Origin: a virus
DNA: 49,720 bases
IMG/VR virus record: IMGVR_UViG_3300032397_000020
Location: 1 to 49,720 of that record
Strand: one strand, 5' to 3'
Below the pieces are notes generated by a model, which saw nothing but the letters and a program-made list of their open reading frames with translations, searched no databases and was not told where the DNA came from. The stretch's first letter is position 1; the number at the start of each line of letters is the position of its first letter. This document shows, piece by piece, positions 1 to 49,720 of the stretch. The translations under genes and the position numbers were made by a program.

Positions 1-219
1 CAGATGTCCTCCGGCCTCTTGAAGAAATCCTTTTCTGGCCTGGTCGCCTATTCCGCGTTTGAAAATATTACCAAAGGATTTTCCAGCAGACGATACTCCA
101 GACGCAACACCCTTGACTGCATTCCAAGCCATTGACCCCCACCCGGGTCCGGCAATTTTTTGGAACTCATCAGCAAGTGCGTTTTCGTAAACAGATTTGA
201 TAAAGGCTTCTTTGTTCAT
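1..219 (-). CDS. Tagged small virion-type protein (C-terminus cut by window edge)
   Basis: Only the first 73 residues are inside the window; the reading frame is open to base 1. The N-terminus (MNKEAFIKSVYENALADEFQ followed by KIAGPG) matches the tag of the next two minus-strand genes: a helix with Y-E-N-A, then an acidic/hydrophobic stretch, then K-I-A-G. After the tag comes a Gly/Ser/Ala-rich segment (about residues 30-55). The start ATG overlaps the stop of the upstream gene by 4 nt (ATGA), and the ribosome site (GGAAG) lies inside that gene's last codons, so the two are translationally coupled. I do not recognise a family. The shared tag suggests a common destination, perhaps the capsid interior, but that is inference. 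Confidence 0.75.
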   Translation of the reverse strand, partial: MNKEAFIKSVYENALADEFQKIAGPGWGSMAWNAVKGVASGVSSAGKSFGNIFKRGIGDQARKGFLQEAGGHL

Positions 220-797
220 TTTTCTTCCTTTCCCATTGCCGACACTCCAAGGGCTCCGGCACCAAGGGTACCAACTCCAACAGCGGATGATGCCACAGGA
301 TGCCTTTTTATAATATCAGTGATAAGCATCGATTTTTCCTGCGGCTCTGGAATACTTTCCTGTTTGGAAAACATATTTTTAAGTTTTTGTTTTCCACCCT
401 CATATGCTTTGTTTATAAAACCTCTTGTTTTGTCAGCTACATCCTGACTGTCTATACTGTCTATCGCGCCGCGAATATCTCTTCTAACTCTTCTACCGGC
501 ATTCTGCATTTCCGGGCGGACAACGGATTCGTTAAAAGACGATGCGGCAGCTCCAGCCTTCTGTTTAATATTACCGGCAGTTCCTCTTACCTTTTGCCCA
601 AACTCTGCGCCGGATCTCGACGCCTTTGTTCTGGATGGTTTCCCGCGCACTGCGCCACTAACAAATTGCATTGTTCTTTTTGCGCTTGCCTTCAGGTTTT
701 TATAAGTCTTTCCAATATTGATGCCTCCGGCTATTTTCGACATCTCATCTTCAAATGCATTCTCATAAACCATTTCCATGAATTTTGAATTATCCAT
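216..797 (-). CDS. Tagged Ala/Gly-rich protein, unknown function
   Basis: A 193-residue protein. I chose ATG at 797 because a CGGAG site sits 5-6 nt before it; a GTG two codons upstream is too close to that site. Residues 1-25 carry the tag (Y-E-N-A-F, then E-M-S-K-I-A-G-G). The middle is basic and Arg/Lys/Gly-rich (about 30-110) and could bind nucleic acid. The C-terminus (about 165-190) is a small-residue hydrophobic segment rich in Gly and Ala, ending in charged residues, which could insert into a membrane. It is coupled by ATGA overlap to the next gene downstream. No family is recognised; an internal head protein or an ejected protein is possible. Confidence 0.8.
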   Translation of the reverse strand: MDNSKFMEMVYENAFEDEMSKIAGGINIGKTYKNLKASAKRTMQFVSGAVRGKPSRTKASRSGAEFGQKVRGTAGNIKQKAGAAASSFNESVVRPEMQNAGRRVRRDIRGAIDSIDSQDVADKTRGFINKAYEGGKQKLKNMFSKQESIPEPQEKSMLITDIIKRHPVASSAVGVGTLGAGALGVSAMGKEEK

Positions 798-824
798 AAT
801 CACTCCGTTCGGAATTTCAAAAAG

Positions 825-1223
825 TTAATGTTTGTCGTTCTTTTTGCGCATTCCGAGCATAGCCGCAGTTCCGCCACCAGCAGCCAGGATTCCACCGGCA
901 GCAATAGCAGCTTTCGGATTGGATTTTATGACTTCGATAAGGTGTTTGCTGTCATGTTCGGTATTAGCTACACCCTTGCCGAGATTGGAAAATTGGCGCC
1001 CGTATTCTTTGGCCTCTTCTGAGATAACGCTGGCAGCATTTGATCCAACGTCTTTCACTTTTTCGAATGCTGATTTGGATTTCGGCTTGACTATTCGCAT
1101 TTTTTCCAAAATCGGTCTTACTGCAGAAATAATCTTGCTGGAAATTTTTCCACCACCGATTTTTTCGAGTTCTTCGGTAAAGGCGCTTTCGTACACATTA
1201 TTAATCATTGTTGATGTGTTCAC
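825..1223 (-). CDS. Tagged Ala/Gly-rich protein, unknown function
   Basis: A 132-residue protein starting at GTG 1221-1223, with AAAGGAAA about 7 nt upstream; an in-frame ATG five codons later is the alternative. The N-terminus has the shared tag (Y-E-S-A-F-T-E-E-L-E-K-I-G-G-G). Residues about 100-122 form a Gly/Ala-rich hydrophobic stretch (A-A-G-G-I-L-A-A-G-G-G) followed by basic residues, as in the neighbouring gene. It is the first gene of a minus-strand run that diverges from the terminase operon. Function unknown. The repeated plan of tag, basic middle and glycine-zipper tail in adjacent genes suggests related roles. Confidence 0.8.
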   Translation of the reverse strand: MNTSTMINNVYESAFTEELEKIGGGKISSKIISAVRPILEKMRIVKPKSKSAFEKVKDVGSNAASVISEEAKEYGRQFSNLGKGVANTEHDSKHLIEVIKSNPKAAIAAGGILAAGGGTAAMLGMRKKNDKH

Positions 1224-1399
1224 GGATATTTCCTTTCTCTTGAATTGTAAAAAAGTTTAAGTGACTTGTTGACATATTAATTATATAATCTAATAGAAAT
1301 AATATACATCCGGTTGATAACTATGAACAAATACAATAAATTGCAAGATCTTATAAAAAATATTATATATTTTATATGGGAGAAAGCAAAAATTAAAAT
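1224..1399. promoter_or_regulatory. AT-rich divergent intergenic region, likely promoters
   Basis: These 176 nt separate minus-strand genes from the plus-strand head operon, so promoters in both directions are expected. On the plus strand TTGACA is at 1269-1274 and a TATAAT-like run follows, but the spacing to that perfect -10 is only 9 nt; at about 16 nt there is only TAATAG. The match to a sigma70 promoter is therefore imperfect. The plus-strand gene has GGGAGAAAG about 12 nt before its ATG. Confidence 0.3.
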
Positions 1400-2446
1400 A
1401 TGTATAAACCACCTTTTAAAAAATTCATATTAACCTTCTTACTCTTTAATAAGACTATACCATTTATTATTGATAAGCTCAAGGAGTTTGGATACTTTAT
1501 TGATGAGAAGGAAGTGAGTGGCATTTTTACAGAAATGAAGAACTGTCTTCCACCATCAATCACAGAACTTCTTGACTCCCGGGCCGCGTTTGATGTCAAC
1601 AACGAATCGCATGTCGAGTGGCTTAAATACTTTGAGGTTTTTGAATTTTATGACTTCATAATCCGTCGAGATTCAGCCAAAGATCAACCAGAATATTTTA
1701 AATGGTGCAGCGACTGTCTTTGGGTCCATAGTTACAAGGATGTGATGTGTCTTATCAACATACTCCTTTTTAACGATGAGTCTCTTGATGAAATTTCAAA
1801 GATCATTATGTTTAAATATAAGAAGAAAATTGGAGTAAGTGCTCTTTTATTGTATAAAACTATGTTTTGGAATACCGACTCCATGAATGCCAAAGAGGCC
1901 TTGTACTATTGCATTCCATTTCGTCAAAACACTTTGATCATCAGAAAGCTTCGATCTGGAGATTCTGAACTACTTACTATTTCGGCGGATCTTGATTCCG
2001 GATCAGACCTTCCTATTACCTTTCACGATACCAATTACATCAAATGGAAGATTGGATATCGAGACATTGTAGCTCCGGCTGCCCACGATTTTATTGAACA
2101 GATTAAGCGCGATAGCTACTTCAAATATTATGAAACGATGAGCATGACCCAGTGTGCTGATACGTCCAGCGAAGATGGTAACAACGATGAATTTGGGGCT
2201 TTCAGCAAAAACTCCACAACCAAAAAGAATGTTGAAGAGCAGCGGGTCAAGCTTGCCAAATCGTGGATCGATATCTACATGAAGGCTAATGAGGCCATGC
2301 CTGTTGGCGGAGGTGAGACTAAGGACTTCTTCGAAAAGATGCAGCAGGTATGCCTTGATTTTGGTGAACCTGAAGATGAAAAGATTGCTCGTATCGAAGA
2401 TATTCCCGGGGTTCTCAACGATGTCAAAGGCGATCTATCATCATGA
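1400..2446 (+). CDS. Protein upstream of TerL; possible small terminase
   Basis: A 348-residue protein whose stop overlaps the TerL start by 4 nt (ATGA). The region around residues 124-155 (D-E-S-L-D-E-I-S-K-I-I-M-F-K-Y-K-K-K-I-G-V-S) reads like a helix-turn-helix: an acidic helix, then a basic turn and helix. The C-terminal third is hydrophilic and charged, with a likely disordered linker at about 250-285. Small terminase subunits usually lie just before terL and carry a DNA-binding helix-turn-helix, so this is a candidate. It is longer than typical small terminases (150-200 residues) and I cannot identify the family from sequence, so the function is a position-based guess. Confidence 0.7.
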   Translation: MYKPPFKKFILTFLLFNKTIPFIIDKLKEFGYFIDEKEVSGIFTEMKNCLPPSITELLDSRAAFDVNNESHVEWLKYFEVFEFYDFIIRRDSAKDQPEYFKWCSDCLWVHSYKDVMCLINILLFNDESLDEISKIIMFKYKKKIGVSALLLYKTMFWNTDSMNAKEALYYCIPFRQNTLIIRKLRSGDSELLTISADLDSGSDLPITFHDTNYIKWKIGYRDIVAPAAHDFIEQIKRDSYFKYYETMSMTQCADTSSEDGNNDEFGAFSKNSTTKKNVEEQRVKLAKSWIDIYMKANEAMPVGGGETKDFFEKMQQVCLDFGEPEDEKIARIEDIPGVLNDVKGDLSS

Positions 2447-4089
2447 ACGTAACACCAGTCCAATTCGCCAGCAACATCTTCTATCTTGATGGTGCCCCGC
2501 TTGTGATGCCACGCAACACAATGAGGCACCTCTACCCTATTTATAATAAGCCATCAAGCGCCATTATTCTTAAGTTCGGCCGGCAAACGCACAAGTCGAC
2601 AACTGTAGGCTTTAAGACAGCTCTTCCATGTTTGAAATACGAGAATTACCATTCGATCTACGTTGCCCCGACTGGCGGACAGGTATCCGTCTTCTCAACC
2701 GATAAGCTCGATGGCGCGCTCAAGGGATCGATGGTCATCAAAGATAATTATTTCAACACAAAGACTAAGGACCAGATCTCTTATAAAGAATTCAATAATG
2801 GCAGCAAGATATATCTAAGGTCAGCATTCCATACCGCCGATTCCATCCGTGGCATCTCGGGCGACCAGTGCTGCATCGATGAGATCCAGGACATATGCAG
2901 CGACCACATTCCGGTTATCGAGCAGTGCATGAGCCATAGCCTGGCGAAATGGGAACACCTCAAAGAGCGGTTCCCCGATCTGCCTATGCATTTATTCAAC
3001 TGCAGAATATATGCCGGAACTCCCAAAACCATCGAGAACACGATGGAGCGATATTGGGACAAGAGCACGATGAATGAGTGGGTCATCAAGTGCATGAACT
3101 CCGGCTGCGGGAAATATAATTGCATCAACGAAGAGAATGTCGGGCCGACATGCCTCGTCTGCAATAAATGCAAGAAGCCTATATTCTATGAGCATGGCCA
3201 GTGGATAACGATGAACAAGGGCGGGTTCATCGATGGGTATCGGCTACCACAGATAGTGCTGCCATGGGTGAATAATGTCAATAACCCGGAAGTGTGGAGA
3301 ATCAGCGTAACCAACACCCGGCAGATTTATTCTTCAGAACGATTTTACAACGAGGTGCTATCTCTGGCTTATGCCAACGCCAGGCACCCGATTTCCGTTC
3401 CCGAACTCGCTGCGTGTTGTGAAACATATGAGATGGTTCCCGAGGCAATTGGCCAATATCATCCGATGCTTCAGGGTGTTGATGCGGTTACGGCCGGAGT
3501 TGACTGGGGGAAAGGTGACACAGCGTCAGGTACATCGTATTCAGTCCTTACGATAAGCGCTGTGATACGTGGAAAATTTAAAACTGTTTTCATCAAAAAA
3601 TATACCGGAAGAATGTCCGATCCTTTGCTTCAGATAAAAGATATGCTTCGTATTATTAATATGTTTAATGTCAAGTTGACAATAGCGGATACCGGTGATG
3701 GGAGAACTTCGAACGCCATGATGGTTGAGACGCTTGGTGCCCAGAAATTCGCTGAAATATATGAGCATGGAACGATTCGCAAGAAGCTTCGATGGGATAA
3801 GGAGAAGGGCCATTACATAATGAATCGCACGCGCATCATTACTGATGTGATGATGAATATTAAACGCGCCGAGGTTTCTTTTTTTAATTATGATCAATTT
3901 AAAGAATATCAGCCTGACTTCACCGGTATATATTCAGAATATAGTGAACGTACAAGAATGATGATTTATGATCATATTGTACCGGATGACTGCTTCCATT
4001 CGTGGATGTTTTCGAGAATAGCTGCTGGTATTATTAAAGGTGAATACAATAGATATTTGACCGGCGGCGTTAATGAGGATCTTGATTAA
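2443..4089 (+). CDS. terL: Terminase large subunit (packaging ATPase and nuclease)
   Basis: The DNA-packaging motor protein, 548 residues. The ATPase half has a degenerate P-loop G-R-Q-T-H-K-S-T (46-53), of the R-Q-x-x-K-S/T type also seen in T4 gp17, a Walker B C-I-D-E-I-Q-D (144-150) with the catalytic Glu, and a coupling motif A-G-T-P (191-194). Residues 217-243 hold six cysteines (217, 222, 227, 237, 240, 243), a probable zinc-binding insertion between the two domains. The RNase H-like nuclease half shows Asp354 (A-G-V-D-W-G), Asp416/419 (I-A-D-T-G-D) and Asp515/516 (P-D-D-C-F-H). Length is normal for TerL. Translation is probably coupled to the preceding gene. Confidence 0.93.
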   Translation: MNVTPVQFASNIFYLDGAPLVMPRNTMRHLYPIYNKPSSAIILKFGRQTHKSTTVGFKTALPCLKYENYHSIYVAPTGGQVSVFSTDKLDGALKGSMVIKDNYFNTKTKDQISYKEFNNGSKIYLRSAFHTADSIRGISGDQCCIDEIQDICSDHIPVIEQCMSHSLAKWEHLKERFPDLPMHLFNCRIYAGTPKTIENTMERYWDKSTMNEWVIKCMNSGCGKYNCINEENVGPTCLVCNKCKKPIFYEHGQWITMNKGGFIDGYRLPQIVLPWVNNVNNPEVWRISVTNTRQIYSSERFYNEVLSLAYANARHPISVPELAACCETYEMVPEAIGQYHPMLQGVDAVTAGVDWGKGDTASGTSYSVLTISAVIRGKFKTVFIKKYTGRMSDPLLQIKDMLRIINMFNVKLTIADTGDGRTSNAMMVETLGAQKFAEIYEHGTIRKKLRWDKEKGHYIMNRTRIITDVMMNIKRAEVSFFNYDQFKEYQPDFTGIYSEYSERTRMMIYDHIVPDDCFHSWMFSRIAAGIIKGEYNRYLTGGVNEDLD

Positions 4090-4104
4090 ACTGGGGTTGT
4101 ACAA

Positions 4105-4584
4105 ATGAATTTAGATAAATACGATCCACCATATGGTAAAAAGCACCCAACAGTTAAAACGATACCTGAAAGATTAATGAGTGATCCTGTTCACAGATGG
4201 AGAGCCAACACCGGTATTGAATTAATTCACAAAGAGCCGACAAATGAAGAACTGTTGAGAATAATCAGTAACTGGAAATTGATGTCTGATGAACAAAAGA
4301 GACGCAGTGATAAAAAATCAATAAGTATATATGGTGTAGATAACACATCACACGCTAAAGAATTGTTGGGACAGATTAAATTGGGAGGAGTTGATATGCC
4401 ATTCGAGTCAAAGGCACAGCAGCGCTGGATGTTCGCAAAACATCCTAAGATGGCCAAGAGGTGGGCAAAACATACTCCGGATATCAAAGATCTTCCGGAG
4501 CATGTCGAGCGTGAAAAGCAGGCTTTCTGGGATAAACTGGCGGCTACAGTGCAGAGACGGGTTTTATCATCCCACCCTCGTTAA
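4105..4584 (+). CDS. Small phage protein with SKAQQRWMFA motif and a possible internal start
   Basis: A 159-residue protein with a weak ribosome site (GGGG about 8 nt upstream). The C-terminal part (98-137) begins M-P-F-E-S-K-A-Q-Q-R-W-M-F-A and contains two short basic W/R/K-rich helices. This motif, 'SKAQxRWMFA..P..A.RWA', is familiar to me from many small phage proteins of unknown function. Met98 (ATG 4396-4398) is preceded by a far stronger site, GGGAGGAG at 4383-4390, so a 62-residue short form may be made from the same frame. The last 41 nt overlap the convergent gene on the other strand. Role unknown. Confidence 0.75.
   Translation: MNLDKYDPPYGKKHPTVKTIPERLMSDPVHRWRANTGIELIHKEPTNEELLRIISNWKLMSDEQKRRSDKKSISIYGVDNTSHAKELLGQIKLGGVDMPFESKAQQRWMFAKHPKMAKRWAKHTPDIKDLPEHVEREKQAFWDKLAATVQRRVLSSHPR
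4383..4398 (+). promoter_or_regulatory. Strong internal ribosome binding site and in-frame ATG
   Basis: GGGAGGAG at 4383-4390 precedes an in-frame ATG at 4396 by 5 nt. This is better than the site of the annotated full-length start and would yield the conserved C-terminal domain alone. Confidence 0.55.
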
Positions 4585-4936
4585 TGTAGATCTCAGGATT
4601 GATCTCAAGATTCTGTGCGCCACGATGGATAGTGTCGACACCTTTGTGCCTTAGTGCAGCTTGGTTCAATATTTCTTTGACTGTTGCATCAAATAATTCG
4701 TCGTATTGCTCGACGCTCTTTTGATATTCAGAAAGGTCTGCGGATCTGAACTCATTAATCAAATTGTTCTTGATCTGCACCATCGCATCGAATGGGACGC
4801 GACCGCGCACCAGGACTCTCTCGAATAATTTTGCGACATATGATTTGAATATGTCGGTCAGCAATTCTTTGCGATCAAGCTTGATATCAGCGTTGAAGAT
4901 CGCATCTTTCAGTTCTTTTTGGAAATTGTAATCCAT
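4544..4936 (-). CDS. Unknown helical protein, convergent to the head operon
   Basis: A 130-residue, charged, largely helical protein. I take ATG 4936 as the start, since AGAAGGGTGG lies just before it; a GTG three codons upstream falls inside that ribosome site. The sequence has no transmembrane segment or recognisable motif and ends in a Gly/Ile-rich tail (I-N-E-G-G-M-I-K-P-V). It is the only minus-strand gene inside the plus-strand head module, and its 3' end overlaps the preceding plus gene by 41 nt. Antisense interference between the two transcripts is therefore possible. Function not recognised. Confidence 0.7.
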   Translation of the reverse strand: MDYNFQKELKDAIFNADIKLDRKELLTDIFKSYVAKLFERVLVRGRVPFDAMVQIKNNLINEFRSADLSEYQKSVEQYDELFDATVKEILNQAALRHKGVDTIHRGAQNLEINPEIYINEGGMIKPVSAL

Positions 4937-5053
4937 GTACACCACCCTTCTTTTAAAAAAAATATATAATCAAAAATAAATACTTTCAATATAAAAGTTG
5001 ATAATTGACGCATATAATGTTATATTTTTATTATAAATATAATGGAGGTCTTC

Positions 5054-5854
5054 GTGAATAATTCTTATATATCTGACTTTCTTGTAGAAATGGAAAAAAT
5101 ATCGGGGCCTTTAGTCTTTAGGCCTTGGTTGAGAAATGTTGGAAGATCAATAAAAAGAGCGTTTGTCAAAGATGTTGAGCCGGCAGCACAAGCCGCTGTA
5201 AAAACATTTAAAACATACCCCATTCGGCAAGAAGCAGAAGCTGTTGCCAAGCATGTCAATCAGGCGCCTCAATTTCACGTAAGGAAAACTCCAGGTGTTT
5301 CCGAAATAAGTCAGGCTGAAATTAATAATAATCTAAGATCGGCTGGGAGAGGACCAACAGCAACCCTACATGGTAATGCCCCGGCACCAGCACCGGCACC
5401 AGCAGCATCTGCGATACCTATTCATGGGACTACTCACGGCGCATCGACAATAACTCAGGAAGAAATTAATAACAATCTAAGGGCAGCCGGTAGGGGCCCG
5501 ACATCGACACTACATGCCCATGTTCCAACAGCGGAACCCACACCTGTTGCGGCAGCAGCGGCTGCTACACCAACCCCTGGTACGCACGGAAGGACCGCTG
5601 GAGTTAAAGAGATTACACCAGAAGAGGTAAATCGGAATCTTAAATCTGCCGGAAGGAACCCTGCCGCAGTCCCAACAGAACAGAATAATAATGTTGTTGC
5701 TGAAAAGAAAAAACCAGGATTTTGGAAAGGAATGGGAACTGCTGCCAAAATAGGAATTGGCGGCGGAATAGCAGCCGGGGCTCTTGGTGCTGGCGGAGTT
5801 GCATATGGAGCCATGAGGACGCCGACAGACATACCTGAACCGTATGGACAATAA
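5054..5854 (+). CDS. Tagged Ala/Pro-rich protein with three internal repeats
   Basis: The start is GTG 5054, because GGAGG (5044-5048) lies 5 nt upstream; the ATG at 5042 overlaps that site. The 266-residue product begins with the shared tag (F-L-V-E-M-E-K-I-S-G). Three repeats of about 45 residues follow, each with I-T/S-x-E-E-I-N-N-N-L-R-x-A-G-R-G-P, separated by Ala/Pro-rich linkers with H-G/T-H. The C-terminus (about 235-258) is a Gly/Ala-rich hydrophobic segment (G-I-G-G-G-I-A-A-G-A-L-G-A-G-G). The helical repeats joined by flexible linkers and the membrane-type tail suggest a packaged or ejected virion protein. The function is not known, and the 3' end overlaps the next gene by 11 nt. 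Confidence 0.8.
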   Translation: MNNSYISDFLVEMEKISGPLVFRPWLRNVGRSIKRAFVKDVEPAAQAAVKTFKTYPIRQEAEAVAKHVNQAPQFHVRKTPGVSEISQAEINNNLRSAGRGPTATLHGNAPAPAPAPAASAIPIHGTTHGASTITQEEINNNLRAAGRGPTSTLHAHVPTAEPTPVAAAAAATPTPGTHGRTAGVKEITPEEVNRNLKSAGRNPAAVPTEQNNNVVAEKKKPGFWKGMGTAAKIGIGGGIAAGALGAGGVAYGAMRTPTDIPEPYGQ

Positions 5855-6719
5855 AATGTCAGAAGAAATTATACAGTCTATTAAAAATATTGCCCATAAG
5901 GTATCCGAGGACTATCTGCTCTTTGGAAAAAACATGAACAACTCCATTGTCGAATCGTATTTTAGTGGAGAAGTGGGTAATGACGAGATTTTAAAAAGAA
6001 TTTGTGAACATGCTAATCAAAATGTATACCTTGGACTATTTAATAACCCATCCGTCAATAAGGCAAATATTACTTTTGATCTTGCTGATTTCAATCAAAT
6101 TATCCCAATAATAAGGGAAAGTGAGTTAGCCATGAATGACATCAAGACGCCACCTGAAGACTTCCGAAATAAATTGAATCAAGTTGCTACGCCGATTCGT
6201 TATAACGAAACTGCGCAAGAGCAAGAAGACGATCAAACCAATGAAGCCAAATCTGTAGAAAAGGAAGCTCAGCTTTATGAAATCGTTCAATACAGAGATG
6301 TGTTGAAAAATTTCATGGACAAAGTGGCAACAATGATATGCTCAGAGGAAAAAATAGCAGAGCAATCATTCGAGCAGATGCGACACGATGCAAAGATTGT
6401 TGTGGCAAAAGGTGACTCTATTGGCGATCTTGCTAAAATAGCATCTCGAAATATCAAAGAAATGGGTGGGGATTTTACCAAAATCGCCCAGGCATACGAC
6501 GAAATTAAACTGGAATTAATCGATCACAATTTCAGTGTCAATACCAATTTTACAAAACTATCTTCTATGAGGATTAATCCAAAAGCGGAAGTTTTAAAAC
6601 CAGTTAATGATTTTTATTTTTCATTGTGCAAGATGGCGGCGTTTGCTGAAATGAAAGATAATGTTTCGTCTATACTGAAATCATTTGACAAAATTATATC
6701 GAATGAAATGAAAAAATAA
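5844..6719 (+). CDS. Unknown helical protein of the head module
   Basis: A 291-residue, predominantly helical, soluble protein. The start overlaps the preceding gene by 11 nt; ATG 5856 (M-S-E-E-I-I-Q) is an alternative and neither has a strong ribosome site. The sequence is acidic and Lys-rich with no zinc site, P-loop or transmembrane span. It contains K-V-A/K-I-A dipeptide signatures seen across this module (D-K-V-A-T-M, A-K-I-A-S-R, T-K-I-A-Q-A). The stop and the next start share one base (TAATG). Given its place between TerL and the protease, an internal or neck-associated head protein is plausible but unproven. Confidence 0.75.
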   Translation: MDNKMSEEIIQSIKNIAHKVSEDYLLFGKNMNNSIVESYFSGEVGNDEILKRICEHANQNVYLGLFNNPSVNKANITFDLADFNQIIPIIRESELAMNDIKTPPEDFRNKLNQVATPIRYNETAQEQEDDQTNEAKSVEKEAQLYEIVQYRDVLKNFMDKVATMICSEEKIAEQSFEQMRHDAKIVVAKGDSIGDLAKIASRNIKEMGGDFTKIAQAYDEIKLELIDHNFSVNTNFTKLSSMRINPKAEVLKPVNDFYFSLCKMAAFAEMKDNVSSILKSFDKIISNEMKK

Positions 6720-7444
6720 TGAATTTCGATGCCCCAACATTGATTACCAAATCGAATGAAATTCGTAATAAAGGCGATAGCTTTGTTTTAAACAAACTGA
6801 TTTCACCCAACGAAAAGCCTCGGGGTACAGAATTTAAAGACCGAATAGCCCCAATGATGATTAGCGGACTCGGCACCCTAGCTGCGGAACTTGCAGCATC
6901 AAAATATTTAGTAAAAATCCCAAAAAGTCTTATGATAGGAATGCCAATTTCTTCAGCATTTTTTGGATATTTTTATCCAGAAATTTATAATGCTGCATTG
7001 AAAAATAAACGTGGAGAAATCCCAGACCAAGCGGCTAAAAATATTATGAATACTTTTAATTCTGGGGCGAACAGAATACAAGAAAGATCTTTTGACGTTG
7101 TTGATTCTATTGTAAAAAACGCAGGGCTTGGAAAGGTTATGCTTAAGGGTTTTGAGCGACTTGGAGGCGGCGGAATAAATGTCGGAAAAGCCATTGCGTC
7201 TGGGCTCAAAAGAACTCCAAAAAATGCCCCTTGGGGTGAAAAGGCTTTTGGATGGGCGACTAAGGGGTTGGCATTGGGAGCTGCAGCAGCAGGCGGAGCA
7301 ACAGTTGCTCATAAAATAACCGCACCCAGATCTCAAAGTAATTATAATACATTTTTGAGAAACAATATTCTTGCTGGTAACGTTTCCCCAGAAGAGGTTC
7401 CAATAAGTGATGCAAAGTATGTTAACGAATTGGGGATGAGATAA
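6719..7444 (+). CDS. Unknown virion-type protein with Gly/Ala-rich hydrophobic segments
   Basis: A 241-residue protein joined by one-base stop/start overlaps to both neighbours. It has two moderately hydrophobic segments (about 45-85, including a Gly/Ala-rich part, and about 185-202, L-G-A-A-A-A-G-G-A-T-V) flanked by basic residues, with R-L-G-G-G-G-I-N-V-G around 148. The profile resembles the tails of the tagged proteins here and suggests membrane association after ejection. No family is recognised. Confidence 0.75.
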   Translation: MNFDAPTLITKSNEIRNKGDSFVLNKLISPNEKPRGTEFKDRIAPMMISGLGTLAAELAASKYLVKIPKSLMIGMPISSAFFGYFYPEIYNAALKNKRGEIPDQAAKNIMNTFNSGANRIQERSFDVVDSIVKNAGLGKVMLKGFERLGGGGINVGKAIASGLKRTPKNAPWGEKAFGWATKGLALGAAAAGGATVAHKITAPRSQSNYNTFLRNNILAGNVSPEEVPISDAKYVNELGMR

Positions 7445-7689
7445 TGTGGATTACATCATTTCGTAAAGAAATGGAAAAGATGTCCGGTGTCCCATGGGGA
7501 GCTGTTACAACCGGGGCTCTTAATGCAATGGATATCAATAGCTCGTCTAAAGAAAAAATGAACGAAGTCAAGATGACACCGTTGAGGCAGCAAGCTCAGG
7601 CGCTTCAGCTTCCGGGATCAGGCGCGATGGGCTTTGAGGGTAGCAAGCGCATTGATGTAACGGCAAATGAAACTACTGACAAGTTTTAA
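7444..7689 (+). CDS. Small tagged protein
   Basis: An 81-residue protein starting one base inside the upstream stop codon. Its N-terminus is the shortest version of the shared tag (F-R-K-E-M-E-K-M-S-G). The rest is polar, with a Gln/Pro/Gly-rich centre and no catalytic motif. The next gene follows after 12 nt with AAAGGAGATAG as its ribosome site. It is probably a minor virion component. Confidence 0.7.
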   Translation: MWITSFRKEMEKMSGVPWGAVTTGALNAMDINSSSKEKMNEVKMTPLRQQAQALQLPGSGAMGFEGSKRIDVTANETTDKF

Positions 7690-7701
7690 AGGAGATAGAT
7701 A

Positions 7702-8355
7702 ATGGAAAAAACATTGAAAGAAGCCGCCGACTCACTGCTTCAAAAAAATAAAATCACTAATGAAGAATACGATTCCCTCGATATTGAAAAGAATGGGGCG
7801 TTCCCAGTTCGTACATTTATTTCTCAGAACATGGCTTCTTTTGGAAAAGGCCTTAACGCCGCTTCTGGAAAAATTCAACAGGCTGGCGCTGCCGCCGTCA
7901 CACTTGCAACTGCTGGATATCTTGCAAAAGAGCTGATTGCAGATCCCGCAATTCAAGCTGCGAAACTGAATAATTCTTATAATCAATTGATGGCAAAAAC
8001 TCCTCAACTTCAAAATCAAGATCCAAACACCGTAAGGGATTATTTCAATATCGTAAAAACATATTCTCCTGCAGCGGCATCTAATCCGATCGTTGCTGGT
8101 GCCCTTGTGAATAAAATGATTGAGTTTGGCGGTGTCGACCACAAACTTATTATGGATTTGATGAGTATGCAGGAGAAGGTGCCGTCTCTTGGGGCGATGC
8201 CACTTTTCATTGGTGCTGGAGCCAAAACTCTTGCCGATCCAGATGTGACATCCATTAATCCAAAACCGGGTGATCCAAAACAAAAAATTAACTATGGATA
8301 CAAATCGGACAGTCGTGGTGGATCACATTCTATTTCTTTTGAAAAATCTTTTTAA
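7702..8355 (+). CDS. Unknown Ala-rich virion-type protein
   Basis: A 217-residue protein with a strong ribosome site (AAAGGAGATAG). Residues about 45-80 are Ala/Gly-rich and weakly hydrophobic (G-A-A-A-V-T-L-A-T-A-G-Y-L-A-K). The C-terminal 40 residues are polar and Pro/Gly/Ser-rich, probably disordered. No catalytic signature is seen. It follows the layout of its neighbours, with helix, small-residue segment and polar tail, and lies 12 nt before the next gene. An internal head protein is a guess from context. Confidence 0.75.
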   Translation: MEKTLKEAADSLLQKNKITNEEYDSLDIEKNGAFPVRTFISQNMASFGKGLNAASGKIQQAGAAAVTLATAGYLAKELIADPAIQAAKLNNSYNQLMAKTPQLQNQDPNTVRDYFNIVKTYSPAAASNPIVAGALVNKMIEFGGVDHKLIMDLMSMQEKVPSLGAMPLFIGAGAKTLADPDVTSINPKPGDPKQKINYGYKSDSRGGSHSISFEKSF

Positions 8356-8366
8356 AGATAAATATT

Positions 8367-8681
8367 ATGATACCAGTATTTGAAATAAAAAAAGAATTTG
8401 AGAAAGATGCTGGAATAGCGTCCAATGTCGCTAATTTTGTAAAAGCGCATCCTGTATATACTGCCGGGATAGTTGCTGGTATTCCATTGTCTGTTGCCGC
8501 AGTTCGCGCCGTTGCGTTGCCATATATGGCCATGCAGCAAAATAGTCAATTAAGAACCAGCGAGGCGCAGTTTAGGGTTGAATATGATCAGACAAAATTG
8601 CTGAACGAAATTGCAAAATCCATCAGGGAAAAAGATAAAGTTCAGCCGACTCAACTTAAAAAAATTGAACCGCTTGCATAA
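8367..8681 (+). CDS. Small tagged protein with one hydrophobic segment
   Basis: A 104-residue protein whose N-terminus follows the tag pattern (F-E-I-K-K-E-F-E-K-D-A-G). Residues about 33-57 are hydrophobic (T-A-G-I-V-A-G-I-P-L-S-V-A-A-V), a likely membrane span. The C-terminal half is charged and helical. It lies directly upstream of the protease gene (9-nt gap). The function is unknown. Confidence 0.72.
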   Translation: MIPVFEIKKEFEKDAGIASNVANFVKAHPVYTAGIVAGIPLSVAAVRAVALPYMAMQQNSQLRTSEAQFRVEYDQTKLLNEIAKSIREKDKVQPTQLKKIEPLA

Positions 8682-8690
8682 AGAGATATT

Positions 8691-10616
8691 ATGATTAAAT
8701 ATGTTGAGTTCGATTCTTTCGATGAATATGGGCAACATATTATCCCCGTAAATAGTTTTTACCATATGAATAAGATGGCGTCTGGTTCATATTCTCCAGA
8801 ATTGATGAAAGTCATTCTGAATATGAAGCGACAAACCGATAAATATTATGTAGTAATTAATGCTCTTGGGTCATATGAAATTTGGGGCTGCAATCGTAAT
8901 GCTGATGCTTTTCCGGAGTCTGGCCTGATACACAAATCTCTGCGCACCGATATGGGAACTCCAAACGATTATGGATACAAAACTTTTGAATATTACGCCA
9001 AACTGTATAAACATCATGTAAACAAAGATCCAAAAAATTCATTTGGTGATATAATTTTTTCTCATTGGAATCCATCTCTGCATAGGGTCGAACTGATAGT
9101 CGCAATCAATGTCGATAATGCTCAGGATATAATCAGCGCTCTTGATGCTGGCGATCAGGTAGCGGTATCGATGGGATGCAAGGTTAAATATGACCGTTGC
9201 AATATATGCGGAAACAAAGCGTCAACTCGAGAAAAATATTGCAAGCACGCAAAGAATTATTTGCGCGAAATAATCAGCAAGGATCTTGCAGCGCAATGGT
9301 CAAAAGAAACCGGAAAGGTTATACTCCCGGGAACACAAGTTTTCGTTTATAATGATTATCCAAGATTCTTTGATATCTCTCGCGTTTACATAGGGGCAGA
9401 TAGAACGTCTTACGTCCTCGGTAAAGCTGCATCAAAAGGGCAAATGTTTTACTCTGCAGATATAGCCGACGCAAAAGGCGTAACCGATATCATGATTGAC
9501 AAATTGGCAATGGTAAAAAAAGAAGGAGATATCGATAAAGAGGTTGGGGGCGCGCTTGGCCCACAAGATATAGATTCCGTCGCAATTCCGAGAGGAGATG
9601 CTGACGGCACAATGAATAGTGCGGAAGAATCTGATATTATAAGAAAATCTCTTGATGAGAAGATGAAAAATACTATTATTGACGAGCAGCAATTGCCGTC
9701 AAATTTTCTCGATTCGATGGCCACATCGCTTCCTCTGGAAACAATATTTTCTACTATGCTTGGTTTGGGGATTCATCCTAAACCGGTAGAGTTTCAGAGA
9801 ATAGTTCTTGTAAAGATAGGGCAAAAGCCTCTTGCAGACGAACTCGAGAACAATAACACAATTTTTAATTATCAAGACGAATCGAATCCGATACCTATTA
9901 ATTTTGGAAACTCTGATTTTAGCGATACGCTTGGAAGAGCACTGGTTCCATTTCTTTCTGAAAGAAGTTGCTACCCGGGAATGCTCGGTCCAAGAATTCG
10001 CGCAGTTATTATAAAAACGGCGCAGGAAAATCCAATTATTCCTTGGCCAACTTCACAAAAGAAAGAGATGAAGATTGACCCCAATCTTGCTGCACTTGGA
10101 GGTTTAGCGGCTTTGTTCGCTGGACTTAAAATGAAAGCTATGGGGTATGGCCCAAGAGAATTAGCGGATTTCTTTGCTAACAAGCCATGGTTACAACAAA
10201 TTATTGCAGGTGGTGTTGTTTGGAAACTGTATGACGAAATGAACAAAAAACAGAATCCAAATTTGCCATTGATTTCTGCAGCACAGTATAATGGCATTTT
10301 GCCAAATACAAATTTCTCAGGACATTTTAAACAAGCCAGCGAGATTATTACAAACCCTACAAGGGTTTTGAAAAATCATCTTGGCGTGGGACTTGTTACC
10401 GGGTTAGCTTTGCTTCCGGCATCGTATATCGCAAATGCGTGGAACCAAAAATCAACTTATCAAACTGGGCGTCCGGCTTTACCAGCATCTGAAATAACAA
10501 AGAATCCTCTTGGTGCCGCTATTGGCGGAGGGGTTCTTGCTACTGCTGGAATGCATTATGGCCCAAAAGTTCTTGGTAACATGCGGGATAAGATAACAAA
10601 AGTGTTGAAAAGATAA
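8691..10616 (+). CDS. Prohead protease domain with long C-terminal extension
   Basis: A 641-residue protein. The N-terminal ~250 residues look like a phage prohead protease: N68-R-N70-A-D72 (the N-x-N-x-D/G entry motif), a His at 108/109 (K-H-H-V-N), and the nucleophile candidate Ser160 in V-A-V-S-M-G. C170, C173, C184 and H186 follow and form a probable zinc site. The remaining ~390 residues are not protease: a long, partly helical region with Gly/Ala-rich hydrophobic stretches at about 465-480 and 565-620. A maturation protease here fits the flanking scaffold and capsid genes and could process the tagged proteins. Residues 22-32 (F-Y-H-M-N-K-M-A-S-G) resemble that tag, possibly a self-cleavage site. 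Catalytic assignments are by motif only. Confidence 0.8.
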   Translation: MIKYVEFDSFDEYGQHIIPVNSFYHMNKMASGSYSPELMKVILNMKRQTDKYYVVINALGSYEIWGCNRNADAFPESGLIHKSLRTDMGTPNDYGYKTFEYYAKLYKHHVNKDPKNSFGDIIFSHWNPSLHRVELIVAINVDNAQDIISALDAGDQVAVSMGCKVKYDRCNICGNKASTREKYCKHAKNYLREIISKDLAAQWSKETGKVILPGTQVFVYNDYPRFFDISRVYIGADRTSYVLGKAASKGQMFYSADIADAKGVTDIMIDKLAMVKKEGDIDKEVGGALGPQDIDSVAIPRGDADGTMNSAEESDIIRKSLDEKMKNTIIDEQQLPSNFLDSMATSLPLETIFSTMLGLGIHPKPVEFQRIVLVKIGQKPLADELENNNTIFNYQDESNPIPINFGNSDFSDTLGRALVPFLSERSCYPGMLGPRIRAVIIKTAQENPIIPWPTSQKKEMKIDPNLAALGGLAALFAGLKMKAMGYGPRELADFFANKPWLQQIIAGGVVWKLYDEMNKKQNPNLPLISAAQYNGILPNTNFSGHFKQASEIITNPTRVLKNHLGVGLVTGLALLPASYIANAWNQKSTYQTGRPALPASEITKNPLGAAIGGGVLATAGMHYGPKVLGNMRDKITKVLKR

Positions 10617-10643
10617 TACCATGTAATTATAATAATGGTATTA
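10614..10643 (+). terminator. Hairpin after the protease gene
   Basis: A perfect 9-bp inverted repeat (TAATACCAT / ATGGTATTA) with a 12-nt loop starts at the stop codon of the protease gene. It is not followed by a T-run, so it may be an mRNA-processing or stabilising hairpin rather than a true terminator. Confidence 0.4.
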
Positions 10644-10719
10644 GAAAAATTGTGCTAATGTTATTTTGTAATTTATATTAATCACTGAAACTCATTTCAA
10701 ATTCATACGGAGGTTTTCC

Positions 10720-11622
10720 ATGGAACGCAAGACAAGTAGCTTCGAAGATCATCTCAAAATGGTTGAGGCTGGTCACGACAAAACAGCATCGCAAAAGAAT
10801 ACCGGTAAATCCGACGCATCCCTTCTTCAGAAACTTGCTGAAGAGCTCGGCGCTGGAACTCCTCCGGTAGCAGAAGGTCAGAAGGAAATGCCGGGTCAGA
10901 ATCCTTCGGCGACATCTCCTGAAGTTGCCAGCGCAACTGATGGTGTCATCAATCAGCAGATGGTCGCTGCTGGTGGCGATCCCGCCCGTCAAGCTGCAGG
11001 TATGGTTCCGCACTTGACCGCCCCTGTCGGCGCCGCTGTGCCGATCGCAACCGGAGAAAACACGCTGACTATCGCTGAAAATCTCAACCGCACTCCCGAA
11101 GCAGTAGCCGCTGCTGGTCGTGGGGCTGGTGGTGAGCAGGGTGGAAAGCTTGAAAGTGCTGCCACTCGTCATCCCGAAGCTGCTGAAGCAGAGAAAATCG
11201 GTCAGATTATCGCGAAGTCATTTCAGGCCTCTTTGGAAAAAGATGCTGAGAATCAGCAGTATGCTGATGCTCTCGAAATTCTGAAATCCGCAGAGCTGCT
11301 TGAAGGTTACGAAATTAAGGATGAAGGCATTTCCAAAACCGCCTCGATTCATACCGGTGGACTCGAAAAGATCGCAAACAATCAGCCGCTTTCCAGAGAA
11401 GATATCATCTCTGCCGCTGCTGAGTATATCGATCTCGAAAAGCAGGCCGCCCTTGCAGATGCTGCTGGCCGTGAAGATGCTCACAATTTCGTTGACTTTG
11501 TCAATTCGATTCAGAAAAATGCCAACGAAGAGGGCAAGGACAATGAGAAGGTTGCATCTCTCATGCAGGATCAGGAAGTCGTCAATGCAGTCAACATCCT
11601 GAAATCAAAGGGTCTCCTGTAA
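10720..11622 (+). CDS. Probable scaffold-type internal head protein
   Basis: A 300-residue, Ala/Glu/Gln-rich, acidic and highly helical protein with a Pro/Gly-rich flexible region (about 45-145). It has a strong ribosome site (GGAGGT about 7 nt before ATG). It lies directly after the protease and before the decoration and capsid genes, where scaffold proteins normally are, and composition fits a scaffold (acidic, coiled, no aromatic core). Several K-T-A-S, K-I-A-N and K-V-A-S motifs occur along it (residues 20-24, about 200-212, about 276), possible protease sites. The scaffold role is inferred from place and composition. Confidence 0.78.
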   Translation: MERKTSSFEDHLKMVEAGHDKTASQKNTGKSDASLLQKLAEELGAGTPPVAEGQKEMPGQNPSATSPEVASATDGVINQQMVAAGGDPARQAAGMVPHLTAPVGAAVPIATGENTLTIAENLNRTPEAVAAAGRGAGGEQGGKLESAATRHPEAAEAEKIGQIIAKSFQASLEKDAENQQYADALEILKSAELLEGYEIKDEGISKTASIHTGGLEKIANNQPLSREDIISAAAEYIDLEKQAALADAAGREDAHNFVDFVNSIQKNANEEGKDNEKVASLMQDQEVVNAVNILKSKGLL

Positions 11623-11638
11623 TCCAAAGGGAAGCGAT

Positions 11639-12142
11639 ATGCTTTTCAAAGAAACCAATCTCGGCCGGCTGATCCTTGAGAGTATTCCCATGGAGAAGTC
11701 GGCTGGGAAAAAAGTAAGAGTCGACCCTCAAGAGGCCGTTAAAATTGCTAACGGCCTCGCTAAGGTCGCGTCGTATGAGTACAATGCTCAGGCCTATCAT
11801 TCTCTTCAAGAGATGATGAAGATGGCCTCCGATTGTATTTTGAATCTCAAAACCGCTTTTGAGGAATCAATGGAGAAGCAAGCCCAGCTTGAGAAGGCTG
11901 CCGATATCCGCGTAATGGTGGAAGATATGGCGCTGCAAGGTTTGATGGGCGAGCATGAAATCCATGAGAAGGTCGCAGAATTGATGAACCAGTCGAAAGA
12001 GCGACTCGAAATTGTCAAAGAAGCTATTAAGCTTGCTGGAAGCGGGAAGAGTGTCAACATTTTCTTTAATGAGGATCCCACAATGTCGAAAACGGCGTCG
12101 GGATCCAAGCGCGGAATGTTTGATTCTATTATCGGTTCTTAA
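11639..12142 (+). CDS. Small helical head-module protein
   Basis: A 167-residue helical protein with GGGAAG before the ATG. The N-terminus (L-I-L-E-S-I-P-M-E-K-S-A-G) is a variant of the shared tag, and repeated K-x-A motifs occur (K-V-A-S, K-M-A-S, K-A-A-D, K-T-A-S). The central 100 residues are heptad-like and may form a coiled coil. It lies between the putative scaffold and the decoration paralogues and could be a second scaffold or core protein. No family is recognised. Confidence 0.75.
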   Translation: MLFKETNLGRLILESIPMEKSAGKKVRVDPQEAVKIANGLAKVASYEYNAQAYHSLQEMMKMASDCILNLKTAFEESMEKQAQLEKAADIRVMVEDMALQGLMGEHEIHEKVAELMNQSKERLEIVKEAIKLAGSGKSVNIFFNEDPTMSKTASGSKRGMFDSIIGS

Positions 12143-12163
12143 ATCGTAACCAAGGAGAAAATC

Positions 12164-12619
12164 ATGTTGGAACTTCTCACCCCGATGGTCAAACTGGAGC
12201 GCGTTTCCAGATCCATCGATCCGGCAACTTTTGTTGCGGCTCCCGGGGTCTGGGCTCAGGTCCAGTCCGATGGATCACTCATCAATGTTCTTGCTGGAGT
12301 CAATGCAAAAGTCAACAAGCTCAATATCGGCAGCGCGTCCACCAACGTCTATGAATCTCATGATGTTGAAGTTGGCCGTATCACAACCATGGAAACACAT
12401 GGCGTTCGCGTGAAAGTCGACACCGCAGGATACACCGGAACACCGTCATTCGGCGATCTGCTCGTCGTATGCAGCGAAGCCCTCAAATTGGGCAAGCTCG
12501 TTTCGACCGATGAAGCTGTTGGTGGCACGTATGAAATCGTCGCTCGCGTTGAAGAGGTAAACTCTTCTGCAGGCTACATTATCTATCGAACCCTTTCACC
12601 CGCTATGGTTACCATCTAA
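12164..12619 (+). CDS. Decoration-type capsid protein, paralogue 1 (no Ser tail)
   Basis: A 151-residue beta-rich protein with an AAGGAGAAA ribosome site. It is the first of three tandem paralogues sharing L-T-P-M/L-x-K-x-E-R-V-S-R-S/A-I-D/N-P, Y-E-S-H-D-V-x-V-G-R-I, G-V-R and T-Y-E-I-V-A-R-V-E-E. The fold appears to be a small beta-barrel, and placement just before the major capsid gene suggests a head decoration protein. Unlike the other two copies it ends right after the barrel (A-M-V-T-I) with no Ser-rich tail, so it may be the ancestral form. The decoration role is inferred. Confidence 0.82.
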   Translation: MLELLTPMVKLERVSRSIDPATFVAAPGVWAQVQSDGSLINVLAGVNAKVNKLNIGSASTNVYESHDVEVGRITTMETHGVRVKVDTAGYTGTPSFGDLLVVCSEALKLGKLVSTDEAVGGTYEIVARVEEVNSSAGYIIYRTLSPAMVTI

Positions 12620-12635
12620 CAACTAACAGGTTGTT
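12618..12635 (+). other. Hairpin after decoration paralogue 1
   Basis: AACAAC and GTTGTT form a 6-bp stem with a 6-nt loop at the stop codon, followed by TTGG. Each of the three paralogues is followed by such an inverted repeat, so these may set relative mRNA amounts. Confidence 0.35.
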
Positions 12636-12664
12636 TTGGAAATCAAAAGAAAGGTAGAATAATC

Positions 12665-13216
12665 ATGTTTGAAATTCTTACTCCGATGGATAAAGTAGAG
12701 CGCGTTTCCCGGGCAATTAATCCGGCAACTTTCATTGCTGCTCCTGGCATCTGGGCGTATCTTGATACCGATGGATCGATCAAGAACATCACCACCGCCA
12801 GTAACAACGTCATCAACAAACTCGTTATTGGCAGTGCGTCTGCCAGCGTTTACGAGTCTCATGATGTTGAGGTTGGCCGTATCGCAACCATGGAAAGCTT
12901 TGGCGTTCGTTGCAAGACCGATACCGGTTTTACAACTGCGCATGGCATTCCGGTTGTTGGTGATATGCTCGTTGTCAGCAGCAATGTTGCAACTCTCGGA
13001 AAGCTTATTCCCCTGCGTCTCTCGACACCAGGCACATATGAAATTGTTGCCCGCGTCGAAGAGTACAGCAGCACTCTGGGATACATCATTTTCCGAACAC
13101 TGTCACCCGTTATGGTAACCAATGCAAGCAGCACGTCGTCGTCTGTTTCTGTGTCAGTGAGCCCGTCAAGCTCTGCTAGCGGATCCACAAGTCCGTCAGC
13201 ATCAGCGTCATCATAA
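12665..13216 (+). CDS. Decoration-type capsid protein, paralogue 2 with short Ser-rich tail
   Basis: A 183-residue paralogue of its two neighbours over the first ~152 residues (F-E-I-L-T-P-M-D-K-V-E-R-V-S-R; Y-E-S-H-D-V-E-V-G-R). The C-terminal ~30 residues are a Ser-rich tail ([17 protein letters not shown]) of the same kind as in the giant fibre proteins further right. The ribosome site is AAAGG. If the barrel sits on the capsid, the tail would extend outward. It could be a substrate for the glycosyltransferases encoded downstream, which is a hypothesis. Confidence 0.82.
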   Translation: MFEILTPMDKVERVSRAINPATFIAAPGIWAYLDTDGSIKNITTASNNVINKLVIGSASASVYESHDVEVGRIATMESFGVRCKTDTGFTTAHGIPVVGDMLVVSSNVATLGKLIPLRLSTPGTYEIVARVEEYSSTLGYIIFRTLSPVMVTNASSTSSSVSVSVSPSSSASGSTSPSASASS

Positions 13217-13225
13217 GCCAACAAT

Positions 13226-13252
13226 GGGTTGATGGTTTATGACCATCAACCC
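13226..13252 (+). terminator. Strong hairpin between paralogues 2 and 3
   Basis: A perfect 10-bp stem (GGGTTGATGG / CCATCAACCC) with a 7-nt loop, followed by GATTT. Terminator-like in shape but with a weak T-tract; it may act as an attenuator or processing site. Confidence 0.5.
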
Positions 13253-13273
13253 GATTTAAGAAAGGAATACGCC

Positions 13274-13909
13274 ATGTTTGAAATTCTAACGCCGCTGGAT
13301 AAGGTTGAGCGCGTATCGCGTTCGATCGATCCGAGCACGTTTACGGCTGTTCCTGGCATATGGGCATACATTGCTGACGACGGATCTCTGGTGAATATTA
13401 TCACAGGTACGAATAAGCCGGTGAACAAACTTGTTATCGGCACAGCGTCGTCAAATCAATACGAATCCCATGATGTCATGGTCGGCAGAATCACGACAAT
13501 GGAAAGTTTTGGCGTGAGATGCAAAGTTGGATCAACTCTTTATACTGGAACTCCGGTGCTTGGCGACTATATGGTTGTCAGTAGCGCCTCCGGGACTGAA
13601 GGAAAGCTTATCCCTCTGCGCGTTTCTGCGATCGGAACATACGAAGTTGTCGCGAAGGTCGAAGAGGTTGATAATACTGTTGGGTTTATCGTCATTCGTA
13701 CATTGTCATCGACAATGAGCACAAATGCTGTAAGCGCATCAGCATCAACCAGCCCGTCAGGTTCGAGGAGTCCGTCTGGGTCTGCAAGCCCGTCTTCGTC
13801 GGCAAGTAGATCGACAAGCCCGTCTTCATCGGCAAGCGGTTCGTTAAGTCCGTCTGGTTCATTGAGCCCATCAGGTTCAGTAAGCCCGTCGGCATCAGCT
13901 AGCGCATAA
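13274..13909 (+). CDS. Decoration-type capsid protein, paralogue 3 with long Ser-rich tail
   Basis: The start at ATG 13274 is fixed by alignment to the two paralogues (M-F-E-I-L-T-P) and an AAAGGAAT site; an upstream ATG at 13229 would run through a hairpin. The product is 211 residues. Residues 1-152 are the shared beta-rich domain and about 153-211 are a Ser-Pro-Ser-x-Ser tail roughly twice as long as in paralogue 2. Some x positions are Gly or Arg. The series of none, 30 and 60 tail residues suggests stepwise repeat growth after gene duplication. Likely a capsid surface protein. Confidence 0.82.
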   Translation: MFEILTPLDKVERVSRSIDPSTFTAVPGIWAYIADDGSLVNIITGTNKPVNKLVIGTASSNQYESHDVMVGRITTMESFGVRCKVGSTLYTGTPVLGDYMVVSSASGTEGKLIPLRVSAIGTYEVVAKVEEVDNTVGFIVIRTLSSTMSTNAVSASASTSPSGSRSPSGSASPSSSASRSTSPSSSASGSLSPSGSLSPSGSVSPSASASA

Positions 13910-13916
13910 TATGGGC

Positions 13917-13943
13917 CGGGGTCGAGCCTTTTGATCGACCCCG
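13917..13943 (+). terminator. Hairpin after decoration paralogue 3
   Basis: A perfect 9-bp GC-rich stem (CGGGGTCGA / TCGACCCCG) with a 9-nt loop, followed by CTTAACT. It could partly insulate the capsid gene from upstream transcription, or protect mRNA ends. Confidence 0.5.
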
Positions 13944-13997
13944 CTTAACTGAGCGTATCAGTGACAATCTACACAAATTAAACGAGGAGTGACCATT

Positions 13998-15029
13998 ATG
14001 ATGAGAGATCTCTCGGCCATTCAGTTCAATGAAGCTTTCCTGGATAAGGTTGCTACCATTGAAGGCCAAGCCCAGCTCACCGAAGCCGGTCGTCAGTATG
14101 TGAAGACCGAACTGCAGGAAGCCGCGTTTTCACGCGCCATCATCCCGCAGGAACCGATCACGACTTCCGATTGCCAGCGCAACATCAACGACAACTCGCT
14201 GTATGTCATTCGTGACATCGAGCCTGATGCCGCTGCTGTCGGTGTTGACAACCTCGGCGAGCCCAACGGTAAGTACGTCAAGGGCGAACGTTACATCATT
14301 CCTGTCATCAACTTTTCGACCAACCGGTTCCAGATCACGGTCGAGGATCTTCGTGCCTACCAGTACAAGATCACGAAACGTATCGAGGACAAATCGGTTC
14401 CCGTGCTCGAGAAGCTTGAAGACAAATTCTTCCTTCGCCTGATCGGCGCCGCTGTTGCCGCTGCAACCGCCGGATCATGCAAAGCTGTCAAGTACACCGG
14501 TTCGCCCACGGTCGATCTGGAAATTTCGACCCGCGATATCGTCAAGATCAAGAACACCCTCGCCTCCGGTATCAACGGAAGCGATGCGAAGCGCAAAGAA
14601 GTCGGTTGCATCCTGATGTGTCAGGAAATTTTCGAAACCGCAGTCATTCTGCCGAGTGCCGGTGATGATTTCGGTAAAGACCGCGTTCTGAACGGGATTT
14701 CTTCGGACACCCTGTTCGGCACCAAGGTCGTTCGGACCATCAAGAGCGACATTCTTCCGCAGGGCCACATGTGGGCCTTCACGACCCCGGACTTCCTCGG
14801 TCACAACTTTTCGCTGGGCGATCCGAACTTCGAAATCAAGTCGAATTTCGGTCTCATCGAATGGCAGACCAAGGAATCGATTGCCATGGGTATCGGTAAT
14901 GCTCTGTCGGTTGCTCTCCTTACCCTCAAGGGTTCGGTTGCACCGGCGACAGCTACCGGCCTGGAAGTCAGTTCTTCCGGTACAGTCGATGCTGCGATCA
15001 CTGCTTATTACGCCTCCCTGAAGGTGTAA
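13998..15029 (+). CDS. Major capsid protein (probable HK97 fold)
   Basis: The start is ATG 13998 with GAGGAG 8 nt upstream. The 343-residue product has the position and character of a major capsid protein: a helical N-terminal arm (F-N-E-A-F-L-D-K-V-A-T-I-E-G, again like the shared tag), then a mixed alpha/beta body with I-I-P-V-I-N-F-S-T-N-R-F, a long helix (L-E-K-L-E-D-K-F-F), and a late motif I-E-W-Q-T-K-E-S-I-A-M-G-I-G. Codon use is more GC-rich and even than in its neighbours, as expected for a highly expressed gene. A strong intrinsic terminator follows at once. HK97 fold is inferred, not shown. Confidence 0.82.
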   Translation: MMRDLSAIQFNEAFLDKVATIEGQAQLTEAGRQYVKTELQEAAFSRAIIPQEPITTSDCQRNINDNSLYVIRDIEPDAAAVGVDNLGEPNGKYVKGERYIIPVINFSTNRFQITVEDLRAYQYKITKRIEDKSVPVLEKLEDKFFLRLIGAAVAAATAGSCKAVKYTGSPTVDLEISTRDIVKIKNTLASGINGSDAKRKEVGCILMCQEIFETAVILPSAGDDFGKDRVLNGISSDTLFGTKVVRTIKSDILPQGHMWAFTTPDFLGHNFSLGDPNFEIKSNFGLIEWQTKESIAMGIGNALSVALLTLKGSVAPATATGLEVSSSGTVDAAITAYYASLKV

Positions 15030-15059
15030 TCTGGTCAGTCTGGAGACTGTGTGTTACGC

Positions 15060-15092
15060 AAAGGCCTGGCCCCAACTGGGTCGGGCCTTTTT
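15060..15092 (+). terminator. Intrinsic terminator after the major capsid gene
   Basis: A 13-bp stem (AAAGGCCTGGCCC with GGGTCGGGCCTTT, two G-U pairs), a 5-nt loop and a T-run at the end. A second small hairpin (CAGTC/GACTG) lies just upstream at about 15036-15049. This is the clearest terminator of the head module. Confidence 0.85.
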
Positions 15093-15111
15093 AACTTAAA
15101 GCGGGGGACCT

Positions 15112-15603
15112 ATGGCATTAGACATCGACACGTACACAGCGGCCCTACGGTCTTTCTTAAAAGACACAGAAGCTCTTAACCGTCTTCTCAAATTCGAGAA
15201 AGAAAATACTGACGGTGAACTTCGACTTTATCTCGACATGGCATTCGGTTTTCTGAATGCAATTCCTCCATACATCGGCCCATTCGGCTGGGACACATTC
15301 CCAATTCCAAATTTGGTAATTCATCAGGCGACAATCGAGTGCCTGATTTCAAATAGCATCGTGCAGGCGAGAAACGAACTCGCATACAATAATGGTGGCG
15401 TGACGGTAAAGATCTCTGATGGCAATAGGTATCTTAATATTTTGCAACTTCTGTACCGAGCGACAGATCAGGAGATCAAGGCATTGACGACGATTAAGAT
15501 TGCGATTAACATACAGAACGGCTACGGAGGGGTTTCAAGTCCTTACTCCTACCTTCATGGCAGGTCGGCTGTTCTTAACCCTAACTCTATATTAGCAGGG
15601 TAG
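15112..15603 (+). CDS. Possible head-tail connector protein
   Basis: A 163-residue, mostly helical protein (L-R-S-F-L-K-D-T-E-A-L-N; then I-P-P-Y-I-G-P-F near 52) starting with M-A-L-D-I-D and preceded by GGGGGA. It is the first gene after the capsid terminator, where head-completion or adaptor proteins usually lie, and its size matches that class. There is no catalytic motif. Assignment is by position. Confidence 0.7.
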   Translation: MALDIDTYTAALRSFLKDTEALNRLLKFEKENTDGELRLYLDMAFGFLNAIPPYIGPFGWDTFPIPNLVIHQATIECLISNSIVQARNELAYNNGGVTVKISDGNRYLNILQLLYRATDQEIKALTTIKIAINIQNGYGGVSSPYSYLHGRSAVLNPNSILAG

Positions 15604-15644
15604 TTACAACGTTTACTTAAAGTAATACAAAAAGGAGTTCAATC

Positions 15645-16439
15645 ATGAAACCATTTACGAAACAAGCTGCTTGCGCTGCTGGCAAATCCGCTGCGCAAAC
15701 CGCAATGAAGCAATCCAAATATATGAGGAAGACGGCTGAGGACAGCGCAACATTCAACGAGACTGTTCCCCAGATCGCCCCAAATCAAAATCCGAATGAT
15801 TTTTACGGAACGCAGGGTGAGAAGCAGCCCTACAAGAATACCAATGTCCAACAGGCTGGACAACAAGATCAATTCGCAGCAGTACCGGCTGGATATGAAG
15901 ATCAGCAAGCACCTATGGATTTTCCACAAGCTCCTCCTGAAATGATCGGTGCTGCTCAATCATTCCTTGGCCCCGATGTTATGCAGGCTGCAAGTCAGGG
16001 TGACGCCAACGCAATGGACCTTGTGGCTCGCACTGCTGCCCACGTAGGCATGAACTTTTCGAACATGGCTTCCGCAGCACAGCCTGTCGCCGGAATGGAT
16101 CAGGAGGGCGCGGGAATGCCTCAGGATCAAATGGGTGGAATGCAGCCCGGGCAAGGTCAAATGGGCGTCTCTTCTCCTGAAGATGATCTGATCAACGAGC
16201 TTGTCCCGAATATGCAGACTCAGATGTCTCCGATGCAGCAAACGGGAGAGGCTCCGGTTCCCGGCCAGCAGATGCCGCAGGGTAACGGTGCAGATCCCGC
16301 TCAGGAAGCATTTGTCGGTCAGAATACACCGCAATCGCCAGACGGCGCACCAAATGGTGCCCAAGGCGGATCGCCTGACCATATCGATGTCCACACAGTC
16401 GCAAAGCTGATCAACCTGGCAAAGGCGGGAAAGATCTAA
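15645..16439 (+). CDS. Gln/Met/Pro-rich low-complexity protein
   Basis: A 264-residue protein with an AAGGAG ribosome site. After a short basic N-terminus (K-P-F-T-K-Q-A-A-C-A-A-G-K) it is dominated by Gln, Met, Gly and Pro (for example G-Q-G-Q-M-G and M-Q-Q-T-G-E-A-P), with little predicted fold except short helices at about 100-145 and the last 20 residues (H-T-V-A-K-L-I-N-L-A-K-A). A strong terminator follows. The N-terminal basic/Ala motif is a weak echo of the tag. Function unknown; a flexible internal virion protein is possible. Confidence 0.72.
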   Translation: MKPFTKQAACAAGKSAAQTAMKQSKYMRKTAEDSATFNETVPQIAPNQNPNDFYGTQGEKQPYKNTNVQQAGQQDQFAAVPAGYEDQQAPMDFPQAPPEMIGAAQSFLGPDVMQAASQGDANAMDLVARTAAHVGMNFSNMASAAQPVAGMDQEGAGMPQDQMGGMQPGQGQMGVSSPEDDLINELVPNMQTQMSPMQQTGEAPVPGQQMPQGNGADPAQEAFVGQNTPQSPDGAPNGAQGGSPDHIDVHTVAKLINLAKAGKI

Positions 16440-16465
16440 AAACTTTGTCGAGATTGTATAATTGA

Positions 16466-16491
16466 GGCAGCAATCCTTTGCTGCCTTTTTT
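16466..16491 (+). terminator. Intrinsic terminator
   Basis: An 8-bp stem (GGCAGCAA / TTGCTGCC), 4-nt loop and six T's. Confidence 0.85.
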
Positions 16492-16524
16492 GTTTCTAAG
16501 TATATTATAAAGAAGAGGTGGCCA

Positions 16525-17097
16525 ATGTCGAACATAACAAAAAATTTTGCCTATGCAGAATTTAGAACATACGGGGCTCCTTCAACGTGGTTACCCCTGA
16601 ACGATTATCAAAAATTCCTTATTGATAATCTTGCAAAAAATCTGCAAATCATTCGTGATCATCTTCTCGCAAATTGCTCCATGACTATTACTTCCGCCGT
16701 AAGGAATGAGGCTGATTTTTCACGATTAAGTATTCTTGGCTACCATCCCGCCGAGGCGTCAGATCATTATTGCGGAAATGCCATTATGATCAACCCATCA
16801 TCTAAAAATTTTAAGAAATACGGAAGATATTATTATCTTTCTTCCGGTGCTGCAGACATAGTACCATCAGGTATAAGCGTCGAAGAATTATTCCAACTTG
16901 CTGTGAAGCTTACCCGATCGGATGTGTGTAAGTTCGGACAAATTATACTTGAAGAGGATAGGAGTCGAAATACCAAGTGGGTACACTTTGCGAATGATTA
17001 CAACCTTATCTTTTCAAAAGATGTGATTAATTTTCTGGGTCGAGAAAAATTTCTTACAACAAATGATGGCGGCAAAACGTACAAGATATATAATTAA
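16525..17097 (+). CDS. M15-like (D-Ala-D-Ala carboxypeptidase fold) protein with displaced metal ligands
   Basis: ATG 16525 with AAGAAGAGGTGG upstream gives 190 residues. It has features of the Hedgehog/M15 peptidase fold, which cuts peptidoglycan peptides: S-A-V-R-N-E-A-D at 57-64, S-D-H at 79-81, A-A-D-I-V-P at 109-114, F-G-Q-I-I-L-E at 137-143 and W-V-H-F at 152-155. The usual H-x-x-G-x-A-x-D spacing is broken: a roughly 25-residue insertion separates His81 from Asp111. The candidate zinc ligands are His81, Asp111 and His154. In a virion operon it could help penetrate the cell wall, or be a structural derivative. It may be inactive if the ligands do not come together. Confidence 0.72.
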   Translation: MSNITKNFAYAEFRTYGAPSTWLPLNDYQKFLIDNLAKNLQIIRDHLLANCSMTITSAVRNEADFSRLSILGYHPAEASDHYCGNAIMINPSSKNFKKYGRYYYLSSGAADIVPSGISVEELFQLAVKLTRSDVCKFGQIILEEDRSRNTKWVHFANDYNLIFSKDVINFLGREKFLTTNDGGKTYKIYN

Positions 17098-17109
17098 ACA
17101 GGGGATTAA

Positions 17110-18621
17110 ATGTACTTTACCAGCGTAGAAGTCGTCAAAACAAGGGAGAATTTTTTCTACCTTGAATGGGATGTGGCTCCAGATCCATCTGCATCCGCGT
17201 CGACTTCGCCATCTGGGTCAGATTCTCTTTCGATATCGCATTCCCCGTCAACATCTCCATCCACATCGCCTTCATCTTCAGAATCACCGTCAGCATCAGC
17301 GTCGCCGTCATTTGCAGACCAATCAGTTGACGATGTAAAATTCCAAATCCATTGGTCAAGGGATCCCATATCCGGGTTTCTTCCAGTAACTGATGGGGAT
17401 GGTAATCCGATAGAAATCGACGGGGCGATCGGCCCGCTATCCTACACTCACCAGGTTCGACAATACGACTTCAATCAAGACAGCTATTATAAAATATTGT
17501 GTCTTGACAAAGTGGACCCGGTCCAGCAATTCTTTTCATCAACAGTATTCATCGGGATGTATAGCGATGGCGTACACGAAACAATGCGATACGCCGAAGA
17601 GATTCTTTATTCGTTCTACCACGGTGAACCATGCCTGATTATCAAGAAGAAATCGTTTGGCGCCAGGTGTCCACACTGCTGGTCGGCCGAGCGACAACAA
17701 CGTATTAGAACTCATTGCGATGTTTGCAAAGGATCGGGATACGTCACCGGATATTATCAGGCAATAAGTGAGCAAGTTGCATTTGATTCAGATCCGAAGA
17801 AATCAGATTCTCAAAAAGAATTTGAAAATGTATTCGATACAATCCGGGCAAGACTATCCAACTATCCATTGGTTCGCCCGAAAGATTTGATTGTCAATCT
17901 CGACAACAATAAACGATTCGTGATCAACCATGTTGAAACTACAAAGCTTCCAAAATTAAGCGAGCTCGAAAGTTCAACAAAGGTCTTATCGAAACAGAAT
18001 TACATTATAAGCCAGCTCCTTACTCTCGAGGAGCTCAATCCTGATGACAATGAATATTTCATAGATATTGAAAATATACCGCCAATACCAATTACCGATG
18101 AGGGTCGTACTGGAAGTACGATGCCCTTTTTTAATGATCACATGCCCGTAACCGTCGATTCGCCTCTTAAGATCGACGATGGGCATCAGCATGTGATATT
18201 TCAGTATTCTTCAGATGATTTCCAATTAATCAGCGGAATCTTTACTTTAAAGAATACCGTTGGTTCAATCGGAACCGCCACCTATGTTGCGGGGGAAATG
18301 TTAGCTCCGGCTCTTAAGGCTGTATTCGTAAACGACGATGGTACCGTATCCCCTGCGGATTGTACCGATATAACTCAAGTCGACCGGGTGGTCGGCATAA
18401 CTCTGAGTGAGGCTGCCACTGGCAATAGGGTGGTTGTTCAGAAGATGGGGCAGCTCACATACGAACACTGGTCATGGATTGTTGGAAGAGGAATTTTCTT
18501 CGATCAATACGGAGATCTTACCCAGACAGTTCCATCGATCGGTTATTGGATGAATATTGCAAAAGTTATATCGCCAACTACCATTGAAGTTCTTTTACGA
18601 TTACCAGTCATAAGAGTTTAG
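17110..18621 (+). CDS. Virion neck-type protein with Ser-rich insertion and zinc ribbon
   Basis: A 503-residue multidomain protein. Residues 1-25 begin a beta-sandwich (F-Y-L-E-W-D-V-A-P), which is interrupted by a Ser-Pro repeat at about 26-67 and resumes with V-K-F-Q-I-H-W-S-R-D, like an FN3 domain with a Ser-rich loop. A zinc ribbon follows with C187, C190, C203 and C206 (C-P-H-C ... C-D-V-C-K-G-S-G). This resembles a common phage structural protein seen near head-tail joining genes. The C-terminal ~120 residues look like a small beta-barrel of capsid-fibre type (G-I-F-F-D-Q-Y-G-D-L and I-A-K-V-I-S-P-T-T-I-E-V). The stop is TAG. The likely role is a neck or head surface component. Confidence 0.75.
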   Translation: MYFTSVEVVKTRENFFYLEWDVAPDPSASASTSPSGSDSLSISHSPSTSPSTSPSSSESPSASASPSFADQSVDDVKFQIHWSRDPISGFLPVTDGDGNPIEIDGAIGPLSYTHQVRQYDFNQDSYYKILCLDKVDPVQQFFSSTVFIGMYSDGVHETMRYAEEILYSFYHGEPCLIIKKKSFGARCPHCWSAERQQRIRTHCDVCKGSGYVTGYYQAISEQVAFDSDPKKSDSQKEFENVFDTIRARLSNYPLVRPKDLIVNLDNNKRFVINHVETTKLPKLSELESSTKVLSKQNYIISQLLTLEELNPDDNEYFIDIENIPPIPITDEGRTGSTMPFFNDHMPVTVDSPLKIDDGHQHVIFQYSSDDFQLISGIFTLKNTVGSIGTATYVAGEMLAPALKAVFVNDDGTVSPADCTDITQVDRVVGITLSEAATGNRVVVQKMGQLTYEHWSWIVGRGIFFDQYGDLTQTVPSIGYWMNIAKVISPTTIEVLLRLPVIRV

Positions 18622-18632
18622 GAGAATGTATC

Positions 18633-19508
18633 ATGCCAAAAGTCAGTGTTATCCTGCCATCGAACAATGAAATGTTCCTTGAAAAAACTATTGATGATGT
18701 TTTCAAAAAAGCCCGGGGAGATATTGAAGTTATAGCGGTACTGGATGGATATTCAGCTCCCCCGCCTATCCCGCAGCGTGACAATCTCGTATTTATTCAC
18801 AAACTTGTCTCTGAGGGGATGCGCCCGGCAATCAACGATGCCGCAAAGATCGCCAAGGGTGAATTCCTCATGAAGCTCGATGCGCACTGCATGGTCGAGG
18901 AGGGGTTCGATCTTGTTCTGGCTAAGGACTGCGATTCTGATTGGATAGTGGTCCCTCGTCGTGTGAGTCTCGATGCTGAAAATTGGTGCATAGCCAATAC
19001 CGGTAAATCACCCGTCGACTATCACTATCTCACCTATCCGTATCTGAAGCCTGACGAGATCGGGATGCATGGGCAGGTATGGAATGAAAGAGCCCGCGAA
19101 CGAAAAGACATCCTGATCGATGACGAGATGTCATCTCAGGGGTCGTGCTGGTTTATGCGCAGAGATTACTTCTGGAAGTTCGGCGGAATGAGCTGCGTAG
19201 GCTACGGCAATTTCGTTCAAGAGGCTCAGCAGATAATGAACCGCTGCTGGCTATCGGGCGGCCAGGTCAAAATTAATAAAAACACATGGTACGCACATCT
19301 GCACAAAGGAAAAAAGTACGGTCGCGGATATTTCATTTCAAAGAATTCAATGATCAATGGAGCGGTTTATTCCGCCGATTTCTGGATGAATGATAAATGG
19401 GATCCTTCGTGGCCGGAAAAGATACACAATCTTGAATGGTTGATCGATAAATTCTGGCCGGTGCCAAGCTGGCCGCACAATTGGAAAGAGTTGCATAATA
19501 AAAAATGA
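18633..19508 (+). CDS. Glycosyltransferase family 2-like, DxH type
   Basis: A 291-residue GT-A fold enzyme (V-S-V-I-L-P-S-N-N-E at 4-13; V-I-A-V-L-D-G-Y at 33-40). The metal-binding motif is D83-A-H85 (K-L-D-A-H-C), the Asp-x-His type found for example in polypeptide GalNAc transferases, rather than the usual D-x-D. A region rich in W, G and R, with H-L-H-K-G-K-K-Y-G-R at about 226-235, probably forms the acceptor loop. It would move a sugar from a nucleotide donor onto an acceptor. It opens the cassette that ends at 28562 and overlaps the next gene by 4 nt (ATGA). Donor and acceptor are unknown. Confidence 0.85.
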   Translation: MPKVSVILPSNNEMFLEKTIDDVFKKARGDIEVIAVLDGYSAPPPIPQRDNLVFIHKLVSEGMRPAINDAAKIAKGEFLMKLDAHCMVEEGFDLVLAKDCDSDWIVVPRRVSLDAENWCIANTGKSPVDYHYLTYPYLKPDEIGMHGQVWNERARERKDILIDDEMSSQGSCWFMRRDYFWKFGGMSCVGYGNFVQEAQQIMNRCWLSGGQVKINKNTWYAHLHKGKKYGRGYFISKNSMINGAVYSADFWMNDKWDPSWPEKIHNLEWLIDKFWPVPSWPHNWKELHNKK

Positions 19509-20224
19509 TTCACGGAACCAAAGTAGGGATAGTAACCCGCTTCAAGGACCGTCTGAATTACATATCGCAAGCTCTTCCAACCTGGATCGCTTTAAGCGAA
19601 ATTGATCAGATTGTAATTGTGGATTGGGATTCCGAAGAAGACATTATCCCTTTTGTAAACAGTATCAATGATGAACGAATCAGCGTGATCCGGGTTCCCA
19701 ATCAAAAATATTGGGACCCGGGACGCGCTCATAATGTGGGCATACGCTTTGTCCAAACCGACTTGATATTTATAGTGGACTGCGATGTAAAAATTAATAC
19801 CCCGTGTTTTGAAAAAATAAATCCACTTCCAAATAATGAATTCTACATTCGATCGGATAAATGGAGAGGTGATCCACACAGGCTTCGTGGTCTATCTGGA
19901 ACGTGCATGTTCCAGAAAAAAATGTGGATTGAAATAAATGGATATGCGGAAAATAAAACCTCATACGGACTTGAAGATTTAGATTTTTATAATGAGGCTG
20001 TTAAGTGCGGATATCATCAGATAAAAGCTTTCACCGCAGACCAATTAACCCACATATCTCATGGATATGATATTCGTCAACAGCATTATAAAGACAAGTA
20101 TGATGATTTGAAAGATGCGATTAAAGTTGCAGAAAACCAATTAAGGTGCATGGAAGATGTTAGGTATATGGAAATGGTTAAAGCATCAATTTATAATAAT
20201 AATTGCTGGAAGGATATGCAATGA
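19505..20224 (+). CDS. Glycosyltransferase, GT-A with galactosyltransferase-like C-terminus
   Basis: A 239-residue glycosyltransferase. It starts V-G-I-V-T-R-F-K-D-R, then I-V-I-V-D-W-D-S (36-43) and a D-x-D motif D92-C-D94 (F-I-V-D-C-D). The C-terminal motif N-G-Y-x-E ... G-L-E-D-L-D-F (145-161) is typical of the chondroitin/galactosyltransferase C-terminal module. It overlaps both neighbours by ATGA. The acceptor is unknown; from context it may extend a sugar added by the preceding enzyme. Confidence 0.85.
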   Translation: MIHGTKVGIVTRFKDRLNYISQALPTWIALSEIDQIVIVDWDSEEDIIPFVNSINDERISVIRVPNQKYWDPGRAHNVGIRFVQTDLIFIVDCDVKINTPCFEKINPLPNNEFYIRSDKWRGDPHRLRGLSGTCMFQKKMWIEINGYAENKTSYGLEDLDFYNEAVKCGYHQIKAFTADQLTHISHGYDIRQQHYKDKYDDLKDAIKVAENQLRCMEDVRYMEMVKASIYNNNCWKDMQ

Positions 20225-20853
20225 AGCCAGAAGCGACAATTATATATTACACAGCAAATGCTGAGGATGAAAAATTAGAGAACCATGTTCGAGAGACCAT
20301 ATTAAGGAATAATAAAGGAAAATATCCAATCATATCCGTATCAAGGAAACCAATTGATTTTGGAAAAAATATTTGTGTTGGAGAAATTCCAATTTGTGAT
20401 GTTTCTGCTTTTAAACAATTATTAGCCGGGCTGTTAGCTGCAGAAACAAAATTCTGTATTGCTGCTGAATCCGATGTTCTTTATCCGCCTGAATATTTTA
20501 ATTTTATTCCACCGACCGATCGTGACGCCTATCGGTATAATAATCTCTGGATGTTCACATCGTATATCAGCAAAGGCAATCAAAATAAATTTTGGAAAAA
20601 GGAGTTTAGCGAAGGCGCCCAGATGGTTGGAAGAGAATATTGGATTGAAAGAATACAGGTTGGAATAGAGCGTGGCGACGGAAGACACATTTTCCCAACC
20701 AGAGATCAATTTAATTGGAACTCTATCAATCCGGTAATTACTATTAAAACGGGAATGGGATTAAGGCCAAGGTCGGGGCATACACCCGAATCATCTTATG
20801 TTATTCCATTTTGGGGATCAACTGATTATTTAAGAAAGAAAATTTGGGGATGA
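20221..20853 (+). CDS. Putative glycosyltransferase, YYT-N/FG-N-CVG family, copy 1
   Basis: A 210-residue protein. It is one of four related sequences in this cassette, with I-I-Y-Y-T-A-N at 7-13, I-I-S-V-S-R-K-P-I-D-F-G at 37-48, N-I-C-V-G at 50-54, then a metal-type motif A-E83-S-D85-V-L-Y-P-P-E-Y-F-x-F-I-P-P, and a C-terminal F-W-G-S-T-D-Y. The fold looks GT-A-like, with E-S-D standing in for D-x-D. It is about 65-70 percent similar by eye to the next gene, an evident recent tandem duplication. It overlaps both neighbours by 4 nt. I recognise the GT-like layout but not a named family. Confidence 0.75.
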   Translation: MKPEATIIYYTANAEDEKLENHVRETILRNNKGKYPIISVSRKPIDFGKNICVGEIPICDVSAFKQLLAGLLAAETKFCIAAESDVLYPPEYFNFIPPTDRDAYRYNNLWMFTSYISKGNQNKFWKKEFSEGAQMVGREYWIERIQVGIERGDGRHIFPTRDQFNWNSINPVITIKTGMGLRPRSGHTPESSYVIPFWGSTDYLRKKIWG

Positions 20854-21500
20854 AAAAGAATCCAGAAGCAACAATTATTTATTATACAGCAAACGTCGAA
20901 GACGAATATGTCGAATCGTTTGTCAAAAATGCAATATTAAAACATAATAAAGGAAAATATCCAATCATATCCGTATCGCGAAAGCCAATTGATTTTGGAG
21001 AAAATATTTGTGTTGGCGAGACCGAAGTCAGTTACATGTCTGCATTTAAACAATTGCTAATTGGTCTCAGGGCTGCTAATACAAAGTTTTGTATTGCGGC
21101 TGAGTCGGATGTTCTTTATCCTCCCGAATATTTTGATTTTATTCCACCGGTGGACGATCAGGCTTATCGAGGTACAAATATATGGGTTTTTCACTCTTGG
21201 ATAGGAAAAGGAAATAGGAATCTATTTTGGAAGAAGGCGTTCACAGAGGGGGCGCAAATTATAGGAAGAGAGTTTTGGATTGATAAATTGAAATGGAGTA
21301 TCGATAATGGTGGAAAGGTAGCGTTCAAAAGCAGGGATGACTTTTCATTCAAAAATAAAAATCCAATTGTTACAATAAAAACCGGCCACGGCATGAAGAA
21401 ATGGACAAAATATTCTGACATTTCTTCATATCAAATTCCATTCTGGGGATCAACTGATTTTCTCAGAAAGAAAATATGGGGAACAAATGAAATTAAGTAA
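20850..21500 (+). CDS. Putative glycosyltransferase, same family, copy 2
   Basis: A 216-residue tandem duplicate of the preceding gene, sharing I-I-Y-Y-T-A-N, I-S-V-S-R-K-P-I-D-F-G, N-I-C-V-G-E, A-A-E-S-D-V-L-Y-P-P and P-F-W-G-S-T-D. Even the DNA is similar over AAAGGAAAATATCCAATCAT. Differences cluster in the middle (N-I-W-V-F-H-S-W-I-G), the probable acceptor region. The start is ATG 20850, overlapping the previous stop. Possibly a second transferase with changed acceptor specificity. Confidence 0.75.
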   Translation: MKKNPEATIIYYTANVEDEYVESFVKNAILKHNKGKYPIISVSRKPIDFGENICVGETEVSYMSAFKQLLIGLRAANTKFCIAAESDVLYPPEYFDFIPPVDDQAYRGTNIWVFHSWIGKGNRNLFWKKAFTEGAQIIGREFWIDKLKWSIDNGGKVAFKSRDDFSFKNKNPIVTIKTGHGMKKWTKYSDISSYQIPFWGSTDFLRKKIWGTNEIK

Positions 21501-21984
21501 AGGTTGGGGAACACACATGCCAGTTCTTATCAAAGCTATTCAATCATCCAAAGGCCCGGTTCTTGAATTGGGGACAGGGCTCTATAGCACTCCGTTGATG
21601 CACTGGTTATGTTTTGACGAGAAGCGCCCACTCGTATCTTATGAACATGATCCGAAATATTTTAAATACAACCACCAATACACTGCTGATTTTCACAAAG
21701 TAATATTGGTTGAAGAATGGTCAAAGATAAATATCAATGATACGTTTTGGAGTGTTGTTCTCATTGACACCGATGCCGATGGATCTGTCAGAAAAGAAAT
21801 GGTAAAAACTGTTGCCAATAACGCTCAGTATATTGTCATGCACGACACCAACCCATATCTCGACAGCCACTACCATTACAGTGAAGTGTTCCCACTTTTT
21901 AAATTTCGTTTTAATTATACCAAGGCGAGCCCCAACACTTCCATAGTAAGTAATTTTGTGGACGTTTCAAACTTTATAATCTAA
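21487..21984 (+). CDS. SAM-dependent methyltransferase-like protein (short)
   Basis: A 165-residue Rossmann-type protein with V-L-E-L-G-T-G-L-Y-S-T (25-35) as the SAM-binding loop, an acidic strand end (S-Y-E-H-D-P-K at 51-57, the ribose-binding type) and V-V-L-I-D-T-D-A-D-G (90-99). Length is short for a class I methyltransferase, so substrate-binding parts may be minimal. It overlaps the preceding gene by 14 nt. In this cassette it could methylate sugars, as in capping of glycans. Substrate unknown. Confidence 0.75.
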   Translation: MKLSKGWGTHMPVLIKAIQSSKGPVLELGTGLYSTPLMHWLCFDEKRPLVSYEHDPKYFKYNHQYTADFHKVILVEEWSKININDTFWSVVLIDTDADGSVRKEMVKTVANNAQYIVMHDTNPYLDSHYHYSEVFPLFKFRFNYTKASPNTSIVSNFVDVSNFII

Positions 21985-21998
21985 GAAAGGAAATAGTT

Positions 21999-22619
21999 AT
22001 GGATGTTAATAAATTCATCATTGATAAATACAACGTACACGATCTTCCAGAAGGCTGCCAGCCTATTCAATTGCCAATTGCAAGAGAAGACTTATCCGCA
22101 TTATTTTGTGAGCTTGGCTACAAAGTTGGTGCAGAAATAGGCGTAGAGTCTGGAAGGTTTTCCAAGTCTCTTTGCGAAAATAATCCCGGCGTGAAGCACT
22201 ATGCGGTTGATGCGTGGCAAGCATATAAGGGATATCGTGATCATGTAAATCAGGAAAAGCTTGATAGGTTTAAGAGGGATGCGGAGATCCGCCTCGCAGA
22301 ATATAATTGCACAATAATACAGGCGTTTAGTCTTGATGCCGTCAAACAATTTGAAAACAATTCCCTCGATTATGTTTATATCGACGGGAATCACGATTTT
22401 CAAAATTGCTGCAACGACATTGTAGAGTGGGGGAAAAAAGTTCGACCCGGTGGAATTATATCCGGGCACGATTTTGATCCGCATCGAAAAGGTAAATCGT
22501 ACATTCATGTCAACGAATGCGTGACCGCATATTGCTTAGCCTACGATATTAAAACGTGGTTTTTAACCTCAAACAAAACAGAAGGGTTATCAAGATCATT
22601 CTTGTGGGTAAAATCATGA
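21999..22619 (+). CDS. Class I SAM methyltransferase, copy 1
   Basis: A 206-residue methyltransferase of the type found in sugar and glycan modification. Its motifs are E-I-G-V-E-S-G-R-F (46-54) as SAM loop, Y-I-D-G-N-H-D-F (127-134) and W-G-K-K-V-R-P-G-G-I-I-S-G-H-D-F (about 142-158). It is a paralogue of the next gene. AGAAAGGAAATAG precedes the ATG. The Y-I-D-G-x-H motif is typical of the Methyltransf_24-like families, where the acidic and His residues can bind a metal. Substrate not known. Confidence 0.85.
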   Translation: MDVNKFIIDKYNVHDLPEGCQPIQLPIAREDLSALFCELGYKVGAEIGVESGRFSKSLCENNPGVKHYAVDAWQAYKGYRDHVNQEKLDRFKRDAEIRLAEYNCTIIQAFSLDAVKQFENNSLDYVYIDGNHDFQNCCNDIVEWGKKVRPGGIISGHDFDPHRKGKSYIHVNECVTAYCLAYDIKTWFLTSNKTEGLSRSFLWVKS

Positions 22620-23251
22620 ACACAACACAATACATTCTTGAAAAGTATGGGAAGACGGATTATCAGGGAGAGATGCCGATCCAACTTGATATACTTCGGG
22701 ATGACCTTGCCGGCTTATTTAATGAATTAAATCTCAATGTTGGTGTTGAGATTGGTGTAGCCGGAGGAAGGTTTTCTCAAATTCTTCTTGAGGGCCATCC
22801 AAACATGCAGTTGACCGGAGTTGATCCGTATTTGTCGTATGATGAGTATTTTGATTTTAAGACGCAGGAGATTATAAGCGGATTCATACCAAGTATGAAA
22901 AAAAGAATTGATAAGCATAAAGACAGATTCAAATTGATTCAGAAAACAAGCCTTGAGGCTGTAAAAGACTTTAAGGACAACAGTTTGGATTTTGTCTACA
23001 TTGATGGAAACCACTTGTTCCAATATGTCGTCAATGATCTTGCTGAATGGGGCAAGAAAATCAAATCGGGCGGAATAATATCAGGACACGATTTTGAAGT
23101 TAGAAGAAAGCCTGATTGCATACACGCAGAGGAGGTCGTCCGTGGATGGACGGCTGCATATGATATCAAACCTTGGTTTATAACAAAAAGGGCGAGAAGG
23201 TATAACCAAGACGGAAACGTCCATAGATCTTTTTTTTGGGAGAAAATATGA
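22616..23251 (+). CDS. Class I SAM methyltransferase, copy 2
   Basis: A 211-residue paralogue of the preceding gene with E-I-G-V-A-G-G-R-F at 45-53, F-V-Y-I-D-G-N-H-L-F, W-G-K-K-I-K-S-G-G-I-I-S-G-H-D-F and a matching C-terminus (A-Y-D-I-K-P-W-F, then R-S-F-F-W). The start is ATG 22616 (ATGA overlap); upstream in-frame codons belong to the preceding gene's region. Tandem duplication with divergence in the central helix suggests different methylation positions or substrates. Confidence 0.85.
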   Translation: MNTTQYILEKYGKTDYQGEMPIQLDILRDDLAGLFNELNLNVGVEIGVAGGRFSQILLEGHPNMQLTGVDPYLSYDEYFDFKTQEIISGFIPSMKKRIDKHKDRFKLIQKTSLEAVKDFKDNSLDFVYIDGNHLFQYVVNDLAEWGKKIKSGGIISGHDFEVRRKPDCIHAEEVVRGWTAAYDIKPWFITKRARRYNQDGNVHRSFFWEKI

Positions 23252-23949
23252 ATGACATTACAGTTGTTTACTATACGTCAAATTTTGCAAATCCCCCTTT
23301 CACTGAAGCTGTTCGTGCAAGATTGTTGGAGTCTATTGGTGATACTCCACTTATTAGCGTGTCTCAAAAGCCAATGGATTTTGGACATAACATATGCGTT
23401 GGGGATATTGGACGATCGCAGGTTAATATATACAAACAGGTCAACATTGGGATCAAGGCCGCAAAAACAAAATATGTAGCATTGTGCGAAGATGATTGCC
23501 TGTATCCGCCAAGCCATTTCACATGCTTCCGGCCAAAGGATGATGAGTTTGCATACAACATGAACAGGTGGGGAGTTTATACGTGGACCAAGCCGCCGAT
23601 ATTTTCAAACAAGAATAGAATTTCTCTTAGCCAGTGTATTGCTAATAGAGAATTCATGATTGAGTGTTCGGACGAAAGGTTTGCAAAATTCCCTGATGAG
23701 TCCAAAATACCATTGCATCACTTTGCTGAATTTGGAAAATACGAAAAATGGATGGATATCAAAATCCGTAAAAAGGTTGAGTTTAATTCTCCTGATCCTA
23801 CTATAATATTCTCTCATCCCGACGCTATTGGATATTCGGGGTTGGGGGTCAGAAAGCGTCATGGCGATCTTAAGGCAAATGAATTCCCAATGTGGGGCAC
23901 AGCAGAAGAGGTGTTAAAAAAATATTGGGGAACTGAAAGATTGATATGA
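23248..23949 (+). CDS. Putative glycosyltransferase, YYT-N family, copy 3
   Basis: A 233-residue diverged member of the family of copies 1 and 2: V-V-Y-Y-T-S-N, I-S-V-S-Q-K-P-M-D-F-G-H-N-I-C-V-G, then C-E-D-D-C-L-Y-P-P-S-H-F as the metal-type motif, and P-M-W-G-T-A-E-E near the end. The motif E-D-D replaces E-S-D. The C-terminal half has a distinct H-x-A-E-F-G-K-Y-E region. It overlaps both neighbours by ATGA. Confidence 0.75.
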   Translation: MNDITVVYYTSNFANPPFTEAVRARLLESIGDTPLISVSQKPMDFGHNICVGDIGRSQVNIYKQVNIGIKAAKTKYVALCEDDCLYPPSHFTCFRPKDDEFAYNMNRWGVYTWTKPPIFSNKNRISLSQCIANREFMIECSDERFAKFPDESKIPLHHFAEFGKYEKWMDIKIRKKVEFNSPDPTIIFSHPDAIGYSGLGVRKRHGDLKANEFPMWGTAEEVLKKYWGTERLI

Positions 23950-24533
23950 TAAAAATATCTTCAAAGGATCGGTTCTCGGTTCACGATAAGGACTTTGTAA
24001 AAAGGTATGCGAGGACATCTCAAAGGCCTCGCATACTATTGAGCCGGTCTTATGTTGATATGGCGTTAAAAATATCAGGAAAGCGCAGGCCGACAATATG
24101 CGAAATAGGATGCGGAGCTCTTGATATCTGTGGTCCATACGCAATTGGCGCCGATGTTGTCGGATACGACTTTCATCAAAAATCTGTTGACTATGCGATA
24201 AGTCAATATGCAAACGCAAAGGTGTATTGCAAAAACATCAACACACTTCACAATATAAGCTGCGATATTCTTGTGGCGTGTGAGGTGTTGGAGCATGTCG
24301 ATTATCCAGTAGCAATCATGGATCAAATTACAAAGTCTTCGAAAATATTAATAATATCTCATCCAATTGATGAATCTGAAAATTCAAAGGCCACTAAAGG
24401 CGAACACTGTTGGTCATTTTCAGAAAATGATTTTAACGCCTGGTTTGAGCCAAATGGATTTAAAATAATGAATAAAGAATATTTTAAAAATGGTCCATTT
24501 AATACTTTAATTGGTATTGGGGTAAGGCCATGA
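23946..24533 (+). CDS. SAM methyltransferase, Methyltransf_11-like
   Basis: A 195-residue methyltransferase with I-C-E-I-G-C-G-A-L-D at 51-60 (SAM loop), V-V-G-Y-D (71-75), and A-C-E-V-L-E-H-V (111-118), the classical motif of methyltransferases acting on small molecules, sugars or lipids. It is unrelated in detail to the two paralogues upstream. It overlaps neighbours on both sides (4 nt). A role in O-methylating sugars of the glycan made by this cassette is a reasonable guess. Confidence 0.82.
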   Translation: MIKISSKDRFSVHDKDFVKRYARTSQRPRILLSRSYVDMALKISGKRRPTICEIGCGALDICGPYAIGADVVGYDFHQKSVDYAISQYANAKVYCKNINTLHNISCDILVACEVLEHVDYPVAIMDQITKSSKILIISHPIDESENSKATKGEHCWSFSENDFNAWFEPNGFKIMNKEYFKNGPFNTLIGIGVRP

Positions 24534-25258
24534 ACATTCACGTTTATTGTATAGAGAGAAATGAAATAAAGATATTGCCATACTTTATGAGACATTATCA
24601 AAGATTCGTTTCTCAATTTTTTATCTTTGATGACAATAGCGATGATGGCACTGTCGAGTTTCTTAAGACGTTTCCAAATGTGACAATACTTCCATTGGAA
24701 ATGAGGGGTATTGATGATACATATTTTAGGAAAGTTCATCAAAACGAATACATAAAATGGAGTCGAGGGAAATGCGACTTCGTCATGGCTGTAGACTCAG
24801 ATGAATTTGTTTATCATCCAAATATTGTAGCAGCGTTACAACAATGCAAAGATAATAATGAGCAGATTATTAAGCCCGAGGGATATACAATGTTCTCCGA
24901 AGAATTTTGTAAGACCGATGGGCAGATATGCGATGAAATAAAAACTGGATACCGGGATGTGTGGTATGATAAACCGGTAATATTCGATCCTGCAGTTAAT
25001 ATGCAGTGGGATCTTGGCCGACATGGTTTAAAACCAATGGGCGACACAAAAATAAGCACAGACTCAGGAATAAAATTTCTTCACTATCGATATCTTGGAA
25101 AGCAATATTGCGAACAGCGTCACAGTGATCACTTCAAAAGATTATCAGCTCATAATTTAAAATGGAAACTTGGAAGACACCTCGATCCCAAGAGCAAATA
25201 TTATCACAGTCTTCCATGGTTTGAAAAAGTAAAGGGTGAGGTAAAAGTATGTATTTAA
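24530..25258 (+). CDS. Glycosyltransferase (Glyco_tranf_2_4-like)
   Basis: A 242-residue glycosyltransferase. N-E at 11-12 and I-F-D-D-N-S-D-D-G (32-40) followed by M-A-V-D-S-D-E-F (86-93) are typical of the GT92/Glyco_tranf_2_4 group, in which V-D-x-D-E-F carries the metal site. His/Arg-rich C-terminal motifs (H-Y-R-Y-L-G, K-L-G-R-H-L-D-P) follow. The same domain type recurs in the C-terminal half of the next gene, which it overlaps by 10 nt. Confidence 0.85.
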   Translation: MNIHVYCIERNEIKILPYFMRHYQRFVSQFFIFDDNSDDGTVEFLKTFPNVTILPLEMRGIDDTYFRKVHQNEYIKWSRGKCDFVMAVDSDEFVYHPNIVAALQQCKDNNEQIIKPEGYTMFSEEFCKTDGQICDEIKTGYRDVWYDKPVIFDPAVNMQWDLGRHGLKPMGDTKISTDSGIKFLHYRYLGKQYCEQRHSDHFKRLSAHNLKWKLGRHLDPKSKYYHSLPWFEKVKGEVKVCI

Positions 25259-26910
25259 GACCAATGGATAAGGCGTGGTGCTGCCAGATTGACGTTACTA
25301 CAAAATGCGCCAAATCGTGTCTGTACTGCTCCCGATACAGTAAGCACATCCGGCCGGACCAGAGGCTTGATATGCCTCTCGATCAATTAGAGAAAGCTCT
25401 TGACTCTTTGCGTAATTGGCCGACGATTGTTGGCATTATTGGCGGAGAGCCATTACTCTATTCAAAATTTGAAGAAATGTGCGAACTTGTTCGATCAAAG
25501 TTCCCGAAATCAAAATTGGGATTTTTTACATCGTGCGGCAAGAATTGGGATAAGTATAAAGAAACGATCGATAGAACATTTGGCCTACACGCCATCAATG
25601 AACACAATGAGCATCAGCAGAAAAAATGCCGACACCAAAGATTAACGGTTGCCGTAAAGGATGTGATCAAAGAGCAATCGTATATGAACGAGCTTATTGA
25701 TGATTGCTGGTTTGCGAGAAACTGGTGTCCATCGATAAACGTCAAAGGCGCATTCTTTTGCGAAATGGCTGCATCCCAGGATTTCTTGCTTGGCGGGCCG
25801 GGAGGATGGCCGGTAGACGGCATCGAAGAGTGGTGGAAAAAAGATCCAAAAGAATATGCTGAACAGAAAAACACGTACTGCAAAAATTGCGGGATGTGTA
25901 TTCCAATGGAGAGGGATTTAATATCGTGCGGTTTGGAAAAGGTCTCTCCATCTTTTTATAAATTGATGCACGATCGCAATAATTCAAAAATAGAAATTGG
26001 AACAGACATTGAGATATTTGATAAAACGCTGACAATTGACGAATGCGAAAAAAATAAACTTACATGGTATCCAGGTAATTATCGAGGTGATAAAAAGAAT
26101 GACGAAAAGTCTTCCGAGGGGATAGGCTCAACAATATTTAATACGAAGAAACCAGTCATTGAAATGATTACCATGTGGTACAACGAGGAGTTCCTTGCTC
26201 CTTATTTTTTAAATCACTACAACGATATTGATCGAATACACATCTTTGTCGATTCAGATACGAACGATAAAACTAGAGACATTATATCTGGCTATGGAAA
26301 TGTTTTAATTCACGATTTTACATTCCCCGATATGATGGACGATATAATAAAAATTGATTTATTAAATAATTTTTATCACACTCTGGATGGCGATTACGTT
26401 GCTCTTGTCGACGCAGATGAGTTTATATTTGATTTGCGTGACCATCTGAGGAAGCATAATGAAATGCTGCATTATACAAAATTTTGGAATGTATATCGGC
26501 ATTCGAGTGATAGCGATTTGAACCCGCTGCTTCCAATAAAAGAGCAGAGAAGGCATGGCGTAAGCGACTTTGAGGGATTTAATATTTACACGAAGCCGAA
26601 TATAGTAAGGTCAAAAATAGAAGACTTTAGATGGACCGTCGGACATCATAACGCAAGTCTTCAATCCAGAGACATGAATTTCTGCCATCTGAATAAAAAT
26701 TTAGACATTGCAGACGCCTCGATATTAACCGGCGCCCACTGGGCTATGGCCGATCTGAAATATGTAATCGATCGAAGGCTTAAAGGACGAAAGGAAAGAC
26801 AGTCAAAAGAAAATATTCGCAGAAAATTAACGGTTCAACATCACAATATCACAGAGCAATATTTAATCGAACAATGTCAAAAACATTTGAATGATCCTAT
26901 TGTATTTTAG
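25249..26910 (+). CDS. Radical SAM enzyme fused to a glycosyltransferase
   Basis: A 553-residue two-domain protein. The N-terminal part is a radical SAM enzyme: C20-x3-C24-x2-C27 for the 4Fe-4S cluster, G-G-E-P at 65-68 for SAM binding, and extra cysteines (C160, C171, C211, C214, C217, C227) that could hold an auxiliary cluster, as in SPASM-type enzymes. The C-terminal part (from about 300) is a Glyco_tranf_2_4-like transferase with M-W-Y-N-E-E (309-314), V-D-S-D-T-N-D (334-340) and V-D-A-D-E-F (387-392), and a His/Arg-rich end. A phage gene joining radical chemistry and glycosyl transfer is unusual. It may alter a sugar or a side chain that is then glycosylated. Reaction unknown. Confidence 0.85.
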   Translation: MYLRPMDKAWCCQIDVTTKCAKSCLYCSRYSKHIRPDQRLDMPLDQLEKALDSLRNWPTIVGIIGGEPLLYSKFEEMCELVRSKFPKSKLGFFTSCGKNWDKYKETIDRTFGLHAINEHNEHQQKKCRHQRLTVAVKDVIKEQSYMNELIDDCWFARNWCPSINVKGAFFCEMAASQDFLLGGPGGWPVDGIEEWWKKDPKEYAEQKNTYCKNCGMCIPMERDLISCGLEKVSPSFYKLMHDRNNSKIEIGTDIEIFDKTLTIDECEKNKLTWYPGNYRGDKKNDEKSSEGIGSTIFNTKKPVIEMITMWYNEEFLAPYFLNHYNDIDRIHIFVDSDTNDKTRDIISGYGNVLIHDFTFPDMMDDIIKIDLLNNFYHTLDGDYVALVDADEFIFDLRDHLRKHNEMLHYTKFWNVYRHSSDSDLNPLLPIKEQRRHGVSDFEGFNIYTKPNIVRSKIEDFRWTVGHHNASLQSRDMNFCHLNKNLDIADASILTGAHWAMADLKYVIDRRLKGRKERQSKENIRRKLTVQHHNITEQYLIEQCQKHLNDPIVF

Positions 26911-26945
26911 TATCAACTTCAATGGTGGCAAGGGAGGTTTTGAAA

Positions 26946-28562
26946 ATGGATTTGTCAGTCGTTATTCCAGCGCGGAACGAAGAGTTCCTTCAAAAAACAA
27001 TTGATGCTGTGCTTGATGCCGCAGAGGCGCAAACTGAGGTAATCGCGGTTCTTGATGGGTATTGGCCAGAGCCTAAGCTTATAGAACGTCCCGGGCTTCG
27101 GACAATACATTATGATCAATCTATAGGCCAGCGCGCCGCAACCAACGCAGGCGTGAAAGCCAGCGATGCGAAATACATCATGAAGCTCGACGCCCACTGC
27201 GCGATCGACAAGGGCTTCGATGTCAAAATGATTCAGGAAATGCATGACGATTGGACCATGATCCCTCGCATGTATAACCTGCATGTGTTTGATTGGGAAT
27301 GCTCCAAATGCAAAAACAGAACCTACCAGGGGCCCAAGCCGGCCAAATGCGCCAAGGATGGGTGCGACAATATCACCGACTTTGAAAGAATTATTGTGTG
27401 GACTCCTCGGTGGAATCGGATGTCTGACTTTGCTCGCTTTGACAGCACTCTTCACTTTCAGTATTGGGGTGATTATAAGAGAAGGCCAGAGGCACAGGGG
27501 GACATTGCCGATACTATGAGTCAGATCGGCGCCTGCTGGATGATGGATCGCAAAAGGTATTGGGAGCTTGATGGCCTTGATGAAAAGCATGGCTCCTGGG
27601 GCCAGATGGGCACGGAAATTTCTTGTAAGACTTGGCTGTCCGGTGGTCGGCAAGTAGTCAACAAGAAAACGTGGTTCAGCCATCTGTTTCGTACTCAGCC
27701 TGGTTTTGGATTCCCATACCCAAATCCCGGGGTCAATAAAGCTCGAGAGTATTCTCGAAAACTATGGATTGAAAACAAATGGCCAAAGGCAAAATATCAA
27801 CTTCCATGGCTTATTGAAAAATTCGGACCGGTTCCAGACTGGCCAGATAAGAGCAACAAGGCGATTAAAAAGGGAATTGTTTACTACACAGATAATCTTT
27901 GCGAAGAGAGGATTCTTGAGGTCGGGCAAAGAAATCTGAGGCATATTTGTAGTGATTTTGACATCGTTTCGGTGTCACTCAAGCCGATGAAGATGGGCAG
28001 AAACTTTGTAATGCCGCTTGAAAGGGGCATTTTGACAATGTTTAAGCAGATTCTTAAGGGTCTTGAGGAGTCGACGGCCGACATTGTCTTTCTATGCGAG
28101 CACGATATGCTGTATCACCCGTCTCATTTTGATTTTGTTCCGCCCAGAGACGACGTGTATTATTATAACGAAAATACATGGAAAGTAGATGCTAAGACTG
28201 GGCAAGCCTTATTTTATTACTGCAAGCAAACTTCCGGGTGCGTCGCGTATCGAAAATTGCTTGTGGAACATTATCGAAAGAGGGTGGCAAGGGTTGAGGA
28301 AAAAGGGTATGATAGGAATATGGGCTTTGAAGCCGGGACACACTCTTTTCCAAGAGGCGTCGACAATTTCAAAGCTGAAAAGTATTTCTCGGAAATACCC
28401 AATATTGACATTCGACATTCGACAAATTTAACCCGGAGTCGATGGAGACAGGATCAGTTCAGGAATCAAAAGAGTTGCCTTGGCTGGACAATGGCTGATG
28501 AAGTCCCTGGGTGGGGTAGAACAAAAGACAGGTTTGATGAGTTTTTAAAACAAGTTGGATAG
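26946..28562 (+). CDS. Bifunctional glycosyltransferase (DxH type plus YYT-N family)
   Basis: ATG 26946 with GGGAGG upstream gives 538 residues. Residues 1-300 resemble the first gene of the cassette: V-V-I-P-A-R-N-E-E, V-I-A-V-L-D-G-Y, L-D82-A-H84-C, plus a zinc-knuckle insertion at about 119-141 (C-S-K-C ... C-A-K-D-G-C). Residues from about 308 belong to the YYT-N family (I-V-Y-Y-T-D-N, V-S-V-S-L-K-P, C-E-H-D-M-L-Y-H-P-S-H-F, W-G-R-T-K). So two transferase modules that are separate elsewhere in the cassette are joined here, perhaps to act one after the other on the same acceptor. It is the last cassette gene and is followed by a terminator. Confidence 0.85.
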   Translation: MDLSVVIPARNEEFLQKTIDAVLDAAEAQTEVIAVLDGYWPEPKLIERPGLRTIHYDQSIGQRAATNAGVKASDAKYIMKLDAHCAIDKGFDVKMIQEMHDDWTMIPRMYNLHVFDWECSKCKNRTYQGPKPAKCAKDGCDNITDFERIIVWTPRWNRMSDFARFDSTLHFQYWGDYKRRPEAQGDIADTMSQIGACWMMDRKRYWELDGLDEKHGSWGQMGTEISCKTWLSGGRQVVNKKTWFSHLFRTQPGFGFPYPNPGVNKAREYSRKLWIENKWPKAKYQLPWLIEKFGPVPDWPDKSNKAIKKGIVYYTDNLCEERILEVGQRNLRHICSDFDIVSVSLKPMKMGRNFVMPLERGILTMFKQILKGLEESTADIVFLCEHDMLYHPSHFDFVPPRDDVYYYNENTWKVDAKTGQALFYYCKQTSGCVAYRKLLVEHYRKRVARVEEKGYDRNMGFEAGTHSFPRGVDNFKAEKYFSEIPNIDIRHSTNLTRSRWRQDQFRNQKSCLGWTMADEVPGWGRTKDRFDEFLKQVG

Positions 28563-28595
28563 ACAAATGTTTGTAAGATATCATTAATAGATTGT

Positions 28596-28624
28596 GGCGT
28601 TTTGTAAACCAAAACGCCTTTCTT
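28596..28624 (+). terminator. Intrinsic terminator after the glycosyltransferase cassette
   Basis: A perfect 9-bp stem (GGCGTTTTG / CAAAACGCC), 5-nt loop and TTTCTT. It separates the modification cassette from the fibre genes. Confidence 0.8.
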
Positions 28625-28640
28625 ATTAAAAGGTAGCATT

Positions 28641-31600
28641 GTGGCAACGGTAAAAGTACAGGTAGTTGGTGGCGGCGGTCACGGCGGAGGAACTGGTGGC
28701 AACACTTCCGGTGGAGGTGGTGGCGCTGGTCAATTGCAGTACAACGCAACCTATACTGTTACGGCTGGAAACAAGACCGTTACCATCGGTGCCGGATCTC
28801 CCCGATCCTCAACAAACGCCCAAGTTGGTGATAGTTCGGTTTTTGATACCTTAACCTCTGTCGGTGGTGGTTGCGGTGGTACTGGTGCTGCCGGTACTAA
28901 TGGTGCGAGCGGTGGTGGTGGTGCTGGATCAAATGCTACGGCGCGAGCGGGTGGAACTGGAACCAACGGCAACAATGGTGGATCTAACAATGTTGACGCA
29001 GATAGGCCTGCTGGTGGTGGTGGAGGTGCTGGTGCAGTTGGTGCCAACGCTACCGGTACTGCGGCTGGCAACGGTGGTGTTGGTGTAAATACACCCGCTA
29101 TTAATGGAACCACTTATGCTGGTGGCGGTGGCGGTGCTAGGACGGGAACTGGTGCCACCGATGGTACTGGGCAAAATGGTGGTGGCAATGGTGTATTAAA
29201 CGGAATCGGTGGTGACGCATCTGCTAATACGGGATCGGGTGGTGGTGGTGCCGGATCAAACTCAGCTACCGCATATCAGGGTGGTGCTGGCGGTTCTGGT
29301 ATTGTAATAATCAGGTACGTTACCAATGATTTTGGTCCATGTACCGGTGGTGATATAACCACAAGTGGCAATGAGACAATACACACCTTCACGGCGACCG
29401 GGGTGTTTGGTGTTGTTTTAGCAAGCGCCTCCATGAGCCCGTCTGCATCAGCAAGTCCGTCGGCATCCACAAGTCCATCGGCGTCTAGAAGTCCGTCTGC
29501 ATCTACGAGCCCATCAGCATCTACGAGCCCATCATCATCTGCAAGCAGATCAATAAGCCCATCAGCATCAACGAGTCCATCATCGTCTGCAAGTGCATCA
29601 ATAAGCCCATCAGCATCTACGAGTCCTTCTGCGTCAACAAGTCCATCGTCTTCCGCAAGCGCATCAATCAGCCCGTCAGCCTCAACGAGTCCATCATCCT
29701 CCGCAAGTGCTTCGATTAGCCCTTCAGCATCTACGAGCCCCTCGGCCTCTACGAGTCCATCATCATCCGCAAGTGCATCAATCAGCCCGTCCGCCTCAAC
29801 AAGCCCATCAAGCTCGGCAAGTGCATCGGTCAGCCCATCATCCTCAACAAGCCCTTCGGCGTCTGCGAGCCCAACGGGGGCATCAACAAGTCCATCTGCA
29901 TCAACAAGCCCGTCAAGTTCGGCAAGCGCATCAATAAGCCCATCTGCATCAACAAGCCCATCAAGCTCGGCAAGCTCCTCAGTTAGCCCATCAGCGTCGA
30001 CGAGCCCATCAAGCTCCTCCAGCTTGTCATTGAGCCCATCCGCCTCTATCAGCCCATCTTCATCTACAAGCGCGTCAGTGAGCCCGTCAGGCTCTATTAG
30101 CGCTTCAATAAGCCCTTCTGCGTCAACAAGCCCGTCCGGATCAGTGAGCGCGTCAATAAGCCCTTCTGCGTCGACAAGCCCGTCGTCTTCTGCGAGCCTA
30201 TCGCTAAGTCCATCAGCCTCTATTAGCCCATCAGCGTCAACAAGCCCGTCAAGCTCGGCAAGCGCGTCTCTTAGTCCGTCAGCGTCGTTGAGCCCATCAA
30301 GCTCGGCAAGCTCCTCTATAAGCCCATCAGCTTCTTTGAGCCCATCAAGTTCAACAAGCGCCTCTATAAGCCCATCAGCTTCTTTGAGCCCATCAAGCTC
30401 AACAAGTGCATCTATAAGCCCATCAGCCTCGATAAGCCCATCCTCTTCATCAAGCGCTTCTGTAAGCCCGTCAGCATCAATCAGCCCATCCAGTTCGACG
30501 AGCCCGTCAGGTTCCGCAAGCGCTTCGGCTAGCCCGTCAGCGTCTACCAGCCCATCCAGTTCGTCAAGTGCATCAATCAGCCCATCTGCATCAACGAGCC
30601 CATCGAGCTCGGTAAGCGCATCAATCAGCCCGTCGGCTTCAACGAGCCCATCCAGTTCGGCAAGTGCGTCTATGAGTCCGTCTGCCTCGATAAGCCCTTC
30701 ATCATCGATCAGTGCATCAATCAGCCCGTCTGCTTCAACGAGTCCGTCGAGTTCATCGAGCGCGTCAATCAGCCCATCAGCTTCAACAAGCCCATCAAGC
30801 TCGGCAAGCGCATCAATAAGTCCATCAGCGTCTGTAAGCCCATCAAGCTCGGAAAGCGCATCCATAAGCCCATCGGCATCTGTAAGTCCATCTGGTTCGA
30901 TAAGCGCCTCTATCAGCCCATCTGCATCAACGAGCCCTTCGAGTTCCGAAAGCGCGTCGATTAGCCCATCGTCATCAATCAGTCCGTCTGGATCGACCAG
31001 CCCATCAGCGTCTGCGAGCCCAACGGGGGCATCAACCAGCCCATCAGCATCAATGAGTCCGTCATCTTCTGAAAGCTCATCGATTAGCCCATCCGGATCA
31101 GTGAGCGCGTCAAAAAGCCCATCATCTTCGTTATCACCGTCTGGAAGTTTGAGCCCAAGTAGTTCTATTAGCCCAAGTCATTCAGTCTCTCCATCAGCAT
31201 CTACATCTCCTAGTAGAAGCATAAGTCCAAGTTCCAGTGTAAGCGAGAGTCCGTCCCGTAGCCCGTCAGCATCAGAGTCAGCATCAATATCACCAAGCGC
31301 ATCAGCCTCACCGGGGCCCGGATTTGAAGTTTATACGAGAGGGTACTATTCCAGCTTGCCATCAACTCCGGCCGACCTGTCGACAACCTATACGTCTCAG
31401 GAAGTTATCGACGTATCTACTGAAGACGACATATATGTATGCCAGGAGGCGTCTGGAAGATATTGTATTCATCAATTTAAAAATTGGGTAGATAGTGAAA
31501 TTAATTGCATATTAACGTGTAAATTGAAATGTTCATTGGCCCCATCAAGCTCCGCAGTTTATCTTCAGGCATACAATTATAATTCAGCTTTGTGGGAAAC

Positions 31601-31727
31601 CAAGGACAGTAATAATATCGCAGCAACAGATACCAAGTTTACTTTAACAGCAACAATGCTTGACCTGACGAATTATAAGGATATGAACAATGTTATGTCT
31701 TGCCGGGTTTATCAATATATTTCTTAG
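28641..31727 (+). CDS. Giant surface/fibre protein: Gly-rich domain plus Ser-Pro repeat
   Basis: The start is GTG 28641 after AAAGGTAG; the product is 1028 residues. Residues 1-230 are a poly-glycine domain (G-G-G-G-x-G-G clusters ending [13 protein letters not shown]), typical of phage fibre tips and adhesin-like domains. From about 264 to 890 runs a strict alternating Ser-x repeat, mostly S-P-S-A/S-S-y. Residues about 893-1028 are a globular C-terminal domain (V-Y-T-R-G-Y-Y-S ... C-R-V-Y-Q-Y-I-S). The repeat is likely extended and non-globular and rich in possible O-glycosylation sites. A receptor-binding or coat-forming role is inferred. Confidence 0.82.
29427..31310 (+). repeat. SPSxSy coding repeat 1 (18-nt unit)
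   Basis: About 1.9 kb of an 18-nt-based coding repeat. The Ser before Pro is nearly always AGC/AGT and the others mostly TCN, while codons vary in the third position. The x/y residues are mainly A, S, T and I. A longer 16-residue superunit ([16 protein letters not shown]) occurs in the first third. Confidence 0.9.
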
Positions 31728-31735
31728 GAGACAAT

Positions 31736-32146
31736 ATGGCAACAGATCTTAAAATATCACAGTTGACAGACTACACGACGCCGATAAGCGCTGATCTATT
31801 AGCCATAGTCGACTCTGGGAATATGATCACAAAGAAAGTTGCTTTCAGTGTAATAAAATCAACGATTGGTGTAACAAGATATAAACAGACCGAGATTGAT
31901 TTTGGTACAACTCCAGTTTACGAAGCATCTTTCACAATAACCGACTCGGAAGTTACCACATCATCGATTATCGTTGTCCAAATAGCATATGTGGCCCCGA
32001 CCGGAAAAGAACTTGACGAATTAGAATTTGATTTTTTTGATTTTCGTTGCACTCCGGGAACAGGTAGTTTTACTCTGTATGCCAGATCGCTTGAGGGGCT
32101 CGTTGCCGATAAATTCAAAGTAAATTATTCATTTAATATTGCATAA
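31736..32146 (+). CDS. Small tail-fibre-type protein
   Basis: ATG 31736 with TAGGAG gives a 136-residue protein. Its N-terminus (D-L-K-I-S-Q-L-T-D-Y ... A-D-L-L-A-I-V-D-S-G) is a motif familiar to me from phage tail and baseplate attachment regions. The rest is beta-rich with no catalytic motif. Placed between fibre genes it is probably a fibre or attachment subunit. The next gene follows after 14 nt. Confidence 0.75.
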   Translation: MATDLKISQLTDYTTPISADLLAIVDSGNMITKKVAFSVIKSTIGVTRYKQTEIDFGTTPVYEASFTITDSEVTTSSIIVVQIAYVAPTGKELDELEFDFFDFRCTPGTGSFTLYARSLEGLVADKFKVNYSFNIA

Positions 32147-32160
32147 CCGAGGAGGACAAG

Positions 32161-33246
32161 ATGGCTGTAATTAAAAGTGGAGCAAGTTCTGATCAGTGGA
32201 CCGTTGATACATTAAGTAAGGCTGGAAGAGTTACGTTATATGACGCTGGTGGTCACGCAATAGAGTCATATCAGGATATTGGTGGAGATTATCATATCGG
32301 CGCATCTATAATGCAAAGCGTTTATTCCAGCACAAAAAACAGTTCAACAGCTCAGATTAACACTGGAGTGGAATGGATTGGCGATTCAGAATCCAGTATG
32401 AATTTTTCACAGGTGCAGGTAAATACTTTTCTTGATAAATACCACCAGGTCACAGTATACCAAAGCACTGATGGTAACAACTGGGATCTATCTGATTCAT
32501 GGACAAACCCAGCGAGCTATGGAAATTCAAGAAACGTCGGACTTACGGGAGCGTTTTACAAAGTTGGTGTTAAGAATCTGGCGGGAACAAACACAAGTAT
32601 TGTCAGAATACAATCAGCACTATTGCCTGTTGGCGATACAATGCCGAGGGCGCTTACTACCGGTGGAAACATAAAGGTTACCCTTGGTGCTGAATGGCAA
32701 AATACCAGAAGGACAACTGGTCTTTATGGTGCCAGTACATTCAGGACTATTGGTGTAGCTGCTGGTACCCAGAACATTATGACTATCGAAAATCCGGCAG
32801 CGTCATTGATTAACATAGCAATACGACAGCTCGCTGTAATGTCAGATTCGACCGTAGCTTTGACATCTGTCGCTCAACAGATTCAGTTGTCAAGACCAAC
32901 CGGACTTCCCACCGGTGGCACCGCGCTTACTGCGGTAAAATATCAAACGTCATACGCTTCTCCCACAGCAATTGTAAGAGGAGGAACCGCAAGTGATGGT
33001 GGTGGAGCGACTGCGATTACTGCAACGGCCGGCGCAACAATCTGGCAGCAAATGATCGACAGGCCTCATACATCCGTTGGGTGGATGACACACCCTAACT
33101 ATAATCTTATCCCGGATGTTGGAGCCGATCTTCGCCAAATCATTTTGGTTCCCGGAGAAGCTCTTCTTGTTCAGGGTGTGACTTCAATTCCGAACACCAC
33201 CCACGTTATTGTTCAGGTCGGATGGCTGGAGATTAAGGCGCTATGA
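32161..33246 (+). CDS. Beta-rich virion surface protein, unknown
   Basis: A 361-residue protein with GAGGAGGA upstream. Beta-strand content is high with many Thr, Ser and Gly. The central part (about 165-260) has the look of a jelly-roll fibre or particle-surface domain (T-G-L-Y-G-A-S-T-F-R-T-I-G). No catalytic residues are evident. It overlaps the next gene by 4 nt (ATGA). Likely a fibre or baseplate-associated protein; family not recognised. Confidence 0.75.
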   Translation: MAVIKSGASSDQWTVDTLSKAGRVTLYDAGGHAIESYQDIGGDYHIGASIMQSVYSSTKNSSTAQINTGVEWIGDSESSMNFSQVQVNTFLDKYHQVTVYQSTDGNNWDLSDSWTNPASYGNSRNVGLTGAFYKVGVKNLAGTNTSIVRIQSALLPVGDTMPRALTTGGNIKVTLGAEWQNTRRTTGLYGASTFRTIGVAAGTQNIMTIENPAASLINIAIRQLAVMSDSTVALTSVAQQIQLSRPTGLPTGGTALTAVKYQTSYASPTAIVRGGTASDGGGATAITATAGATIWQQMIDRPHTSVGWMTHPNYNLIPDVGADLRQIILVPGEALLVQGVTSIPNTTHVIVQVGWLEIKAL

Positions 33247-33533
33247 TTACAAACCATGGTGTTTTTTTTCTAAAAGGCGGAACCGTTATAACAAATGCGG
33301 TTGGAATTGCATATGTAACTTTCACAAACCCGTTTGAGTATGGTTTGGTGTATTGTGTCCAGTTGACATGTGAGTATCCCGGACTTGCGTATGCTGTTAC
33401 CGCATATCCAAGTAATTTATCACAAACGGGATTTCTGATTACATCAAGAGACACTCACATTGCTGGTGGTCCTGGGGATCTTGTTGTTGCAAACGTGACA
33501 GTTCATTGGACTGCAATTCCCTGCTTTAACTGA
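33243..33533 (+). CDS. Small fibre-domain-like protein
   Basis: A 96-residue protein, translationally coupled to the previous gene. The sequence is all-beta (F-L-K-G-G-T-V-I-T, then Y-V-T-F-T-N-P-F) and ends H-W-T-A-I-P-C-F-N. This layout is common in C-terminal head domains of phage fibres and collagen-like tail proteins. It may be a separate subunit that caps a neighbouring fibre. The next gene follows after 8 nt. Confidence 0.7.
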   Translation: MITNHGVFFLKGGTVITNAVGIAYVTFTNPFEYGLVYCVQLTCEYPGLAYAVTAYPSNLSQTGFLITSRDTHIAGGPGDLVVANVTVHWTAIPCFN

Positions 33534-33541
33534 GAGACTAA

Positions 33542-36412
33542 ATGGCCAAGAAGCTATTACAAGAGGATACCGGATTAGTATTACAGGAAGATACTGGCGG
33601 TATCCTACTTGAACAAGATACCGTATGTATAGACCTTTGGACGATAACTTATAATATACCATCAGTTAGTCCGTCAGCTTCCGTATCGCCATCAGTTAGC
33701 CCGTCAGCGTCGAATAGCCCGTCTGCATCAACAAGTGCATCCATAAGCCCGTCTGCATCCATTAGCCCGTCAGCCTCTGTGAGCCCATCGGGATCTATGA
33801 GTGCATCACTAAGCCCGTCAGCCTCGGTTAGTCCATCGGCATCGGTGAGTCCATCGTTAAGCCCGTCATCATCTATTAGCCCATCTTCATCTGTAAGCCG
33901 ATCGAGAAGCCCATCAGCATCAAGGAGCCCTTCTGCTTCAATAAGCAGCTCTGATAGCCCGTCGGCGTCGGATAGCCCATCAGCTTCGGATAGCCCATCT
34001 TCATCTGAAAGCGCTTCGATCAGCCCATCTCAGTCGATTAGCCCATCTGCATCTGAAAGTGAAACAGCGAGTCCTTCGGCATCAATAAGCCCTTCGGCAT
34101 CTACCAGCCCATCTGAATCGACTAGCCCGTCCTCGTCCGAGAGCGCATCCATAAGCCCATCGGCTTCGACAAGCCCGTCCTCTTCTTCAAGTCCGTCATC
34201 TTCAGAAAGCGCCTCGATCAGCCCATCGGCGTCAATGAGTCCGTCATCTTCTCTAAGCCCATCCGCGTCGACTAGCGCATCTATAAGCCCTTCGTCATCG
34301 AAAAGCCCGTCCTCTTCAAGAAGCGCATCGGCATCTATAAGCCCATCTTCATCGAGAAGCCCTTCGGCGTCTATCAGCCCTTCGGCGTCTATCAGCCCAT
34401 CATCTTCTGAAAGCCCATCAAGGAGCCCGTCGTCTTCTGAGAGCCCATCAGCATCTGAAAGTCCGTCAGCGTCTGAGAGTCCTTCGTCGTCTGAAAGCCC
34501 GTCTATTTCTCCATCGGGATCTGTAAGCCCTTCCGGGTCTACAAGCGCATCAAGAAGCCCATCGGCATCCCGCAGCCCATCGGCATCAATAAGCCCTTCG
34601 AGTTCTTCGAGCCCGTCAGTTAGCCCGTCACGGTCAAGAAGTCCATCTGAATCTATTAGCCCATCAATAAGCCCATCATCGTCGGCCAGCCCGTCCGAAT
34701 CAACAAGTGCATCGACAAGCCCATCCGCATCAATAAGTCAGTCGGCAAGTATTTCTCCATCGTTAAGCCCTTCTGCGTCGATAAGTGCTTCTCGGAGTCC
34801 ATCAGCATCAGCAAGCGCATCACGAAGCCCGTCAGCATCCAGAAGCCCATCGGTATCAATAAGTGCGTCAATAAGCCCTTCGGCGTCGACAAGCCCATCA
34901 AGTTCCGCAAGCCCGTCTTTGAGTCCATCGGCGTCGATTAGTCCATCGGCATCAATAAGCCCATCATCGTCTGCGAGTGCGTCAAGAAGCCCATCTGCTT
35001 CGAGAAGCCCGTCAACATCGGTCAGTAAATCAATAAGCCCATCGGCATCGGTTAGCCCATCTGTATCTATCAGTGCGTCAGTGAGCCCTTCGGCGTCATT
35101 AAGCCCATCGTCATCAATGAGTCCATCGAGCTCCATAAGTGCTTCGATAAGCCCATCAGCTTCGACAAGCCCGTCGTCGTCCGACAGCCTTTCAATGTCG
35201 ATCAGCCCATCGACCAGCCCATCGTCATCTAAAAGTCCATCGTCATCCAGGAGCCGTTCTCGTAGTCCATCGTCTTCAGCGAGCCCATCTATAAGCCCGT
35301 CTGCGTCGGCCAGCCCTTCAGCGTCAACGAGCCCATCAGCTTCTGAGAGTCCATCGGCATCGACAAGTCCAAGCTCTTCCGCGAGCCTATCCAGAAGCCC
35401 TTCGGCGTCACTGAGTCCATCAGCCTCAGTAAGCCAATCGGCCTCAGTAAGCCCATCTCGCAGCCCATCTGCATCAGCAAGTCCGTCGGCATCAATAAGC
35501 GCATCGAGAAGCCCATCGGCATCAAGAAGCGCTTCTGTAAGCCCATCAGCATCTATGAGCCCGTCAGGATCGAGAAGCCCTTCCCGTTCAAGAAGTCCAT
35601 CGATATCAATAAGCCCGTCGGTAAGTCCGTCGGCATCGATGAGCCCGTCGTCATCTGGAAGTCCATCTGCGTCCATCAGTGCGTCGATCAGCCCATCATC
35701 GTCTATTAGCAGGTCATTAAGTCCATCTGCGTCCATCAGTGCGTCAACGAGTCCATCATCGTCTGCAAGCAGGTCAAGAAGTCCGTCTCGATCGATAAGC
35801 CAATCGGCCTCAGTCAGCCCTTCGGCGTCACAGAGCCCATCTTCGTCTGCGAGTCCATCAGCTTCCATCAGCGCATCCGTTAGCCAGTCAGCGTCTGTAA
35901 GTCCATCATTAAGCCCGTCGGCATCAACAAGCCCATCTGCATCTATCAGTGCGTCGGTAAGCCCATCAGCTTCATTGAGTCCGTCAGCTTCTTTGAGTCC
36001 ATCCGCATCAAGCAGCGCGTCCAGAAGCCCGTCGGTATCAATAAGCCCATCTTCATCAATCAGCAGATCACTTAGCCCATCACGATCAAGAAGCCCATCA
36101 GCATCGATAAGCCGATCGGTTAGCCCATCAGCATCAGTGAGCCAGTCGCCATCGGTCAGCCCTTCGCGTTCAAGAAGCCCATCGGTTTCTATAAGCCGAT
36201 CGGTAAGCCCATCTGCTTCAGTGAGCCAATCGGCATCGGAGAGCCCGTCATTAAGCCCATCGGCAAGCTTAAGCCCATCGGCAAGTGCATCGGCAAGCCC
36301 ATCTCCATCAGATTTAGAAACTCGAGTTGCTCGAATAGAACTCGCACTAAAAACGCATAAACCGATTTATATTAATGGTGATCATTTTGAAGAGATGAAT
36401 GTACAATTATAA
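33542..36412 (+). CDS. Giant Ser-Pro repeat protein with C-terminal KPIYIN module
   Basis: A 956-residue protein of which about 880 residues (about 40-920) are Ser-x repeat. The N-terminus has two near-copies of L-Q-E-D-T-G and then [10 protein letters not shown], a short anchor. In the repeat, y positions often carry R, K, E, D or Q, giving stretches like S-R-S-R-S-P-S, so it is more charged than the first repeat protein. The last 37 residues form a helix ([13 protein letters not shown]) followed by [12 protein letters not shown]. The helix may trimerise. The whole is probably a long fibre or surface bristle, a prime candidate for glycosylation. Confidence 0.85.
33660..36309 (+). repeat. SPSxSy coding repeat 2 (18-nt unit), charged variant
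   Basis: About 2.65 kb of coding repeat, the longest in the window. Ser before Pro is AGC/AGT and the following Ser mostly TCN. It differs from repeat 1 in frequent Arg, Glu, Lys, Asp and Gln at the sixth position. Confidence 0.9.
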
Positions 36413-36422
36413 AGGGTAAATT

Positions 36423-39400
36423 ATGGCTGGAAGAATTTATTGTGCATTCAAGGTTGGAGATCAGGAAGTTGCTCCTGGGAAAGAGTATAACAGGCATTGG
36501 GATGGAATGCCTGTTGAGCTTTTTTATGAAGATGATTGGCAAGTTCCGTTCGAAGTTGTGTTTGGTGGAAATTCGAAGATGCACTCAATCTATACCATGG
36601 TTGAGTTAAATAAAACGCAGGCAGATTTAATAGAAGACTATCTCAATCCAACACACGACGAAGATGATCCTGGAAAAAAAATAAAAGACGGCGCATTATC
36701 AAAATCAGATTACAGAATAAGAAAGAAAACTTTAAATTTACAATTACTGGAATCATCTACCAATGACGTTGGACTTGTTTCAAGATTAAGAACAAAAGAT
36801 GTTGCTGTTCCCACAATAGATTTAAAACATTATAATAAAAAACAATTTGAAGATTTATTCTTCGATTCTACCGATCGACCAATAGATTCCCCAGTTATTG
36901 AAGACAACAATGCAATTACATCAGGATCTGCCACAATTGGTGCTGCGCAAACATATGCTACATGGACAGCCGCCTATGCTGACCTTGGAAATAATACCGG
37001 AGATATAACTCTTACACAGATTGGTGCAGTGGCCTTTACAGCGGCGGCTACTGGGTCGACAACACTTGGCGGATACACAATAACAAACACAAGTAATTAC
37101 GACCATCAGGGCGATCCGACAAGAACAACCAACCTTGCAACTGTCAACTTTAACGGAAATGCAATACGGATCGAGTTTGAGGGAGCGGGAACCGTAATAT
37201 ACAATTTGCTGTATTTTAAAAGAGGAACCAGCGGATCAACAACCACATCCGCAATTTTTAAAATACAAACTATTACGACGGCGTTTGATCTATACATTGA
37301 AAATTGTATTGAAGATAGTGATGCGAAAAGCGGAGCCTTTATTGGATCAATAAGTGGAGTTCCCGTTGCGCGTATCAAAAACTGCGTAGCTTGGAATCTC
37401 GGAAACGCCACGGTTGGCGGCAATGGAATATCAGCATTTAACGGGGCCTTCAATGCTGACAGTGTTATAGAAAATTGCACATTTTATAGTATTGTTGGAT
37501 ACGGAATAAACGCGTTTAGTGACGCGTTTACAATAAACAGAACCGTATGTATTGGTTGTAGTTTGGGAGATTTTAGATTAACCGAAAGTCTGACGAATTT
37601 TAATAAGTGCGCGAGTTCTGATGCAACCGGTTCAGAAGCTGGATTACAAAACCTTGTTGCGGCCAATATATTCGTTTCAACAAGTTCGGCAAGCTCATCA
37701 TTTTTGGATATTGTAAAGACTGAGGGGTTGGGGAGAGCGGGTGATTCCACATCGTATTTGACTGGAAACGATACAGACGTAAGGGGGAGAGCGAGGCCAG
37801 ACCCAAACGGATTTTACTCGATAGGTGCGACTGAATTATTGGCCGTTGCTTCGTCAAGCGCATCTCCATCAGTAAGCCCATCAGCGTCAAGAAGCCCAAG
37901 TTCCAGCCAATCATTATCGATAAGCCCATCGGCATCTGTGAGTCCTTCCGCATCAACAAGCCCAAGTAGTAGCGCATCTGCATCCATAAGCCCATCAGCG
38001 TCTACGAGTCCAAGTAGCAGTGTGTCGGCTTCTATCAGCCCATCGGCGTCAATTAGCCCCAGCAGTAGCATATCAGCATCCATCAGTCCGTCGGCATCTA
38101 CAAGCCCAAGCAGTAGCGCTTCAGCATCTATAAGTCCATCGGCATCTACAAGTCCAAGTTCGAGCGCATCATCATCAATAAGTCCATCGGCATCCGTTAG
38201 TCCATCTGCGTCAACAAGCCCGAGCAGTAGTGCTTCGTCATCAATAAGCCCATCAGCATCACGAAGTCCAAGTAGTAGCGCATCAGCATCTGTCAGCCCG
38301 TCAGCCTCGACAAGCCCTTCGGCGTCTGTAAGCCCCAGTAGCAGCGTCTCACTGTCAACGAGCCCATCAGCGTCTACAAGCCCCAGTAGTAGCGTATCAA
38401 GATCAACGAGCCCATCGGCGTCAAGGAGCCCGAGTAGTAGCGCGTCGGCATCGGTTAGCCCATCAGCGTCAATAAGTCCGAGCAGCAGCGTGTCATCATC
38501 GACAAGTCCATCTGCATCTACAAGCCCCAGTAGTAGCGCTTCAGCATCAAGAAGTCCGTCAGCATCTACCAGTCCCAGCAGCAGCGCGTCTTCATCCACA
38601 AGTCCCTCGGCGTCAATTAGCCCATCAGCGTCTACCAGTCCAAGTAGCAGCGCGTCATCATCAATAAGCCCGTCGGCATCTATTAGCCCGAGTAGCAGCC
38701 AGTCAGCGTCAATAAGCCCGTCGTCATCAATAAGCCCAAGCGGAAGCGAATCACCATCCATTAGCCCATCATCATCGACAAGCCCGAGTAGTAGCGAGTC
38801 GACTTCTGTTAGCCCGTCATCATCGGATAGTCAATCTATTAGCCCATCCTCTTCTCAGAGTCCGTCATCATCTTGGTCTCCATCCTCGTCTGCAAGTCCA
38901 AGTTCGAGTGTGTCGCAGACATTGAGCCCATCATCTTCTTACAGCCCATCTGGATCATTGTCTCCAAGCACATCAAGGAGTCCGTCATCCTCTCGAAGCC
39001 GATCGCTAAGTCCATCTTCATCGATTAGCAAATCAATAAGTCCATCGTCCTCCGTAAGCCTGTCGCCATCCGTTAGCCCATCAGCTTCCAAAAGCCGTTC
39101 TATAAGCCCATCAATGTCGGAAAGCAAATCAGCAAGCCCTTCATCGTCAGCAAGCCGTTCAAGAAGCCCATCTATTTCTGTCAGCCCATCAACCAGCCCA
39201 TCATGGTCAAAAAGCAGATCAGCAAGCCCATCGGGATCTATAAGTCCATCGGCATCCACAAGCCCATCGGTAAGCGAATCCGGATCGACAGGGCCATCGC
39301 CATCATTAAGCCCATCTCACTCGGCTAGTCCGTCGCAACCCATTGGCGATCTTGAAAGAAGAGTGGAAAATATTGAGAACATACTTACTGACAACAAGCC

Positions 39401-39581
39401 GATTTATATTAATAGTAACGGGCATTGGGAAGAGTTTGATCTTTGGGAATTTGAACCAACAGCGGGGCCTGGGGGAAACCTGGAGGAGAGAGTCGCTTAC
39501 ATTGAAAGCCTATTAAGAACCCAAAAACCGATCTATATAAATATCAGCGGACACTTACAAGAAATATATCTCCAACCATGA
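36423..39581 (+). CDS. Beta-helix protein with Ser-Pro repeat and two KPIYIN modules
   Basis: A 1052-residue protein. Residues 1-150 are a mixed N-terminal part (possible virion attachment). About 155-475 look like a right-handed parallel beta-helix, with N-C-x-A-W and E-N-C-T-F-Y repeats and the closing D-V-R-G-R-A-R-P-D-P-N-G-F-Y-S-I-G-A-T-E seen in many polysaccharide-binding or -cutting beta-helices. No catalytic site is obvious. The Ser repeat covers about 477-972. The C-terminus has two copies of L-E-x-R-V-x-x-I-E-x-x-L ... K-P-I-Y-I-N ... G-H-x-x-E. Probably a tail fibre or depolymerase-type surface protein. Confidence 0.83.
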   Translation: MAGRIYCAFKVGDQEVAPGKEYNRHWDGMPVELFYEDDWQVPFEVVFGGNSKMHSIYTMVELNKTQADLIEDYLNPTHDEDDPGKKIKDGALSKSDYRIRKKTLNLQLLESSTNDVGLVSRLRTKDVAVPTIDLKHYNKKQFEDLFFDSTDRPIDSPVIEDNNAITSGSATIGAAQTYATWTAAYADLGNNTGDITLTQIGAVAFTAAATGSTTLGGYTITNTSNYDHQGDPTRTTNLATVNFNGNAIRIEFEGAGTVIYNLLYFKRGTSGSTTTSAIFKIQTITTAFDLYIENCIEDSDAKSGAFIGSISGVPVARIKNCVAWNLGNATVGGNGISAFNGAFNADSVIENCTFYSIVGYGINAFSDAFTINRTVCIGCSLGDFRLTESLTNFNKCASSDATGSEAGLQNLVAANIFVSTSSASSSFLDIVKTEGLGRAGDSTSYLTGNDTDVRGRARPDPNGFYSIGATELLAVASSSASPSVSPSASRSPSSSQSLSISPSASVSPSASTSPSSSASASISPSASTSPSSSVSASISPSASISPSSSISASISPSASTSPSSSASASISPSASTSPSSSASSSISPSASVSPSASTSPSSSASSSISPSASRSPSSSASASVSPSASTSPSASVSPSSSVSLSTSPSASTSPSSSVSRSTSPSASRSPSSSASASVSPSASISPSSSVSSSTSPSASTSPSSSASASRSPSASTSPSSSASSSTSPSASISPSASTSPSSSASSSISPSASISPSSSQSASISPSSSISPSGSESPSISPSSSTSPSSSESTSVSPSSSDSQSISPSSSQSPSSSWSPSSSASPSSSVSQTLSPSSSYSPSGSLSPSTSRSPSSSRSRSLSPSSSISKSISPSSSVSLSPSVSPSASKSRSISPSMSESKSASPSSSASRSRSPSISVSPSTSPSWSKSRSASPSGSISPSASTSPSVSESGSTGPSPSLSPSHSASPSQPIGDLERRVENIENILTDNKPIYINSNGHWEEFDLWEFEPTAGPGGNLEERVAYIESLLRTQKPIYINISGHLQEIYLQP
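37855..39340 (+). repeat. SPSxSy coding repeat 3 (AGY-rich variant)
   Basis: About 1.5 kb of coding repeat. Here many Ser-Ser-Ser blocks are written AGC AGT AGC instead of TCN TCN TCN, so the DNA differs from repeats 1 and 2 although the protein is alike. This points to independent expansion. Confidence 0.9.
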
Positions 39582-39593
39582 TAGGTAAAAAAA

Positions 39594-40322
39594 ATGGAAG
39601 AATTTTTTGGCTGGCTAACAAAATTCGACGCTCCCACAGTTATGATCATGCTCTTCCTCGCGCTGGGCATAGTTGCATTGTTAAAAGTAAAAGGGCTTTC
39701 TGAAATAATAAGATTTCTCTTTAAGAACAAGGCGACACGAACGTGTGGTGATTGCATTCTAATTCTATTTGGCATGAGTGAAAAGTATCATACCGAATCA
39801 ACAGAAATTAAAACAAACATCCTTCGGTGTCAGATGTCATATTTTGAGCAAAAGATTCAAGAATTGTCTTTGTGGCTCGTCCAATCATTTCAAGAAGATC
39901 TTGCGACTCTTGGAAACGGCAAATCCCCATTTTTAAAAATGTCTCAATTCGCAAATTACCAGGAGGCTCTTAAAAATTCACTTAGCGCGGTCAAAAATGA
40001 AATAAGAAAAGCATTTAAGGAAAACGGATTTACCCATATGGCCGATATTGAATTTGATAATTATGTGAATTCAAAAGTGAAGACTCTGGTATCGATTTCC
40101 CAAACATATTTATCTACATATTATCCACAAACAGATGAGACAATTGTTACATTAAAATATCGATATGATAAATTAGATTTTAACAGATTGCGCGACATGG
40201 CTTTCGATATTTTTGAAAAAGCAAAAGCAATAGAGTTGGATGCTGTAGAAAAATCCAAGCAATTAAAGCAAACATTCAAAACTGATATAGACAATTTTAC
40301 GGCAGGAAATGGAAAGAGTTGA
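39594..40322 (+). CDS. Membrane-anchored helical protein
   Basis: A 242-residue protein with one N-terminal transmembrane segment (about 16-33, V-M-I-M-L-F-L-A-L-G-I-V-A-L-L) and a long, charged, helical cytoplasmic or lumenal part. Two cysteines (C-G-D-C at about 51-54) follow the membrane segment. It lies between fibres and tail genes. A holin-like role is possible but the length and long soluble tail argue against a simple holin. Function unknown. Confidence 0.72.
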   Translation: MEEFFGWLTKFDAPTVMIMLFLALGIVALLKVKGLSEIIRFLFKNKATRTCGDCILILFGMSEKYHTESTEIKTNILRCQMSYFEQKIQELSLWLVQSFQEDLATLGNGKSPFLKMSQFANYQEALKNSLSAVKNEIRKAFKENGFTHMADIEFDNYVNSKVKTLVSISQTYLSTYYPQTDETIVTLKYRYDKLDFNRLRDMAFDIFEKAKAIELDAVEKSKQLKQTFKTDIDNFTAGNGKS

Positions 40323-40441
40323 AAAAATAATATATGAATAATACAATTATATTAAATATGAATGTTTTGCCTTATAAGCACATTCGGACTTATATTATAA
40401 TCATGTTTAGCTCTTTGAAATTCATGCACAGGATATAAAAT
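40323..40441 (+). promoter_or_regulatory. AT-rich intergenic region before the tail genes
   Basis: 119 nt with TATAAT at 40396-40401, about 40 nt before the next start, and no good -35 at the usual distance. A promoter for the tail operon is plausible. Confidence 0.3.
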
Positions 40442-41380
40442 ATGCCAGCGTCAATGATAAATTTTCCGATCGCAAATATTGTAGATGCTCTTTTAAGCTA
40501 CACTCAGCATCTTTTTGCCAATACGGAACTTACACCTGCGGATTACAGATGGAGCTCCGACGATCGGGCTAGCAAAATAAGAATATGCGCACCGTTCGTT
40601 ATTGACAATGAGAAGCCGATGAGCGCACCGTTTATCGTAATTGAGAGGGGTGGATTTGAATTCGAAGACCGTGTTATCGATAATTTAAAATCAGCCAGTG
40701 AAAATACATTTAAAGATCCCAATTACGTGACGATATGCAACGGATACGTCAACGTCACCGTAGGTGCCGGAGTTGCTCAAGAGGCATCAAGTATTGCGAA
40801 TTTTTTAGCTCTCATGTATCAAGCCGATCGTCACGGAATTATTAAGGTTGTGAATTTCCTTCGTAACCTGAAGCATACGACGGTTGGCCCAGAAGTGCCT
40901 GTCATCAAAGATACCGAGGTGCGACGCTGGGAAGTAACAGTGACAATCTTTGTTTCGCTGCAGATGGGGTGGATCAGTACCTTTACAGAGCCGGTTCCAT
41001 GGACAAAGTTTGCAGTGTACGGAATCAAAGCGGTCGACACCGAACCACTTTCATCTCTTGGAATTATTAATGCCGGATCTGATCTTCTGTATGATGGCAG
41101 CAAGAATTTTGGATTGACCACAAGTGATGATCCTCAATTTCTTGAACAGGAACTGGCAAAGAAATGGTATTACATCAGATTCAACAATCTTACCAACGGA
41201 GAGCCAAGTCAATTATATCCTGTTGCAGAGATAGTCGACGAGCACACACTGAGGCTACTGAGCCATGATGTAAATAATGCTGAAATAGCTTGGTCGGCAC
41301 CGGAATCGCAAACAGATGTTGAGTATGAACTATATTGGAATAACATTCACCTATATGTAGAAGTGCCAAAGTCTAATTAA
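40442..41380 (+). CDS. Probable tail terminator/completion protein
   Basis: A 312-residue protein directly upstream of the sheath and tube. Features include an N-terminal helix (I-A-N-I-V-D-A-L-L-S-Y), then G-G-F-E-F-E-D-R and a beta-rich core with W-E-V-T-V-T-I-F-V-S. Tail terminators and head-tail joining proteins of contractile phages sit in this position, and a beta-strand pair after an N-terminal helix fits that fold. The C-terminal ~100 residues add a further beta domain. Position-based assignment. Confidence 0.7.
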   Translation: MPASMINFPIANIVDALLSYTQHLFANTELTPADYRWSSDDRASKIRICAPFVIDNEKPMSAPFIVIERGGFEFEDRVIDNLKSASENTFKDPNYVTICNGYVNVTVGAGVAQEASSIANFLALMYQADRHGIIKVVNFLRNLKHTTVGPEVPVIKDTEVRRWEVTVTIFVSLQMGWISTFTEPVPWTKFAVYGIKAVDTEPLSSLGIINAGSDLLYDGSKNFGLTTSDDPQFLEQELAKKWYYIRFNNLTNGEPSQLYPVAEIVDEHTLRLLSHDVNNAEIAWSAPESQTDVEYELYWNNIHLYVEVPKSN

Positions 41381-41394
41381 AAAGGAGAATAAAT

Positions 41395-43965
41395 ATGGCC
41401 ACATATCAGGGCCCAAACGCCTCAGTACGCCAAGAATTCGTGACTTCTCCTGGCGCAGTTGCTGTGGAAAATTTGCCATCGGTAGCGGTGGCTTCCGCGT
41501 ATAATGTCTTTGCAAAACAATCCCTCGGAACCGATTATGGTATCACCGATACCGAATTGGCGTGGGGATCAAGCAATGTGATATACGAGGAATCGATTTC
41601 TGGGAAAAAAGCATTCGACATGTATCCTCCCAAGGGTTTCGCTAACACGAAATTCGGGTACATCGATCTTCTGCTTGGAAACTCAGATATGGATGGAACC
41701 GGAATCACACTCGGAGTCGACTCAACCTTCGTGCTCCCGAATACCGAAAAGGTAGCCGGCGCGTGCCAGGCGATCATTCCGTTTTACAAACTCACCACAA
41801 CCGCTGGTGTTAGCGTTCTTGCGACAGATCTCACCACAGTCATCATTACTGGTGGAGCTGTCGTAACGGCGAAGGTAAAACCGGGAATGAAAGTCTTTGC
41901 TGATGGCGACCTTCTTGGAGTCGTAGCGTCGATCGGTTCAGACGAAACCAAAGTGAAACTTGCTGCGGCAAGTCTCGAAGGCGCCTTCTCGGGAAGGGAT
42001 GAAATTGTCATTGGATGTGGAGCGTACTCGACACTGAACGTGCCGGATATTCTCTGGGATCCAACTGCGAACTTCGTCACCGCAAAGGTTGCCCCTGGAG
42101 ACATCTTGAAATTCTCAAGCCTCGCAGTCTCTGGAAGCACAACCACTCCCATCGAAGTGTCGGTCACATCAGTTATCGACAAGAACACACTTCGGTTCAA
42201 TACCGTTGCTCCGGAAGCTGGACAAATTGACTACGACATTTCGAAGTACATGACTTCGACAACGGCCCCGGGATCAACCATTCAATTGTATTCGTACAGT
42301 GTAAACAGATTGCTTGGATTCTCCAAGAATCTTGGATACAAACTGATGAATACAAGCAACGGAATTGCCATCAATACCATCGATACCACCAAAACTGTAA
42401 TTAAATTTTTCTCGGCACAAGTCACAACCATGCCATCAAAGGGCGATATCTTGATGGTAACCGTTGCCAATGTTGCCGATGCGACAAACGAAAGAAGTAA
42501 AACCGATATCGTGCTTTTCAAAGTTGATACGGTGAGCGTCACCACAATCACTTTGACAAACGATGGATATCAAATAACTTGCCTTGAACCGATTCTGCAA
42601 TCAGAGAGTGGAAACCCGGTAGCCGCAAATGCAAACTTCATCAACCTGTGGCGCCCTTTGATCGAGACCGAAATCGTTGCAGATTTTCGCTCTGTTCGTT
42701 CAGAAGAGCACATGGTTGTGAAAAGAATCACAAGCACTCAAGACATCTTCACCGCTTGGGTTCGCGCAGAAGAGACGACCATTGATCCCCGCAACGAACT
42801 CGCTTTCATGATGTCGGTGATTTTCGGATTGTCGGGTGGCAAAGTATGCTACGGAGTCAACGTTGATGCGACAGCAGCCAACCAGGCTGCCGAGTATTCA
42901 GACGCTCTTGAAGAATTGAAGCTGAAAGATGTGTACAGCCACTCTTTCGGCACAACCGATTCCGGAGTCAACGCGCTTGCCGGCCCATATTGCGACGATC
43001 AAGCCGCCCCATACGAAGCTCACGAACGAACAGCAATCATCTGTTACGATCTCGATGATCTGTTCCTGATGGGAGAATGCACCGGAAACATCGCAACCAC
43101 CGGAATCATCAGCAGCCTTGGTGGTGGTTTCAACCCGATGGTTGCCGGAATCACGGTAAACGATGTGGTGAATATCTACGATGTCGCTGGAGACTTTGTT
43201 GCACAAGCGACAGTGGTTTCTACACCGATCGTTTCAACCGAAGTTGTTACCGATTGGACCGGATCGGCTGGGCTGACCGGTCAGACTTTCAAGTTCGAGA
43301 GCGGTCGGAAAGACGATCAGGCTGTTCGCGCAGGAAGTATCAAATACGGCAATCGTCGTGTTGCGATGCTGTTCCCCGGATGGTTCTACGCAGATTTCAA
43401 CGGAGAGCGCATGCTTCTTCCGCCATACTTCATCGCAGCCGCGATCGCTGGTATGGATTCTGGCGTTATCGTCTCTCAGTCGTTCACAAACATGCCGTTC
43501 AGCATTCCCGGGCTTGCCAACATCCAACTGGATACCAATACGTTCTATCGTAAGGCCCAGCTTGATGAAATTGGCGGCGGCGGAGTGGATATCATGATCC
43601 AGGATGCGAACATCACCCAGTCGATCAAGTCCCGTCATGATTTGACGACAAACATGGATGCGGTGCAGTACCGTGAACGATCGATCACCAAGCAGGCTGA
43701 CGTTGTGGCAAAAACTCTCCGTTCAGCGGTAAACCCATACGTCGGTCGGTACAATGTCAATGATCCGAACCTGATGCACTTCCTTGGCCAGGTTTGCTCG
43801 GTTGTTGCGACCAAGCTTGTAAAAGACGGAATCGTTGCCCGCGTCGTTGTGACCAAGATTGCCCGAGACGAAGTGATTGATGACAAAATCAATTTCTTTG
43901 TCGAATGCACTGTGTTCATCGCAGGCAATTACTATGATATCACTCTGTTGGTAAAATCACGCTAA
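41395..43965 (+). CDS. Contractile tail sheath protein
   Basis: An 856-residue protein with AAAGGAGAATAA before ATG. The N-terminus (V-R-Q-E-F-V-T-S-P-G-A-V) and the C-terminal end (Y-V-G-R-Y-N-V-N-D-P-N, then V-V-V-T-K-I-A-R-D-E and F-I-A-G-N-Y-Y-D-I-T) follow the plan of large phage sheath proteins, in which the C-terminal domain interlocks subunits. The central region is long and beta-rich (about 100-450), as in jumbo phages where sheath proteins exceed 600 residues. It forms the contracting outer tail tube. A tube gene follows directly. Confidence 0.85.
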   Translation: MATYQGPNASVRQEFVTSPGAVAVENLPSVAVASAYNVFAKQSLGTDYGITDTELAWGSSNVIYEESISGKKAFDMYPPKGFANTKFGYIDLLLGNSDMDGTGITLGVDSTFVLPNTEKVAGACQAIIPFYKLTTTAGVSVLATDLTTVIITGGAVVTAKVKPGMKVFADGDLLGVVASIGSDETKVKLAAASLEGAFSGRDEIVIGCGAYSTLNVPDILWDPTANFVTAKVAPGDILKFSSLAVSGSTTTPIEVSVTSVIDKNTLRFNTVAPEAGQIDYDISKYMTSTTAPGSTIQLYSYSVNRLLGFSKNLGYKLMNTSNGIAINTIDTTKTVIKFFSAQVTTMPSKGDILMVTVANVADATNERSKTDIVLFKVDTVSVTTITLTNDGYQITCLEPILQSESGNPVAANANFINLWRPLIETEIVADFRSVRSEEHMVVKRITSTQDIFTAWVRAEETTIDPRNELAFMMSVIFGLSGGKVCYGVNVDATAANQAAEYSDALEELKLKDVYSHSFGTTDSGVNALAGPYCDDQAAPYEAHERTAIICYDLDDLFLMGECTGNIATTGIISSLGGGFNPMVAGITVNDVVNIYDVAGDFVAQATVVSTPIVSTEVVTDWTGSAGLTGQTFKFESGRKDDQAVRAGSIKYGNRRVAMLFPGWFYADFNGERMLLPPYFIAAAIAGMDSGVIVSQSFTNMPFSIPGLANIQLDTNTFYRKAQLDEIGGGGVDIMIQDANITQSIKSRHDLTTNMDAVQYRERSITKQADVVAKTLRSAVNPYVGRYNVNDPNLMHFLGQVCSVVATKLVKDGIVARVVVTKIARDEVIDDKINFFVECTVFIAGNYYDITLLVKSR

Positions 43966-43983
43966 TGAATTAAGGAGGATACA

Positions 43984-44802
43984 ATGGCTGAAAAAATAGA
44001 ACTCCAGAGCCTCATCGACCAAACCGGTGGATGGAATTGGGAAGACAAGCATGTGACACAGGCTTTCTCTTCTCCAACAGGCGTTAATTTTAACAACTCA
44101 ATCGGGGTTCATGACATTATCGAGTCTGGAACCGTGCTAATCGCAGCCGGACCTTCAGATCTTGACTATGCCAATGATCCAACGAAAAACGCCGACGGAT
44201 TCCGTGTGGTTCCGATCGGCCTTATCGAATCTGCGCAGGTAAGCTTGAACAAGCCCCTGAGCAGGATTTTTGAAATCGGATCGCGTCTCAGCTACATCAT
44301 CCCTGGTCGTACAGTGGGTGGGATAGCCCTGAGCCGCGTTTTCTTCGATGGACCGAGTATCCTGAAGGCAATGTACTTCGGCGAAGTGAAGGCCGACTTT
44401 GCCACGCAGGATAAGAAATACGCTCAGTTCATTTCGAGTCCGTACATGAAGAATGGCGTGCAGTCGTATGAAGAGTTTGCAAATATCGGTTCTGGCAATC
44501 TTGCTATGAACCTTGCATCCTCTTTCTTCGACCAGCCGATCGGTCTTGCATTCTTCTTCAAAGACACTCAGACCGACACTGTCGGACAGACATACTTTGA
44601 GGGATGCCGGATCAGCACGTACAACATGGGAATCTCGGCCGGAATGAACGTTCTTACGGAATCGATTAACCTCGAGTTCGTCAGAGTCCGTCCGATCCTT
44701 ACTTCTGAATCGAAGAATTACTCGAAGGGTGTCAATATTGCTGATGTCAATATCGTTTCCAATATTGGGAACTTTGACGCGACAGCGATCACTGGGCAGT
44801 AA
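43984..44802 (+). CDS. Tail tube protein
   Basis: A 272-residue protein with AAGGAGG before ATG, immediately after the sheath gene. The sequence is beta-rich with R-I-F-E-I-G-S-R-L-S-Y-I-I-P-G-R near 93-108 and a closing segment I-N-L-E-F-V-R-V-R-P-I. The size, beta content and sheath-then-tube gene order all fit a myovirus tube protein, which stacks as hexamers inside the sheath. A terminator follows. Confidence 0.82.
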   Translation: MAEKIELQSLIDQTGGWNWEDKHVTQAFSSPTGVNFNNSIGVHDIIESGTVLIAAGPSDLDYANDPTKNADGFRVVPIGLIESAQVSLNKPLSRIFEIGSRLSYIIPGRTVGGIALSRVFFDGPSILKAMYFGEVKADFATQDKKYAQFISSPYMKNGVQSYEEFANIGSGNLAMNLASSFFDQPIGLAFFFKDTQTDTVGQTYFEGCRISTYNMGISAGMNVLTESINLEFVRVRPILTSESKNYSKGVNIADVNIVSNIGNFDATAITGQ

Positions 44803-44824
44803 TCGAATACTTCATCTGATAGCT

Positions 44825-44855
44825 AAAAAAAGGACTCGAGTAATCGAGCCTTTTT
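44825..44855 (+). terminator. Terminator ending the tail operon
   Basis: AAAAAAGG, an unpaired A, CTCGA, loop GTAA, TCGAG, CC and TTTTT. The A/T arms make it bidirectional, so it may also stop minus-strand transcription coming from the right. Confidence 0.75.
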
Positions 44856-44891
44856 CATTTCCCCTGGTGCCATTTCAACCAACGGTTTCGA

Positions 44892-45197
44892 CTACGCCTG
44901 AAGTTTGCCCTTACCTTTACAATGTTCACAACGCTTAGTTCCGCCATTACGGTCTGGCAACCTGCCGTCGCCATCACAACAAGGGCAAATTTTATGGCTA
45001 GCCGTGTTGGTTGATGCGGAAAGAGCGGCTTCCGCCAGTTTAGAGGCGCGATTTGCAATTAAAAGTAATGAACTTCGAACGCGTTCGCACCTCTGTTGTA
45101 AAACCATCAAGTCGGTTTCGTACACCATATCGTTGAGATTTTCTACCTCGTGAAGTAAAGCAGCCTCTACGCCAAGTGACTCAAGTATCTTATTCAC
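44892..45197 (-). CDS. DnaJ-type zinc-finger small protein
   Basis: The start is GTG 45195-45197 with AGGAGG upstream, giving 101 residues. The C-terminus has C71-P-C-C74-D-G-D-G and C90-E-H-C93-K-G-K-G, the two CxxCxGxG halves of a single DnaJ-like zinc centre. The N-terminal two-thirds is helical. Such small zinc proteins are common in phages and their role is unknown. It is the last gene of the minus-strand run. A copy of the intergenic motif precedes its ribosome site and another follows its stop. Confidence 0.78.
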   Translation of the reverse strand: MNKILESLGVEAALLHEVENLNDMVYETDLMVLQQRCERVRSSLLLIANRASKLAEAALSASTNTASHKICPCCDGDGRLPDRNGGTKRCEHCKGKGKLQA

Positions 45198-45249
45198 GAC
45201 GCGCCTCCTATAATTCGTTACGAGCGACTGAAGTTTCAACCAACGTGCG

Positions 45250-45303
45250 ACAAATGGTGAAGTTTTTGTACTCAAAAATTTGCGGGTACTCCCCACCATT
45301 TGT
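45250..45303 (-). other. Inverted repeat in the leader of the DnaJ-zinc gene
   Basis: A perfect 10-bp stem (ACAAATGGTG / CACCATTTGT) encloses a 34-nt loop that contains two GTAC boxes. On the minus strand it forms a leader hairpin about 60-100 nt before the GTG start. Possibly regulatory. Confidence 0.45.
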
Positions 45304-45317
45304 TTGTTGTACGAAGT

Positions 45318-45539
45318 TTACGCCTGCTCCACAGATTCCCGTGGTTGGGCGCGTTCGTTCTGGCACAACTCATCGACATAAAAGCCGACACTATCATAGC
45401 TACGGTCGCACCCTGGCTCACAGTCAACACCGCCACCCAAAGACATAGTAAACTCGTAATGGCGATTATGTGCAACGACTACGACCGTAGCATCATCTTT
45501 CTTGTCGGCTAAGTACAGTTTCAATTCAGCAACATTCAT
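45318..45539 (-). CDS. Small phage protein, unknown
   Basis: A 73-residue protein, start ATG 45539 with TAGGAG. The N-terminus (M-N-V-A-E-L-K-L-Y-L-A-D-K-K-D-D-A-T-V-V-V) is a pattern seen in many small phage proteins that begin with a helix and a D-D-A-x-V-V strand. The remainder contains C-E-P-G-C and Y-D-S-V-G-F-Y-V. Function unknown. Confidence 0.7.
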   Translation of the reverse strand: MNVAELKLYLADKKDDATVVVVAHNRHYEFTMSLGGGVDCEPGCDRSYDSVGFYVDELCQNERAQPRESVEQA

Positions 45540-45599
45540 TCGATACTCCTATTAGCCTAACCACCTATAAAATGGTCAGGCGGAAATTGCGTACAACGT

Positions 45600-45854
45600 T
45601 TACCGCATTGCGCGAAGTTGCGCCAAGCGATCGTTTACCTTTTGAAAAATCACCATTTTACCTTTGTCGGACAACTCTACCGACAGGGCTATTAAAACAT
45701 CTTTTAACAAAGCAATTTCGTCGCTGTGGTTGTTGGTTGATGCGCCCAACACCACCAGTGCCGTTTTTACGCGGAGCCATGCATCGCACATGAAGTCACC
45801 TGGAGCGTACTGAGCAACAGCCTTATCCAATACGTTTATATCATCCCGAAGCAT
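45600..45854 (-). CDS. Small helical protein, unknown
   Basis: The start is ATG 45854 with GGAGG about 6 nt upstream; a TTG inside that site is unlikely. The product is 84 residues, helical, with C-D-A-W and Leu-rich stretches. There is no recognised family. The stop is followed by a variant of the intergenic motif. Confidence 0.65.
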   Translation of the reverse strand: MLRDDINVLDKAVAQYAPGDFMCDAWLRVKTALVVLGASTNNHSDEIALLKDVLIALSVELSDKGKMVIFQKVNDRLAQLRAMR

Positions 45855-45893
45855 AAAAACCTCCAATAAAAAGGCGTTTCAACCAACGTTTGC

Positions 45894-46115
45894 TCAACGT
45901 ATGCCGCGCCTAAACGGTTGACCAAGCAAATGACCACAACGCATACACTGACCTTCGCCATCCCACCTATGCTCGCATTCGCGTGGCATACTTGAGCTGT
46001 TGTGCGATGCGGAAGGAGTGCGTCCACCAATCCTGTCGGCAAACACTGCCGCGCATACTGCAAACCCTAACCCAAATGCTATTGCTAACGCTGAAAAGTA
46101 AACCCAGTTTTCCAT
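45894..46115 (-). CDS. Small membrane protein with zinc ribbon
   Basis: A 73-residue protein. An N-terminal membrane span (Y-F-S-A-L-A-I-A-F-G-L-G-F-A-V-C-A-A-V-F, about 6-25) is followed by a polar linker and a Cys/His pair of motifs (C-E-H-R-W and C-M-R-C-G-H) near 48-62, which could bind one zinc. TAGGAGGT before the ATG is a strong ribosome site. Function unknown. Confidence 0.72.
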   Translation of the reverse strand: MENWVYFSALAIAFGLGFAVCAAVFADRIGGRTPSASHNSSSMPRECEHRWDGEGQCMRCGHLLGQPFRRGIR

Positions 46116-46162
46116 TTGCCGACCTCCTATTTATAAAAGCACGACTGAAGTTTCGCACAACT

Positions 46163-46185
46163 CCCCGCAGGGAGAACATTTGTGA
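46163..46185 (-). other. Small GC hairpin in the leader of the membrane/zinc gene
   Basis: On the minus strand CTCCC-TGCG-GGGAG forms a hairpin that can have a UGCG (UNCG-class) tetraloop, flanked by CACAA/TTGTG arms. It lies just downstream of the RNA locus and upstream of a motif copy. Confidence 0.4.
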
Positions 46186-46740
46186 ATAATAAAATAAAAA
46201 TGACGCGATTCATGCTTGGATCCCGAATGATAGCAGGAGGGTGTATCACTTCCGTCCCGCTAACCTCGAAGCACGAATCGCGCCAGAGACTTGAAATTCA
46301 AACTATCTCGAAATGGTAACCTGACCTCCGCCCAGCACGCAGAGCTCATGACTGCAGGCTGAAGAGGGATCCGGATCCTGGTCCGCCGGCGCCGTCGGCC
46401 GGTGGTACCCGGGACCTGTCTTCTTCCCCGTAGGGGAAAAGATAGGCGTCCAAAGAAACTTCGGACCTTTTCCCACAACTTTTGAATTTCGTAATCAAAA
46501 TAATAAATCGCTCACAACCAATTCAACTTGATCGAACGTGGGCACGGTTGCCCTGCCTGGTATGCAATACATATGTAAGCTTCAGGCGGATGAGAGGGCC
46601 CGGCCGGAGCGCGGGCGCCCGGGTACCCCGGTACATCCGGGTCGTCCATCCACAAGAAGTGGATGGCCCCATTCCTTTGGGGAAGACCGGATGTACCGGG
46701 GTATTAAGTAGGTGAAGTGAAACACCGCACCACCCCTGGT
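46185..46740 (-). ncRNA. Large structured non-coding RNA candidate (~550 nt)
   Basis: About 630 nt lie between two minus-strand genes with no credible coding frame but many nested inverted repeats. From the minus-strand 5' side: a hairpin with a 2x2 internal loop (46711-46731); a three-way junction closed by 17 perfect bp (46624-46640 with 46687-46703) holding hairpins 46646-46666 (8 bp) and 46667-46682 (4 bp); a hairpin at 46540-46553; one at 46448-46466; one at 46415-46446; and a final 14-bp helix (46204-46217 with 46269-46282) followed by TTTTTATTTT. In two helices the odd pair is A-C on the plus strand but G-U on the minus strand (46212/46274; 46452/46462), which points to a minus-strand RNA. 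Large ornate phage RNAs (GOLLD, ROOL) are an analogy only. Confidence 0.6.
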
Positions 46741-46750
46741 CTTGAATTTA

Positions 46751-47020
46751 TTAAGCGATCTTTCTCATATACGTGCCCAATGGATTATTACCAACAATCC
46801 TATCTATCAAATCACCGTTCAAATAAATATCAACAGTGGGAACTTGATTTACAGAATGCTGTATCGCAATATCCATATTCTTTGACACATTAATTATTAT
46901 TGATTTCACGTTTGGTTTGAGCTTTTTAATTGTTTGAATTATGCCGTATACATCTTTACAAAACATGCATGTATCCGACTCAAACATAACAATTAAAACC
47001 CCTTTTTGTTCGAAAATCAT
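46751..47020 (-). CDS. Thioredoxin/glutaredoxin-like protein
   Basis: An 89-residue protein with the redox motif C18-M-F-C21 (F-E-S-D-T-C-M-F-C-K-D-V) and the cis-proline region V-P61-T-V-D-I-Y with G-D-L-I-D-R-I-V-G after it, i.e. the full thioredoxin pattern at glutaredoxin size. It would reduce disulfides, for example for a phage ribonucleotide reductase encoded elsewhere; that partner is inference. The start overlaps the preceding gene (ATGA). The structured RNA region follows its stop. Confidence 0.85.
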   Translation of the reverse strand: MIFEQKGVLIVMFESDTCMFCKDVYGIIQTIKKLKPNVKSIIINVSKNMDIAIQHSVNQVPTVDIYLNGDLIDRIVGNNPLGTYMRKIA

Positions 47021-47400
47021 ACTGAGTTCGCCATGTGGAATCGCAAATCCTTTGCAACCATAAATGGAATATCAAAAGACTTACGAGCAGACCCTCTAAG
47101 CACGGGGCTGGCGGTGGTACATTCGCACTCAGAACATTTGTCCCAATACGAATGGTGACCGCACCTGTCGCACCTCATCAACCCCTCACGAAAATCATCA
47201 ATATTAACCTCAATGTCAATATCATACACGACAACTGCTAAAGATGTGGTTCCAGGTACTGGCTTTATTACAACGTTATCACTTCTAATGTAGGTGGTAT
47301 CCACCTCATAAAGCTCTCCAGTTCCCGCTAACTTTCTTAATATCCTAACATTGTCATCGTTGTACCTTTTCCTAAGCGTTTTGCTTATCTTCACTTTCAT
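47017..47400 (-). CDS. Zinc-ribbon protein, unknown
   Basis: A 127-residue protein with an N-terminal basic helix and a beta-rich middle. A probable zinc site is C-D-R-C-G-H-H and C-S-E-C-E-C at about 77-95. Its 5' end overlaps the upstream gene by 29 nt and its 3' end overlaps the thioredoxin gene by 4 nt. No function recognised. Confidence 0.72.
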   Translation of the reverse strand: MKVKISKTLRKRYNDDNVRILRKLAGTGELYEVDTTYIRSDNVVIKPVPGTTSLAVVVYDIDIEVNIDDFREGLMRCDRCGHHSYWDKCSECECTTASPVLRGSARKSFDIPFMVAKDLRFHMANSV

Positions 47401-47557
47401 TATCTTGTCCTTTCGGAATTGCCGCGTATTTTGGTTGAGCGTATACGGCTTCTAATTTCACCGGCGCCCCTTGATTTATGTTGTTTAAATTTTTGAGAAA
47501 CCCAGTGAATTTCTCCTTAAATGAATCATCTATAGATATCAAATAATACATTCGCAT
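47372..47557 (-). CDS. Small protein, unknown
   Basis: The start is ATG 47557 with AGGAG 6 nt upstream, giving 61 residues (M-R-M-Y-Y-L-I-S-I-D-D-S-F). The longer in-frame extension would overlap the next gene and lacks a ribosome site. The end is acidic and polar. Function unknown. Confidence 0.65.
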   Translation of the reverse strand: MRMYYLISIDDSFKEKFTGFLKNLNNINQGAPVKLEAVYAQPKYAAIPKGQDNESEDKQNA

Positions 47558-47567
47558 ATGTAAACTC

Positions 47568-48047
47568 CTATTCAATATTGTTATTACAAGATTGAATAGT
47601 AAATAACACATTTGCATCGTATTCCGCTCTATCAAACCCCTCTGGAGGGAAAGACCAATTATCGCATTCAAAAGCGGCAACCATCTGGGGATAAATCGCC
47701 ATTATTTTTTCCAGATTCTTCTTATCAGCAATCATTATAATATTGGCAATCGTCGTGACAAATGATCCCGAGTGATTAAGATACCACCAAAACGATCCCT
47801 GCCATGGCATCCTTGTGGTCTTGGGATGCTTTTTTCTTTTTGGAATATCATTTTCATTATAGCACACGCCTTTAAATCTTTCACTCGGCTCCTTGTCCCA
47901 ATTACCAATACTTTTTGCAGCAGCGATCGCCGGATATTCTTGAGATAATTTGTAGATATTTTCATCAATCGCCATGCAAAAAGCGTGCGCGAGGCTCCTG
48001 ATAAATATGCATTCATTATCAAGATAATAGTTGAAACACGGACTCAC
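47568..48047 (-). CDS. Unknown protein, 159 aa
   Basis: GTG start at 48047 with GGGGGAAA before it, overlapping the upstream gene by 4 nt. The mixed alpha/beta sequence contains R-M-P-W-Q-G-S-F-W-W-Y-L-N-H-S-G-S near 77-93 and several cysteines but no known motif. It lies in a run of small uncharacterised genes. Confidence 0.68.
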   Translation of the reverse strand: MSPCFNYYLDNECIFIRSLAHAFCMAIDENIYKLSQEYPAIAAAKSIGNWDKEPSERFKGVCYNENDIPKRKKHPKTTRMPWQGSFWWYLNHSGSFVTTIANIIMIADKKNLEKIMAIYPQMVAAFECDNWSFPPEGFDRAEYDANVLFTIQSCNNNIE

Positions 48048-48313
48048 GTTTCCCCCTTTATTAAATCAATAATTTGTTTTGGATCTTTTAGATCCTTGAT
48101 AAGTTCTTCTATACCCGGCAACCTTTCAATCTTAACCTTATCAGTGTTGACTATTGATCCAAGCGGAATGTTGGCCATTATTTCACGAAGCTTAGTTTTG
48201 GTTTTGTTTCGCTCATAGTTTGCGAATAGAAAGGCCAAATACTGCTTCGTATCCGTATTAATTCTTTTATCAAATCCGTTGAAAAAGTTTTTAAGATCAT
48301 TTAGGAGCGACAT
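48044..48313 (-). CDS. Small helical protein, unknown
   Basis: ATG 48313 has AAGGAGGGG upstream, so the 12 in-frame codons before it are excluded. The 89 residues are charged and helical with no motif. It overlaps both neighbours slightly. Confidence 0.68.
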   Translation of the reverse strand: MSLLNDLKNFFNGFDKRINTDTKQYLAFLFANYERNKTKTKLREIMANIPLGSIVNTDKVKIERLPGIEELIKDLKDPKQIIDLIKGET

Positions 48314-48494
48314 TGTTCCCCTCCTTGAAATCCTGGTTAGTTTTTCCACACTTTAAACAAAATGGATACCGAACCCATTTGTAATATTCGATATCACAAC
48401 TTTCTCCATACGTTGCCACTGTTTGGACCTCTCCAGTAAAAACTTTAGCAACGAATTTATGCCCCCACAACCAACAAATGAGTTTTTTAATCAT
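48297..48494 (-). CDS. Small zinc-ribbon prophage-type protein (DUF1660-like)
   Basis: The start is ATG 48494 after AAGGGTGAT, giving 65 residues. M-I-K-K-L-I-C-W-L-W-G-H-K-F followed later by F-C-L-K-C-G-K is the pattern of the small DUF1660-like phage proteins, in which Cys/His pairs bind zinc. Role unknown. Confidence 0.72.
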   Translation of the reverse strand: MIKKLICWLWGHKFVAKVFTGEVQTVATYGESCDIEYYKWVRYPFCLKCGKTNQDFKEGNNVAPK

Positions 48495-48512
48495 ATTATC
48501 ACCCTTCAACCT

Positions 48513-48608
48513 TTACATATTATGAGGAGATTTACAACACAGCACCACAAACAAACCAATTAATATAATGATAAGCAAAGATGCCGAAATCCATGTTATA
48601 AATGACAT
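48513..48608 (-). CDS. 31-residue membrane peptide
   Basis: ATG 48608 preceded by GGAAGG, then a single hydrophobic span (I-S-A-S-L-L-I-I-I-L-I-G-L-F-V-V-L-C-C) and a short polar end. The frame upstream is also open back to about 48750 and encodes a second basic-then-hydrophobic stretch without a normal start codon. The true gene may therefore be longer with a non-standard start. Confidence 0.5.
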   Translation of the reverse strand: MSFITWISASLLIIILIGLFVVLCCKSPHNM

Positions 48609-48749
48609 TTTATGCCTTCCAATATTTATAAAAATTAAAAAAAGAAAGGGCGCGATCAATACAACCGCACCCCCTCCACCACAACCGATAGCGGTAATGC
48701 TGGTTTTGTTACGGCGTTTGGCTCCAGCAATAAGCCGCCACTGTGATAA

Positions 48750-49214
48750 TTATACCGGTTCGCACTGAGCCCCTAATTTTATTCCATGGGGGCATTTCCC
48801 ACACTCTCCACCACGCACATGTGGAACAGCCCCGCCACACTCTGTAGGGTCTCCAATGTGGCATTTATTTCTCATATTACAAATGACTTTTCCATTTAGG
48901 AGAGCTTTTCTTCTCTTTGATTGTAGCCGCAAGAGCTGGCCAGATATAACCATCTCTTTATCACAAAATCCTACCGGCCAATCTTCCAAAATGCCAAATT
49001 CATTTGGTTGAAGTATCTTTCCATCATATTTAAAATTAACATTACTAAACAGGATTTCATCTTCCAAAATTGCAAGACGAATCAAATCGATCGGCAACGA
49101 TGTCGAGACCTTGAAGCAGTAATCCGCTTTCATATTCTTGACTGTGTCGATCCATATTTGATAATTGAAATCCGAGACAGCTATCCCCTCCTCACAATAT
49201 TCTATCGTTATCAT
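48750..49214 (-). CDS. Unknown Cys-rich protein, 154 aa
   Basis: ATG 49214 with AAAGGAGGGTGA. The N-terminal ~85 residues are a mixed alpha/beta domain; the C-terminal ~55 have C-N-M-R-N-K-C-H, C-G-G and C-G-K-C-P-H-G, enough for one or two zinc sites. No named family is recognised. Confidence 0.7.
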   Translation of the reverse strand: MITIEYCEEGIAVSDFNYQIWIDTVKNMKADYCFKVSTSLPIDLIRLAILEDEILFSNVNFKYDGKILQPNEFGILEDWPVGFCDKEMVISGQLLRLQSKRRKALLNGKVICNMRNKCHIGDPTECGGAVPHVRGGECGKCPHGIKLGAQCEPV

Positions 49215-49237
49215 TCACCCTCCTTTAAAAAAAGTTA

Positions 49238-49319
49238 TCCGCCCAGGCGATCCAAGCAGCTATAGGTTACTTATACGAATCGCCACCCTCCACCAGTGGT
49301 TCCATTAGGGGCGGGCGGA
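49238..49319 (-). ncRNA. Possible small structured RNA (82 nt)
   Basis: The ends pair perfectly over 7 bp (TCCGCCC 49238-49244 with GGGCGGA 49313-49319). An inner arm pairs 49246-49251 with 49279-49284, and a C-rich/G-rich arm lies beside it. On the minus strand TAACTTTTTTT follows, like a terminator. It is tRNA-sized but has no T-arm or anticodon arm, so not a tRNA. It lies between two genes in their leader/trailer region. Confidence 0.35.
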
Positions 49320-49329
49320 CAACAATATC

Positions 49330-49581
49330 TCACTCTTTATAAGGAACACTCATGAAGCGCCACTCATCGGTATGCGATGACTTGCAAGTAGCATTATGAA
49401 ATCTTATGATATTTTGTTTTTCCATTATCACATCGAGTTCAATACCAGCCTCTGCGATCTCTTTGTCAACATTATTACTTTTGATGGCAGCATCCCATAT
49501 GATAGATGCTTGATCGAGACTGATACCCATCTCCTCACCACCATAAAACGCATACCATTCGCGAACATTATTTGCATGCAT
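49330..49581 (-). CDS. Small protein, unknown
   Basis: I prefer ATG 49581 (M-H-A-N-N-V-R-E-W-Y), 8 nt after TTGGAGA; ATG two codons earlier is too close to that site. The 83-residue product is acidic, with A-F-Y-G-G-E-E and a W-x-A-A-I-K-S-N-N motif. Function unknown. Confidence 0.62.
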   Translation of the reverse strand: MHANNVREWYAFYGGEEMGISLDQASIIWDAAIKSNNVDKEIAEAGIELDVIMEKQNIIRFHNATCKSSHTDEWRFMSVPYKE

Positions 49582-49657
49582 TGTCATTCTCCAATTAAAA
49601 GGTCGGCCGCATCGCAAACCAACTACCTTCGCAAATAGTTGATTGGGTCAAGCGAAA

Positions 49658-49720
49658 CTAGTCACCCCACCACGCTCTTATAATACTATCCACTTCACTG
49701 TCGGCGATATCGCCCCCGAC
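49658..49720 (-). CDS. C-terminal end of a gene running off the window
   Basis: The frame is open from the right edge and ends at TAG (49658-49660), giving 20 residues (V-G-G-D-I-A-D-S-E-V-D-S-I-I-R-A-W-W-G-D). It fits the strand and spacing of the neighbouring genes. Too short to identify. Confidence 0.5.
   Translation of the reverse strand, partial: VGGDIADSEVDSIIRAWWGD

What the first reader, a model, noticed from the sequence alone, without database searches (positions are those of the whole stretch)
12665..39581. Six proteins with a mucin-like Ser-Pro repeat around a phage glycosylation cassette
Two decoration paralogues, a neck-type protein and three giant surface proteins carry strict alternating Ser-x repeats (unit S-P-S-A/S-S-y), together about 2100 residues, nearly half of them Ser. 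Between them lie 11 genes for glycosyltransferases, methyltransferases and a radical SAM fusion. Two of the transferases have the D-x-H motif known from polypeptide GalNAc transferases, which modify Ser/Thr in mucins. I infer a self-encoded O-glycosylated, mucin-like virion coat. It could bind host or mucosal surfaces, or shield the particle.
Basis: partly seen in the sequence, partly recalled or inferred. Interest (0 to 1): 0.88.

Follow-up and report, generated by a model that had tools for sequence, protein, structure and literature searches.

The report
Mucin-like glycosylated phage coat proteins
An uncultured phage carries long alternating-serine tails on its shell and fibre proteins, next to enzymes resembling those that put sugars on animal mucins, and many unrelated uncultured phages carry the same pair, which suggests a widespread and so far undescribed way for phages to sugar-coat themselves.

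Summary
Six ORFs carry strict Ser-x repeats: 2,126 residues, 55% Ser, longest run 748 (shuffles reach at most 34). A 12-ORF cassette lies among them: glycosyltransferases, methyltransferases and a radical-SAM fusion. The D-x-H enzyme GTfus gives a confident AlphaFold model (pLDDT 94). Its best PDB matches, by fold and by profile, are polypeptide GalNAc-transferases, and it keeps their DxH, WG...E and H.FR residues in 61 of 61 relatives. The decoration paralogues match phage capsid decoration proteins, weakly.

In the capsid-protein clade, relatives with S-P-S repeats carry the cassette; repeat-free ones have no family-2 glycosyltransferase. One relative with poly-Ser tails has a different sugar cassette at the same locus. 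Beyond the clade, 61/78 and 51/64 loci found by the two D-x-H enzymes have such repeats nearby (controls 1/120). Of 29 long contigs found by the repeat alone, 20 encode the enzyme (controls 0/30). The enzymes have no match in 50,697 GenBank phage records. A Saccharibacteria chromosome carries the pair too.

Best reading: a self-encoded, mucin-like O-glycosylation system for virion surface proteins. Glycosylation itself, the sugar and the benefit are inferred, not shown.

The parts
12164..12619 (+). Decoration paralogue without repeat tail (151 aa)
   Evidence: homologous to the next two ORFs (alignment A5)
12665..13216 (+). Decoration paralogue 1, C-terminal S-x tail of 28 residues
   Evidence: AF2 model pLDDT 84 for the whole protein with the tail at about 50; Foldseek top hits are capsid decoration proteins at weak E-values of about 0.01-0.07
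13229..13909 (+). Decoration paralogue 2, C-terminal S-x tail of 58 residues (likely ATG at 13274)
13989..15029 (+). Major capsid protein
   Evidence: 29% identity over 92% of its length to the annotated major capsid protein of Salmonella phage Arash
17110..18621 (+). Conserved virion-module protein (neck-type by position) with an internal 42-residue S-x insert at residues 27-68
   Evidence: Ser kept 21/22 but non-Ser 12/22 against the L004 orthologue
18633..19508 (+). GT1: GT-A glycosyltransferase with DAH motif, pp-GalNAc-T-like
   Evidence: PF00535; profile matches pp-GalNAc-Ts over residues 2-254, E 3e-6
19505..20224 (+). GT2: glycosyltransferase (Glyco_tranf_2_2 / Glyco_transf_7C)
20203..20853 (+). 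GTa: member of a GT-like family without Pfam match
20844..21500 (+). GTb: paralogue of GTa
21487..21984 (+). MT1: methyltransferase-like by inspection, no Pfam match
   Evidence: conserved in relatives of the cassette
21999..22619 (+). MT2: Methyltransf_24
22556..23251 (+). MT3: Methyltransf_24
23236..23949 (+). GTc: paralogue of GTa/GTb
23946..24533 (+). MT4: class I methyltransferase
24530..25258 (+). Glyco_tranf_2_4 glycosyltransferase
25249..26910 (+). Radical SAM - Glyco_tranf_2_4 fusion
26922..28562 (+). GTfus: N-terminal pp-GalNAc-T-like GT-A domain (DAH motif) fused to a GTa-like domain; likely ATG at 26946
28641..31727 (+). SRP1: Gly_rich_2 N-terminal domain, 624 residues of S-x repeat, C-terminal domain of about 110 aa
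33542..36412 (+). SRP2: 882 residues of S-x repeat in 956 aa, C-terminal coiled-coil-like KPIYIN motif
36423..39581 (+). SRP3: N-terminal domain of about 475 aa, 492 residues of S-x repeat, two C-terminal KPIYIN motifs
41395..43965 (+). Tail sheath; marks the far side of the insertion locus compared across relatives
   Evidence: synteny

Best explanation
This is a phage-encoded protein O-glycosylation system. Strict Ser-x (S-P-S-A-S-x) segments are appended to or inserted in virion surface proteins: capsid decoration proteins, a neck-region protein and large fibre-like proteins. They act as dense acceptor tracts. The two D-x-H enzymes (GT1 and the N-terminal domain of GTfus), related to polypeptide GalNAc-transferases, work in the host cytoplasm, probably on the freshly made proteins, and place the first sugar on Ser hydroxyls. 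The remaining transferases, methyltransferases and the radical-SAM fusion extend and cap the glycan; this outer part is the most variable between phages. The product would be an extended, hydrated, mucin-like brush on head and fibres. Its likeliest use is to shield the particle and to hold adhesin or lectin domains away from it. Shown: the repeats, the enzyme fold (predicted) and catalytic residues, and the genetic linkage. Inferred: the sugar transfer, its order, and the benefit.
For: Enzyme: the GTfus model (pLDDT 94) matches pp-GalNAc-T structures at E 1.9e-14, and nearly all of the top 50 of 350,542 chains are pp-GalNAc-Ts. A profile of 61 relatives puts pp-GalNAc-Ts in the top 15 places, best E 4e-14. 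DxH, WG, E224 and H-x-F-R are invariant in 61/61. GT1 matches pp-GalNAc-T over its length. Linkage inside the capsid clade: S-P-S repeats and the GT1/GTfus cassette are present together or absent together, and repeat-free relatives have no PF00535 hit in records of 84-208 kb. The apparent exception G028 (poly-Ser tails) has another sugar cassette at the same place, with glycosyltransferases, a sulfotransferase, a methyltransferase and a cupin. Linkage outside it: 61/78 and 51/64 against 1/120 (Fisher p 4e-34 and 6e-32). Repeat-first, 41/112 in short stretches against 0/120 and 20/29 whole contigs against 0/30. Acceptor: Ser is kept 21/22 while x is kept 12/22 in the neck insert. Ser codons are freely mixed among synonyms while Ser itself never changes over runs of hundreds of residues. 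Relatives use Thr-rich or P/T-rich tracts at the same sites. The decoration fold is supported, weakly.
Against: No biochemical data exist. The repeats could be glycosylated by host enzymes, or not at all. Of 29 long repeat contigs, 9 lack the D-x-H enzyme and 8 of those have no PF00535 hit; four examined are fragments, two with other sugar genes near the contig edge. GT-first loci without repeats exist (17/78 and 13/64). In the capsid tree the repeat-plus-cassette rows largely fall on one side of a weak split, so that clade alone gives few independent events. E. coli K4 chondroitin polymerase also scores well by fold, so polysaccharide synthesis is not excluded by fold alone.
Confidence: 0.78

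Rival explanations
1. The cassette makes or remodels a host surface polysaccharide or O-antigen (receptor masking, superinfection exclusion), and the repeats are unmodified flexible spacers.
For: Phage GT2 enzymes often modify host glycans (established knowledge). K4 chondroitin polymerase is among the structural matches.
Against: The cassette sits inside the virion-structure module, between the neck-type gene and the sheath gene. Repeat-free relatives lack it. The repeat-enzyme linkage extends to unrelated phages and to a Saccharibacteria chromosome. Ser is selectively kept.
Confidence: 0.1
2. The cassette glycosylates phage DNA (hypermodified bases).
For: Phage glycosyltransferases that modify DNA are known, as cited in PMC12619734.
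Against: No PF00303 enzyme (thymidylate synthase / pyrimidine hydroxymethylase superfamily) in the window or in 8 relatives, several of them 160-208 kb. The closest solved structures act on polypeptides. Linkage is to Ser repeats.
Confidence: 0.03
3. The Ser-x tracts are silk- or stalk-like structural spacers, or expansions by slippage with no modification. The linkage to GTs reflects one mobile island that happens to carry both.
For: Repeats are tandem and vary in length between near-identical phages (dec2 tail 58, 84 and 112 residues). GTfus often lies directly upstream of a repeat gene, as expected of an island.
Against: Repeats also sit in genes far from the cassette (decoration, neck, sheath), at N-termini, C-termini or internally. 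Relatives swap in poly-Thr, P/T-rich or poly-Ser tracts, which share the hydroxyl and not an obvious fold. The kind of tract follows the kind of cassette in the one contrasting case seen.
Confidence: 0.09

Closest known systems
Eukaryotic polypeptide GalNAc-transferases (CAZy GT27) and mucin PTS domains
   Same: GT-A fold and catalytic motifs (DxH, WG..E, H-x-F-R); Ser/Pro-rich tandem acceptor tracts
   Different: No ricin-type lectin domain detected (only PF00535 and, in 8 members, PF13641 among 61 members); sequences start directly at the first GT-A strand with no membrane segment seen; GTfus carries a second, GTa-like domain; donor sugar unknown; repeats mostly Ser where mucins have much Thr
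Serine-rich repeat glycoproteins (GspB, Fap1, SraP, L. reuteri SRRP) with GtfA/GtfB and accessory Sec
   Same: Alternating-Ser repeats glycosylated in the cytoplasm by a two-protein initiating pair plus variable extending GTs (PMC6973325); here too a D-x-H pair plus variable partners
   Different: Those use GtfA/GtfB with DUF1975 and SecA2/SecY2 export to the cell wall; none of these appears in the cassette, and the products here are virion proteins
Glycosylated mycobacteriophage virions (Che8, Rita and relatives)
   Same: Phage-encoded glycosyltransferases linked to covalent glycans on capsid proteins forming a glycan shield (PMC11256854)
   Different: No Ser-x mucin-like tracts or D-x-H pair described in what I could read; GT1 and GTfus have no match in 50,697 GenBank phage records at E 1e-5
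Staphylococcal Ser-Asp repeat proteins with SdgA/SdgB
   Same: Dipeptide Ser repeats modified by dedicated glycosyltransferases (PMC3794999 abstract)
   Different: Bacterial cell-wall adhesins; repeats Ser-Asp; enzymes not compared here

Membership tests
Polypeptide GalNAc-transferase (GT27) | GT-A catalytic fold closest to pp-GalNAc-T | tested here: met
   GTfus; GT1, by sequence profile only
Polypeptide GalNAc-transferase (GT27) | DxH metal site and conserved catalytic W/E and H-x-F-R residues | tested here: met
   Invariant in 61/61 GTfus relatives; GT1 has D-A-H, E and H but AHLH in place of H-x-F-R
Polypeptide GalNAc-transferase (GT27) | C-terminal ricin-type lectin domain | tested here: not met
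   No such Pfam hit in 61 members; the C-terminal domain of GTfus is a GTa-like domain
Polypeptide GalNAc-transferase (GT27) | UDP-GalNAc transfer to Ser/Thr of polypeptides | not testable with these tools
   Needs an enzyme assay
Accessory-Sec serine-rich repeat glycoproteins | Long alternating-Ser repeats | tested here: met
   compare SLSNSVSMSE repeats in PMC6973325
Accessory-Sec serine-rich repeat glycoproteins | GtfA/GtfB initiating pair and SecA2/SecY2 export in the locus | tested here: not met
   Pfam on all 12 cassette ORFs shows GT-A families, methyltransferases and radical SAM only
Phage virion glycosylation | Phage-encoded GT genes linked to virion proteins | tested here: met
Phage virion glycosylation | Covalent glycan on virion proteins | not testable with these tools
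   Needs mass spectrometry; no isolate is known to me
Capsid decoration protein | Fold of known decoration proteins | tested here: inconclusive
   Leading Foldseek hits are chains of phage capsid structures read as decoration/cement proteins (Pam3, Sf11, TW1, BB1, T1), probability up to 1.00, but E only 0.01-0.07 and TM-score about 0.5

The most novel reading that the evidence does not exclude
Uncultured phages, and some Patescibacteria, hold a distinct prokaryotic branch of mucin-type protein O-glycosylation: enzymes sharing fold and catalytic residues with animal pp-GalNAc-transferases, acting on modular Ser-x tags that move freely among virion or cell-surface proteins. This would be a general sugar-coating system that cultured phages have not shown, and a possible relative of the source of eukaryotic mucin-type glycosylation.
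Probability: 0.4. Interest if true: 0.92.

Novelty: new variant of a known kind. Interest (0 to 1): 0.82.

Why it matters
Virion glycosylation is documented in only a few cultured phages. Here a defined enzyme pair and a recognisable acceptor tag are linked across 93 non-redundant repeat genes near the enzymes in uncultured phages, and in at least one bacterial chromosome. The tag makes the substrate predictable from sequence, so the question of how common sugar-coated phages are becomes testable. It would also offer prokaryotic relatives of mucin-type transferases with a simple peptide acceptor.

Tried and rejected
Literature searches for this repeat, for phage Ser-rich repeats with GTs, and for phage or bacterial pp-GalNAc-T-type O-glycosylation found no description; the held library is open-access only, so this is not proof of absence.

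tblastn with a repeat protein against GenBank phages found nothing, but low-complexity filtering makes that search blind to the repeat, so I do not use it.

DNA modification was checked through PF00303 and not supported.

The long antisense ORFs over the repeats (e.g. 29276-30865, 529 aa) are read as a by-product of the repeat codons, not genes; no separate test was made.

An alternative genetic code (TAG=Q) did not open much longer frames in the right end of the window. Rfam found no RNA family, and no tRNA was found.

A plain Ser/Thr-rich window measure separates cases from controls poorly (64/78, 55/64 and 50/120), so only strict alternation was used.

Moraphages (PMC12619734) were looked at as a possible lineage with glycosyltransferases; no link to this window was tested.
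Full report
What is there. The window is a 49.7 kb virus fragment that holds the head, neck and sheath part of a contractile-tailed phage. It has terminase (2443), a weak match to head maturation proteases (8691), major capsid protein (13989), sheath (41395) and probable tube (43984, by position). The capsid protein is 29% identical to the annotated major capsid protein of Salmonella phage Arash. Six ORFs carry strict Ser-x repeats, 2,126 residues in all, 55% Ser, far beyond shuffled expectation. The repeats are tails on two of three decoration paralogues, an insert in a conserved neck-region protein, and the bulk of three large fibre-like proteins. Twelve ORFs between 18633 and 28562 encode glycosyltransferases, methyltransferases and a radical-SAM fusion.

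The enzymes. GT1 and the N-terminal half of GTfus carry D-A-H. With no template, AlphaFold gave a confident GTfus model. Nearly all of its 50 best PDB matches are polypeptide GalNAc-transferases, with K4 chondroitin polymerase the only other kind. A profile search by sequence agrees, with pp-GalNAc-Ts in the top 15 places. DxH, W-G, a glutamate and H-x-F-R, as in pp-GalNAc-Ts, are invariant in 61 relatives. GT1 matches the same structures over its length, more weakly, and has AHLH in place of H-x-F-R. No lectin domain was detected. The C-terminal half of GTfus and three other ORFs (GTa, GTb, GTc) form a family without Pfam or PDB-sequence matches.

The acceptors. The tail-less part of the decoration protein models well, and its leading fold matches are chains of phage capsid structures that I read as decoration proteins, at weak E-values. 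In the neck insert Ser is kept at 21 of 22 positions while other positions keep 12 of 22. Ser codons are mixed among synonyms while Ser itself is unbroken over hundreds of residues. At corresponding places relatives use Thr tracts or P/T-rich tracts, and two carry such inserts in the sheath. What is kept is the hydroxyl residue, not an obvious fold.

Co-occurrence in the capsid clade. I collected 33 viral contigs with a related capsid protein and read the larger ones in full. Those with S-P-S repeats and a readable downstream region all carry GT1 and/or GTfus. Repeat-free ones (G013, G016, G018, G021) carry none and have no PF00535 hit at all. In G018, G017, G019 and G020 the neck-type gene is followed closely by the sheath region; G013 and G021 have other large genes there. 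G028 has poly-Ser tails and a different cassette at this locus, with GT, sulfotransferase, methyltransferase and cupin genes. The tree shows clustering, so this clade gives only a few independent events.

Co-occurrence outside it. Starting from the enzymes, 61 of 78 GT1 loci and 51 of 64 GTfus loci have a strict run of at least 24 residues within 10 kb, against 1 of 120 control stretches (control stretches are about half as long, and the two enzyme sets share some contigs). Starting from a DNA pattern for the repeat, 41 of 112 stretches and 20 of 29 longer contigs encode the enzyme, against 0 of 120 and 0 of 30 for the reversed pattern. Contigs already found by the enzymes were left out of the 29. 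Of the nine without the enzyme, eight have no PF00535 hit; four were read: two have other sugar genes near the contig edge, and two are T4-like fragments with repeats in several structural proteins and none of the cassette on the contig. In 93 of 116 loci the enzyme family occurs twice, and in 31 of 93 non-redundant cases the repeat gene begins within about 500 bases downstream of an enzyme gene. Repeat proteins start with varied domains, some of them lectin-like LamG.

Beyond phages. Cellular matches are almost all in Patescibacteria assemblies. One Saccharibacteria contig has MurC-type ligase, MurJ and TatC genes beside a full cassette and an S-P-S-A protein, so the pair also exists in a bacterial chromosome. 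It is rare there (4 of 287 genomes; 3 of 31).

Mechanism and limits. The best reading is cytoplasmic O-glycosylation of Ser-x tags by the D-x-H pair, with extension and methylation by the rest, giving a mucin-like brush on the virion. The sugar, the order of steps and the benefit are not shown. Shielding and holding adhesins away from the particle are the likeliest uses; mucosal binding has no specific support. All the phage genomes compared are uncultured and mostly fragments.

Noticed in passing
L496 393-17390: A Saccharibacteria contig with MurC-type ligase, MurJ and TatC genes carries GT1, methyltransferases, GTa-like and GTfus genes and an S-P-S-A repeat protein: a chromosomal version of the system.
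   Followed up: partly
window 36314-36412 and 39330-39581; G025 end of ORF 130042-137913: A short C-terminal module, coiled-coil-like plus KPIYIN/KPIHIN...EE, ends SRP2 (one copy), SRP3 (two) and the giant repeat protein of G025 (two): a possible attachment or trimerisation tag.
   Followed up: no
window 20203-21500, 23236-23949, 27876-28562: A four-copy GT-like family (motif SVS.KP..FG.NICVG) with no Pfam or PDB-sequence match, also fused to the D-x-H domain in GTfus.
   Followed up: partly
L065/L066 (G028) 12676-28705: A relative with poly-Ser (S/N/L/E) tails has a different sugar cassette with a sulfotransferase and a cupin at the same locus: tail type and cassette type change together.
   Followed up: partly
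G025 139725-142475 and G009 102965-105574: Ser- or Thr-rich inserts of 42 and 16 residues inside the tail sheath protein.
   Followed up: no
window repeats: Ser before Pro is almost always AGC/AGT, other Ser mostly TCN: codon family depends on position in the unit, probably a trace of how the repeats expanded.
   Followed up: no
window 44800-49720: After the probable tube gene only small ORFs, mostly on the minus strand, including a glutaredoxin-like one at 46751-47020 (by inspection).
   Followed up: partly
window 29276-30865, 34738-35868, 37814-38761 (minus strand): Long antisense ORFs over the repeats, read as a by-product of the repeat codons.
   Followed up: no
G051 and G042: T4-like fragments have S-P-S-A tracts in several structural proteins without the cassette on the contig.
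   Followed up: partly
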